A stretch of 64,000 bases of DNA from Sipunculus nudus (lineage: Eukaryota; Annelida; Sipuncula; Golfingiida; Sipunculidae): the NCBI GenBank assembly GCA_026874595.1, contig CM049308.1, positions 18,474,001-18,538,000 on the forward strand, written 5' to 3'. The notes below the pieces were generated by a model that was not told where the DNA came from, did not search any database, and saw nothing but the letters and a program-made list of their open reading frames with translations. Below are positions 1 through 64,000 of this stretch, in pieces (positions within the stretch are counted from its first letter, which is position 1; each line of letters starts with the position of its first letter). Made by a program: the position numbers and the translations under genes.

Positions 1-1447
1 TAGCTTTAACTAATCAAAATTTGATTGTATACCCAAAATTAGATCAAAATCTTTCAAATATTTTAAAAAATTAGCAAATATATAAAATTGGTACCTTACA
101 TTTTGCCCAAATTTGACCATGGCACGTTTTTTTCTCGTAAGTATATTTAATTTATTTTTCACAGCTGGGATACATGTGGATTTTATCTGTTGAATTCTGA
201 AATTTGAAGGTAAAAGCTTAAAAATTATTCTAATTATTGAAGTTTTTCAGATGCTCTAATGTATTTGCATTTTGTATATCCAAGACCCCAACTTTGCTCA
301 CTACAGCCTTGCCTAGGTAACCTTATTAGTGATGCAGCACTGGTAGAACAATAAGTATATGTAATAAACATATACTTATTCTCATGGGCCCTATCCTAAC
401 ACCCCCCCCCCATATCACCACCATCACCAATTATATTGCAATACATGCTTTGTTATTGTCAACTGTATTTCTTTAAATGTAAAGCTGTTTTTTATCCAAT
501 GTGTACAACTTTTCTTGAAATATTAATTTAAGAAGTAATCCAGGAGTTCTGATGTAGCATTTTTAAGAAATTATTTCCTTTTAAATAATTAAACAAAATA
601 TAATTTAACCCATCAGTAGACATAATTTGATAATATATGAAACATATCATGGATAAATAAAGGTGCAATTTAAAATTGTGAATTCTGGAGTGTTATTTTC
701 AAATATTTATTGCTTTGCAAATTTAAAAAATATATTTTATAAAAAAAAAAAGAAATATATCTGTGTGCATAATTCGATGTTACCTGACTGATAATAAGTA
801 TAAATATTGATGCAATTTAGATTTGTGATTCAATTTAAATATTCAGATATATATATGATATACTGTTAATATATAGTAAAATTTATAAACTTAAAAAAAA
901 AATTACTTAACAAAAGGAAAAATAGGATCTAATGCAAATATTTGTTCATAATTTTCCCATCTCAGTAGAATGGAAATTAAAGTTATTTGCTTTGTTTTCC
1001 ATCTCTGCCTGTTTTTAAATATTTAAAAATAATTTCATTTAAATTAAATTTTATCCTATACGTATATACAGAGGTGCTGTAACTTCCACCAGTCCCTGTA
1101 AGTACCATTGAATTTAATTCCATATTCTGTATTTATATCCAAAAATGTTGCAACTCTCCCCCTGCCAGTCATTGAGCCGTAGTTCCTGAGCACTGAGGAT
1201 TGTATTTTTATTGCAACTTCAAAAAATCTAAGGTGATGAAGTTTTAACTGTCACAATCAGCTGAGCTACGTGACCCATGGGTCCCTTGTTCCTTCTTTCC
1301 GATATGTTTCATTCATTTCATATTTCCATTCATTTTATTGTACTTTACTTTCTTGTACAAATAAAGATATATATAGATCATGCATTCCTGAAAAGTTGGC
1401 GTTCTGGTCATTGTTAGTTACACGTTGATTGGTCTCTTTGATTGTAG
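1..1447 (+). other. AT-rich intron upstream of the first visible exon
   Basis: Very AT-rich sequence with A/T homopolymers and a short C run near 400-412. I found no segment encoding the preceding XRN2 block (the APGEGEHK region that contains the catalytic Glu residues), so that exon must lie upstream of the window. Confidence 0.75.
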
Positions 1448-1555
1448 CTGATCTGATCATGCTTGGCCTCGCTACACATGAACCTAACTTCACAATCATC
1501 AGAGAAGAGTTCAAACCCAACCAGCCAAGACCATGTGAAATCTGTGGGCAGCTAG
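1448..1555 (+). CDS. XRN2: XRN2 exon a: post-DAD catalytic segment and start of zinc knuckle
   Basis: The acceptor is ...TTGATTGTAG and the donor GTAAGC. It enters with two bases of an Ala codon (phase 1) and reads [20 protein letters not shown], then [15 protein letters not shown]. The Asp of ADLI is the second Asp of the XRN DAD active-site pair; the first Asp belongs to the upstream exon. The first two cysteines of the CCHC knuckle are here. Confidence 0.96.
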
Positions 1556-4500
1556 GTAAGCTAAATTTGGAAATTATGCAGATAGAAAGATAAATTTCTC
1601 TAATTTTTCACATATATAGATTTTCTGTTAAGTACCTTATACTTTGCTTGCACCTGGAACACCATTTATAATTCATTTGCATATTTAATATGTAAAATAA
1701 TATGAAAGTATAATATGTGTATTTATTGATGATTATTATTTGTGTCATTTATGATGTGTATTAATATGTAAAATAATACATGAAGTGATACTGACCCTAA
1801 AATCAGTTTATTGAGTCAATGAAAATGTTATTTTTTCACATGTTTAAAGTAACTTGAGTGAACCATTACCAGATGGTGCTGGTGATGAATAGTGATATTA
1901 CTGTAAATATTAATTACCATTATTTTCAGTTGCATCAATCATGTTTTGCTTAATACATACATTTTGAAAGTATCATAAATGTATCATTTTGGTTGTATAA
2001 TATTTGATTTTTGTTCTTTTGTCACAGGTCATGAAATGAAAGAATGTGTTGGGATGCCAAGAGAAAAGCAGGGAGAGGTAGATACACTAGTCACCATGTC
2101 CATAAAAATTAATTATGATATGCATGAATCAACTACACATGACCAACCACTTCCTAGAATATCATTTTCACCATTCTCTTGCATGGAAGGGTAGAATATT
2201 GATCACAGGTTTATTAGGAATCTTCTGTTCTTGTCTTAGGAATTTTTTGGATAAAATCTTTTCCTGATCATTAATATGACTAAGCATGATTCTTGTGTGC
2301 GAGTATGTGTGTGCAGGCGAAGAGGGATTGTATTTTAAAAACATAGTACTCTGTCTCTTTCACACTGTCTTTATGTTTCTTTGCAGAATGATGAGGTGGA
2401 GAAATTGCCGGCTGCTGAGCAGGAGTTCATTTTCCTTCGTCTTTGCATCTTGAGGGAATACTTAGAGAAGGAGCTCCAGATGACCAACCTGAACTTCAAA
2501 CAGGACTTTGAGGTAAATTATGTGCACAGTTTAAATATGGCATATGGCATATGTACTACACCTGCAAAGTACGATTGCAGTATTGAGTAACCACTGAAAT
2601 CCTTGTATAAATTGTATATAGTACTCTGTGTTCTTAATTCTTTTAAAGATATGTTAATAAGTTCTGTGTCAAAATATCTCAATAGACCCTCTGAAAATCT
2701 TCTTACTTGGTAATTTGATAGTAGTATCTGCAACTGTTATGGTATACCCATGGTCCATCTGTCCATTGGTTAAATTACACCGGTTCTGGCACAATGCCAA
2801 GAATCAGACCAGTGTGGGTGGTACCTGTTTAAAATTTCGAGCTGGATGCACAATGTTGTACCATGCTCTCATTGGTCTAGATCTGAAAACAATTTTTTAT
2901 TATTTTGTGACTGAAAATTGACCTCTTTAATTTCTCCCAGAATGTGACTTTCATGTGTGAATGTTCAGTATTTATGTCACAGGTCAGCTGGTTGGCTGCA
3001 CATCATGATCCAGGGGTGATTGTTGTATGTGTTAAACTGCTGCACTGTGTTATTTTAAAGCCATCTAAGGATTTTCTTTTAAAACAAAACTAACCTTATT
3101 AATGTTATTTATTGTAGAGGGCCATAGATGACTGGGTCTTCATGTGTTTCTTTGTGGGAAATGACTTTTTACCTCATCTGCCGTCCTTAGCAATCAGGTA
3201 ATTACTGTTATTTTGACATACTGATGTTTTTTTAGCTCAGCTGACTGAAAGTCATCTGAGCTATAGTGATCATTCTTTGTCCATCTTCCATCCTTCTGTC
3301 TGTCCGTTAACCAGGCACAAATCATAACCCGTGGACCTGGAATCTTCTAACTTGATATCCAGGGAGGTCAATGAAAAATCTCCTTGGAAACCTGAAATTA
3401 AGTCCCTGTTTCCAAAGTCCTCTTAGCTATGGGGCTCAGAAGTACCCCCCCCTCCCCCCCAAAAAAATAATTAAAATGTGATACAAAAGTTCTAGCATCT
3501 GAACAACTAATGCATTGATCACTTTGATTATTTGCATGAATATTCATCAAGGAGTATTTCATCAGCTCCTGCAGACTGGGGGCACCACCTGGATTTTTTT
3601 TTTAATTTTTACGCATTTTTTTTCTCTATTTTGGAGACTTTCAAAAATGTTGTCATCCATTAGCAGGGCACAAATCATAACCATTGGACCTAGATACTTC
3701 TAACTGAACACCCAGGGAGGTCCATTTAAAATCTCTTTGGAAACATGAGGTCTCTGTTACTCATATCCTCTCAGCTATGCTTCAGTTGAATTGGGATAAC
3801 TCCTAAAATTTGGCATTTAGATGATAAAAATCATTTTGTGAATGTTTTCCTAGTCAGCTTAGCGTTATGACCCCTGGGTTATGTTTTTAGCTCAGCTGAC
3901 TATTAGTTATCAAAGCTATAGTGATGGTCCTTTGTCCCTTTCCATCCAGCCATCCATCCTGCCAGACAGCTATTAATAGGAACATTTTGAAACTGTTTGA
4001 CTTACAAATCCAAATTTAAAAAACCATTAGAATTTCTCTCACCATACCAAAAATTGGGTCACTGTAACTTGGTTCCTTCAAGAAAAAAGGAAAAACCTCC
4101 ATTTTCCATTTTAATCTTATTTTTTTCACTTCAGTACTGCCTAACATCAAATCCATGGGTGTTGTTTCATTCATATTTGGCATGACTATTCTTCTGTTTG
4201 TTTCCCATGTACATGCCAGAAATCAGGTCAATATTGCGTAATTTGTAGGAGTTATAATTATCGGTGGGAGTCGGTTCCTTTTTTATAGTCAATCATCGGT
4301 TTGAGCAAACCCAACTGATGATCGATTATTAATCAGTTCAGACAAATATATGCAATTATCAAAGAAATATGCAATTATCTGTGAAACTGTACCTGCGTTT
4401 CCCCGGCAGGTTTTCTCCACTCGCGCACGAGTGTAACGATCCTTTCACGTATAAAGACAATCAGACTAATTTAAGGATCAAATTTAATGACTGGTTATAT

Positions 4501-7500
4501 CTTTCATTATGGAAATTAAGAGCGTCTAAGAATGTTAGGCCTATAGAGGGGCTGTTGTTCTTGCACATGAAGGCAGATTTTACGGGCCCTGGTGCGCTTG
4601 GGGCCGATCATACCAAAAAAAAATTGTAGACTAGTAAAAAATATTCCAGCTGAAATCCAAATACTCGACTGGCCATATTAGCCCAAACAAAGATTTTTTT
4701 TAAGGACGGCCTAAACAGCGGCACCTGGCATCGGTTGAATAGATTATTTCCAAGAGAATCTTGCAAACTTGGCATAGACCTGGAGAATTTATGGAGTAAC
4801 GCCTTCCCGCCCATATTTTGCAATGTACATCTCCTAAGAAAACTCTCCGCTAATTCTTCAGCTCTCTGCGAGTTCACAGATAATAAGTTTAATCAGTCCT
4901 ACGTTCTCGCATCTACCGTGTCATACTCAGTTACATACGGAAGTTATTTGGGAACACAGACTCATTATATGAAGCGCAGAATATGGTAAAAAACTGAAGA
5001 ATAAATTTTACCTTTAACATACAGGCATTCTGGAAAGAATACAATCATTATTATGCTGTAATTGTATCCGCCAAAACAGAGTTTTGCGGATACTATGTTT
5101 TCAGCTGCACGCCGCCGCCGCCGCCGCGTAGGTTTCCGGAGAACTCCTCCGTAACCGCTGGGCGGAATTTTACGAAACCCGGGATTATGTTCGGGTCACA
5201 TGTGAACTGCTGCGCCCCAATTTTGTTTTGACCTCTGACCTTTCCTCTGCGCTCTGCGTCCCTTTGTGCGTCTGTTTCCACACATAAACCCACATATCTC
5301 GGGAACCGTTTGACGGATCAGGAAAATTTTTTCGCACAAATGTAGCCCTTGGAGAGCTTTATAACATACACAAAAAATGGTGGCGCCACCTGCAACCATG
5401 TTTGCACAGTGTCCATCTGTTCGTCTGCCTTGGGTTAAAATCACTCATATCTCTGCAGTGACTTGACTAATTCACCTGAAATTTGGCATGGGTATACATC
5501 CTGGATAGCTTTTCTGATTTTGTGACAGGTGGCGCCACCTACATTCACTTTTATGCTGCAGACATCCAAGCTCATATCTCGGGAACCGTTTGACCGATCA
5601 GGAAAATTTTTTTGCACAAATGTAGCCGTTGGGGATCTTTATAACATACGCAAAACTGGTGGCGCCACCTGCAGCCATTTTTGCACAGCTCCTGTCTGTT
5701 TGTATGCCATGGGATAAAATCACTCATATCTCGGCAGTGGTTTGACATATCTGGCTAAAATTTTGCAGGTTTATACATCCCCGACAGCTCTCATGATTTT
5801 ATGACAGGTGGAGCCACCTGCATTCTAGTTTATGCAGCAGACATCCAAGCTCATATCTTGGGAACCGTTTGACCGATTGGGCCAAAGTTTTGCATGTGTA
5901 TAGTTCTCACATAGCTCTTTATCATACGCAAAACTGGTGCCGTCACCTGCACCCATTTTTGCTCAGCGTCCATCTGATTGTCTGCCATGGGCTAAAATCA
6001 CTCATATACATGTAGTGGTTTGACTTATCTGCCTTAAATTTTGCATATGTATACAACTGGGACGGCTTTCTGGATTTTGTGGTAGGGGGGGGCAACCTTC
6101 ATACACAATTTGGCTGCAGACATCCATGCTGATATGCAACACTTCACTCTATTTCCCCTTGCCACTTAATCCATGCCTCACTTCACCCGTTCCACTCTGA
6201 TTTAGGCGGATACACGTAGTCGCTTGTCGACTACCCGTATTCTAGTTGATAGTTACAATCAAATTTGCTCTCAGTGGCAGCATTGCTGTCGGCATTTTGG
6301 AAATTAATAATACTTTTTAGTATTACTAATGATTTATCATTTATCAGCTGAAATATCACGAATCACGTCTATAATAAATGAAAGTTTAACTTTAAATATC
6401 CCGTGCCCCCCCCCCATTTCACGTGCACGGCCCGCCCACCCGGCACTCAAATTATTCTGAGCACATCCCTGGCTATATGTCTAGCCAGAAGGAATAGGTA
6501 ACTGTTGGAATTAGGAAGTTCTGGCTTGGTGAAATCACTGTAAACCTGGAATTTAGTCACTGTGACCTATTTAATTGTTTTGGAATTACTGCTAATTTCA
6601 TCTTTGAAAGGTACATCTCTTTTAGGAGACAGTTGGTGTAACATATCATGTTTAATGTTTTATTTTCATTTTCATGATGGATTTCAGGACTGAAAGCTGA
6701 CATTCATTACTTAGAGCTCTGCATTCATATGTCTGACTTTGGATGATAAAATTAATGAATAGGATCTCTGTCAAACCTATTTCTCTCTCAACAGTTCGAA
6801 CAAAATTATGCTATTCTTTGAAAATATAACTAATAATCATGAATTTTAGACCAGATGTTACCTTTTTCCTTGTTTTAGGGAAGGAGCCATTGACAGGCTG
6901 GTGAAACTGTACAAGAAAATGGTTCACAAAACCGGGGTAAGAATTTTTTATTCAAACTCTTCTGCTTTGATATGAATCACCTGAACAACCACACACAGGG
7001 GTACACAACCACACACGGTACACAACCACACACAGTGGTACACAACCTTGTGTATGAGGAACTTAAGTTAACTCAAAAGAAAAAAGGAATCTTCACTTTA
7101 CAGAGGATCTTAAAGGAGCTTAATATCTCAGTTTGAAAGTATGGTAGAGTTCTGTTTTTCTGAAAGCATCAGGGGACAAGCTTTTTGTTCAGAAAAAACA
7201 AAGTTTCGGAAAAACGATCAGAGGTCAAGTTTATACAAAAGTTAATTATAAACATGCCATTTTACCAGGGGAATAATATTTGTTTTAGACTTACGTAATT
7301 GATGGCTGGGACAAATATATAATATTGGATTTATTGCAGAGCTAAATCTGCACTTTTTTAGCACCTCCCTATTGTTGTCACCTCTATTACACATGCTTGA
7401 TGAGGTCCTGTGATTAATGGATTCAGAGGTCCAAACTCTCTCTAAAATACACATATTTCAAACAAATCCAGGTTCCTTCAGTGTCTATGATACTATGGTT

Positions 7501-10500
7501 CCTCTGTCGTTGTATGGTCTTAACTTAAATAGAAGGTTTCCATTTAAATGTATATGTATGTGGTAATTTAATTGTGTTTTGTGGTTCCAGGGTTATCTGA
7601 CTGACAGTGGGTTTGTAAATTTGAGCAGAGTTCAGCTAGTCCTGCAAGGTAGGAAACCTGTGGACAGTGTTTATATGTCTTGTCTTTTCCATCATATATT
7701 TTATGTTACAGGCAGCATCAATCCATCCCTAAAGTTTTTTGAGTCACTTTAATATTTTTTCAGGAATTTTGTTGATTTGCATGTAACTCACTATATATAA
7801 GTATCTGATACGAGTTAAGTTCTCAGCAAAACCTGCCCATTTAATGAGGTCAGAGGTCACCAAACTTCTTGGTGGTGTTGCTGCAGTAACTTCTCAGGAA
7901 TGTGACAGTTTTGATGAAACTCACTATAAATGTGAAATAATATTTGCCAATATAGTATTTCGTTTGGGTGTGATTCTAGGCAAAATCAACACTTTTAATG
8001 AGGTCGGAGGTCACCAGACTCCTTAATGGTGTTGCTGCAGTAACTTCCCAGGAGGTGACAGATTTTGATGAAACTGGCTATAAATGTTAAACAATTTTAC
8101 CAACATAGTATTTCACTTGAGTTTGATTCTAGGCAAAATCCACATATTTAATGAGGTCAGAGGTCACCAGACTTTGGCTTCACCACAAAAGCTTAGTTAC
8201 TTACCTGGAATTTGATGGGTTTTGAAGTAACTCACTTTGAATGTTAACCAATAAGGTATTTCATCTGAACTAATTTCTTAGCAAAATCTGCATATTATTA
8301 AAAAGGACACAAGAAATATCATTTGACTTTTTAGATGCTCATGTTTGAATAAAAGCAAATAGTATCGTATTTGCTGGAGGGCAGTGTTCATCAGTATAGT
8401 ACAAAAAATTTAGAATTATGTCTCCTGCATATATACATATCTACCTTAGTGTTTTTCTATCTGAGGAAGTCCAGGAACACTCCAGTTTCCATCTCTGTGT
8501 ATAAATATTTGTGAGCTGCACTTATCAACCTTGCAGGCTGCCTGTGGCCTATGGCCCTCCATCTGCTGCATAAAAAATACTGATTTCTTGTCTCACTCCG
8601 ATATGAGGGGCACTTCCTGTACGTAATATTTTTAATGAATGTTTTTGTAACCCACCATCAGGGTATTTGTTTCATGACTATTTCTCTGTACCAGATTGTA
8701 TTAGATTCATCATCACCTATAAGCATCTTTCACAGTTTTTACTTTAAAATAATAAAGTCTGGATAGTATCAAACTCATCTTAGTAAATTTTAGAGGTAAA
8801 TTTTGTGTGTGAACTGAGCAGTTCTTTCTTTGCTTTAGTGTCATGGAAAGTAAATGGCACAGTGACCATAATATTATTTATTTGACAGTAATCAAAATAC
8901 TAATTATAATTAATAATCTTTTTTTTATTTTTTTTTATTTCAGAGCTGGGAGAAGTTGAGGATGAAATTTTCAAGAAGAGAAGAACAGATGATGTAAATC
9001 TTAAAAATATTTTAAATTACTTTTAAATTAGGTTTAAAATGCTCTTTGGTACACTAAACCCCAGCTAAAACCTATATGCCTTTTATGTTCCCTGTTGGTA
9101 CTGTGTTCAAGCCATATAGCTGACACATGGCAAGCAATTAAAAAAAGTACAGTGGAACCCCACAATTACGACCACCCTGGGGACTGAGCAAAGTGGTCGT
9201 AATTTGGGGGTGGTCGTATTTGTGAAACTCTTACCGTGGTCGCATATAACACGCTGATATTTAATGTGTATCAGAGTTTATCTACTGCATATCTTTAATG
9301 TGAATTATAACAAAATATTTTACTTAGCGGAGGACCCTTATTTTGAATGTTTTTTTTTGTGTGTAGCTGAACATATTTATTCATGATAAAAATTAATATA
9401 CATGTACACATACGTAGTGACTGATGATTAACAAATAATAACACTAAGGCAATACGATTACAACCTACTGAATGCATATTGAACATAATACGTGGCTGTC
9501 ATATATTTAGCCTTCCGCTTGAGTATATATTGCGTGCACTTGAGTTTTCCCGACGCTAAACTGCTGAGCCATTTGGTGCTGACTGCGCGTGGTGTTGCCG
9601 CCTTGATAAACGCCACTTTATCCTTCAAGGAGAGCTCTTTCAGAGGCATGGTTGCCTAACAGCAAGCAATTTAAATGCAAACTTAACCAGTAGAGAAATA
9701 AACTGACAACGATCTATCAGAAAAGGCAAGTTAATGTGAGGGATTTTCCCCCCATGCAAGCTTTATTATACATTTTACTGACTGCTCAATACTCAGTGTC
9801 AGTAAGGTATGAACACATTTAGGATTAACTAGGTAGTTAATTTTACCAATGAGGATCGAACAATATGTGATGAGTTGAAATATTAAGCCCGCAACCCCAC
9901 ACTTAGTGTAGCTGTATTACAGGTGATCACTGAGGGGCAATTAGCATCTGACCCCAGGTCAGACTGGCTCATTAAGTAATCAGGCCGATGGTTACCATCT
10001 TTGATCTATAACCTACACCTCAACGAGTCCCAGCGAAGACACCGAGTCGGGAAGATATGCGGGACCAGATTAACACTCGGGTTAAGAAACCTTGTTACCC
10101 GCTTTGATCTTTCGTTAAGGCGTCTGTGACAAGACGCAGCCATTGACTCGTGACAAATGTTGTTTCAGTACTTCTCGGCGGTGGTCGCATTAGCGGGGTC
10201 GCATTAGCGCTGGGGCCAGGAAATCTGGTCGTAATTCTGAATTCAGGGGTGGTCGTAATTTTGAGTCATTTTTAAACATAAATAAACTAAAAAAAATTCG
10301 GGACCAAGCAAAATGGTCGTAATTGTGGGGTGGTCGCAATTGTGGGGTGGTCGCAAGGCGGGGTTCCACTTTAATTCCAGAAAAGAATTTCTTGGACAAA
10401 CTGTGCTTTCAATTCAGTAGTTTTGACACTAGAGTTTTTAAACAAAAACATGTTTGTAGTTTTGCAATTTTTTTTTTTTGCTGAATAATTTTAGACCACT

Positions 10501-13500
10501 GTGGTTAGCTTCATATTTGCAGGGTTAAAATTTCGCAATATTCATTTCTTCAGTGATTCACGAGGGTTTGATTTTTGTGATCTCACAATATAAAAGACCT
10601 GAACACAAAGTATAACCATTATTATGTGAATCATTTCTATATTAAATATCATGTGCACAAAAACTTATCAACAAAAAGTATTGTTTATTAATGGCAAACA
10701 ATTGAAAATATCTAATATCATTAAATATATCAATTTTTGAACATACACAATATATTTATATTATTCATTATGTCAACCTTTTACTTTCAAATTTGCCTTC
10801 AATAGTGTAACCTCTTGATCTTGAAGGTTTTATTTTTCGTGATAATTCACCTTTCATGAATATCATGAATTTGAGACCCTCACAAACAAAAAGGCAACCA
10901 TAGTAACTGAAACTTAATTAATTATGTTTCTTTGTTTTAGTTGCATTTCAGGAAGAGAAATAAAGAGAAAAGGAGGAGGGAGAGACAGGTATGATGTCAT
11001 ATCTTTCTGAAAATATTGGCTTTCTGTTATGACTAATGTTACAACAAATATTTGTTATTTTTTAATTGTAACAGCTTATTCTATTTTGCCATCTGGTGAC
11101 AAAATAATGAACTTGCACCTTAAATTTATTAATAATATTTAATAACAGAAATTTACACATATAAGTAAAAAAATAATTATTAATAAAAATAGAATATTAA
11201 ATAATTGTTACATGAAATTAATAGTTATAATGTTAAATTATCATAATATAATATTAGTGTCAGATGCTTATATGATATAAAATCAATAAATTTCATAACA
11301 TTAATTTGATAATAAATGAATTAAATATGTGCAATAATAGTAAAATACTTATGATTGATAATTGTATAAAGGTCATGTAAAATGAAGAAAAAAAGTTCAC
11401 TCATGTTTGTTTTATTTAATTCATGTATTAAGGGAAAATGATATTTGTATATAAAAAAAAGAGATTTCCTTTGTTTTCACAGTGGAAGAATGCTCCTGCC
11501 TATAAACCAGGTGGACAGTATACCCCACAGGTAAGTCTAAGAGACCTACATGATAAAAAAATACCATCTGGGCTTTCAGGAACGCAGGGGTATGTGTCTG
11601 TGACCCATTAAATCTCTGTTTAACACTTGGTTGTTTTGGTCCGATGGGACACACAAATTTCTGGCTGTAGGCCCAAGTGGATCAAAGTTTGCCCTTGTAA
11701 CAGTCGCTGACCATTGCTCGTTGCCTCAATCCAGACAGCCCCAAACCAGTGCAAACTCTGCACTGACAACTGCTCCTTAAATTTCACTGTAATCAAATAA
11801 TGATAATAAAATTAATGATAATCATATAATGACACCATTTTGACACAGATCATATCCCCTTAGGATGCTTCAAAATCAGATGGGACATTTTTGTCTGAGA
11901 AAAAAATAAGGAAAAGAAATTATTGAAAACAATGTCAAAATTATATCAGTTCCTAAAAATAAAAAATAAGAAGTTGATATTATACTCTCCATGTGCCATT
12001 TCTCTTGTAGGCTCCAAACAGAGGAGGCCCGTCTGCAATCCAGAACCCTAGACAGACCGCGTACGAAATGCGAATGGATGCCATGAAGTCAGGTGGGAGG
12101 AACCAGGCCAACGAGGAGGCAGCTGCAAACCTTCGCTCCATGCTGACAAAGAACGGGGTAAACATGTATACCATAAAAAGATGATACTTCCCAGCTTTCC
12201 TCAAGGTGTATGTTGGTAGTGTAATCATAAGATGAGTGTAAAGTGTAGTACATAGCCTAATGGTTAAGCCTTGAGGGGTTTGGACTGTGGTAGTTATATC
12301 TGAATCCACCAGGTGGCAGCGCCCTGAGAGCGTGGACAGATATTGGCCCGTTTCCTGTTACCACCCATGGTCACCCCTCTGTGAATGGACATATTGTCAG
12401 TTGTTGATTATATGCATGATACTGTTGGGATTCCCCACCATGTTTTATGTTTGATCAATAGACTATTCAATTTTAATTTTGTGCTAATAATTCATGTATA
12501 ACATCTTTCAGCCATGATAGGTCCCGGATTTGAACCAAACCACAGCCTGAAAGACAAAATGATGAAATCTTTGTAGAAGTTCAACAATTTGCTCCGTCTT
12601 ACTGACAGATTAATTCTTCTGGATCATTCCTGGCCATAGAAACTTGAAATCCACAAGATTTAATAACTACAATTCATTCTTATCCCATGGTTTTCTTTGT
12701 CCTCATTCAGTAAACATTGCCAGCAACAGGACCTATTCTTAAAAAAAAAGAGGAATGTAAAAGACATATTGTGGATTAATAGGCCTGTGAATTGGTTGTC
12801 AGTAGAGTTTGATTATTACACTCCTCACGCAGCAGTTATACACCGCGGTCATTCCAGATCTCCTTTGTTTTAACAGCTGCTTTGCATAGCAAGTTTTTTC
12901 AAGGTCTAAACACCAGGGCTGGCACAGGGCCAAGGTGTCACAAATTTAAAACGTGGGATACACTATTCAATATCAAGCTCTCATTGGTGTGATAATGATT
13001 GTTTGCCCTTTGCAAGCCCTGGTGGTGAGGCCTGGAGAATATTGCTATACAAAGCAGCGGTTAAAACAGAGGAGATCTGGAATAACTGCAATGAATGTCC
13101 TTTACATGAGGAGTGTATTTGACTTAATTATTGCCTTTTGATTCAATGCTTAATTTGACTATTGCTAACAATCATCATACTTTATTAGACAGCTGTTAAT
13201 CTTTCCAAATGATGTGAAAATGAACATTACATTGGTGTTAGGAATGTAGATCTTGTAATAATGAATCATGGATTCCTGTGCTAACATCTGATGTAGGATG
13301 TAAGATGACAAACCCCTGTCTAAAGAAAGATGTTCACTTCATATATAATGATTATCAAATTCTTGAGCTAGGGATCAGGAGGGTATGAAAATCACTGTGA
13401 CGCTATTCAGTTCAGATATTGATAAAAATCTGGCTTTGATTCCTTGTATCGGTCATTCATTGCATTGTGACAGACCCAGTGATCGGCAAGGTTGGTGTTA

Positions 13501-16500
13501 GGAATGATAGGGAGGGTTTCAAATTTTGTGCATGAGTAATTGATAGATATAAACTGAATCATACTTATGTACTCATTAGTTACACAAAACTTTGTGACAA
13601 AATATGCACAAATGGAAAAGTCCAATTTTAATTTGGAGCATTTTTGTGCACAGATTTGAAGATATATCCAAGCTGAATATAGACCAAAGTTAGTGATACG
13701 ATTTGTATATTTTTGTTTGGAACATGGATATGCCTGTATGGTAAGACGCAAGACATGGTGGGCTAGAAAATTTAGATGGTCAACTGGAGCTGATATTAAA
13801 AACAGTAGTCAGTAACAAACATACCTTCACTTTTTAATATTTTTGTTTGTCCAGAGTAATGCAGAGGGCTCTGATTCATCACCCAGAGGACAAAAACGGA
13901 AAGCTGAGGACATGGACTCCGATTCTGATCCCGAACCTGAAGATGAGGTCAAGTGAGTACATTGAAAAGCGGGTGCCCCATAGTAATCGACCTGTCCGTC
14001 CGTCTGTCCATCCACAAATTCTTTCCCGGATGATAACTCCAGTTAGGATTGACAAATTGAGTTCAAACCTGAAATATGTATTAACCATCAATTATTGAAG
14101 ATCCCTATCGATTTTTGGGTCCGGAGGTCAAATCTTCTTCTCCGAAACTGTCCAGCCAAACTGTCCAATATTTCACAGAAATGATCCCTGGAACAATCTT
14201 TCTCAAGTTTGTTCGAATGGTTTAAGTTCGGAGATTTTTGGCCGAGTTACAGGAGGTTGAACTTTGTTAACTGTGCAAAACAGCATATTAAAATTTAAAT
14301 CTCAGAAAGGGCTGGAGCTATCATCACCAAATTTTATGTCAATGTTGGTCACATAGGTCCTATCTGAATTGAGGTATTGGTGGCGCCACCTGCATCGGCC
14401 TTTTTTGTACGGGGTCATCAGTGCCTGTATCACACTGAGGGCTACAAAAAACTTCTATTCTGAAACCATATGGCCAAAATGTTAAATATCGCACAGAAAT
14501 GATCCTAGGGTACTGCTTTCTGAAATTTGTTCAAATGGTCTCTTTTCAGTGACTTTTGGCTAAGTTATGGGAAGCTGAATTTAGTCATATGCTGTAACAG
14601 CCCATTTTAGCTCAGTGGCTACAAAGATCTTCTCCTCAAAAACCACTGGGGCAAATTCTTAAATCTCACACATTAATTATCCTTAGATGTTGATAATTCA
14701 AGTTTGTTCAAATGGTTTTGGTTCAGTGATTTTTGGCTGAGTTATGGGAAGCTTAACTTAGCCATTTTGCTGTATTTTCCCATATGAGTTATAAACCTGT
14801 AAAACGTTTTTTGACTGCCGCTACTGAGGCCAATTAGTATGATATTTTACAAGAATAATCCCCTGAATAATTCTTATAATCTTTTATGGTTCCAAAGAAT
14901 TAATTTTGGCTGAATTATAAAGATTGAATTGAGTCATTTTACCATATATTATAGCTGTGTGAAGCAGATACATCTAGACTGGCACCAGTTTATCAGCATT
15001 TATTACATCATGCCTCTAGACATTTAGATTTCAGACATTTAGATTTCTATGGTTAATATTGACAAGAATGATTTTTAAAAGCTTTTAAAAAATGTAGATT
15101 TATGATTTTTAGATATTCCTCATGCCAGGCAATGTTTACAATTACTGGTATACAGCTCTCTGTGGGTATATAAAGACGGCTGTACATGGATTTTAAATAA
15201 TTAGTATCCATAGTCAAATTAATTCAAGATTTTGCCATCAGTGAGATGTATCTGTATTACAATTTTGCATTCAATATGCATCTGTAATATTTTTTAGGGA
15301 ACCTGTGAGCTAATGCGATGGTGTGGCGGTGTTTGTCTTCTGTACGTTAACCCATACTATTTTGAAAATGATTGGAGCTAGCATCATGAAATTTAATGCA
15401 AAAAATTAGCCATCTCAAAAACTCTGCATTTTCTTAAATTTTATAGAGAAAAAGCTAAAAAAACCTTTAAAAATCTTCTCCTCCAAAACACTCAAGCCAA
15501 ATTGTTCAATATTTCACAGAAATAATCTTTTATACCATCTCCCTCAATTTTGTTCCAATGGTTCAAGTTTGGTGAATTTTGGCCGAGTTACAGGAAGTTG
15601 AACTTTGTCATCTGTCCAAAAAAGCATACTAAAATGGCAGTCTCAGAAACAGCCGGAGCTATCATCACCAAATTTTTTGCCAGTGTTGGTCACATGAGTC
15701 ATATATGAAATTCAGGTATTGGTGGCGCTACCTGCATTGACCTTTTTTTGTATGGGGGTCATTGATCATCTTTTATTATTCTAGATATTTTGATAAAAAG
15801 TTTATGAATATGTCGGCTTGAAAAAAAAATTTTAGCCAAAGTCTTTCAGTATGTGTAAACAGATATACCAACAGGCCAAGATTGAATCCGTATCTTTAAA
15901 TAGGTTGAGAAACTGCCAACTGTTTCAGATTTGGCAACAGATCAAGAGTTCATACAGTGCAGCCAGATATAGGTCAAGAGTTCAATCAGTGCAGCCAAGC
16001 ACAAGGCATGTGATCACCTCATAGGTGATATGTGAACACCTCATGGGCACTATGTGATCACTTCATGGGTGTCAAGCCCCTCAGGGCAGGGCCCCTGCAT
16101 GAGCTTATGCAACGGTGTGGCTACTATTTCAGATTTGGCAACAGGCTAGAGGTCAGTCTGGATCTATTTATAGCTTTGGCAGACTGCCAACTGTATCAGA
16201 TTAGGCAAAAGGTCAAGAGTTCACTCAGTGCAGCCAGATATGGGTCAAGAGTTTACTCAGTGCAGTAGCTGCATTCTATTTATAGCTTTGGCAGACTGCC
16301 AACTGTGTCAGATAATGCAACAGGTCAAGAGTTCACTCAGTGCAGCCAAGTACAGGTCAAAAGTTTACTCAGTCTAGCCAGGTGCAGGTCATGAGTTCAC
16401 TCAGTGCAGTAACCTGAGCAAGCAATTTGTCACAGTTCACTCTGGGCAACAGGCTTTCGCACCTAAGCCTGGTCAGCCCCATGCATCAGACTCAAGATAA

Positions 16501-19500
16501 GTTTGATGTATTGGCCTAATAGTTTGACCTGTCCATGTGTCTTTGATCGCTTTCTCGCTCACAAGACAGGTGTCACCACCTACAATGACTTTTGCACAGT
16601 GTGTGTCCCTGCGTTTTTCTTAGAGGGGTTTGATATATCAGTCTGAAATTGGGCATATGTATATATCTCTGATAGCTTCGTTGTATACAAGACTGGTGGT
16701 GCCAGCTACAATCTTTTTAGTGTTGTGTGCACCCATGCCAGAATTTCAGCAGTGATGTTTGTGTAATTGTTTCTTATTCAAAATGTTTAGTACTTGCATT
16801 GTTCATATACATGAAAAGTAATGGTCCAGCATTGAAGCATTATACCTGGTGTATTTCCCAATGCACAGGTTCGCATTAGGCCTGTAGGCCTTGTTTCTGT
16901 AAGTTATGCGGTAAAAACCATTACTGAACACCTAGTAAGGTTGAGCTCTCTTAGCAAATATGCATGCAAAAGGACACACATTGTTAACACAATAACTCGT
17001 AAAAGTATTTCATATAAGGTCCCCAGACTCACGGCAGTGATGGACCTTTTGATGGGCTACATCATGTTTGAAGATGGGTGACCTTGATGGATTTTCAAGG
17101 TCACAGAGGTGATAATCCTAAAATGATGTTAACCAAATAGCTTGCAAAATAATTTGACTAACACTCACTGAACTTGCACCAGTAATGTTTGTTATGAAGG
17201 GCTAGGTCAAGTTCGAAGATGGATGACCTTGACAGAGGCGATATTTCTCAAATGATGTTAATGCAATAACTCGCATAGAATTTGATGAACAATCAAATTT
17301 ATTTCTGCATAATAACTCCCCTAACATATGATGGATAGGATTCAAACATAAGATGTATCACCCATGGCCTAAGGGAGAAGCTTATTGATATTTGGGTCAG
17401 AAGGGAAAAAAAAAGTAATACACAGTTTGGTGTTCAGTTGCTGGTGTCCCCTTCAGCGGGCCAGAAATGGATGAATCTTTTTTGAGTCACTTGTGTACAG
17501 AGGCATTACATTTTCACAGCATATTTTGTACAGACAATTTGAAGATTTCCCAGAAAAGGATACACTGGCCCAACGCACCACAGTGGCTCTCATTTAGACC
17601 ATCTTTGGACAAAGCTATCTCCACTTCCAGCATCTCAAGGAATTTGGACCTATTATAGTGACCATCAACAAATTTACATTGATATTCATATGTAGCCATT
17701 CTACACATCATAGCACATCTGTAGACCCAAGCCCAAGAATAGCTGAATCTCAATTCAAGAGAATGACCATTTTATCACTACTAACCAGCAGCTGACTCTC
17801 TCTAATACTACAAGGTTTATGTACAGACTCAAGCCTCACATATAATAACACTTTACCATATCTTTTCTTCCAGTTTATACATGTCATCTGTTCTTTACAG
17901 TTTCTTTAATTTTCAAATATCACTCTATCAGCCCATGCTATCAAAGTACACCAAATTCACAGTACTTAAATTTATAATGACTGCATCTTTTGGGGGACCC
18001 TTACTGACCTGTCAGTTTTCTAGTTTACAAAGTAGATGCACATCCAGCATATGTAAAATCTTAACAGCATGGGTGTCAGTCAATTTCAGCAAGTTAATTA
18101 CCAGTTTAGTTCTCCCTCAGTTTTGTGGGGACCAAAATGATCTGTGTGAGACGAACAGTCCAGAGGCAAGTGTTTAAACTAGTTCTAGGTCACATGCATT
18201 AAAAATAATGTGACACTGCATGCTATGTCACACTTGACTGCTCACAGAGGCCCTAGATTGGTTTAATCAATGGGTTGCAATTCAGTGTATTGATTATTTT
18301 TTGCATTCACAGACTCCTGTATATGATACTGTCATATAGATACTCATGTTGATATGAATTATTGTAGACTCTGGGAAGATGGATGGAGGGAGCGCTACTA
18401 TGTCAGTAAGTTTGGAGTTGATGCAGATGACCTTGACTTCCGCCATGCTGTGGTGAGTGTAGATGGTACCCTCGCATTACATCTATACATTTATTTAAGG
18501 GGCCCAATCACCTATCTGACTTTTATAAACTAAAGGTTATCCCTTGGAGCTTTTATAAAAATAGTCCAGAAAATGTGGATTTCACCGCACACAGGCTGCT
18601 TGTTTTGTTTATACCAACATGTTTGTATTATGTAGGGGCCCGCCAAAATAAAACAATTTCAACAAGGGTATCTGGCAGCAAGTCAGATAAGCCAGAGCTT
18701 TGCAAATGGCATTTTGACCACCTTAGGTTACATGTTTTTCTTATTTGTGAACATTGCTGTGTTTACAAACATGTTGTTGAGAAAAAATTTCATATATCCT
18801 TCAGGGTGGCGGTATATGAACCTTCCACAACCAAAATTGCCCTTAGATCATTAATAATAAACAGAGAAAGCCAGAAATCACTAAATCTGTTCCAAAAGGT
18901 AGGTGAATGGGCATCTTTAATGCAGGGTTACCCGTAAGATTATCAATGACACTAAAAGAACCAAAGCAATTATTGATGGCTCTGACAAGCATAGAAATCA
19001 TCAATACACAAATAATTCATAAACTTTTTCAACAGACAGAGCGAGTATCATTGGTAATTCATGATCAGTAGGAAACAAAAAAATCTGCAAGAAAGATTCT
19101 ATGGTGTTGAACATACAGGCTTTTTGTATGCTTCATTAAGACGATGTAATAATTCCATGATATCTCATCTGCAAATATGTTGCAACCAGGTGCAGTTATA
19201 TAAATTATATGTTACATAAATAAATTACCTACTCATGGTACAAAAATATACATTTTTATTGCTAATTCATCACCAGATTTTATCAAGTAATCAGTATTAT
19301 CATTCATTTCAATGTACAGCTTTTATATGATTTTATCAATTTATGATTATTATACGTTCACCAATTCTCAGTTACTATAGTCCGTTTCATCCCCTCATGT
19401 CCACCTGTTTTTTGCTATGAAAATTTTTATTAGTTACAACTAAGGGAAACAATTATAGTGTAGAGCAGAGGATTAAAGAACCTAATTTTCAACAAGGTAA

Positions 19501-22500
19501 ATAAATACCTACCTTACACCTTATTTAAGAAACAGAATTATTTTAAAATATGAGAAATCAGTCTACATTTTACAACATATCAGACCCATTTATGGCGGTC
19601 AAGGTCATTGGTCACATGCAAAAACAGCCTCAACTGACAGCTGTTGATTGGATGATCTCATGTAAACACTCTAAAAAATATAACCAGCTAAAACAAAGAT
19701 GGCTACTTCTGGAGGGACACTTCATATCTGCCAGATCATGGTGAAGAGACTAAAATGTTGTAAAACATAAACGGCAGATTTATTGTAAAATTCTTAATTG
19801 CAATATTAGGTTGTCACTTCCATATGTTAGTTTATTGGAAATTAATGAAAAATATAATCATTTAAGAAAATCATCAACAAAAAACAGGTAGACAGCATGT
19901 GGTGAAACGGACTATAATATTTCTACAGATGGTGAGCCCAAGCTCCTGGTATCATTAATCCTCCAATTACTAAGACAGTCAGATTGGGATTATGTAGCAC
20001 CTTAAAAACATGAAAGAATTCAAAACTGCAGAATTTAATTAGATAAATATCCTAAATTTTTTAGGAAAATATCCAGATGTCCATAAAGGTCCTTAAAATG
20101 ACCTAATTGTGCACCCAAATCTCTTAGTTTAAGCAACCATGAAAGCTTAATGAAAGCCATTTGAACATTGAAAAGGCAGGCTAATTGCCAAGAGGATGTC
20201 TAGCCTGTATACTGCTTTGTGGATAGCAGGGCTTATTATATATAAGCTGCAGAATTTTCTTTTCTTTTACCATAACCAAACATTTTTGCATCAGTTTTCC
20301 TCACATGTAATTGCCATGGATGACCTTATAAAAGTTTGACTTCCCAGTGTCCCAAAGTCATAGTCTGGACTGACAAATTTCAATCCTGCACACAGTTGGT
20401 GTTTGTGGTCAGCCATGACAAATGTAGTCACTTCTGTCACTTGATAATCTGTGTATAATAAAACACTCCAGTTTTGTAGGAATTACACAGCCATGTCACA
20501 GCAAACAGTTTTAGGAATGAAGATACATTTTGTCTTTGGTGAGATGGCGTTTGACATGTATATAAAAACTAAGCTTTCTTGCACTAAATGTTCTGTGTGA
20601 CTGGTCACACACTGCTTTGTGTCTCTTTATATGTTTATATGTAAAATAATTTCTATAATTTTGTTTTAGGCAAATGCATACGTCCAAGGCTTGTGCTGGG
20701 TGCTTAGGTATTACTATCAGGTAAGATTCTATTTACTCGTCAAACAAGTATGAGTGTTCTGTGTAGATGCATGTCTTGAGACACATAATTCAAGGCATAT
20801 AATTTCTGATACATCTGGTTAAATATCACAGTCTTCACTGTGATTGGTGTTTGTTTACTATCTTTGTAGCAAATATGATAATAGTGAATTTTTATCCTTA
20901 TATTAAATCATTGGTCATTCATTTAGATATTGTTAGAAAATATAGTCTAGATCATGGTTAAATGAAGAACAGTTCATACTTTAAAAGGCTGTCAGTCTTG
21001 TTAGTTAAAATTATTTATAAAAAGACTTTTCTTTTAAACGGTGGTTATAGTTGAGGATTATTGTTCTGACATATGTTTATTGTATGTATGATTACAGTAG
21101 TAGCACTGTAATTCAGGAAATTTTCTTAGCCTACAGTAGAAATTATTTTCACAAGCCTGTAAGTTTTGTTAAAGCTTTTTATCTACAATTTGGTGTGCTT
21201 ATAATTTACACAAGATGAAACCTCGGGCAAATTTTATGACAATTTACCGCATCTGACAATTTTATGACAGTTTACTTAAAGAGTCTTTGCTGTCACTTAT
21301 ACAACAATGACTTTAATTATTACATTAATATTTAATACATTATCCTATTTCAGGGATGTCCCTCATGGAAATGGTACTTTCCCTACCACTACTCACCATT
21401 TGCATCAGATTTTGTGAACATCGCTGATCTCAATACTGATTTTGAGAAAAACACAGCACCGGTAAGGAAACGTGTGTGTGGGCAGAGAGTTAAAATAATG
21501 AGCATCCCTTAAGCTCCGTTGTATACTCACTGTTAATCCATAACATAGAATATCCATCACATTGTACATCTGCTGTAAACCCAATTACACCCTGTAAAAA
21601 ATAAGGGGGCCTAGACAGTCGAGTGGTAACAAGCTTGGATCTCTTTGCTGGGGACCTGGGTTTGATTCCTGGTATGTTTTGTAGTTGGTTTCAGTGGTCT
21701 GTCCAAGCTGAGTAGTTTTTCCACTTAGGATGATATGATAACACATTCACTGTCAGGCTATGGTGCATTTTCCACTTAGAATTCAGTTTTAATGGACCTC
21801 TTTACAGTTAATGTGCATTTGTATATAAATTGTCTTCCTTTTTAACAGTTCAAGCCCCTGGAGCAGCTGATGGGCGTGTTTCCTGCAGCCAGTAAGCAGC
21901 ATCTACCTATCACCTGGCAGACCCTCATGTATGACCCGGTAAGTAGCAGTGTTGTGCCGATTAATCGATTATATCAATTTTTTTTTCATTGATAATCAGT
22001 GAAATCAGCAGCATTTTTGTATACTCAATCACAAATGATTATTTATGCACATGGAAGGAAAACATATTATCTAGAAAACCATTTTCCAGTACTGTCAGAG
22101 AACAACAATAAAACAACATTAAAACAACCTGCAGATAAATGTCAAAAACCTTATTTTTACTTTGTCCTTTCAAAATGACAGTGAACATGTTTTTAATAAG
22201 TACCCATTTTAAAGATGGCTACTTGTGTACTATAGTAACCAGTTGTGAGTGCCACCTTGTGTCATGTATGATTATCATAATAACATGATTTAACGAGTCT
22301 TCATATTAATACTGATGAGTAATGAGTGACTCCTTCACGCCCAGTACAGTATGTTTGTTGAGTCCGCATATGTAATATATCCAGGGTATTTTTATTTATT
22401 TTCATGTGCTTACCTACACAGTATTATAAGTTTGTGATAGCTGTGTCACATATCAGTTTCATGCTATCCATATTCTTCATGGGTGATAAAGGAAATCTCA

Positions 22501-25500
22501 TCTTATTATATTTATTTACATAAAAACCACAATTTACACAGCACACAGACCGCATCTGGAGAGTATACAAACTAATAATTTTACCTGTTCATTTCAGGAA
22601 TCAACAATTATTGATTTCTACCCGGAGAACTTTAAGATTGACCTGAATGGCAAGAAGTATGCATGGCAAGGGGTTGCCCTTCTGCCGTTTGTTGATGAGA
22701 AACGTCTTTGGAAAGCACTAGATTCCGTGTACCCAGATCTCACTGAGGAAGAACGTAAGAATATACAAGTTTGATTCTGCACATGAAAAGCATAATGATT
22801 TAAATCCACTGGTTTTTTTTTAAGTTATAAAAATTGATTTATTTAAATGATTTATTTTACTAAATTGATTTTTCATATTTTCAAAAATATAGGCTGATGA
22901 AAATGCTTGAAATGAATATTTCATCTTTATTTTGTACATAAAACTTAAACTTCTGAACATTATGTACATAAATAAAAATTTAGTTTTATGGCAAAAAGGA
23001 CATACTTGTTTATGTAAATGCATTTTATAGTGTGTTATGCCTAAATATCAAAATCAGATCAGTGTGGTACAACCCTAGTTTGTATGATACAAATTAAAGA
23101 ATATTAACAGAAAAAAGGATCCAGATTTATAAAGAGTTTATCTGATTTGCAGGTTCCAGAAATGTCCGTGGCAACGACCGATTATTTCTCAGGAAGGGCC
23201 ATGCAGCATATGATATGCTAAGTGTGATCTATGAGAACGGAGGTACCAGTGAGGTCAGTTACAGGATCATATGTACAGAAAATGCAAATATATGCAAATT
23301 TATAAAATTCCATCAGGGTATTGTTTAGCCCAAAACATTGATACAAGAAATGTACACAGCAAATTTCAACTGAAACATATAAAGCTAACTTGTACTCCAG
23401 CTGCAGATGTCTTAGGTATAATTTCAATAAATAAAAGACTTATTTTCTACATTTGTATTATCTGTGCTTGAAGATAATGTATCAGGAATATCCCAGTCAC
23501 CAAATGTTACCATCCAGGAATTATGTCTCCCCTTTTGTTATAGGATACACATAGTGTTTGGTCTGTTGTCTTTGGTGGTGGCATCCAGTATCTGCGTCAT
23601 TTCTTGTGAACACAATAAATTTTGAATTATTTCATATTCTTTCAACAAATTTTATGCACAGATTGTTTCAACCAAGTTCATGGATGAGTTAAAAAACTAT
23701 TGACCTTGATCTGGATCTTCAAGGTCAAATCAGCAGAATTATTGCTCACTGTTTCTAAGGTTTCTTATGAATGCAGCAACAGTGCATGATGGCATCATCA
23801 TCCTGTTTGTGAACAATGGTAAAACTAGGTTGAAACACTTTCTTGGGAAATTTATAAGTCATTGTGACATAAAGTGATACTGTCAGTAGACGATTAACAC
23901 TCGAGACCTTTGGGGATTTTTTAAATGTGATATAAATGAATTCTTTATTTAAAAGAATGATATTCAAGTCATGAACTGGTAAAGGATTTCTTATGAATGT
24001 GGTAACTTTGAAGCATTCCCCATATTAATTTGATACCCAAGTTGTTTCAACCAAGTTCTTGAACAGGCTGGACCCAGGATGATTACACTTCTAGGACCTG
24101 TAGGTGTGGAAGACACTAGGCCTGAGTGACACCAGAGTATAAAATAAAAAAAAAAACAGGAAGCAGGTGCTACCGACCTGTCACACCGTCCCAAACTGAA
24201 ATGGAACTACAGATGTACAGACTTAGATGAAGAATTAGATAAGACAGTATGTAAGAACTTTCAGGTAGTAAACTCTGCAAAAAAAATCTTTAAAAAAGGG
24301 GGTTTTACAGTCATGGAATTAATAATGATTGTTGTGGTGGCTATTGTGTTTCAGAAGATGGACATGAATGCAAAGTTAACTCAGGGAATGCAAGGGAAGG
24401 TGTGGCCAGACAAGTTTGCCGTTAGTGAAGGCAGGTGAGTTCCCCAGGGAAAGAGGTAGAGAAAAACTAAATCATATGAAAAGGTATCATAACAACTGCA
24501 TTAATAGCACTAAGAAAACACAATTTTATCCAGATCTGCACATAAAAAAAACCAGTGCCTCCAAACTTATCACTCAGTGCTCAGAAGTAGTTCCAAGTTT
24601 CCCCACCAGGTGTCAGCAACTGTCGACTTCTATGCAGGAGGTAATAATGATGGTACATGTTGTAGGTCATATTTAAGATACAACACATTTATCACTGTCA
24701 TGCAGATGTATCTGTATCTAATTAACAGTGCCATCTGTTGGCCATGATTTTAAACAGATGAATCTTTCATTAGTGGTTATTGTACCATTTGTTGATGACA
24801 GTGCACATATCTTATCTCAGTAACTTCAGAACAATTATGTATAAAAACAATGTGTGCAGGTGATAAATCACATTTTATCTTTAATTTGTAATACTGGTAC
24901 AAATCTATGCAGGGTTAATTTTCAAGTCATTTTAATTGTTAACTACATGTGTCACTACCTCATTGAGAAAAAACTGCTACTGACATGTTCTTCATATTTT
25001 ATACCAATACTGTCTTGAGAAGAGCATTTCAGACTATTCACAAGCCTATTTGCAGAGTTATTTAGACATGTATTTAATAAATTATGATTAAGCCCCTGAG
25101 AATTTCCTTTCTTTGAGGAAATGTTGGCAAAATTGAAAGTGATATTTATCTCTTTGTTGTAAGTGTTTGCCTTAGTAGTAAAATATACCACGATGTCAAA
25201 ATACCTTGTCACTTAATCTCAAACCAGCAATTGCACACTTCAGCTTGTATTAAAATTTTCTGATCCAGGACTGTCCATATCTTAAAAGTTTATAAAAAAG
25301 TATGTTAAAAAAGATACTGAATCTGTTTATTATGCCATTGAGATTATGCATGGCTCCATAGCAAATCATATTAAGCCAAACTATTTACTGCCGGAGTGTG
25401 TTCACAGATGATGACCTCAATGAATATTCACATAACCTACAGCTCTGCATATCAGTGGCTTGCTCATGTTCTTATGGGAATTATTTCACATGAAGAACAA

Positions 25501-28498
25501 ATGGTGTTATAACATATAGCTGAAGATTTGCTGTTGTAATAATTATCTAATTTTTTTTATATTTCTTATTGATTTATATAGAAAATAATATTTTTTGTTT
25601 CAGTGTTGTCAAATCACCACTTCCCAACTGCAAGGACCAAGGAAACAACCAAGTCATCAGGTAATACATAATTAGTGTTTATAATGCCTACAGTAACAAA
25701 TTAATTTTGATACAAGCTTAGCCCATGTATAAATTTTATTTAAATCAGAACTGCTTACAGATCACAATGGCAAAATGACAAACAAGAGTGCCTTCAAACT
25801 TTCCTCAGATGCTGCATTTAGCTGAAGTGACAAGTTTACCATGTCTGCTTGAGCAGATTCAGCCCCTAATATACACATTTAAGGGTCATAATGTGAGTTT
25901 ATACATTGTAAATCAAAATGAGTGTAGCCAGCATTGTCTGCTTGCAAAATGTTATTGTATGCCACTCTTGTCTGTATGTTGGAACTAGTTATCTTTTTTG
26001 TCAAGCCTTAATATTGTCATTAGTGCACATGTGACAGTGCAGCATTCAGATTTAACAGTGATATAAAGGGCATGTAACGATGATACCTAATATTTGTGTG
26101 GAAAAAAAAGATTGACACAATTTAATTTTTTTTTTAGTAAGAAGTAACTTTGTGAGTAACATAATGTGAGTTTATACATTGTAAATCAAAATGAGTGTAG
26201 CCAGCATTGTCTGCTTGCAAAATGTTAATGTATGCCACTCTTGTCTGTATGTTGGAACTAGTTATCTTTTTTGTCAAGCCTTAATATTGTCATTAGTGCA
26301 CATGTGACAGTGCAGCATTCAGATTTAACAGTGATATAAAGGGCATGTAACGATGATACCTAATATTTGTGTGGAAAAAAAAGATTGACACAATTTAATT
26401 TTTTTTTGAGTAAGAAGTAACTTGGACCTTGGCTGCAAGTGTTATTGTAATTTTATTGTAAGTTACACTTTCTGGCTGAGAACCATGACCTGCAGGTCAC
26501 CTTTTTATACCTCGCATGGCAAACTGCAGCTGTAAACTTAGTAGCAATGTGCAATAAGGATATATTGGAATTTGCTCTTGTGTCATACAGTTTTTTTTTT
26601 TTTTTTTACTTTTCTAGTGTGACATTTTTGGACCCACAGTTTGATGATGGATTTGTGTTCAAAGCGAAGATTCTTCCAAATGCAAAGTAAGTATCAGAAC
26701 AGGTTTCAGGTTTATGTTTATTCATTTCACTGATCTAACCAAGGAATTGGTGAACCTTGAAATGCATGTTATGTGTAGCTGTTTACCAAAAAGTGTGATT
26801 AGACTCCTGGTGGAGGTTTTGGTCTCTGACTGCTCTCTAGTGTTTGATCTGACCTTCACCTCTGCTCTTAGGGATTTGTCACAGTGAACTTTAGCCATTA
26901 CTTGCTCATTATTGCAAAAGCACATGAAATTTTCATTCAGTTATCTGGTGATCATCAATTTTTATCAAAGTCTTTCATTCTCCTTTCTGTTTTAAGCACT
27001 TGGTCACCAAAGATAACTATCAATTACATCACAATAAGGCCTAAAAAAGAACATCTCTAACAACCAGACTTAACTGTAAAAAATTGATTTATTCAAGAAA
27101 TTTTTATTACATTCTCTTAAAAACGCTGTGCTATTAATTTAAGATTAAGCTGGAAATCAGTTTTTGAGCTGGATTCTAAGTTAAGATATCAATAATTGGA
27201 CAGTATAATGCTCCAAAAATCTTTCAGTATTAAAGATGATGGATATTTAGGGTAACCCAATTATTAGTTGATCTTTTATGGGTTCACTCAAACTGATGAT
27301 GGATTATGATATAGGAACTGACTCCCACCACCATTTTCCTTGGCTTTGTACTAGAATTGATGAACTATGTATGGTAATGCAACTTCATCTTGGTTTGTTT
27401 AATTCTTGATATTCTAATCAACCTTTCAAGCTGAATCTTGTACTTTTATGTGTTTTGAGGTTTCCGGACAAAGTTCTCAAACCTGAGGACTTCAACCAGA
27501 ACCAGTCATGGCGGCCTCAACTTGGGTTCACCAGAGGTAGTGGTTATCGTGGTCGTGGCAGCTCCAGGCCGGACACCGCTCGCAGATTCATCAGGTAATT
27601 CACATAACCACCACAGCACATATGCCCAGCCCCCCTTTGACCTAATTATGTTAAAGGCCCCCAAAATGCTCCTACACAGAAGGCTTTCCATGCCTGGTTG
27701 TGAGAATGGTTTATAAGACAACAGTCACATCTTTTAGAAAGACGTCACAAAGGTTGTAATCAGCGGGAATTGCTATATCTCTGTTCTCCAGTGATAAATA
27801 TATTGCAATCAGTGTTTTGCCACATATTGGTTTATTTGTCTCTTATGAATTCAGTGCAAGATAAGACATTATTTACTCGGCAGTCAGTGGAATAGCTCCT
27901 ACAGCCTTTGGCCTAGAACTTTTTATATTGTCTTCTTCATATAAAAAATATCCTAGAAAATTTGCACGTTGGTACTAGTACAGACTACACATGTTCTGTT
28001 TTGGAGAGTCGCCCAAATTATGCATATATGCACTTGTCAGGTGATTGACTGTTTACATTGCCAATGTTAACTTGATTGGTTGCTTGCAATTGCTCTGCTC
28101 ATGATTATTCATTGAATGAATATGTGATTATAGTCACATAAAATTCATGGTATATTCTGTATCTAAATTGTAATGGCTTGACTTGTTATATAGATCTGCT
28201 ATTTCTGCATGTCATTATTAATAAATATGTTACATGGGCAGAGTTTGCAAATGGTTTTGCATGCTGTTTTTCAAATAAGGTATACATGATCACTTCTGAT
28301 TGTTCAAATATTTTTTATGTTTAGTGAACAAATTTTGAGGTTGTGAAAATGTTGTTTGCTCAACATGTAATTTCCAAAACATAACAAAGTCTCAGATGTT
28401 GCACCATACCTACAAATTAATTTAAAAATTTGAGTATTAATTTGAGGTAATATTGGTATGTAATGACAGATTTAATAAAACACTATTGTTTTGTTTTT

Positions 28499-28577
<79 letters not shown>

Positions 28578-31500
28578 AACATGTTATCATAATTTGTTTA
28601 GTTCCAAAAACTAAGAGCACCATGAGTAAGGCAGTTGTTACAACCAGTGAACCTACCAGTGTATTTTAGGTCTCTCTGCTCTGATGTCCGTCACCCAGCT
28701 TGCAACATGCGGGTTTTAGTCTGTATGGAAAACAAAGTGAGGGTTTGATAAGGACAGAGGGATGCAAAACAAAAGTACTTGAAGAACATCATCCAGGCTG
28801 GGGTACCGGTATATCGGAAAGAGTTGTGATCTGAATGAATTAGCTGATTTTGGAGTGAATAAGGGTTTTTGTACAACCAGCTCCAAATCGCCAAATTATA
28901 ATAGGGTGTATACAATTTCATGACCAGTGCATACTGAATACAGCATTTACATTATGACCAAGGATATATACATATATATTTTTGTTCTATATTTTAGTGG
29001 CAGCTTAGGTAATCAACCAAACCAGTTTAACAACAGAGGTGGCGGTCCTCCGTCACTGATGTCACAACAATTCTCAAGACCTGGAAGCCAGGGAGGAAGA
29101 GGTATGAATTTTTATAACTATCATTAACCTTACTTAAAATCATGAATATTCATGATCATTGACTAAACAAGTTTGAAAGACAAGAGAGCGTCAGAGGTAT
29201 GAATATTTATAAATATGTTGAACCGTTATGTTCAAATTGTTGACTAACATTATTAATGATCATCAGCATACTGCCAATTCTGGCATAGTTCAAATAGTTC
29301 TTGGTAGATGGTGCTGCAAACACCCCTTCCTAAAAAATATAAAAATATTAGGGGGAAATATTTGAAATGACACCCCCCCCCTTAGGACACATTTTGCATT
29401 ACTCCTGTCAATTCAAGACCAAAAAGTGGTATTTCCAACGCTTGATCACAGAAGAGTTGTGTGACAAAGTACAGTGTTACCACAGTCAATTATCATATTG
29501 ATTATGAAAATATGACTTTTAACATGGAAGACAAGGTAGCTGTGGGAAAAGATTTATTAATATTAATAATGATAAATAAATTTATATCTTGTAAATGTAA
29601 GACATTCGTCAACAGATAGATGTTTCTCACGCACCCCCCACATCAAACATTTTTTATTCCCTAGGTGTCACGTGGTAATCTGGTGACCTGCTTGATCCCT
29701 ATGCTTAAAAAAGTTAAAACTCCTGCGTCGGTCAGTTTCCCTCTGACTGATACTTGGGCCATATTTACCAATGAGTATACTTCAAAATATGATAATTCCT
29801 CTAAAACTTTGACCAATTAGACCTGTACATCATTTATAATTATCTCATATTTCTGTCTTTATGGACTATTTTCTCTAACAGCTGCTATGCTCAGTTTCTA
29901 TATGTAAACTAATCATTGTAAAAATAATCACTTAGAAACTGTCTAATTTTTGTGTGAAAGAATTCAAATCTAAAATTTAGTCCCACAAGGAGAAACTGTT
30001 TGCATATTTTACTTTTATGATTCCTGACTGTTCAGTGAGATTAAACATAACTGCCATCACGGCCCATCGGCAAATATCGTGTTCCAAATGAACTTTCATT
30101 ATACTTCTTTTGCAATTAAATTTTAAATAAGAAATATCAACAATGGTTATATAAGAATTAGAGAAATTTCTATTGTGTTTCTTTATAAACGATCTCAGAT
30201 CTTGTTTTAACAACGCATGACCATAATGTATTTTGATTGGGAATCCCCCATGTCATGGCCATTGGTGGGGCTGCGTGTTTCAGTGCTAATAGTGACATTT
30301 TGACACCCAAAGTATAATATAATCTGCTTTGTATGTTAATATTACACATAAAAGAAATAAAAATTTCACATATTTCGAAATTCCTTTCAAACTTTTGACA
30401 AATTTGACCTATAAATGGTTTATTGTCTCATATTTTAATCATTACTTGTCATTTCTATGCCAGTGCCTGACAAATAATTTATGATATTTTACGCTATTTT
30501 CACAGTAAAAAAAAAAAATAAAAGCCACCCAGATCATTTTCTGAAAAAAGTGCCTGAGAAACAGTTTTTTGGAGCCTAATGTTTGGAGGCCAGTGTCTAC
30601 TGCCATCTAGTGGCAGGAATAGATACTACATCACACTGTCATAGTAGACATTATTCTGGTGCTGTTTGTATGGTGCATTGTAGCCTTATTCTGAAGCTAG
30701 TCAAATGGCTGTAGTGACTCATTTTCCATGCTTAAAATACGGAATGTAAGATTATAAACTTTTTGAGGGGGGTTCCTTAAACTGGAGGAGCTACAGGATC
30801 TGTATATGTGTATTTTCCGCTCATCTGGCCATAGCCCGCTCAGCTGATGCCATGGTGATATAGCACCTGCACTGTTCATCTGCCATCCACAGTTCTCAAA
30901 CCCTGCTTCAAGTTTATTTTTTGACCGTTTTTATTTTGTCTGTTTTATCAGATAGAACTCATTGAAACTGTTGCATAGAATTTAAAATTCATGAATTAAG
31001 CAGATTTATTTTAATTTGTTCCAAATCACAGAAAAAATGCTGCTTCTCCATTATTTTGATTTAGTTTATCTAATATTGATAAGATGCTGCCTTCTATATA
31101 GAATTTTTAACCTGCAGGTGGGGCATCCTGAGACACAAACAACTGCTGTAATGAAATATATATTACATGCACTTCAGTGAAAATTGTATATGTCACAGGA
31201 GCTCTGGATGAGCACAATGTCATTATGGGGGGAGACATAGTGTTTGGTATGTCTGCTGCAGTGCCCGTTGTCTTCATCTTGTTATTTCTTGTGATTAAGA
31301 CTCAACATTTCTATATGAAATTTCAAATTTAAATTGTTTCTAGCAAAATCTTGTACGAGTTTGAATACTGGTGACCTTGACCTTTACAATCATGGTCAAA
31401 TAGGCCCAAATAAAAATTTTCTGTGAACCCCATAACTTTAGAAGTATAGCATATTTTTTTCCTCAACTTTCAAACACAAATTGTTTCAAACATGTTCTTT

Positions 31501-34500
31501 GAAGAGTTTGAAAACTGGTGACATTGACATGGATCTTCAAGGCCAAATTATCAAGAATATAAATTATTTGTGAACACATAACTTTTGAACCACTCTGTAT
31601 ATTTTCATGAAATTTGAAATTTAAATTGTTTCTACCAATATATCAAGTTTGAGAATTGATGACCCTGACCTTCATCGTCAAAATCAAATAGGTCAAAATA
31701 GAATTTTTTTTAACCCAATCACTTTTTAAGTATTACATATTGTTTCCTCCAGAATATAAATTATTTGTGAACACATAACGTTTAAACCACTGTATATTTT
31801 CATGAAATTTGAAACACTCATTGTTTCAACCAAGTTCTTTGTAGAGTTAAAAAAAAAAAAAGTGTCCTTGACCTTTATCTTCAATATCACATCCACCAAA
31901 ATAGAAATTATTTGTGAATGCTGTGACACTTGAATTAGTCTGTAATTTTTCCCTCAAATTTGGGGATGGGAGGCCAATAGGTAGGGGAGACATATCATTC
32001 TATTTATATGTTCTGGTTTTATGAACTGCTGTGGGTGGGTGCTGACCTCTGGTGGGGAGATTTGGCTCTATTAGGGAATGCTGTCAAGGAAGTATTCATC
32101 ATACTTCAGAAATGATACATGTTTATATTTAATTTTTTTATCAGTTTAGCAGAGCTAACCCTTAAGAGCATGTGAATTTGTATAAGTGTTTCTTTATGCT
32201 GTATTTGCCAAACGTATATGTATACTATGACACCCTGCTGTGTCAAAATACACCAGTTTTTGCAGCATTAGACATGATACCTTACTGAAGAAGTTTCCTC
32301 ATAAGTAAAGTGCCAAAAACTGTTTTTTATTTATGATTATCATCTTACAGTTTGCTTCAGATATAATTCATTTATTCAATCCAATCAGTTCCAGATTACC
32401 TCACCTGAAAAGTCATTCAAATGATATAAAAGAAATAAGGGAATAGCATACATATGCCATATATTCATTCAATTGAAATTGTATTTTACAAAGGAGGCCT
32501 GCAAAATCACTCTTTTTAAAAGTTTTTTCTTTGAGGATTTCCAGAAAATGACACTAATTTCTCTATTTTCACTCTTTTTTCAGCAGCACTCTTTTTTTTT
32601 GGTGAAAGAATTCCGATATATACTATTTCTCTCCTGCTTTAATAGTGCAGTTATAGCAATAATGAGACAGTTCACAATTTGAAAATGCCCTAATCTTTAT
32701 CCGGAGGATTTACGCCAATTATGTTTCTGGATTTGGGAACGATATGCTTAAATATATGTATACACAACTGTGGTATGTGAAGCACATCTTTATTCATTTT
32801 GTGATAAAAAATTGGGAATAGCTGGTAATTTTACTATTTTTTCACTCCTTATTTCAAAGAAGTCTACTCTTTTTTTCTGGAACACTTACTCTTTTTTTGG
32901 TGATTTACCCTTGGCAGGCCTGCAAAGATTGAAACTTTGTTGGATTTTTTTTTTTAAAGTGAGCTTGACAAAAATTCAACCTTCATTAAGTTGTATATTA
33001 ATATATATGTAGTTGTATAGGAACCAGCTAAAGGGTATCTTACACTAGTAAATGTGAAGTAAAGGGAAGGAAATATCTTGTCCAAGCTTATATGTATTCA
33101 AATATTGGCAAACTTCTTTTTGTTGTACAAAACAGTTTTCATTCAATTCATCAAGTGTATTTGAAATCCTAAGTGAGACCTTAAAGTTACTCAGTCATCA
33201 TTATATGTAATGTTTTCCAATTTTATCAGTAATGTAAAAGTCAAATTAACAGTATTTGAATAGCTGCCAATTGAGTCCCCCGGAGAACTATACTAAGGGA
33301 AAATAGTCACCAAAACAAAGTAATTACCAAAATTATTATGTGTTTAATCCTTTTTACTTAACATGGAAAATCAAGGTAACAGTGGTTGATAAGTGAATAT
33401 TTATGTTCATGAATGAATACAGTTTAACAGTTTACAATTAAAAATATATGACCCAGAGTCCAGACATAAAGTTCCAAGGAACCTAAAAAATTTCCCTTTT
33501 TTTCATGACTTTGACGTCAGTTCTGCACAGCAGGGAGCGACTTTGACAGCATGTCTCCATTAAATATTCTGCCATAAGGAAGGATTTCTCTGAAGGAAAC
33601 ATTATCTAAATTTATTAAATGTACATAAAATGTTCCACATGTCCTGTTATGTGCTGAGTATGCATATACCATATATGAGTAACAAGTACAAGATATATAT
33701 GTTTTACCTATGCACTAAGTTAAGCAGGGATGCTGTTTTTGCTTGCTTTTCTGTGTGCATGTGTCTCAGTGAATGTGTATGTTTGTGTCGGTGTCTGTGT
33801 GTCCAAGTTTGTATTTATATGTGTGCGGCCTTGAATTTATTTGTTTTTATGTTTTTGGCCCAGTTTGTGTTTTTCTGTGTGCCCTGTTCGTGTGTGTCTG
33901 TTGTGTTTACGTGTGTGGGTCTATGTGTGTTCTTGTTTCTATCTGTTTTTCTGTATGTGCCCATATGTGTCTGCATTTGTTTGTGTGTGTTTTTTTCTAT
34001 GTCCATGTTTATGTCTGTGGTTGTTTCAGTAAAGAATTTAAAACATTGTATTAATGGAACTTGAAACATTGACTTGAAGTTTAAAAATTTAGAACAGGTT
34101 AACACGTGCATAAATCAACTGTTACTAGGCCTGTTTGTAACTATGTGTTATTACTGCCATGTATGAACTGCCCCATATAGTCATACAGTCAACGCAGTCA
34201 AACTGAAGCACAGTAAGACACAGAGACTGTTGTTCAGCTCTTAAATTAAATATACACAATTTTAAAATTAATGTTAGTTGTAGGGAAGTGATTAAGATAT
34301 TACACTTCAGAACTGAAGATCTTTGGTTTGGTCCGTGCCAGAGTGTCAAAAGCACAGTGATGAAATAACAATACAAAAATCAGAGAATCTGTATGTGTCA
34401 TAATGATTTAAAGATAAGTCTTACCTGTGCATATAATATCTTGAATATAGAAGGCTTTATTATTATACAGCATTTCTATCATGTGGTACCGTTCATCCTT

Positions 34501-37500
34501 ATTCAGCAGAGTGCGCCACCCATATGTCATGGGCTGTACCTTAGCACATTCACTACATTCATTCTTAACTAATGGCTTCTTAACTTATTGTTAGCCTTCC
34601 CACCAAGAAGTTGTACATATAAATGACACATGATCAGTTTATGTTTTTATAAAAAAAAACATACTTTTTCTGCATTGGTTTATTTTTTCACCCTGGAGTT
34701 ACAGCAAGATGAAATAAATTATGAATCGTCTGAATTTCTGATATTACCTATAGAATTATATCTAAAATATTTGCTTCAGAGGTAATATAACTACTTGATA
34801 TAATATATTTTTTTTTTAATTATAATTAAAAGCTGTACAGGAGTATTTGATTCAAATCAGATTGATATAATTGAGCCTATTGTATTTGTAAAGGAATACA
34901 GAGAGTTAATATTATTGGCCCAAAATGGGGAGGGGGAGGGTGTTAAGTGAGTCACAGCCCAGTTTGTGCTTCCACATAAAGCAGTGAGTTTTATCTCCGT
35001 GCCTCGGAGTGCAGGGAAACAAGGCTTTTTGTTATTAGGGATACTTATCTCACATAACTGTCCATCCCTTATGGCCCTTTTCCAGGCTGTATTTATCAAG
35101 ACCAGATGAGAAATAAATTTACAAGGAAGACCATGCATAGTTGCTCAGAGCATCGAGAGGGTATGTAAATTAATGACGGAGTCATTACCCAGATATTATG
35201 AGAGAGAGGCCGCTTGTGTTTGCCTAGTCCCGGTTGTAACACTGCAGGCATCTGTGCCTTTCTCACCGACATCGTCAAATCCATCTATGTTTATGGCTGA
35301 TTTGCAAACCAGCTTTAATCATTAGTTTTATTTGACGCTGTATGTGCACATAACCTCTGCTTGTTTCAGAGTAATACTTCAGCCCTCACGATTGTTTGTC
35401 ATTTGATCTCAGTTATGTAAAATATATGCACAGATTCTTGAATTTTTTCAAACATTTGGGTTTATAGCACATTAATAAACCTCCGCATGCTTGGAAGGCC
35501 AGTTTGTTTAGGTATTGGACTATGTTGAGTTGAAGGTCCCCTGTTCAGGCCACCCAAAAACCAAAGATTTAAAAAATATTTCCTAATAAAACAGATATTC
35601 TCTTCAAGGTCTCATCATGATTCTTCCTGGGTAGGTACATTGAAAATTGATATTACAAAGTTCTCAGCAAATGCATCCAAGCACATGGACCAACTATCTC
35701 AAATTCACCGGCTTTATACATTTTGGCTCCTTGAATTTGTAAGCACAGTCTTTTTATACGCCTGTCATATGACGGGAGTATTTTGGTATACCCACTGTCC
35801 GTCCGTTCGTCCATTAACTTTTAGTGTCGCTGGGATAACTAACCGGGCTTTGATGGACTTTCACCAAACTCACCATATAACTGCTTACCAACAGATTATC
35901 TTGCCCAAGTCCAATTATGGGCAAAATCCACGCATATTTAATAAGGTCACGTGTCACTAGGCTTCTTTGTGGTGTCCCCGCAATAACTTACGAAGAATAT
36001 GAAGGATTTGACTAAAACTCATCTGAAATGTTAACCAATAAAATATCTCACCTAATTGTGATTTCCAGCAAAATCCCTGCATATTTAATGAGGTCAGAGG
36101 TCACCACACTTTGGAGGCACCAATTGAATTAAACAAAAATCCTGTGGATTTTCATGAAACTTGTACATATTTACCAATAGTTTCTCACTTCAATTAAATT
36201 CCTCAGCAGATTTAACGCATATTTGATGAGGTCAGAGGTCACAAGACATAAGATGGGCGTATTATGCACATTTGCGGTGCTCTTGTTTATGTTTTGCATC
36301 ACTTGTCATGCAAGCTCATTTGCATTATTGTATAGGATTATGCAAATGATTTTGATAACGAAATATTGGCAGTTGCCAAGATATTTTCTGGAGGAAACCC
36401 TGTACCTCATGTTTAATAAACATACATGATTTGTGAATAGGTCCCTTTTTAAAGAACATACTCTTATCATGAGGTTACCAATATCCTGTTTATATGACAG
36501 CACCATCTACAGGCTGTGGGTCTGTTTAAAAAAATAAAATCAAATAAAACTACCGTACTGAGACTGAAAGATCATGTGTTACACTGAGCACACCTTATAT
36601 TGGGGTGGGGTGGGGGACATGTGCACTAGACGTTAGATTAGCCTCTTGTTTAAACAAATCTGGCAAGCTTCGTGCATAGACCTACCAGGTGCATAGAGTC
36701 ATAACTGTTAAATATAAAAACTTCCCAAAGTGTTTCAGCCAGATGAGAACACAAAATCAGGTACCAGAGTGTGAAAACATGTAGTTTGACAAGCCAGCGT
36801 GGCTGTCCTCGTAGTGGGGTCTCCGTTTAGGTTACCATATGTTACATATGTCAAGACTTGACGTTTGAGTGTGAATTGGCCACTGCTGACGATTCACGTT
36901 TGCGGTGTCTGTTGATGTGATCCTGTCCTTCAGCAAAAGGGGACTTCTATTTCGTACTGATCCGCTAAAGTGCCAATAGTCACATGCTTGAGGGATAAAT
37001 CACAACATATGTTTTTCACCCTAACGAACATATCTCCAGCTCTGCTGCACTTGCGACTTTGCCGGGAGGTTGGCTCGGGCTGTTAAATGGAGAGGTTCAT
37101 GATCGCAGTACAGATTGTCTACACATTAAAATCGTGTGCTTAAGATAAAGTCACATCAGCTCTCGACAGGACACTTTGGCTTTGCTTGAGTATTATTATA
37201 TCCCTGAGTAGATTGTTCTCTTGGATTAACTTCTCTTAATCTTCTCTTACATAGCTTCAGTTGGCTCATTATACTGGACAAATCATATCATATTACATAC
37301 TGCACCCAGTAGCTGTCTCTCAGTGTTTGTTCAGGCTAATGGTTAAATATTTAGAAGTCTTTGTTGTTGATTATTTTTCATTAACCATTTAAACTCACGT
37401 ACACACAGACAACAGTGTCTTAAAGTAGAAAAAAAAAACTGAAATTTAGTTCAGATGATAACAGACCTGTATTTAAAGAGATCTAGATATCCTGCTCATG

Positions 37501-37523
37501 TTTAATATGTTTTACAGAAATGC

Positions 37524-37573
<50 letters not shown>

Positions 37574-40500
37574 GTTAATTACAGACTCTTGAATTAAAAA
37601 AAATAGTATCTGTATTTTGTCATATGGAATTTAGAAAAAAAATCAAATTATTTTTTTATTCATTTATGCGCTTTTAAAGTTTTTAAAAAAATGTGAAATG
37701 ATTTGGTTTTACCAGTTAATTGTAAATAAAGGTAAGAAACATGCAAGATGCATTCTGTGCAATTTTTTTTTTAAGGAAATGTTTCTTTGTATGCTTGTCA
37801 ATAAGACTTATAAAAGAAAATAATCATAATTATCAGATATTCCGAATTAATAATGCCTTAAGATTATTGAAATTTTATCTTCAAAATAATATTATGTATA
37901 ATTATGTATATCATAATTTCAACGTATAGAATATTGAAATTTATATTGTAATTATTTTATAATAATGTCATAATGATGATTAAAAATCTTACACTTATTA
38001 TAAATATTGTATTTTGCACCAGAAGAATAAAGTCAATTAGTTTTAATGTATCAAAAGACAGCATATTTATCAACAGTATTTAAACAACCTCTCTGAATAT
38101 GAAGTAGAACTTAGAAACACAAAGCCAGCAAGAACCAGCAAGTTCACTCACAACGTTTGTTGAAGAGTCAGAGAATAAATGAATTATCTGCAAAAAAGTG
38201 TTGACAAGGTCGTGTAATTGCACTTTGGTCAACAGTGATTGGGTATGGTTGCTACCCATGGGGAACATTTTCGTCAGTAGAAGAGGGTATCGGTACCAGT
38301 AAGTGTTCTCCGTCTGCGACCGGTTGGTTAGACAAACAGCACCTGGAACATGAAGAGAGTGTTAATCAGCGCGGGTTGCTAGTCTCTTGTCAGTTTAGAT
38401 GTTCCCGCTGTCTTCAGCCTCACCTCTCCGTCTCGTGAGTGTCCGACGGGGCAGGGAGGGGGGCCCGTGTGTTGGCCGCTGCTACAATTCCGGTGACGTC
38501 AAGTGTGTTTGTGCCCCCCTACCAAAGCGCAGATGGTTTCATTGAAAACTGACCTCACAACCCCATTAGTTCTTAAACAATTACGAGTGGTTTCTCCAAT
38601 TTTGCTAGGGTGACACTAGTGCAAATGTTGACTGTATCTTTGATGGTCTGTTAAATTCAAGTTTTGCCGACTTTGCCTAGGTGTATAGGGAGGGATATTG
38701 GTGGGATACAACTCACAATAAATATCACTATCTGTTGTCAGATTCAGAAGATGTTCAGTGTATAGCTCAATATTTCAAAATTTGCCAGGAAAAAATTTAC
38801 ATGGTATGTAAATATTAATTAAGCTTTTAATATATCATATTCATAAAGAATCTTATATATTTTTCATTGAAATGGGTTTATAATTGCAGACATACAGATT
38901 ATTCATACATTTAGAAGATATCACACTTTTTTTCTGACAGCAACAAAAAATAAGAGAGAAATAACAGAACACAAAGAGAACATTAATGCAATACCCATAT
39001 ATGGATATCCCTCAGTATAAATACAGTGAAATAAAAAAAATATGGATTTGGTATGATATTGGTACACAGTACAACCAGATTCCAGCACTGTAGATGTCAC
39101 ACATTTTATCAGCAAAAGTAACCTTTATATGTGCTCAAAATTATGAACTGTTTATTTTTTTTTAAATATAATAAACTTCTTATAGTTTATTAGAGCAAAT
39201 CTGCATAAATTTTGTGCAAAGTAAGGGTCAAGTATATGCTATTTGCTAAAATAGGGTTGAACCATGTAGAAAATAACAAGAGATATAAAATAATTTCTTT
39301 TACTTTTTTGAGGTGCAGAATTTTGAGATTTTGACTTGTATCTCTTTAGGATGAGATACAGCTGGTAACAGCTTATGAATTTAATCAAATTGGAGGACTT
39401 TTGGATGTATGTGGGAAAAAGATTAGAACTGGAGCTTTCTGTGGTTGTTCAAATGGGATCTGCAAATGAGAGGATCGATGGATCAATCAGAATTAAAGAT
39501 GGAAAGTGTGAAAGTTCATTAAATCTGTGAACAAGCTACTAGAAGGAGACAGAAATCTCCCCCAGTGTGGAGCAGGAAGGAGGGTTGTTTGCTTGAGAAA
39601 ATAAGGCAGGGCAGGCCATTGTGAGATGTGCCAGTCTCTCAGTAGCTAAATTGATTACTCGCTGGTTCAGATGCTACAGATAGCAACAAATTAACGTTGC
39701 TAAGAAGTCCCAAATCAAATGTAGCCCATCTCCGACATCCTCAGACCTGTCAGTCAACGAGATGGTGAAACATTTCATCAATGATCCTGAACCCAGATTC
39801 CTACTTTCAGGTCGCGTTATCTGGTCAGACCTGCTAATGAAGGCCTTTTAATTAAGCGGCAGATTGCCATGGACAATAACAAGGTATTATTAGTGAGTAT
39901 TAGTGTGAAGAGGAATGTTCACTCACCTTAAGCTCAGAGTTTACACCTGAGGTGTGATTTGTTAGTTTTCCAGCTTTTACACTTAAAACTCTTCTAAGCA
40001 GATCAACACTAATGGTCCCTAAATAAGATTACATCACCGGGATATTTAAGAGTAAGAGTACCAGAATTTTGATGAGGAACTCTCTTTGTTGATCTATTGG
40101 TCAGAACTGAGCCCTTGTGAATAGCGGCCCCACCTGGAGCACAATTGATACTTTCTGGTTTTTACAGGTGTTCTCTGCTCTGGAGGCAATACTTGGAATT
40201 AGTTAGGTAACCACACTAGGGATTAGCTTGGATAAGGGGTTTGGAGAATTTCAATGACATGTGATGGAATTTAATAGGTTTAAAAAGTAAATTCAATGTT
40301 TTAATCCATCTTTGATAAGACAAATGTAATCCAAAATATCATCAGGAAGTGAAGGTGTTTTTTTTTTACAGAAAATTCATTGATTCCCTTTCAAAAGTGA
40401 ATTTTATTGGTGATCATTTCCAGTTATTTTGTGAAACCATGATGAGACAGAAGTTAAACCTAAAAGGTTTATTTTTATCTGAATCAAAATTTCAGTCAGC

Positions 40501-43500
40501 CAGTTGAAATATGTCTTGTTAACAAAAGTAAATATTAAAGAGAGAGGGAACGGGGAGAGAAGGACAAAGCCCTAGACAAACTGAGACACAGACAGAATAG
40601 AGAGCCAGAGAGAGAGAGAGAGACAGATAAACAGAGAAAGAGATACAGAGGAAAACAGACAGACCTGTAGACAAACTCAGGAATAGAGAAAAGGCAAAGA
40701 AAGGCAGAGCTTGATCTAGACAAAACTAAAGAAAGAGAAAAAGAGGTAGACAATCAGACAGAAAAATTGAGAGAGAGAGAGAGGGTCACAGCAAGTGGAA
40801 GAAAAAAAAACGAGACAGCTTTGACTGTGTGTTTCTAGGCTACACCTAAGTGTTGTGTATTTTGTGACCATGTATTTCCCATCATCCTTTGCACAGAGGT
40901 CAGGTCACCTCGCAATTGTGTACACAGGTTCTTTTTTTTTGTTTTAGATAGCGATGCCACTTCAGCCCAGCTCTAGTGGCACTAAGTGTAATTTTATATG
41001 TGTCTCGTGACTTTTAGAGCAGCTTGCCGGGTAACTCAGTATGTTAAAGAGGCCTCAATTTTCACAGTCGCCAAGAGTGATATAAATTACAACGAAGCAT
41101 TCCAGTGACATATATTTTTAAAAAATTATAATTATTAAACATTTATGGTAGATATTTTATTATATATGTGTGGTATTTTATTTTGTGTTTATGGTAAGTG
41201 GAGGTAATTAATCAATCAGTTCGCTGGATGGGTTTTGATAAGGAGAAAATTAGGGTGAGCTCAGGTGCACTGGATGGAGTGTCATTTGAGAGGTGTGACC
41301 ACAAAGTCTGTACCCTTGATAGGGGTACGGTTAATGTTGTGAGCTAGAAGTACCAGGTATTTTATGTGCACAAGTAGATCTGAAAGAACGAGAGAGAGGG
41401 CCACAGGGAGTGTAAAATGACCATTTTATGGTAATTTAACACTTTTATGAATTCTTATTTGAATTTATTCTGTGGTAAAAGATGGCACAAATTACAGTGA
41501 AGGTACTCTTACATGTCAATAAAAATAAACCTGATTCAAGTGTAATGTTAATGTTCAGTCAGATAATTTCCATCACACTCTAGGATATATTTTCTTGTAT
41601 GAACTGATTATCAGTGGTGTTTCCACTTTTAACTCAGTTCACTTTGAAAATTGAAATTTAACAGTAGAACTTTTTACTGGTAAAACCTTTCATACTGGGA
41701 ACACCTCTCAGTTAAGGACAAGTACTATTCATGCATAGTTGCATACCTTTCAAGTATGATGGAGACCTCCAAATTTTGGCCACTATTGAATTATGAATCT
41801 TGTGGATTGTGGTTTACAGAAATTTTTATCAATTTGGATTTTTATAATTTTAACTAGTTCCATCAGGATCCATATAGCAAATTAATAAAAAAAATACTGA
41901 CTATAGTTTACAGTAAGTAATAATTGACTGAATACCAGAACTCGATTTCAGTTTACAGTCATATGTTAAATAGGTTCCTATCATAGTGATAGCTGAACTG
42001 AAGGGTACTCTTCAGGTATTTAATAACATTGTAAGGAGCAATACAAGTCAGTTATATTTGGTTTACATCATTGTATGACAGAAGTAGGCTAAAAATGAGA
42101 GGCACATGGAGAAAAAGCAGGAATAGTCAACCAGCGAGAATCGAGGACTCGTGATGTGATCCTCTGAAGAGTGTACAGCCATTCACAATCCCTTCACACT
42201 TTGAGGTCATTACTTCTATGATTAATGGTACAAAATAAATCTGTGTGTGTGTATTCTGAATGTCTTAACCTGTGGAATAACAAGCACTTGTTTTTCAGGG
42301 TACAATACAACGTAACACAGATTGACTGATGTGTTCTATATTAAACAGTATTAATCTCCATGTGTGTAGTATGATTGTCTTCACCTGTTGCATTGAGAGC
42401 ACTTGCATCACACTTTCAGGGTACACTACAACCAGATACAGTATGACTGATTTGTGAGAAATGATACAGTATCCTGATATAATTTGAGGATGTGGGCATG
42501 GTCAGAAAAAAATGTTATTCCTCTCTAAACTTGCCAGTACACATCCCCTTGCCACCAAACACTCTCTGCGGTTGGGTTTCTGCCTGCCTGGATACTGTCC
42601 TCTTTTCACATCACATCCCCATCACCCTTTTCAAACTCTTACAAGTTATCTCAGTTTCTCAAAACCACTTATTAGGGTTGCTATTTTGCATACACACTCA
42701 AACCAAGATGTCACAGATGGCAAGTCAGAATTATTGGTATACTGCTAGTATACTTTGTCTGTGTGTGTATATTATAATTAGTTTGAGCCATCAAGACTAG
42801 ATATATTCCATCTTCAGGGCAGAATACCACCTGACAGTAGCTTTTGACAAATCTATGACAAGCGATACAATATTAACCTGTATATATGTTTAACATATGA
42901 GTATGTATTATGAATATCCCAACCTCTGGCATGAAGAGCACTTGAATTATGCCTTCAGGGAATAACACAACCTGACATCCTGCCTCATAATCTGTGTGTA
43001 TTGAATGATAAAATTTTAACCTGTGCATGTGTATTTTGGAAGTCTTAACATGTGGCATTAAGAGCACTTCTTTTATGCCTTCAGGGCATATTACAACCTG
43101 CCACCTGTTTCATGTACCAGCTAACAGATTTTGTATGTTTACCCAGAGTCATACACCATATATGCCAGTAGTACAGTTGTGTTGAACACACAGCAAGGCT
43201 AAACTTCAGTGATCATAGTTTAATCTGTTCAACCTTCTGTATAATCTCATTAAATGCAACATTACCTGGCCAGACATTCTGTCTGCCAATAAAGCTTACT
43301 CAGCAGGGGGTTTAAGTCTCAGGATATATTTTTTATCAGTATGGATGTACTGTGTGGCATAATGGTAGTCTGTTTGAATCTTTGTATCTCGCAAATAGCC
43401 AAATGCTCTGTAATCCTGTGTGATCTTGCCGGAGGATTATTCAGGGATTAGTGTAGGGGGCTTGTCTCATGCTAAGTGCCTACTATATAAATCTCTTAGG

Positions 43501-46500
43501 CAGCTTTTAAAGACTATCTCTTGACAATTTATTATAATTTTATGATATGTTGTTACAGGTAACATAACATTTTTTTTTCTTTAATTTTCATGATGCCATG
43601 GTATTTTTCTATCCTAAGGTTTTCTGGTCATTCTATGAATGTTGAGACTTTTCTGAAGAAAAACATTTCTGGTTAGAATTATTCTTGAAGATTTATAAGT
43701 GTTCATGTTAAGATTTTGTAGGATGAAACCATCTTGGCAGACCTTAGATTATGACTCGGGTGTTATTTAATATTTCATAATTAAACATTACCTGAAAATG
43801 GTTAATGTTTCATAAATGTTCATTTCAACATACACAAAATATATAGATTTAATATGTAAATTAAAGAGAGTTCAACATGTAATTACTGACAGTGAATATG
43901 ATAGCCTAAAGGAGTGTAAATTCCTTTCTGCTTTAGACATTAATAAAGTACACATCTACCAGTCTATTTGATAAATGCCTCTACGCAGGTGTCCAGGCAC
44001 TTCTGAAGTAGTGAAGCGAGGGGACCAGTAAGGTTGCGGGGTGAGGTAAAACAGGAAAATCAACAGAGGATGGCTGACACGTTTGTTTAGTAGTTGACCT
44101 GCCCCTTTGTTTCATGCTGCGTTATCACTGCCTTTCATATGGCTCAGTGTAGCTTGTATTTTCATACAGAGGTCGCGTCGCTACCCTCCACCCAAACCCA
44201 CTCCCCACGACAACATTTGTCACTTATGTGTGATCTAATTCTAATCATGGTCACCGTAAATCTCACTTTTTACGGCTCCTGACACATTAAACAGAAGCAT
44301 GGTGGACGGTGTGTCTTTAAAACCTGTCGCACCATATCACTGGACCTCTTTCCTGTATGTTTTTGGTATGCGGCAGGCCAGAGGGTTGCGGTTGAAGCCC
44401 CATCATCTGTTATTGATATACTTGCTGTCATAAATTTCAACCTTCGTTTGATGTTAGGTGTTATTTTACAGAAGACCTTTTTGCCCCTGGTGTGGTTTAC
44501 CTGCACTTTGCATGCTAATCATGGAAACAAATTACAACGAACTCATTGTGACCTATAATAGGGACACTTATATTTGTTTAATGTTTACATTTTGTTTCTA
44601 AAGTCACTGTGTGCTTGGAACTATCTCCAGTATCAGATCTTGTTAGAACAATGAAACTGTCATTATCACATCCAGGTTTGGTCTAAACTATGATCTTTAG
44701 GTAATTTTCTGAATTCTGTATTTAGTTTAAAGGTGTTAAATTTAGCCACAAAATTCTGAAGTTATTAAATTGCAGGGCTGCACTGGTCTTTGTACAGATA
44801 TAACGAATCTTGTGACAGGATAGTGCTTAAAAAAACACAGAAGTTTCTTGACAGTTACTAAAAAAAATAATGAATAATATATTAATTGTTACATTCTTTT
44901 CTTCTTCCTCATTCAGTACTCAATTATGGAGAGTAATTTGATTAATCTTTAATGTAAACTTGTTCAGAGAGAAGTTTTGATTTTGACGCATCACCCTGAG
45001 TAACCAGCCCATTACAATGTACAGAAATATGTATACATGTATGTCCTTATTCTTCACTGTACACAACTTTTCACAGAAATCAGTGTCCATTAATTATAAA
45101 AGATTCATTTATATATGATAAGGTGTTAATAAAGAGATTAACATGGATAATAGGGGTCATCTAGCAAAATTATGGGCTGAATAAAAATTAAACAAAAAAA
45201 TTAACCAGATGATTGTTATCGGCAAACAATTACTCCCCCCCCCCCCCCCCCCCCCCCCCACAGCTGAGTGATTTTGGGGGATCAGTTATGGATTGTGACT
45301 TTGGAAATTTGTTCAAGGTCAGAAATAAATATAAGGTGCAAATCTGTCACCTATGATTAAAACTGAGCAGAAATGATTTTGAAAATCAGCCATATTTCAG
45401 ATTTAGCCCCAACACGGCCAAAAGAAAAGAAAAAAAAGAAGAAAAAAAATTGTATTTGATGGTTTTCCACTCTGGTTACCCACAATAATATTCTGACCCA
45501 TATATGAAAATAGAAATAAACTCATCCACCCCTATAAGTCTCTCTTCCTGCAAGAGGGGTTTAATTAAGTTACAAAGACATATCATTATGGATACACAAG
45601 AAGCAAAGTTTAAAGTGTTTCAACTGAAAAAAATATGCAGATATGTGTGATGTAAATCTGTTCTAAAATTCAAAACATTTATAACTTGTTAGGTGACTAC
45701 TAGATTCACCAGCAGTCACAGTTGCTCAGACATGACTAACATGGCAAGTACTAAACATAATGTAGTGTACAAAGAAGAGGTGTAATCTTTAGATCACCAT
45801 AACCTAACTGTAAAAGTGAGTGCATATATCCTTGCCTGATCGGAGGCAAGAATGTACATTTCATGTACGGATCTAATACTTCCTGTCTACGACACACAAT
45901 TTTGGATTGCCAGGAGATGGTATCGTAGGAAACACTTATGTCGGCCATGATTAATTTCCTGTTGGGCTGGGCATTTTATCGACACCTATCAGTATATGAA
46001 TGAAGGCAGGTGCTCGAAGCTCCAAGTGACCGAGTCGTTTACAGGGACAGATGGCTTTGCATCCAGGACTAAACAGAGGCTGGCGATTTAATATTTAGCG
46101 GTAGACATGCTTAGGTTGTACTGTAGACGCTATACTGTTAATCCTGTTGTGATACATGGAATTATAAGATCAATTTTGGTATAACATACAGTATGATAGA
46201 CATTGTATCAAACTCACTGAGTTAAATACCCCTCTTATGTCATAATAAGCCATGGTTACTGCAACATTTGATTAAATCATCACCAAATGGTTTGCTTGTG
46301 TTGAACCATGGGTCTGTTGTCAGTTTTACTGTATTGAATATGCCTTGTCCATTAAAAATAACTGCATTTCTGAAATGTTAAATATTTTTTTAGATGTTAC
46401 ATGTAATACTCAGAAAAAGGTTCACTAGCCATCACTTATCAGTTATTAGTAAAGTACACTAGGCAGTGTTTGTCACTAGTAGTGGTAGGTTCAGTGGATA

Positions 46501-49500
46501 GTACCTGTCAGTGGTAAGTTCACTAGGCTGTGGGCCTGTCAGTAGTAGTCAGTGGTAGGTTCGGTAGGCTAGTAGCCTACTAGACTGTGCCTGTCAGTGG
46601 TAGTCAGTGGTAGGTTCATTGGGCTGTGCTTGTCAGTAGTAGTCAGTGGTAGGTTCATTGGGCTGTGCTTGTCAGTAGTAGCCAGTGGTATGTTCACTAG
46701 ACAGTGTCTGTCAGTGGTAGGTTCACCAGGCTGTGCCTGTCAGTATTAGTTAGTGGTAGGTTCACTAGGCTATGCCTGTCAGTAGTAGTCAGTGGTATGT
46801 TACTAGACAGTGCCTGTCAGTAGTAGGTTCACCAGGCTGTGCCTGTCAGTGGTAGTCAGTGGTAGGTTCACTAGACTATGTCTACTAGGCTGTGCCTGTC
46901 AGTAGTAGTCAGTGGTAGGTTCTCTAGGCTGTGCCTGTCAGTAGTAGTCAGTTGTAGGTTCTCTAGGCTGTGCCTGTCAGTAGTCGTCAGTGGTAGGTTT
47001 TTTAGGCTGTGCCTGTCAGTAGTAGTCAGTGGTAGGTTCTCTAGGCTGTGCCTGTCAGTAGTAGTCAGTGGTAGGTTCATTGGGATGTGCTTGTCAGTAG
47101 TAGTCAGTGGTAGGTTCTCTAGGCTATGCCTGTCAGTAGTAGTCACTGGTAGGTTCTCTAGGCTGTGCCTGTCAGTAGTAGTCAGTGGTAGGTTCTCTGG
47201 GCTGTGCCTGTCAGTAGTAGTCAGTGTTAGGTTCTCTAGGCTGTGCCTGTCAGTAGTAGTCAGTGGTAGGTTCATTGGGCTGTGCTTGTCAGTGGTAGGT
47301 TCTCTAGGCTATGCCTGTCAGTAGTAGTCAGTGGTAGGTTCTCTAGGCTGTGCCTGTCAGTAGTAGTCAGTGGTAGGTTCATTGGGCTGTGCTTGTCAGT
47401 AGTAGTCAGTGGTAGGTTCTCTAGGCTATGCCTGTCAGTAGTAGTCAGTGGTAGGTTCTCTAGGCTGTGCCTGTCAGTAGTAGTCAGTGGTAGGTTTTCT
47501 AGGCTGTGCCTGTCAGTAGTAGTCAGTGGTAGGTTCATTGGGCTGTGCCTGTCAGTAGTAGTCAGTGGTAGGTTCTCTAGGCTGTGCCTGTCAGTAGTAG
47601 TCAGTGGTAGGTTCTCTAGGCTGTGCCTGTCAGTAGTAGTCAGTGGTAGGTTCATTGGGCTGTGCCTGTCAGTAGTAGTCAGTGGTAGGTTCTCTAGGCT
47701 GTGCCTGTCAGTAGTAGTCAGTGGTAGGTTCATTGGGCTGTGCTTGTCAGTAGTAGTCAGTGGTAGGTTCTCTAGGCTATGCCTGTCAGTAGTAGTCAGT
47801 GGTAGGTTCTCTAGGCTGTGCCTGTCAGTAGTAGTCAGTGGTAGGTTCTCTAGGCTGTGCCTGTCAGTAGTAGTCAGTGGTAGGTTCATTGGGCTGTGCC
47901 TGTCAGTAGTAGTCAGTGGTAGGTTCTCTAGGCTGTGCCTGTCAGTAGTAGTCAGTGGTAGGTTCTCTAGGCTGTGCCTGTCAGTAGTAGTCAGTGGTAG
48001 GTTCATTGGGCTGTGCCTGTCAGTAGTAGTCAGTGGTATGTTCTCTAGGCTATGCCTGTCAGTAGTAGTCAGTGGAATGTTACTAGACAGTGCCTGTCAG
48101 TAGTAGGTTCACCAGGCTGTGCCTGTCAGTGGTAGTCAGTGGTAGGTTCACTAGAATATGTCTACTAGGCTTTGCCTGTCAGTAGTAGTCAGTGGTAGGT
48201 TCTCTAGGCTGTGCCTGTCAGTAGTAGTCAGTGGTAGGTTCTCTAGGCTGTGCCTGTCAGTAGTAGTCAGTGGTAGGTTCTCTAGGCTGTGCCTGTCAGT
48301 AGTAGTCAGTGGTAGGTTCATTGGGCTGTGCCTGTCAGTAGTAGTCAGTTGTAGGTTCACCAGGCGGTGCCTCTCAGAAGTGGTCACTGGTAGGTTCACC
48401 AGACTGTGCCCGCCAGTAGTGGTCAGTGGTAGGTTCACTAGGCTGTGCCTGACAGTTATAGTCATAGGTAAGTTCACTAGGCTGTGCCTGTCAGTTGTGG
48501 TCAGTTTATGGCAGTTGTAGGTTCACTAGGATGTGCCTGTCAGTTATAGTTTGTAGTAGGTTCACTAGGATGTGCCTGTCTGTAGTAGTCAGAAATAGGT
48601 TCACTAGGCTGTGCTTGTCAGTAGTAGTGCCTTAAGTTCCTAGGGTTGCCTGCCTGTATAAGTTTTATGGTTATCTTTGAATATTATGAAAAACTGGAAT
48701 GAGTTGAAATTTAAGAATAATTTTTTAATAGTTTGAATTTATAATAAAAAAAATTTGTGTATTATACTTTTGACTTGTAAATGAATAGTTGTGAATGAAT
48801 CTAGTGACAATGGTAATATAATATTTACTGTCCTTGAGCCACCTGTCACGTTAATCCTTAGACACAATAGATCAAGTATTCATTCATGAAGGTCAAATTG
48901 CCCCCACTGAACTGTCCACACCACAGATATGCCATGTACCTCTGTGCTGTTTATTCAGAAGCCTTACTATGGTGATCAAATAATTGCCACCAGCTCTCAA
49001 AGAAGGCTCATAGTTACTCACCCTGTTATATTATATCCATTGTATTCAAATATCCATAATTTTAAATCCAAGTGTATGACTGACACTTGACACTGTCCGC
49101 TCCCATTTTAGGTTGTGCTGACCAAGCAGAATAGCAGTACTGACAGAAATAAACAAGCGACAGCAATCATAGGTTCCCGTTTAGTGGCAGCATGTTTGTG
49201 TTGAAGAACATTCACATTCTAATATAAGTGGCTGTATGTAACATGGGATTGTGAATGGCAAGAAGGTTTGCTTGCTATAGTTTACGCTAAGGACCCTTGT
49301 TCACCCCACCCCCCTGACACTGGGTACACACAGTATTAGAGACACCCGTGGGCTATGGGACATTTACTGCTTGTCCTTGCACACAATGCTGTGTTTGCGA
49401 GCCCAATACTGGAAATATTTACTTTTCAGATAGAGACCCTGCAAAGCACAATATCAGCGTTTTGGCCTGTTATATATCAATAGACAGTTATGTCGCAAGC

Positions 49501-52500
49501 AAGCATGTGGAATTCCTCATTGCTTTGATTGACAGGTCTAATCACTGTCGGAGACATGCATCCCAGCCTTGTATTGCTGTTACAATGGCGCCATCTGGTG
49601 TCAGGTACCAAGAAGTACAAGTAGATTTTTTTTCTACATCCGTGAAATAGATCAATGTTTTTCTATCTCAGATTTGTAAACAGTTGTAGAACCAACATAA
49701 GAACCAACATATGGTCAACATAAGAAATGTTGACACACAGGAAGGTGCTGCTGCTACATCGCTTGATAATGATAATGGTGATGATGGCGATGTTTATGAT
49801 GATCACATTAATAAAAGTAGTCAGGTCTAATATGGTCTTTTATTTCATTTCACATTTTCTTATCTCTGCCCTCTGTTTATATGTGTATATAAGTGTATAT
49901 ATTTGTATGTATATATAATGTTTCTATACATATATATATATATATGCAATGTAAAATGTGTCCATTGCTAAAGAAATACTTACTTGTCATGTGAAGGCAT
50001 TAAATATTAAGACGCTTTCACTTTCAGCTAAATGGAATATATACAAGTGTCAACTCAGATTATATATGGCATGATTCATACATATTCCTTATCATAATTT
50101 ATTTTTTTAATTTTATTTTGACCAATTCAGCAGATGTTTTCTGCCAAAGTACATAGATGTTTTGAAGAAGACTTAAGTTCTCTATACATTAATTTCTTTA
50201 TTTCACTGGTGGTTGATATTTCTCATTGAGCTTGTCTTGTTCTTCCCAGTGTTTACAGATAGTCTATCATGTTAACAGATGGTTTATCATGTTTACAGAT
50301 GGTTTATCAGATGCTCTTTCAGTTTTCTTTTGAAAAATCTAGCAGGAGTCTATTGTGAAACTTCACAGTATCCACAAGCATACTCCCGAGTACTACAAGA
50401 ATACTTGGATGACTAAAGCATGCTCAGAGAGGTCTATACTGGAATGAGTAGCCCCCTTGAATGTCGTATAAACCTGAGAACGACTTCCCCCGCAGCCTCT
50501 ACCCCAGCAGCAGAGTCAAGGGCACTCCTGTTTACCCTGTCGCACACTGACGACTTTAGAGACCACTCACAACTAGTAGACAGGCCATCTGATAGCCCGA
50601 GTGCTTTTTCTGCCGATATACTCTCCCTTGGTGTGAAATGCAATAACTGCTCCACCTGAGCAGTATTAATTGGTTAATCTCTCTCTTTAGGGCTTTCTGA
50701 GGGCTGTTCCAATAAAAAGGTACTTCTCTCTTTGGTCTCCTGAAGAGATGGCGCAGATCGACAAGCGTTTACGGGATCAATGGTGTCAAACCAAAGCGTG
50801 ATTTTTACGGTGGATAAACCCAGGCAGATTAGAGTTGGGTTTCTAACCATCAATATCACCGCTAATTGGTTGACATGATAAGCGCAAAATATTTTGCACA
50901 GAATTGAATCCAAGCCATTACCCTCAATGTAACCATTCGTGTGAATAGGCCAAATGGTAACATTTTATTGGGTAATTTGACACCCTGCAGATTTCTTCCG
51001 CAGCTCATGAAAAAAAGCTTGCGTTGCAGTAAAGCCAAAATGATTGAAGCTCCAATCCATATAACCGCAATACAAACAGCCAAAGGGGCAGTGGCAGTTC
51101 CTGGCAGTTTCTCATAAATGCAGTTTCTTCCAAGTCAGCAATGAGAATTCAAAGACAAATTGATACTATTAACAGATTAGCATGTGGGTTTTTACGGAGT
51201 GGCTACAGACAGTCTGTCTAGTGGTGATTTATCGCAAAATCAGAGTTTGTGATATCAGATTTGGAATCAAGTAAGATCACACACTGGTTCAAACAGTGCT
51301 TTACTGTAGAAATGAAATTTATATCATGTCAGACCTTCTTGCTGTTTAGATCCCCATCTTCTTCTCAGTGTTAAATTTGGTTAAAAAATATGCATTGACA
51401 CAAATCCTGTGTATATCATACACTCATTATATTTTTTTTTACGCAGCAGTAATACAGTGCAGTTGTTCCAGATCTCCTTCGCTTGGGCTGGCACAGTGCC
51501 AAACATTGTAATCAGACCAATGAGAACTTTGTATCGCAATGTGCATCAGACCAATGAGAGCAGGGTGTCATGGGATTGAAACTTTTACAGTAAAAAAATC
51601 CAAGCCTGCTTGGAGTTGGATGCACTATGAGATACCACACTATGATTTGTCTTTTTAAAGTTCTTTGCCCTGTGCCAGCCCTGGTGGTGAAACCTGGAAA
51701 ATCTTGCTATACAAAGCAGCAGTTAAAGCGAAGGAGATGAAGAATGACTACGGTTTATAATCGCTGCATGAGAAGTGTGTGTGTGTCATAAGTCCCTATG
51801 TATACATTTAAATGTTAATTAGCACCCTTCATCATTCTGTAAGATGACTGACCTACAATGCGATGTCATTATGCTCCTTCATATCATGTTGTGAATGACA
51901 TGTTATAGATGGCTGTATGATCTCATCTCATCACCACTATAGTCAATCATTGCTGTTCATCCTATTGGTATCTGCATTTGAATTTACATGAACATTCAAT
52001 CAGTTGAAGATGTTCACACTCTACTTCTGACCTATCTGACACATTTCATTATTAACCATATCACTGTTTTCAAGGTATCACAGAGAATCAACTTGAAACA
52101 ATAAACATGCTATTGCTTCAAACAGGAATACAATCAAGAATTTACACATTTAATTTAAGTCCCTTTTTCAGTATGGTATTTACTTAATATTTATGTTATA
52201 AGAAGGCACTTACTTGTAAATAAGTGAAATTAACCTCTGATATAAAATTTATAACAGCATGAGAAAGAAGCTTGCTTATAATGGGAAGACCAAACATGGC
52301 GAGTTTACAAGCTTTGGAACAGAGTCCTGCCATTTCCTCCAAGATGTTCATCTGCAGCAGAAAATGGTTATCCATGATTTCATTGGCCAAATAACCCGAT
52401 TGCCATGGCAACCTGTAAAAAGTATACTGTGGTTGGCTTTATATTAGCGAGGCTGAAATTTCATTTTCGGGATTGCACCAGAACCTCCAAAATCTAAGTG

Positions 52501-55500
52501 CAGCAGGGTCTTAGTTGACGGGGCATCTTATTCCTGAGGGTTTCATATTTGCGATTATTTCACATTTGCGTATATTGCAATATTAAAACTCTTGTGAATA
52601 AAAAGGCAACTACATTAACTCCTCAGTGGTGGTGTCATTTTTTTATGGATGGAATTATATAAAATCCATGTACAGAAAATTATATAATGTATTATAACAT
52701 CAAATATTTTTAAAGTTAACAGGTTAAAAAGTTGTGTTTATTTTGTTTCAGATTCCTACGGTCAGCAGGGAAGACAGGGGAACCAGGGTTCATACAATCA
52801 AGGCAACAGGTAGGAATCTCATGCGACGTACTATTATATGTATATATTGGGTGACAAAATTGTCTTGAGTCAGTTAGTTAAATATCATAAAACATAATTT
52901 CCATTTTTGCCAAAAAAAAGACAATGAATGACACATGGTATATTACCAAAAACAATTGAAATTCCTCCTCATTTGCTGTTTTTTTTTGCAATTTCAACTG
53001 AAGTACACCTGTTTATTTTGGTGTTCACAAGATTAAAAGGCACAACCTACAGCATCATTAGTGCCCTCTGGTGGTGGCTCCTGTGTATAACTTGAATACA
53101 CAAAACTTTCATAGTTTAAAATAATTCATTAATCTCGCAAAATCTAATATGTCCAAAAATGTGTTTTTGATAAGTAGGTGTAGTCTTTTGGGATTTTATT
53201 ACTGTTACTTTAATGAAATAGTTTATAATAATTTATTCAGTATTTCTACCAATGTAAGAATAAAACAAAGTGAATTCTAAGTTAAAGTAGCAGTAGGTCA
53301 ACCGCTGTCAATATATGAACAAGTTTCCTGCCAACTTTTGTGATATCATGATAAGTCTATTATGTCAAGAACATTGCAGATGTGAAAGATCAGCTTTAAA
53401 CTTTCATTTTAGTCTGTCAGTTAAGTATCTATGTAATTTTCTAAAATCAAATCTCCTATATGAAATTCATAAGAATTATATATAGGTGAAATTTCTTTTT
53501 CTTCAAAATTTATTTATAATCAATTGATATAAAAAGACAAGTGTTTCATGTATATAAATCAATACATTACTTATGGTCACTGGAAATAAAAAAATAATGT
53601 TTCAGAAAAAGTATTTCAGCTTTAAACTGTTTATTGTGGTCATTAACATGTCTAAATGATGCATATAAAAGGGTGTTAATTGAAAAGTTATATTTATATG
53701 ATCTCTGCAAATCAGAACATGTTTAAACATAAATTACTGCACTACAGAAAATACCTTTCCAATGCTAGGTCCATGATGCCTGAATTAGGAGTTCCGTCTC
53801 TAATGTTTTCAAGGCCAGATGTTTGTCAATGGCAAGTTTTGGTACCTCTAAGAAAATATTGTTGTGACTTTTGCAGTATAACATCAAGTGCATGCATGAT
53901 CAAGTACTAACACATTAATCTTGGAGTGAACCACTCATTATTAATATTAAGAGAAAAATGTGGCCATTTCAATTGTCCAAATAATTTGTGTATTTTTTGG
54001 TTACCTTTGTTGTTTTTACTGCAAGTTTGCAATTTTGGTTTTGTATACTTAAGGATTAATTTCAGACATATTTTACAGTTATTTTGACAGGTGTTTTGAA
54101 CTAACTTTTAAAGTCCATTATAAATGAGTTAACAATGCAGTATTTGAAGATACAGAATTTAAGATCCATTTAAATTTTGTTTCTTTTTGACTCAAACTAT
54201 CTCATCAGATAAGATAAGCAGTAATTTGGGATAATTCTCATATAATATTCTTTTTCCTGATATGGTAATTCTCAAATTGAATTCTAAAGAGAAGGTGAGA
54301 AAGGTCAGACTTGATATGTTCAGTTTTTCATACCTTATTAAGAAATTTATTATTTGTTACCATTTGAGCAAGTTAAAACTTAAACAGTGTATTTCAAATA
54401 ACTGTAATACTTCTGAATCAAATGTGAATACAGGTCAGCATTAGTGGATGATGAAAAAAATGTGACAGTAGATGATAAAAATAATATATATATCAAAAGT
54501 TGTATTGTAGATGTCTGAGTAACTATTATAGAAAATAGCTCAGAAAATTTATAAAATACATTAAAATGTTTCAGCAGTTGCTGTAGAAATCAAACTAATA
54601 AGCAGTTGCTAGGTAATTGACTAATTGTTCCGCAAAAAGACAATCATCAGTTACTGTGGAGATGATAAAAGAAGCAGATACTGTAAAGTGGCCACTGGGC
54701 ATTATGTCAGTAATATTAAATTTTGGTTTTAAATTAAAATTTCAGGAACCAAGGTAGTTATGGAGGACAGATGGGGTGGCAGCGCAACCTACAGGGACAA
54801 CAGAGTGCTCACCAACAGAATCAGCAGCGAGGCTACCAACAGGATCGCTATGGAAACAACAGAAGTGACAGAGGTTATGGGTCACAGCAGTCGACCTACG
54901 GAGGTCAGGTAGAGAGTTACTCCACCAGCAGCAGGAGTGGGTCCAGTAACTGGTCAAGGTCAGGGGACCAAGGTTATCAGGTAAGCAGTGAAAATGGGAA
55001 AAAAATTTATAAGATAGGCCAGTGGCTTGCTGGTACTTATTAAGCCTTCTTGATTTCAGACACTTTCTTGTTATACACCGCTATATCTCATCCGCTGTTA
55101 CCGCTCTTTCGTGTAGCAAGTTTCTCAGGGTTTTACCACCAGGGCTGGCACAAGGCCAAGAATTGTAATCAGACCAGTGAGAGCGTTGTATTGCCTTGTG
55201 CATCCAACCAGTTAGAGTGGTTAACGCTGGTTTGAAACTTTGAACTGGTTTCAAACCAGTGACACCATGCAATACCCTGCTCTCATCAGTCCTATTACAA
55301 TTCTTGGCTCTGTGCCAGCTTTGGTGCAGAAACTCAGAAAAACATGCTATACAAAGCAGCGGTTAAAGCAAAGGAGATTGGAACAAACACTGTGTGTGTA
55401 AGGAGCGTAGATTTCAGGTTTAGCATTTAGATAGATAGGAATAATCCTGAAGTCATACCCTATAATAACACATTACATTGAATCTCAGAGGTTCTGTTGA

Positions 55501-58500
55501 GATATCACCGTTATGATTGTCAACCTGTGTAGGGTTACCTGCTTCTATGGCACAGGTATTTGGGCACAGGACTCAAAGCTGGGAGAACATGAGTAAGAAT
55601 CTAAAATAAAGGTGGTGAGATTTTTCAAGGTGGGCCCCAACCCAGGGGAGTGCTGTGCTGGCTTTATGGGAAGGCCGTGCCCAATGGCTGTGTTTCACCC
55701 ACAAACGAGCACGCCTTTCAAGGCCCTCAGTGGTATGACCCTGCATTGGGGACTATTACACACCCAGCACAGACAGGTGCAGTAGTCACCAGGCCTGGTA
55801 AACACCAGGATATAAAATGAAAGGAAGGGTGTGATACTGCCCTGTCACATAGTCCGAAACCCGAATGGAACTCTTCAGATGTCCACATTCTTAGAGTTGA
55901 GCTAGCATTAAAAAATTAGGCAGTTACCTCCATATAACAATATGAAAATTTAAAAAAAAAGTCACCTTCTGCTGTGTAGTCCAGTGGCTAACCATTAGAC
56001 TTGTGTCCTTTGGCAAAGTCTCCTGTAAAGTGTTTGAAACACTTGGATGTGACACTCTGGTTGGCTTCATATCCATGAGTTTATATTTTCGCGTTTTTCA
56101 CCCATTCAGTATTTTTTTAAGGGTTTCATTTTTGTGGTTTCACCGTACAGTGACCTACACAAAGTATATCCGTAACTATATAAATATTTTTTATAAGTGT
56201 CAAAGAAACTTACAAAGTGGACAAAGGCCCAAGGGAACATTGATTGAGTGGAAATTCCTGTTAATTATTATTAGGTAATACAAGGTAATTTAAAAGGTCT
56301 GATATTATTTACAGTATCATTCTTCTGGTTACAGTAACATAATAACATAATCTGTTATTATTATTATATTATCAGTCTTTTGTTTTGACCTTCAATTGAT
56401 AACACATTGATAACATTAATTAGATTAGGATGTCACCAGTGTAGGTGACAAAGTATACATTTTTGTGATAATTCCCCTCTCATGAATATTGCAGACTTAA
56501 AACCCTCTAACCACATTATGCTCCTGAACAAAATAATTATAAGGCCAAAAAAAAATAAAACATAGTTCTCAGGCACCGCCCACAACAATTTTAAACCCCC
56601 CCCCCTCAAAGATTTTTATTTTTATTATTACCTTCACAAAGATAAATAATAAAATTTTGATAAGATTTCCTTTGTTATGTAGTGCTTTTGCCTGTTAAGC
56701 AAATCAATTCTGTTATTTTTATGCTTTTCCCTGATCTTATGACATTTTTATCGAAACCTACAAAAAAAGGTAAAATAAAATATTGCCCAGCCGCACTGGT
56801 ATCTGAAAAAAAAGCCTGAGGACCATACTTTTTTTTTTTGGCCTTAACTTGAAAATATAGCAGGATTCACATGAATGATGGAGTTCCTAGAAATTCCAAG
56901 AAATTATAAAATTTTCCTAGAAAACCTTGCAATATCAACATAATGGGGATCTTACAAACTAATTCTGTTCATTAAAAGGTAATCTTTGTTATCATGAACA
57001 AACCAGTTAGAAAAATGAAATTGTGTTTCTAAATTTCTCATCTGAGGCTTAACATATCTAAAAATGTCAAATTTATGATATTTTAAGACAATTATAGATT
57101 ATCTTCTATTATTTAGTCTTATTGGTTGCTCAAGATGTGTTGAATAGCAAATGATAACCCATAGGTTGTAGAATATCCATAATAACCAACTATCTACTTA
57201 CAGGATGCAAATACACAGATTGCAGCAGTTATTATTATAAAGCAACCAATACAAGTTGTATGCCATCAAGTCATGAAAATATTTTTAGAAATGATCATGT
57301 ACAACATTTTCACAAACAAAACACTGCATGCTGATGAACCCGTACAAGTGGATGTCATTACAATCATTAATGACAATACCAGGTGACGTCTACATTTTGA
57401 CGGACAGGCCACACTGACTGTATATCAAGGGGAATTATAATTCATCATATTTGATGGGTAAACACAGCCAAGCTTCAGAGCACTCTTGATCTATTGTATC
57501 CCCTATCCTTGACTGGCCCTTCGGGGCTGGAAATGCTGAATAACTGCTGACCAGCCTTGTGTGTAGGACTTTGCTCAGCTGGTTTATGGAGACCGTCCAG
57601 AGGTACAGCCCACACCTGTCGTGGAGGACCCTCTGTGGAAGTCTAATGGAACGGTAAATACAGTATTGATACGACCTTTGTATCATACAAACCTATTGTT
57701 CCACAAGTGGTGAAGCCTGGAGTTTGACATTCTCGCCCTCTCAAGGCCTCAGTATGTATTACATAGTCACACTAGTTACAAATTGAAATTCCAACATTTG
57801 TGCGTTATTGGTGTTGCAGCATCATAGACATTCCAATAGATTCAGTTCCAATATCATGATTTCAAAGTATACAATTAAAGAACAGCACTCACACCATCTC
57901 AAGACCTCGATGTGTGTTACTTAACAATTATTAGATATTCCAAATGTGGATCCGAGGACAGACATTTTTGTAGTCACCAAAGGAAATTTCAACTTCGGAA
58001 TCCAAGAAATGATCATTATCACATGAATGTTTTTGGACAGTCCAGAATGTTTATCCAGTGAGATAGATATTACCAGTATATCTCAGAAAAGACACTAATC
58101 ACATAGACACCAAATTAAATTCTAGCAGTTTTATCCAAAAAAGGACACGCACACACAGACACCTATAAACATTCCAGTGTTTTCTTGCAAGAAAATAAAT
58201 ATCATAAAGCCAGCAATGGAAACTCCAATATTTCTTCCAAGAGAATATGATTCTTATATAGCCATGAAAAATTATTCTGAAATTTGAGTATAAGGACGAA
58301 AATGATTACATGGTCATCTTTGAAATTATTACATGTTAGACTTAAAACCAGCTGATACATGTATCCTAGCATTTGCTTTGTACAAAAGAAACTGCTATTG
58401 TAAGTGTTACAGCATTACTAGGGATGTTTCAGCAATAATATTCCTGTGATTAAACCAAATTTAGGGAGTATTATGGATAGGCAAAGATATTTGAGCAAAC

Positions 58501-61024
58501 TTATCTTTTAAACTAATATATCAACAGAAATAATAGAATTTTTTGTGGGCAGTGCTACTTTTTACCTTTCAAGATGTAAATGGATTGTAAAATTTAACCA
58601 TAAGTGCATAAGTTATTTATGAACTTTGAAGTTTCTAAACAATTTTTATTGTGCTGTAAAGAATAAAAGTCAGTATAAGTGAAAAAAGTATATTGATCAC
58701 TAAATGTGTCAATCACAGGTAGTCTCCGTCCTGATACCAGTGATAGCTGTAATTGGATTTAATAATAAATTAATACAGTGTTTGACACTCAGAAAGAGAG
58801 ACTTGATGGAGAGATAGACACAATCATTTCAAAATTTTCTTTTAAACATCTTAATCAATAGAGCACCTGTACCTGATGGTTATTATTTCAAATACATTGT
58901 TCGATGAATATAAACATGCTGCACAGTGGGAGAACTTTACACCACGGACCATCAGTTGTGTGGTAAACAGTGTTGATATATATAGATTAACGATGAAAAA
59001 CATCTAATCCTTCCTGTTTGAAACTCAGGTGTTGGAGGAGTTTATATGTTCCTCAGCAGGGGGTGACCATGGAGAACAGTGTGACGCCTCTATCTGAGGA
59101 CATGAGTAGCGTGGGTGGTTCAGACGGTAGATGTTAGGGTCAACGTGAGAGATCGTGGGGAGGGGTGGAGGGATAGGTGAGGTAACCCACAAGTAACTGG
59201 GCAAGGCTTCTATGTGTAAGAGATGTCATACAGGTTGGCATTCCTGGCTTTTGAGTGTGTTTGGGTGGTCTTGTACGGAATCATGACAAATAATAAAACG
59301 GAAATTGTGCGTAATAATGAAGAGGAAATGATCAGATCAAGGGAATTTTCAAGAAAAGGACCTTTGCAGACCCCTTCATTTGGACCATCCCCATAACTAT
59401 TTGAATATTTCTGATCAGTTGTAATTTTTTCCTGGCGTCTATGATGTACAAAGATAAAGAAATAAATTGATATTAATGGTTAACATTAGAAAAAAAGCTC
59501 GTGCTTTAAAATTTTAATTTTGGAGCTGCAGGACCTTGGTTCATACCCTTTCAAGACCTTGCAAATTGAAAACAAGTATTTTCAACAGAAACCTGCAGTT
59601 TTGTTAAACTAGTGGTATAACAATATTTTCAAGGTGTAACCCATTACATCTAGGTTTAAGTGTGTATACAAAATGGCATCCTCATGAGTGGTTTTGAGTA
59701 ACTTAGTCTTGGAGGAGTAAACCTGTCAGTGTTAGATACGGATGTGGAGATGTGACGTGAAAGTACTGTGAGGACAGAGTCCAGGTGAGAATCTATTTGG
59801 GAAGACAGTTTTTGGCAGGGACAGCAAAAATTTGAGTGGAACAATATTTTTTTTTACCCCCAGGCTTATGGGCTATTGTCATCACAAATGCCGTCCAACT
59901 GTCTGGTGTCTGGTTGTTAACTTTTACCTTGTGAGCGGGATATCACAAAAAGATTTAAACATAGCTACCATACTTTTTCAGGGCAGATGTAAATTATAAC
60001 CAAATCTTGGTTTAGGTCTAAGTTGGATGAACTTGTTGACATAGTTTTAAAGGTCACACAGCTGTTTATGGAGAAAAAACTTCTAACCACTTTCTCAGGA
60101 ACCACATGATTGATATGAATAAAATATGGCGGGCTTATTTTAGATCTGGTGATTTGCTATTGCTGCAGCAGTGTGGTGTTGCCACCTGCAGCATTTGAAA
60201 TTTTACCAAATGTATTACGTTTTTCAAGTTTTGCCTTGTGAGCAGGATATCTCAAAAATTATGAAACATCAGTTCTTCATTACTTCAAGGCAGATCTATA
60301 TCAAGAAAATCCCAGTAAAGTTCAAAGATGGTTCACTTTGACCTACTTTTCAAGGTCACACAGCCATTTTAGAAAAAGAAATTGTGAGCCTATTTCCCAG
60401 GAACCATTGGATTGATTTGTATAAAACCTGGTGTATTGATTGGTCTTGGTGATCTGTTAATGCTGCACTAGGCTGGTGGCGCCACCTACAGTATCTTAAT
60501 TTTTACAAATTTTTATTACTTTTTTTTCAGTTGTGAACTAAATATCTAAAAAAGAATAAACAAATGTCCTTCATTTCCTCAGGACCTGCTTAGCAACAAA
60601 ATTTGGAAAACCTCAACTCAAAAAGACTGAAAGGGTAGGGCACAGCCAAATGGTCAAGACATTGGACCCTTGAGCAGAAAGTCCCGAGCAAACCCACCTC
60701 AGTCCCGTAGGCAAAAAGACGAAATCTTGATAGAAACTCAAAGGAGATTCACTCCAGTGTTTTAAGCACAACATGTGAAGTATTTGTAGTATCCTCGTTT
60801 CCCCATTTTTAGTAAAAATAGAACTGTCTAGTTAAGTTGATTATATATTTATAATACAACCACTGATATGGTATATTGTTCCATTACAGCAGAGAGATAA
60901 TCGTCAGGGTGGCTACAACCAGAGGGGTGGTAACAACCAGAGAGGTGGTCAAAACCAGCGAGGCGGTTACAGCCAGAGAGGGAGTTTCCCACAACCACCG
61001 TCCTACCAAGGCAGAAGGTACTAG
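1448..61024 (+). CDS. XRN2: 5'-3' exoribonuclease 2 (XRN2/Rat1), 3' part of the gene, 25 exons recognised
   Basis: Nuclear processive 5'-3' exoribonuclease that degrades 5'-monophosphate RNA; in the family it drives torpedo transcription termination and rRNA/snoRNA maturation. Joining 25 exons gives 777 codons plus TAG without a frame break, and every intron is GT-AG. Visible in order: the [14 protein letters not shown] block that follows the catalytic DAD motif, a CCHC zinc knuckle ([14 protein letters not shown]), the metal-binding Asp of [10 protein letters not shown], the REGAIDRL block, a basic coil, the [18 protein letters not shown] linker (NLS-like plus acidic), the [10 protein letters not shown] and [16 protein letters not shown] blocks, [32 protein letters not shown], and a low-complexity G/N/Q/R/S tail. 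The knuckle separates XRN2 from XRN1. The N-terminal exons, including the start, lie outside the window. Recognition is from remembered family blocks. The tail is not conserved with vertebrates, so its exon chain is less certain than the core. Confidence 0.97.
2028..2077 (+). CDS. XRN2: XRN2 exon b: end of CCHC knuckle
   Basis: The acceptor is TTTTGTCACAG and the donor GTAGAT. It reads [17 protein letters not shown] and supplies the His and last Cys of the C-x2-C-x4-H-x4-C knuckle. The human sequence here is very similar (GHEVKDCEGLPREKKG). Confidence 0.95.
2387..2512 (+). CDS. XRN2: XRN2 exon c: [18 protein letters not shown] segment
   Basis: The acceptor is TTTCTTTGCAG and the donor GTAAAT; 42 codons, phase 0 on both sides. 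[18 protein letters not shown] is a hallmark block of the XRN N-terminal catalytic domain. Confidence 0.97.
2775..2890. mobile_element. decayed fragment of foldback element family A
   Basis: Contains TCTGGCACAATGCCAAGAAT, then an AATCAGACCAGTG motif and CATGCTCTCATTGGTCT, matching the centre of the elements at 12817, 51418 and 55066. The terminal repeats are missing or too eroded to see. Confidence 0.55.
3118..3197 (+). CDS. XRN2: XRN2 exon d: [20 protein letters not shown] catalytic block
   Basis: The acceptor is TTATTGTAG and the donor GTAATT. It reads [20 protein letters not shown] and continues LPSLAI. The Asp in GNDF corresponds to the last conserved metal-binding Asp of XRN nucleases and is intact. 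Confidence 0.97.
3228..4180. repeat. modular dispersed repeat with tandem body (about 354-bp spacing)
   Basis: A head reading TTTTAGCTCAGCTGACT, then GAGCTATAGTGATC, then GTCC/GTCTG-rich sequence occurs at 3230 and again at 3887. The body segment GGCACAAATCATAACC recurs about 354 bases apart (near 3314 and 3668), each followed by CCAGGGAGGTC. This head style is widespread in bivalve genomes in my recollection; I cannot name the family. Confidence 0.7.
4250..4350 (+). repeat. dispersed repeat shared, inverted, with 27255-27345
   Basis: The segment with GGTGGGAGTCGGTTCC, ATCATCGGTTTGAGCAAACC and GATTATTAAT matches the reverse complement of 27255-27345 (GGTGGGAGTCAGTTCC, CATCAGTTTGAGTGAACCC). 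This is two copies of one short repeat on opposite strands. Confidence 0.6.
5090..6140. repeat. tandem modular repeat, unit about 280 bp, with GGTGGCGCCACC palindromes
   Basis: GGGAACCGTTTGAC recurs at 5301, 5581 and 5860 (spacings 280 and 279). Each unit carries TTTGCACA, ATAACATACGCAAAA and the perfect 12-bp palindrome GGTGGCGCCACC (5379, 5528, 5658), with decayed versions near 5809 and 5940. A GCC-trinucleotide run sits at 5109-5127. Open frames here follow the repeat and are not genes. Confidence 0.8.
6879..6936 (+). CDS. XRN2: XRN2 exon e: [20 protein letters not shown]
   Basis: The acceptor is CCTTGTTTTAG and the donor GTAAGA. It completes the split Arg codon and reads [19 protein letters not shown], matching the conserved XRN REGAID block. 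It lies 3.7 kb after the previous exon, across a repeat-filled intron. Confidence 0.96.
6965..7050. repeat. short tandem repeat of CACAACCACACAC type
   Basis: Four imperfect copies of ACAACCACACACnGGTAC just downstream of the exon ending 6936. Confidence 0.65.
7591..7648 (+). CDS. XRN2: XRN2 exon f: [19 protein letters not shown]
   Basis: The acceptor is GTGGTTCCAG and the donor GTAGGA. It reads [19 protein letters not shown] and ends one base into the next codon. Equivalent to the GYLTESGYVNLQRVQ block of vertebrate XRN2. Confidence 0.96.
7800..8290. repeat. tandem modular repeat, unit about 154 bp
   Basis: AATGAGGTCAGAGGTCACC recurs at 7843, 7997 and 8150 (spacings 154 and 153) with GTTGCTGCAGTAACTTC and GATGAAACTCACTATAAATG in each unit. 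The same module appears in the repeat at 35750-36250. Confidence 0.8.
8944..8993 (+). CDS. XRN2: XRN2 exon g: [17 protein letters not shown]
   Basis: The acceptor is TTTTTTATTTCAG and the donor GTAAAT. It reads [17 protein letters not shown], matching the GEVEDSIFKKRKDDE family block at the end of the first conserved XRN region. Confidence 0.95.
9150..10371 (-). mobile_element. pogo/Tigger-like DNA transposon, degenerate, TA-flanked
   Basis: Starts CAGTGGAACCCCACAATTAC and ends with the near-perfect inverse (GGGGTTCCACTT), with TA on both sides (9148-9149 and 10372-10373). The ends also hold subterminal copies of GTGGTCGTAATT. A remnant of a pogo-type HTH domain is on the minus strand at 9458-9649, while the rest of the transposase is lost. 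TA target sites, CAGTnGAAC ends and a psq/CENP-B-like HTH together place it in the pogo branch of Tc1/mariner. Confidence 0.82.
9458..9649 (-). pseudogene. pogo-like transposase N-terminal HTH remnant
   Basis: Open frame of 63 codons beginning [18 protein letters not shown], followed by [14 protein letters not shown] and ILKRKAKYM. The pattern (L-S-x-K-x-K, then a helix, then Q-x-ILKRK) is that of the psq/CENP-B N-terminal HTH of pogo transposases. No DDE catalytic domain follows, so it is a relic, not a functional gene. Confidence 0.65.
10500..10917. mobile_element. foldback/MITE-like element family B
   Basis: The left end (GGGTTAAAATTTCGCAATAT then TCATTT, GAGGGTTTGATTTTTGTGAT) is roughly the reverse complement of the right end (TTCGTGATAATTCACC, TCATGAATATCATGAATTTG, GAGACCCTCACAAACAAAAA). 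Related copies lie at 52520-52620 and 56050-56530. Confidence 0.65.
10941..10988 (+). CDS. XRN2: XRN2 exon h: basic coil
   Basis: The acceptor is TTTGTTTTAG and the donor GTATGA. Sixteen codons, phase 0, [16 protein letters not shown]. It corresponds to the Lys/Arg-rich stretch that follows the KKRKDDE block in the family and may act in nuclear import. Confidence 0.9.
11483..11530 (+). CDS. XRN2: XRN2 exon i: linker
   Basis: The acceptor is CTTTGTTTTCACAG and the donor GTAAGT. Sixteen codons, phase 0, [16 protein letters not shown]. It lies in the variable linker between the two conserved XRN regions; the call rests on clean splice sites and the reading frame. Confidence 0.87.
12011..12157 (+). 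CDS. XRN2: XRN2 exon j: linker with RQTAYEMRM motif
   Basis: The acceptor is TCTCTTGTAG and the donor GTAAAC. Forty-nine codons, phase 0. The [15 protein letters not shown] segment matches the NPRQAAYEMRM motif of vertebrate XRN2. The remainder ([19 protein letters not shown]) is helix-prone and lineage-specific. Confidence 0.95.
12160..12816. other. intron sequence without recognised feature
   Basis: Holds a weak tRNA-like segment near 12252 (TAGCCTAATGGTTAAGCC), possibly an eroded SINE head, and otherwise unremarkable AT-rich sequence. The antisense open frame 11980-12309 is a shadow of the exon at 12011. Confidence 0.4.
12817..13117. mobile_element. foldback element family A, best-preserved copy (about 301 bp)
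   Basis: Ends are inverted: TACACTCCTCACGCAGC at the left and CATGAGGAGTGTA at the right. Inside are CCAGATCTCCTTTGTTTTAA against its inverse (TTAAAACAGAGGAGATCTGG) and ACCAGGGCTGGCACAGGGCC against GCCCTTTGCAAGCCCTGGTG. No coding capacity; non-autonomous MITE-type. Confidence 0.8.
13118..13854. other. intron sequence without recognised feature
   Basis: AT-rich sequence between the foldback element and the exon at 13855. The 114-codon antisense frame (13407-13751) has no recognisable domain and no coding-like composition. Confidence 0.45.
13855..13952 (+). CDS. XRN2: XRN2 exon k: KRKAED NLS-like and acidic linker
   Basis: The acceptor is TTGTTTGTCCAG and the donor GTGAGT. It reads [20 protein letters not shown] and then an acidic [12 protein letters not shown] run. 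The KRKAEDSDSEPEPED signature is shared with human XRN2. The last codon (Lys) is split with the exon at 18368. Confidence 0.96.
13960..15830. repeat. modular dispersed repeat with tandem bodies
   Basis: Begins within 10 bases of the exon donor with a GTCCGTCCGTCTGTCC head, followed by repeated modules containing CACAGAAATGATCC, TTTTGGCnGAGTTA and GGGCTGGAGCTATCATCACC. GGTGGCGCCACC is perfect at 14379, and GGTGGCGCTACC is near 15720. Modules recur around 14150, 14490, 14670 and 15500. Confidence 0.75.
15900..16440. repeat. short-period tandem repeat (about 32 bp)
   Basis: Repeated GGTCAAGAGTTCACTCAGTG and CAGCCAGATAT/CAGCCAAGTACA units, imperfect and interspersed with GCAGACTGCCAACTGT segments that themselves recur near 15912, 16188 and 16290. 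The 78-codon frame 16032-16268 is a product of it. Confidence 0.7.
16540..17420. repeat. modular dispersed repeat (GTCACCACC / GACCTTGA modules)
   Basis: Carries degenerate GGTGTCACCACC (16567) and GGTGGTGCCAGC (16696) versions of the palindrome, then GATGGGTGACCTTGATGG, TTTTCAAGGTCACAGAGG and a second GATGACCTTGACAGAGG module. Confidence 0.6.
17430..18367. other. intron sequence without recognised feature
   Basis: No exon, repeat or RNA gene recognised. Open frames of 60-98 codons occur on both strands but show no motif. Confidence 0.4.
18368..18452 (+). CDS. XRN2: XRN2 exon l: [18 protein letters not shown]
   Basis: The acceptor is ATTATTGTAG and the donor GTGAGT. It completes the split Lys and reads [18 protein letters not shown], then [10 protein letters not shown], opening the second conserved XRN region. 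It lies after a 4.4-kb repeat-laden intron. Confidence 0.96.
18453..19375. other. intron sequence with an unassigned 120-codon open frame
   Basis: The frame 18575-18937 starts inside the intron, has no recognisable domain and an odd mix of residues. It may be a relic of a mobile element. Nothing else recognised. Confidence 0.35.
19376..19916. mobile_element. MITE with TATAGTCCGTTTCA terminal inverted repeats (about 541 bp)
   Basis: The left end TATAGTCCGTTTCATCC, then CACCTGTTTTTTGCTATGA, is the imperfect inverse of the right end (AACAAAAAACAGGTAGACAG, GGTGAAACGGACTATA). The inverted arms span about 40 bases and include terminal TA. The interior has no transposase. Tc1/mariner-type TA targeting is inferred. 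Confidence 0.78.
19917..20669. other. intron sequence without recognised feature
   Basis: Moderately AT-rich sequence between the MITE and the exon at 20670. I see no exon, repeat or RNA gene. Confidence 0.4.
20670..20720 (+). CDS. XRN2: XRN2 exon m: [14 protein letters not shown]
   Basis: The acceptor is TTTTGTTTTAG and the donor GTAAGA. Seventeen codons, phase 0, [17 protein letters not shown], a near-invariant XRN block. Confidence 0.97.
21354..21461 (+). CDS. XRN2: XRN2 exon n: [20 protein letters not shown]
   Basis: The acceptor is TCCTATTTCAG and the donor GTAAGG. Thirty-six codons, phase 0, starting [20 protein letters not shown] and ending [10 protein letters not shown]. Family hallmark block. 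Confidence 0.97.
21604..21745 (+). repeat. tRNA-derived SINE-like element
   Basis: A tRNA-like head: A-box-like TAGACAGTCGAGTGG at 21612-21626 and B-box-like GGTTTGATTCC at 21659-21669 (10 of 11 to GGTTCGATTCC), spaced as in tRNA genes. No foldable complete tRNA (acceptor stem not paired), so it is a SINE head or tRNA pseudogene rather than a functional tRNA. Confidence 0.55.
21849..21938 (+). CDS. XRN2: XRN2 exon o: [15 protein letters not shown]
   Basis: The acceptor is TTTTTAACAG and the donor GTAAGT. Thirty codons, phase 0, beginning [20 protein letters not shown]. This block is essentially unchanged from yeast Rat1 to human. Confidence 0.97.
22598..22754 (+). CDS. XRN2: XRN2 exon p: [20 protein letters not shown]
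   Basis: The acceptor is TTCATTTCAG and the donor GTAAGA. It reads [20 protein letters not shown], then [20 protein letters not shown] and [12 protein letters not shown]. Matches the vertebrate XRN2 [17 protein letters not shown] block. Confidence 0.97.
23153..23253 (+). CDS. XRN2: XRN2 exon q: [15 protein letters not shown]
   Basis: The acceptor is GATTTGCAG and the donor GTCAGT. It completes the split Arg and reads [20 protein letters not shown], then [13 protein letters not shown]. Equivalent to the RRNSLGGDVLFVGKHH segment of the family. Confidence 0.95.
23560..24010. repeat. modular dispersed repeat with GACCTTGA / TTCAAGGTCAA modules
   Basis: Contains ATTGACCTTGATCTGGATC, TTCAAGGTCAAATCAG and two spaced TTTCTTATGAATG segments (23762, 23988; the unit is about 227 bp). 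Related to the longer array at 31240-31980. Confidence 0.6.
24055..24225 (+). repeat. dispersed repeat shared with 55735-55895
   Basis: Ordered matches to the second locus: GGATGATTACAC / GGGGACTATTACAC, AGGCCTGAGTGACACCAG / AGGCCTGGTAAACACCAG, GTATAAAATAAA / GATATAAAATGAA, GACCTGTCACACCGTCC / GCCCTGTCACATAGTCC, AAATGGAACTACAGATGT / GAATGGAACTCTTCAGATGT. Two diverged copies in the same orientation; probably a SINE tail. Confidence 0.65.
24355..24434 (+). CDS. XRN2: XRN2 exon r: [17 protein letters not shown]
   Basis: The acceptor is TTGTGTTTCAG and the donor GTGAGT. It reads [20 protein letters not shown] then FAVSEG. Corresponds to the vertebrate HGIQGKFSLDEEAI segment. Confidence 0.93.
24435..25603. 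other. intron sequence without recognised feature
   Basis: AT-rich intron between exons r and s. Short open frames only, none with a motif. Confidence 0.45.
25604..25660 (+). CDS. XRN2: XRN2 exon s: [20 protein letters not shown]
   Basis: The acceptor is TTTTTTGTTTCAG and the donor GTAATA. It reads [18 protein letters not shown] with split codons on both sides. Matches the VCSPVPMLRDLTQNTVVSI block in position and pattern. Confidence 0.93.
25888..26423 (+). repeat. recent 273-bp tandem duplication
   Basis: The sequence starting ATAATGTGAGTTTATACATT at 25888 recurs at 26161. The copies are almost identical (one A/T difference in ATGTTATTGTATGCC versus ATGTTAATGTATGCC, and a T-run length change near the end). 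The offset is 273 bp. It lies between exons s and t. Confidence 0.9.
26618..26686 (+). CDS. XRN2: XRN2 exon t: [20 protein letters not shown]
   Basis: A poly-T tract, then the TTTTCTAG acceptor; the donor is GTAAGT. It reads [20 protein letters not shown] then NA, matching the INFKDPQFAEDYIFKAVMLP family block. Confidence 0.95.
27255..27345 (-). repeat. inverted copy of the repeat at 4250-4350
   Basis: GGGTTCACTCAAACTGATGA and GGAACTGACTCCCACC match the 4250-4350 segment in reverse complement. Confidence 0.6.
27460..27594 (+). CDS. XRN2: XRN2 exon u: end of conserved core and first RG motifs
   Basis: The acceptor is TGTTTTGAG and the donor GTAATT. It reads [20 protein letters not shown], then [20 protein letters not shown] and RRFI. 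The SWRPQLGF motif matches WKPQLGFNR of vertebrate XRN2. After it the sequence becomes Gly/Arg/Ser-rich. Confidence 0.95.
27595..28500. other. intron sequence without recognised feature
   Basis: AT-rich intron. The paired open frames at 27506-27721 on both strands are shadows of exon u and its flank. Confidence 0.45.
28504..28575. repeat. (TA)n microsatellite
   Basis: About 36 uninterrupted TA units. Confidence 0.97.
28998..29101 (+). CDS. XRN2: XRN2 exon v: Gly/Asn/Gln-rich tail
   Basis: The acceptor is TATATTTTAG and the donor GTATGA. It completes the split Arg/Ser codon and reads [20 protein letters not shown], then [14 protein letters not shown]. The composition is typical of XRN2 tails. 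It precedes the 23.65-kb intron. Reading through the donor gives GMNFYNYH and a stop, so intron retention would yield a truncated protein. Confidence 0.88.
29102..31230. other. start of the giant intron, no recognised exon
   Basis: AT-rich with short C runs. A donor-like GTATGAAT context at 29101 is echoed near 29195 (CAGAGGTATGAATATTTATA), suggesting a small local duplication around the exon v donor. A TGCCTGAGAAACAG / poly-A segment near 30505-30570 resembles part of the MITE at 56541. Confidence 0.4.
31240..31985. repeat. modular tandem repeat with TGACCTTGACC modules
   Basis: Repeated units containing TTTCAAATTTAAATTGTTTC, GAGTTTGAAAACTGGTGAC, GACCTTGACCTTTA and TTATTTGTGAACACATAAC (31565 and 31765). 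Several decayed copies with spacing of roughly 125-200 bases. Confidence 0.7.
32000..33740. other. giant intron, T-rich stretch without recognised exon
   Basis: AT-rich with T runs. GGCCTGCAAA occurs near 32495 and 32917, with ACTCTTTTTTT motifs between, so it may be an eroded element. No coding features. Confidence 0.4.
33745..34030. repeat. degenerate (TG)n / TGTGTNT low-complexity tract
   Basis: Dense TGTGTGT, TGTGTCT and TGTTTTT words. The long Cys/Val/Phe-rich frames here (up to 144 codons, 33630-34064) follow directly from the repeat. Confidence 0.85.
34920..35390. promoter_or_regulatory. CNE-like island 1 in the giant intron
   Basis: Complex, balanced-composition, repeat-free sequence in AT-rich surroundings. 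It includes the homeodomain-like dyad TAATGACGGAGTCATTA (35171-35187, 7-bp arms). Interpretation as a conserved non-coding element is inference. Confidence 0.3.
35750..36265. repeat. modular dispersed repeat related to 7800-8290
   Basis: The head TATGACGGGAGTATTTTGGT is followed by GTCCGTCCGTTCGTCC. The body then repeats ATTTAATGAGGTCAGAGGTC (36086 and 36223, decayed near 35937). It ends with ATGGGCGTATTATGC, roughly the inverse of the head, so this copy may be full length. Confidence 0.75.
36770..37260. promoter_or_regulatory. CNE-like island 2 in the giant intron
   Basis: Higher GC with CpGs (TTGCGGTGTCTG, GACTTTGCCGGGAGG), no repeat and no extended open frame. Stands out from the flanks. 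Function is inferred only. Confidence 0.3.
37527..37570. repeat. (AT)n microsatellite
   Basis: About 22 uninterrupted AT units. Confidence 0.97.
38230..38560. promoter_or_regulatory. CNE-like, CpG-containing island 3
   Basis: GC-richer sequence with CpGs (TCTGCGACCGGTTGG, GTCCGACGGGGCAGG), a forkhead-like GACAAACA (38331) and the E-box CACCTG. A 67-codon frame runs through it without a known domain. Confidence 0.3.
39540..39960. promoter_or_regulatory. CNE-like island 4
   Basis: Repeat-free complex block with clustered motif-like words: CTGCTAATGA, TTTTAATTAA (39847) and tandem SOX-like ACAATAACAAGG (39873-39884). Looks like a developmental enhancer by eye; unproven. Confidence 0.35.
40535..40800. 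repeat. (GA)-rich low-complexity tract
   Basis: AGAGAGAG and GACAGA words throughout. The Ser/Leu/Cys-rich antisense frame (40535-40753) is an artefact of it. Confidence 0.85.
41640..41730. mobile_element. possible pogo-like terminal fragment
   Basis: CAGTAGAACTTTTTACTGG followed by ACACCTCTCAGTTAAGGACA resembles the CAGTnGAACCTC... end typical of Tigger/pogo elements. A similar end, ACAGTAGAACTTTGTTTCTC, occurs at 62267. No partner end identified. Confidence 0.35.
42250..43135. repeat. decayed tandem array, unit about 115 bp, split by an insertion
   Basis: The motif TnTCTTnACCTGTGGCATnA, then AGAGCACTT, then TTCAGGGnAnAnTACAACCT occurs near 42258, 42372, 42913 and 43030 (spacings about 114 and 117). 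The middle 42490-42800 lacks it, as if another sequence had inserted. Open frames at 42492-42800 show no domain. Confidence 0.7.
43980..44530. promoter_or_regulatory. CNE-like island 5
   Basis: Complex repeat-free block. It contains the perfect RUNX-type TGTGGTTT (44491) close to CATGCTAATCATG, a homeodomain/octamer-like site (44511). CpGs are present (GGTCGCGTCGC). Regulatory role inferred. Confidence 0.32.
45235..45259. repeat. 25-base poly-C homopolymer
   Basis: Uninterrupted run of 25 C. Such runs are polymorphic and error-prone in assemblies. Confidence 0.97.
45820..46110. promoter_or_regulatory. CNE-like island 6
   Basis: Complex sequence with CpGs and homeodomain-like CATGATTAATTTCC (45947), directly upstream of the satellite. 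Repeat-free. Inferred only. Confidence 0.28.
46450..48650. repeat. 39-bp satellite array with higher-order organisation
   Basis: Unit of 39 bp; its core reads CTAGGCTGTGCCTGTCAGTA and the rest is GTAGTCAGTGGTAGGTTCT. Two main variants differ at the join (CTCTAGG versus CATTGGG). Edges (46450-46870 and 48350-48650) are divergent, the centre near-identical. Because 39 is a multiple of 3, long frames are open on both strands (273 and 244 codons) with 13-residue periods; these are not genes. The array lies wholly within the giant XRN2 intron. Confidence 0.97.
47381..48082. repeat. 9-mer (351-bp) higher-order repeat, two copies
   Basis: The CATTGGG variant units begin at 47381, 47537, 47654 and again at 47732, 47888, 48005. 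Offsets are 0, 156 and 273 in both cases, and the repeat distance is 351 = 9 x 39. The first unit of each block also shares the GTGCTTGTC variant, and the following unit the GCTATGCC variant. Confidence 0.88.
49080..49620. promoter_or_regulatory. CNE-like island 7 with a PBX-MEIS decamer
   Basis: Repeat-free complex block. TGATTGACAG at 49526-49535 is an exact match to the PBX-MEIS composite site. The 100-codon frame 49348-49650 has no recognisable domain. Confidence 0.35.
50255..50315. repeat. short 21-bp tandem repeat (3 copies)
   Basis: GTTTACAGATGGTTTATCA recurs three times at about 21-base spacing, with one variant (GTTTACAGATAGTCTATCA). Confidence 0.8.
50420..51130. promoter_or_regulatory. 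CNE-like island 8
   Basis: The longest complex island of the intron: balanced composition, CpGs, no repeat. It has homeodomain-like GCTAATTGGTTGACATG (50861), CATTACCC and TTTTATTGGGTAATT. It overlaps the candidate alternative terminal exon at 50496-50659. Confidence 0.33.
50496..50659 (+). CDS. candidate alternative 3'-terminal exon of XRN2
   Basis: A strong acceptor (GACTTCCCCCGCAG) opens a frame in exactly the phase left by the exon ending 29101. It reads 54 codons (Ala completed, then [20 protein letters not shown]) to TGA at 50657-50659, with AATAAA at 50711-50716. A transcript ending here would lose the rest of the low-complexity tail. The antisense strand is also open over most of the same span, so a non-coding conserved element is an equal alternative. 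Confidence 0.3.
51418..51782. mobile_element. foldback element family A, third copy
   Basis: Carries TTCCAGATCTCCTTCGC against its inverse GCGAAGGAGATGAAGAA, GGGCTGGCACAGTGCC against CTGTGCCAGCCCTGG, and two AATCAGACCAATGAGA-type motifs. Non-coding. Confidence 0.72.
52520..52625. repeat. fragment of foldback family B
   Basis: GGGTTTCATATTTGCGATTA, GCAATATTAAAACTC and AATAAAAAGGCAAC match one arm of the element at 10500-10917. Confidence 0.5.
52752..52809 (+). CDS. XRN2: XRN2 exon w: short G/Q/N tail exon
   Basis: The acceptor is TTTTGTTTCAG and the donor GTAGGA. With the base carried over from 29101 it reads [19 protein letters not shown] and a split Arg. Its phase fits both neighbours, and the composition continues the tail. 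Inclusion is inferred from frame and composition. Confidence 0.86.
52810..54745. other. intron sequence without recognised feature
   Basis: AT-rich intron between exons w and x. No repeat family or exon recognised. Short open frames lack motifs. Confidence 0.45.
54746..54980 (+). CDS. XRN2: XRN2 exon x: long G/Q/S/Y/R-rich tail exon
   Basis: The acceptor is AAAATTTCAG and the donor GTAAGC. Seventy-eight full codons, opening [20 protein letters not shown] and ending [12 protein letters not shown]. Rich in Gln, Gly, Ser, Tyr and Arg, with repeated YG and RGY pairs. It looks intrinsically disordered. The antisense open frame here is a shadow. Confidence 0.9.
55066..55412. mobile_element. foldback element family A, fourth copy
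   Basis: GTTATACACCGC and CACCAGGGCTGGCACAAGGC against CTGTGCCAGCTTTGG. Two segments with TTGTAATCAGACCAGTGAGA and its inverse. TACAAAGCAGCGGTTAAAGC matches the right arm of the 12817 copy. Confidence 0.75.
55735..55895 (+). repeat. dispersed repeat shared with 24055-24225
   Basis: See the ordered motif matches (AGGCCTGGTAAACACCAG, GCCCTGTCACATAGTCC, GAATGGAACTCTTCAGATGT). A tRNA-like segment (GTAGTCCAGTGGCTAACC) lies just downstream at 55976. Confidence 0.65.
56050..56530. mobile_element. foldback/MITE-like element family B, second copy
   Basis: The left arm has TTTTCGCGTTTTTCACCC and AAGGGTTTCATTTTTGTGG. The right arm has TTTTTGTGATAATTCCCC, TCATGAATATTGCAGAC and AAAACCCTC, the inverse pattern. 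Matches 10500-10917. Confidence 0.62.
56541..56845. mobile_element. MITE with AAGGCCAAAAAAAA terminal inverted repeats (about 305 bp)
   Basis: Begins AAGGCCAAAAAAAAATAAAA and CTCAGGCAC. It ends GCCTGAGGACCATAC, then TTTTTTTTTGGCCTT, its inverse. No open frame inside. Confidence 0.68.
56846..57419. other. intron sequence without recognised feature
   Basis: AT-rich intron between the MITE and the complex island holding the candidate cassette exon. Nothing recognised. Confidence 0.4.
57567..57653 (+). CDS. candidate XRN2 cassette exon (87 nt, phase 0-0)
   Basis: The segment is bounded by an acceptor (CCTTGTGTGTAG) and a donor (GTAAAT). It is exactly 29 codons, open in the phase that joins the exon ending 54980 to the exon starting 60890. 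The peptide is [20 protein letters not shown] followed by DPLWKSNGT: balanced, Pro/acidic, and unlike the low-complexity tail around it. The surrounding 57420-57700 sequence is more complex than the AT-rich intron. Inclusion or skipping would keep the frame. Inferred from sequence alone. It could instead be a conserved non-coding element that happens to be open. Confidence 0.5.
57700..59020. other. intron sequence without recognised feature
   Basis: AT-rich sequence with a recurring TTCCAATATTTC/ATTCCAACATTTG style (57787, 57827, 58220) that may be a very old tandem array. No exon recognised. Confidence 0.4.
59870..60620. repeat. tandem modular repeat, unit about 300 bp
   Basis: CTTGTGAGCnGGATATC at 59927 recurs about 307 bases on, with a third degenerate start near 60533. 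Each unit has AAGGTCACACAGC, CAGGAACCA and a terminal GCCACCT. The second unit carries the perfect palindrome GGTGGCGCCACC (60475-60486). Confidence 0.78.
60645..60730 (+). repeat. tRNA-like SINE head candidate
   Basis: ACAGCCAAATGGTCAAGACA followed by a tRNA-like loop region (CTTGAGCAGAAAGTCCCGAG). Too eroded to give a clear B box. Lies 160 bases before the terminal exon. Confidence 0.35.
60890..61024 (+). CDS. XRN2: XRN2 terminal coding exon: NQRGG repeats and stop
   Basis: The acceptor is TTCCATTACAG. Forty-four codons then TAG at 61022-61024. It reads [20 protein letters not shown], then [20 protein letters not shown] and GRRY. Four Q-R-G(-G) repeats spaced 6-7 residues make an RGG-type RNA-binding, arginine-methylation-prone end. 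The final RRY is reminiscent of the basic/aromatic end of vertebrate XRN2 (GRYNWN). Confidence 0.92.
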   Translation, partial: QRDNRQGGYNQRGGNNQRGGQNQRGGYSQRGSFPQPPSYQGRRY

Positions 61025-61153
61025 AGTCTGCCCCGGGGAAAATCCTACTGTCACTGCCAGATGTACCATATTCATACCAAGACTCAATGAGCAACTCACA
61101 ACATTGTGAAAGTTTCCAAAGAAACCAGCATCTGTGGAATTCATAGTTACTTC

Positions 61154-61159
61154 AATAAA
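61154..61159 (+). terminator. candidate poly(A) signal AATAAA
   Basis: First canonical hexamer after the XRN2 stop, 130 bases downstream, followed by T-rich sequence. AATAAA is common in AT-rich DNA, so this is only a candidate. Confidence 0.45.
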
Positions 61160-61421
61160 ACTCAAAGAATCAAAATTATGTTAAATTATTTTACTCTTTG
61201 AAATTATAAGCTTAAAATCTTTGAAAATAATTTTTATATGTTTTTATCAAGAACTTGAAGGTGCTTGAAGGTAGCTTATTTAAAAAAGGTCTTTGAAAAA
61301 AAACCTTGAAATTAACATTAATGGCTGGCCAGTGGCCATAGCAGAAAAGACGAGCAGGGCATGCTTTAAACCTGTTACAAGAGATTTCCTTTTTTGTATA
61401 GACTTGTGTATGAAAATGGTC

Positions 61422-61427
61422 AATAAA
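61422..61427 (+). terminator. second candidate poly(A) signal AATAAA
   Basis: Canonical hexamer about 400 bases after the stop, followed by a more G-rich stretch (AAGAGGGGCGG). Alternative to the signal at 61154. Confidence 0.4.
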
Positions 61428-61432
61428 GAAAA

Positions 61433-63450
61433 CTGTAAGAGGGGCGGAACGTAAAAGAGTTGCCCAAAGGAGTCTGTGGAGGGAAAACTATTGGAAAACC
61501 CAAGCTGATCCTTGAAACGACGTTGAAATTGAACTTTTGAATTGAAATTAAACAACATCCAAGTTTATGGATGTTGATACTCTTGGTACACTCTTGGATG
61601 TAAATTCTTTTTTTTTTAATTCACATCTGAAAAATACCTTGGAGATGTCACAAACATAAAAACTTATAGGAAATTGTTCACAAAATGAAATGATTCAAGA
61701 AGTAACATTTTTTAACATTTAAAAGTAATAAAATTTATATGAAACATTATCTTAACAGATGCTGATTTCTTGAATGGCACATATCAGAATGTGTGGATAT
61801 GCCTATATATTGTATATTAATATAATATAAATTGTTTATATTTTCCTTGGATTATGGATAGGATGGTGCAGAGCTGTAAATTTGCAATGAGGATGGCGTG
61901 TGAAAGAGTAGATTATTTTTTCCGAAATATATAGATAGCCTTTAAACTAAAATATTTTCAGCCATGGTTAATACTTGTTTCTTTATAATACTGAGTTTCT
62001 TGTCCCGTCATCAGAAAGGCAATGTCTTGTCTCATATAAATTTTGAAATGTCATGAACTACAATATTTGTGACTGATATATTTTGTATAGGTTGCTTTGG
62101 GACTATGTTGGGAAATGCTCCTGGCATTCTGCCTCAGCAGGCCATCAGGTGTGTCTAATGGTATCAGACAATGTTCCATGAATATTCATAATAAATATTA
62201 TATGCAGGATAATTCATCATGAAGAATAATTGTTTATCATATGCACAGTAGAACTTTGTTTCTCTGAACGACAACTGGCACAATAGCTTGGTCCTGTTAA
62301 TCTTTGAATCAGAATATTTGACCAGTATTGTGAAGAAAAGTGGACATTCTGGTTATGAAAAACCGCTTGCTGAAGAAACGGAGGAATAGGGTTTCCATTT
62401 TAGTGATTCATTTGACCTTATTATCAAAGTTTAAATGTAGAATATTACATGAAGAATAATTATGTAATATGAACCTGCAGTTTTTCAAATTACTAACAAT
62501 AAACGGTGTTGAAGAAACATTTATAGACGTTTATTGTAGGCAATTAAAATGGAAATTATACCGTGAAACATGTTGAGTTTATTGGTATACTGGTATTTGT
62601 CTATATAAATATAAGAAAAACTCCCAAAGTCTAGCTCTAGATAAGTCAGTATTTTATTCTTATCCATATATTTGTTTTGCATTGTTGTTATTGACAGTAA
62701 GTGTTTTTATAAACCATAACTTATACAGTAATATTTAAAAAAATTCACTGGAACCTGTGTAAGCACAGATATAAGGGTCAGGTATGTTCTGCTTTTGATG
62801 AAAGAGTTTGCATAAAAGAGTTTTTTTTCAGAAATTTTATTTTCTGTATAAATAAGTTGTTTCTTTCTATTGAAGGAAATAACAGAGGGGACCAGTTGTG
62901 TATGAAAAGACTTTGCAGGTAGCGATTTTGTAGGTAGACCTAAAAACTGTTTTACTTACCCCGAAAAGCAGTAAAAGCAAATATAATCTCATGACATATG
63001 TAGGTATACATTTTAAATCAGGCTCTTAAAGTTTGTTGGCAGGTTTTCACATAATACTTTTGAATTGTATATAAATATATGTATGTATACATTTGTCGAC
63101 GTCATGTGGATGCATGCACTTGTACAAACAGGGGCATATACGGAATCACTAAAGTATTAGAAAAAGAATAGAAAAATAGATTAAAAGTGTTTTTAACAAT
63201 GAACATTGAAAGAAAAAAGTTGTAATAAAAAATGTGTATATAATTACGTGTTTGTCTCTTTCTGTATACCGTAGTGAATAAAAGTAGTTTTTAAGTTAAA
63301 AGTAAATAAGTTCGTAATGCGGAGACGTGCACGGGCACGCTTATTTTAATATATTTGATGCGCTTTTATTATTTCTTTGATCTATAAAGGAAAAGAAATG
63401 TAACTGAAAGGTTTTGATCTTTGAAGACTTCGTCCTTAAATTGAAGAATG
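61433..63450. other. distal 3' UTR or intergenic AT-rich sequence
   Basis: No exon or RNA gene recognised. Contains extra AATAAA hexamers (61727, 63277) and a pogo-like end at 62267 (ACAGTAGAACTTTGTTTCTC). Could be long 3' UTR. Confidence 0.4.
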
Positions 63451-64000
63451 CCAAACAGTAGCAACTAAAAAAAACTGGAAGTCGGAGTTGATGAAATACC
63501 CGCAGAACCCGTCTATGCTTCAGAGTCGCGTGTCCTTAGGAAGAAAATGTAACAATTCTAGCATTTTGTTTGCCATCAAACAAAGACATATTGTGAAGCT
63601 ATTGGATGTACACGGAACCTTGAGAAAGTCTAATCACAGATAGGTTTCCTGTGTGCATGGGTTAATCCCCGAAGCCCAGAATTAGTTTGCTTGCCTGGCC
63701 AGACACTGCAAAGCGGAGGGATTGTCTTGGTGTGCACGCCGGATCAAGGGGTCCTCCATTTGGACGGATGAAATCGGAAACTTTCCCAGCAAACAGTAAA
63801 CAATGAATCGCTTCGGATCCCGACATGTTGGTTTTAGTGCGCCATTTGTTAACATTGTTGTGCTTATCGATTATGGGGAGATGCCGAGCTGGTAGAGACT
63901 GCGTGTTCCAGACAAGGCATCGATGGCGCTAATGGCAAGATGCGGCAAGATTGTCCGCCATCTCAATTCCTCAAATGGAGCGTGAAACGACCGAAATTAA
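63450..64000. promoter_or_regulatory. CNE-like / CpG-containing island at the right edge
   Basis: GC-richer, repeat-free sequence with many CpGs. A forkhead-like GTAAACA (63796-63802) and SOX-like AACATTGTTG (63851) are present. It could be a distal element or promoter of the next gene. A 30-codon frame starting at 63803 stops at TAG and shows no motif. Confidence 0.3.

Follow-up and report, generated by a model that had tools for sequence, protein, structure and literature searches.

The 23.65-kb tail intron of XRN2 in Sipunculus nudus belongs to one member of an ancient XRN2/NKX2-1 gene pair, and on balance we favour the reading that the regulatory DNA of NKX2-1 lies mostly outside this intron, that the intron is mostly ordinary, and that the seven islands proposed within it are unsupported as a set. 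The pair was probably retained because regulatory DNA of NKX2-1 spans the region, and most of this DNA would more likely be found in the 70-kb desert beyond XRN2 and around NKX2-1 itself than in the intron. The latter would be mostly ordinary transcribed sequence of a broadly expressed gene, partly enlarged by repeats and a minisatellite and depleted in CpG through gene-body methylation. Any NKX2-1 enhancers within it would then be few and local, perhaps a single one, and the foremost candidate would be the stretch at 37.9-38.65 kb. The window is the whole analysed stretch of 64,000 nucleotides (contig CM049308.1, positions 18,474,001 to 18,538,000, forward strand); plain coordinates count from its first letter, negative ones lie before it, and those with the prefix C3 are positions on the chromosome.

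XRN2 was identified from its catalytic exons. Joined, these match chain 5fir_A, which we take to be an exoribonuclease 2 homologue, presumably that of C. elegans, with E-values of 3.4e-74 and 4.8e-87 (250.9 and 295.0 bits), whereas XRN1-type chains score at best 145.2 and 167.6 bits on the same exons. The Pfam family XRN_M is matched at E 3.6e-98. On these scores the catalytic region is of the XRN2/Rat1 type rather than the XRN1 type. Exon 1 lies outside the window at C3:18450041. The exon before the long intron (28998-29101, plus strand, 34 protein letters) was placed by a splice-site scan, by the donor GT at 29102 and by frame, and the exon after it (52752-52809, plus strand, 20 protein letters) is directly followed by another donor GT. 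The RG/Q-rich penultimate exon (54746-54980) and the last coding exon with the stop codon (60890-61024) follow on the same strand. The intron between the two tail exons (29102-52751, plus strand, 23,650 bp) begins with GT at 29102 and ends with AG at 52751, and the flanking exons stay in one frame (frame 1; GSLGNQ...GSQGGR and DSYGQQ...NQGNR), so that the 23.65-kb tail intron described in the initial annotation holds. Its description as an outlier holds only in part: it is the longest intron located in XRN2, from an exon list with gaps (one of them reaching from C3:18469093, where the last XRN_N exon lies, to window position 2387), but other long ones exist, namely intron 1 of about 13.1 kb outside the window and the last intron of 5,909 bp.

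The next recognised gene has its start at C3:18605436, 70.4 kb beyond the stop codon of XRN2, and shares the strand of the latter. Its homeodomain scores 118.8 bits with TTF-1 against 109.7 bits with vnd, and within the first 26 protein letters its exon 1 opens with what we take to be a TN-type motif. Match scores and motif together identify the neighbour as the orthologue of NKX2-1 (NK2.1). A neighbour of the NKX2 type had been predicted, and a developmental gene indeed lies well within several hundred kb, so that one of the two conditions named for its refutation does not hold. The same prediction had named PAX1/9 and NKX2-2, neither of which lies that close. Among the best 150 of 321 homeobox candidates scored, a scope that a weak nearby homeobox could escape, NK2.2 is found on the chromosome of XRN2 at C3:24501077, at a distance of 5.9 Mb. 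The nearest paired box on C3 (14 matches, all 19 of 19 candidates scored) is at 44.80 Mb, 26 Mb away, and both genes are ruled out as regulatory targets by distance. The C3 paired-box gene is perhaps PAX1/9-like, judged from characteristic residues; its four matches in the structure library, to Pax5, Pax8, Pax6 and paired, do not discriminate on this point. Between XRN2 and NKX2-1, none of the 44 scanned frames (of 51 with at least 85 amino acids) exceeded a Pfam cut-off, a search that genes made of short exons only could escape. Matches there to Acyl_transf_3 (18.6 against a cut-off of 31) and TraG_N (15.9 against 36.1) were dismissed.

Judged from these gene matches, the locus belongs to the ancient xrn2-nkx2.1 microsynteny, with xrn2 directly upstream and nothing recognised in between. 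Because NKX2-1 adjoins XRN2 in this way, XRN2 as its bystander is a reasonable reading, and the intron may take part in the control of NKX2-1. The linkage itself is not new: a paper of 2024 (PMC11175523) reports the two genes as adjacent in six of six spiralian genomes, as a rule in deuterostomes, and also in certain corals. In the spiralian account of that paper tight linkage holds only for xrn2 and nkx2, and the locus described here agrees with it, as NK2.2 and a paired-box gene share the chromosome with the pair but lie megabases from it. It likewise resembles the xrn2-nkx2.1 pair of the pharyngeal gene cluster in that xrn2 is upstream of and adjacent to nkx2.1 (PMC11175523). The section of that paper on the pair deals with neither intron content nor the location of regulatory DNA, whereas here the pair has a gap of 70.4 kb and a 23.65-kb tail intron. 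In human, KIZ, XRN2, NKX2-4, NKX2-2 and PAX1 fall within one deletion, in a study concerned with FOXA2 (PMC11220097). The locus also resembles the model of a genomic regulatory block (PMC9023564) in that few genes, if any, separate a developmental transcription factor from its functionally unrelated neighbour. This likeness is one of gene layout, whereas such blocks are defined by arrays of conserved noncoding elements. According to the same source, conserved elements in squid lie toward distal regions in metazoan microsyntenies, and an intronic, bystander-type placement fits better for new cephalopod microsyntenies.

Repeats explain part of the intron. Of its 23,650 bases, 6,767 (about 29%) were masked as dispersed, tandem or simple repeat, which is a lower bound, as each genome search scored the best 39-40 candidates and positions 40927-43119, 46401-48659 and 51481-52751 were outside the genome-wide search. 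The masked sequence includes a dispersed repeat at 29637-30579 (longer copies 75-80% identical), another at 35747-36296 (many copies, 81-84% identical) and a nearly CpG-free minisatellite at 46418-48658 (about 53 copies of a 39-bp unit). Together with the young mobile elements in other XRN2 introns and the first intron, which is also long, these repeats argue for an intron that has no role for NKX2-1 and owes its length to drift and repeat insertion, the pair being kept by chance or by elements elsewhere. We regard this as a real if minor possibility. Since detected repeats cover only about 29%, the size of the intron is not accounted for, and about 16.9 kb of it is not recognised as repeat. 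Adjacency from corals to spiralians would also be unlikely by chance, yet it does not point to the long intron (PMC11175523).

The seven islands had been described as repeat-free sequence with CpG and with transcription factor words. Masking spares 641-701 bases of each 701-bp piece at these positions. The seven pieces together hold 39 homeodomain, SOX, RUNX and PBX-MEIS consensus words, where sets placed at random in the intron hold 43.7 ± 6.7, and 766 of 1000 random sets held at least 39. The pieces have a G+C content of 0.396 against 0.356 at random intron positions (2 of 1000 sets), and of 0.398 against 0.361 after masking (3 of 1000 sets), but this excess is partly circular, because complex sequence had been picked in the first place. 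The CpG observed/expected ratio is 0.42 against 0.32 unmasked (30 of 1000) and 0.43 against 0.37 masked (127 of 1000). The freedom from repeats largely stood, the three highest CpG peaks of the intron fall at the islands at 38.3, 36.8 and 44.0 kb, and the words show no enrichment. As a regulatory set the seven islands are not supported.

CpG content separates XRN2 from the desert beyond it. After masking, the observed/expected ratio is 0.348 in the long intron (187 CpG in 16,883 bases) and 0.334 in the XRN2 span from -15000 to 29101, against 0.924 in the desert between XRN2 and NKX2-1, and the level shifts near 63.0 kb, about 2 kb beyond the XRN2 stop codon. The depletion of the intron is likely the footprint of gene-body methylation, as judged from CpG content. 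XRN2 is broadly expressed, presumably also in this species, which agrees with the CpG depletion of the gene. In being poor in CpG up to an abrupt boundary on its downstream side, the XRN2 transcription unit, big intron included, resembles mollusc genes with gene-body methylation, with the difference that methylation is here read from CpG content (PMC3840415, PMC2996979). Several observations count against the reading that we favour. A 3-kb patch in XRN2 intron 1 (C3:18455001-18458000, beyond the scanned span) has an observed/expected ratio of 0.94, with repeat in 613 of 2999 bases by local comparison, and 9 of 67 one-kb tiles of the desert fall below 0.5. CpG in the masked intron is also uneven, the observed window-to-window variance being reached by none of 1000 simulations. 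Finally, three of the seven islands, which had themselves been selected on CpG as well, hold the highest separate CpG peaks of the masked intron (38.1-38.6, 36.75-37.25 and 43.95-44.45 kb), and G+C is raised at the island positions.

The highest of these peaks, at the 38.3-kb island (37901-38650), has an observed/expected ratio of 0.70 overall and of 0.74 in the best 500 bp; its scan maximum was reached by 62 of 1000 simulations, and no second genomic copy was seen among the best 40 of 464 candidates. It is the best candidate in the intron for an unmethylated element. The peaks at the 36.8-kb island (36652-37301) and the 44.0-kb island (43902-44451) are weak: their z values of about 3.0 stay under 3.06, the average of the maxima in the simulations. 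Five CpG-keeping stretches came out of the scan between -15000 and 62500. Most of the one at 9051-10750 consists of a young mobile element whose copies are 94-99% identical, and therefore high CpG can reflect mere recent insertion; on this example we rejected such stretches as general enhancer marks. By local comparison, repeat occupies none of the 950 bases at -1549 to -600, 213 of 1250 at 4151-5400 and 135 of 700 at 6001-6700.

These results bear on the idea that NKX2-1 is controlled chiefly from this intron, where several of the seven islands would act as conserved enhancers housed by a bystander gene. In its favour, no other recognised gene comes between XRN2 and NKX2-1, their adjacency is ancient (PMC11175523), no intron longer than this one was located in XRN2, detected repeat covers only about 29% of it, the islands have raised G+C, and three of them carry the top CpG peaks. 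Still, we consider the idea unlikely: the named words are not enriched, the overall CpG depletion is the same as in the compared XRN2 span, CpG-keeping stretches, one or more of which are young mobile elements, occur elsewhere in XRN2 too, and enhancers would find more room, closer to NKX2-1, in the 70-kb desert. The longest run of the intron in which no dispersed repeat was detected among the best 40 of 464 candidates scored (36461-40536, about 4.1 kb, with a TA run at 37518-37576) also has a counterpart in the single desert control, repeat-free over about 3.7 kb (L005:535-4257).

A narrower and quite improbable proposal is that an element free of germ-line methylation within a methylated XRN2 acts on NKX2-1 about 93 kb away. 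It would be located at 37.9-38.65 kb and might include the two weaker peaks, at 36.8 and 44.0 kb. None of the 16 scanned frames (of 22 with at least 85 amino acids, the other six being minisatellite frames) exceeded a Pfam cut-off, and a DUF5715 match, whose 16.4 bits fall short of the 26.8 required, was not taken as a sign of a nested gene or coding exon. No RNA gene reached the Rfam gathering score in the window and in L001-L008. The intron could also serve XRN2, by carrying regulatory elements or alternative exons of that gene, for instance in the tail, or an internal promoter at 37.9-38.65 kb. In favour, the RG/Q-rich tail that it splits could tolerate small cassette exons, and one local CpG-keeping stretch is present. 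We find this reading hardly credible; of the two frames flagged by a composition scan, 45213-45353 owes its prolines to a run of C and 51048-51218 has no convincing splice sites by eye.

Taken alone, the evidence on the intron leans towards ordinary sequence, in line with the favoured reading of an ancient pair with its regulatory DNA mostly outside. Linkage of xrn2 and nkx2.1 is reported without placing the regulatory DNA in the account considered here (PMC11175523). For the reason behind their lasting neighbourhood, the locus offers a clean layout for a test, with a CpG-depleted gene, a CpG-rich desert and one target, and it separates two predictions, enhancers in the bystander intron and enhancers in the desert. 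If a methylation-free element in the intron did act on NKX2-1, it would explain the union of XRN2 and NKX2-1 since before the split of cnidarians and bilaterians, and a single genome would be enough to find bystander enhancers, through the gaps of retained CpG that they leave in methylated neighbour genes.

The 23.65-kb intron described in the tail of XRN2 holds up: it opens with GT at window position 29102 and closes with AG at 52751, and the exons on either side share one reading frame (frame 1) across the RG/Q-rich tail. For the upstream catalytic exons the best match is the XRN2 chain 5fir_A, with XRN1-type chains far weaker, and they also match Pfam XRN_M; a further group of XRN_N exons on another contig (C15) of the 1.43-Gb, 153-contig assembly is presumably XRN1. 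Exon 1 of XRN2, which begins MGVPAFFRWLSRKYP, lies on the contig of the window (C3) at C3:18450041 and the second exon found starts near C3:18463228, so the first intron is likewise long (~13.1 kb); it falls outside the window, beyond the view of the initial annotation. Introns between exons recognised as neighbours within the window measure about 0.4 to 5.9 kb, in a partial gene model whose exon list was made partly by eye and has some exons absent. The stop codon ends at 61024 (C3:18535024). A recent tandem duplication was seen at 25887-26423 (two 273-bp copies, 99% match).

From human synteny, XRN2 had been guessed to neighbour an NKX2/PAX1/9-type gene, and this guess was a good one: NKX2-1 was found. 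A genome search for homeodomains, in which 150 of 321 candidates were scored, placed one on the plus strand at C3:18609536 that is nearest to TTF-1/Nkx-2.1 (118.8 bits versus 109.7 for vnd). An upstream exon is located at C3:18605436, and we take its opening residues to be the NKX2-1 start. The gap from the XRN2 stop codon to NKX2-1, here called the desert, is therefore ~70.4 kb, and both genes share a strand. The desert holds 51 frames of at least 85 aa; 44 of these were compared with Pfam, none scoring above a cut-off, and the other seven have simple-repeat runs. The other proposed neighbours are not close: the NK2-type homeodomain at C3:24501077 is nearer to vnd (110.7 versus 103.4 bits) and its gene is therefore taken as NK2.2, but it is 5.9 Mb away, and on C3 the closest paired box detected lies at 44.80 Mb. 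Among the same 150 scored candidates, contig C12 holds ten strong homeodomain matches, all on its minus strand, across 2.4 Mb (C12:56362257-58768118), an arrangement that resembles a greatly extended Hox cluster. Eleven matches of 51-69 bits, ten sharing a strand, lie in 116 kb at C10:12548268-12663901, possibly a tandem expansion of a homeobox gene, and smaller groups occur at C11:62.04-62.07 Mb and C6:5.31-5.37 Mb.

The seven intron islands (34.9, 36.8, 38.3, 39.6, 44.0, 49.1 and 50.4 kb) had been described as containing homeodomain, SOX, RUNX and PBX-MEIS-like words. Words were counted in seven 701-bp pieces around these approximate positions and in 1000 random sets drawn from this intron without its minisatellite; no significant excess appeared in any of 11 word classes (lowest 275/1000). 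Counts in islands versus random sets were 23 versus 23.6 for homeodomain, 6 versus 9.5 for SOX ACAAWG, 8 versus 10.0 for SOX AACAAW, 3 versus 4.8 for RUNX, 2 versus 1.5 for PBX-MEIS, 5 versus 4.2 for MEIS, 10 versus 8.3 for NK2, 11 versus 9.7 for FOX, 19 versus 17.3 for GATA, 33 versus 29.4 for E-box and 4 versus 8.8 for TCF words. Island G+C exceeded that of the random sets (2/1000; 3/1000 with repeats masked); CpG did so unmasked (30/1000) and no longer clearly with masking (127/1000).

Repeats were sought by comparing pieces of the intron with the whole genome. Because each search scored only 39-40 of 388 to 12,801 candidates, zero matches do not prove single copy. Dispersed repeats were found at 29637-30579, 32483-32936, 35747-36296, about 36307-36460, 40537-40808, 45235-45564 and 49844-49965. 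Local comparison added repeats at 31315-31962 and 51485-51778, repeat pieces within 42214-43113 and a minisatellite at 46418-48658 (39-bp unit, about 53 copies). The minisatellite nearly lacks CpG and, because its unit is a multiple of 3, gives open frames of up to 277 aa on either strand. On a small comparison with two controls, the repeat-free runs of the intron are not special, since a 4.6-kb desert piece is without matches across about 3.7 kb; about two thirds of the other control, XRN2 13960-18320, is one mobile element with copies up to 97% identity. This 2.77-kb element (about 14130-16896) has near-full copies elsewhere.

CpG depletion is the expected trace of gene-body methylation. In tiles across 168.5 kb, CpG observed/expected is low over most of XRN2 and high over most of the desert and NKX2-1; within C3:18450000-18622500 it rises from roughly 0.3 to roughly 1 in a few hundred bases near 63.0 kb. 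With repeats masked it is 0.334 in XRN2 from -15000 to 29101, 0.348 in the 23.65-kb intron, 0.296 at 52752-61024 and 0.924 in the desert. Exceptions are nine of 67 one-kb desert tiles below 0.5 and, in intron 1, a 3-kb patch at 0.94 (C3:18455001-18458000; local repeat 613 of 2999 bases). Five stretches from -15000 to 62500 keep their CpG; one lies inside the 23.65-kb intron (37901-38650), and another, among the four outside it, is largely a young mobile element. This element, inside XRN2 at about 9148-10373, matches 39 other places on many chromosomes at 94-99% identity (40 of 3709 candidates scored). Intron CpG is uneven, its variance being matched by 0/1000 simulations, and the three top peaks all fall at islands, so that the description of these as CpG-containing stands in part; but no single peak is secure, as the maximum (38102-38601) was matched by 62/1000 simulations and the next separate ones (36.75-37.25 and 43.95-44.45 kb) reach z about 3.0, below a mean simulated maximum of 3.06.

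The 23.65-kb intron may hold one or a few regulatory elements, of which 37.9-38.65 kb may be the foremost candidate. In squid, conserved elements of metazoan microsyntenies were reported to tend towards distal regions, and intronic regulatory sequences to be more a feature of new cephalopod microsyntenies (PMC9023564). By analogy with these squid data, the desert would be the better place to look for NKX2-1 regulatory DNA. Adjoining xrn2 and nkx2.1 were reported in all six spiralian genomes analysed and are usual in deuterostomes, and two corals have xrn2 together with nkx2; in spiralians only xrn2 and nkx2 are inferred to have kept tight linkage, most other pharyngeal cluster members remaining on the same chromosome (PMC11175523). 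The Sipunculus nudus locus matches this account and is therefore another case of an already known linkage. Given the age of the linkage and the bystander model, the pair has most likely been kept together by NKX2-1 regulatory DNA spread across the region.
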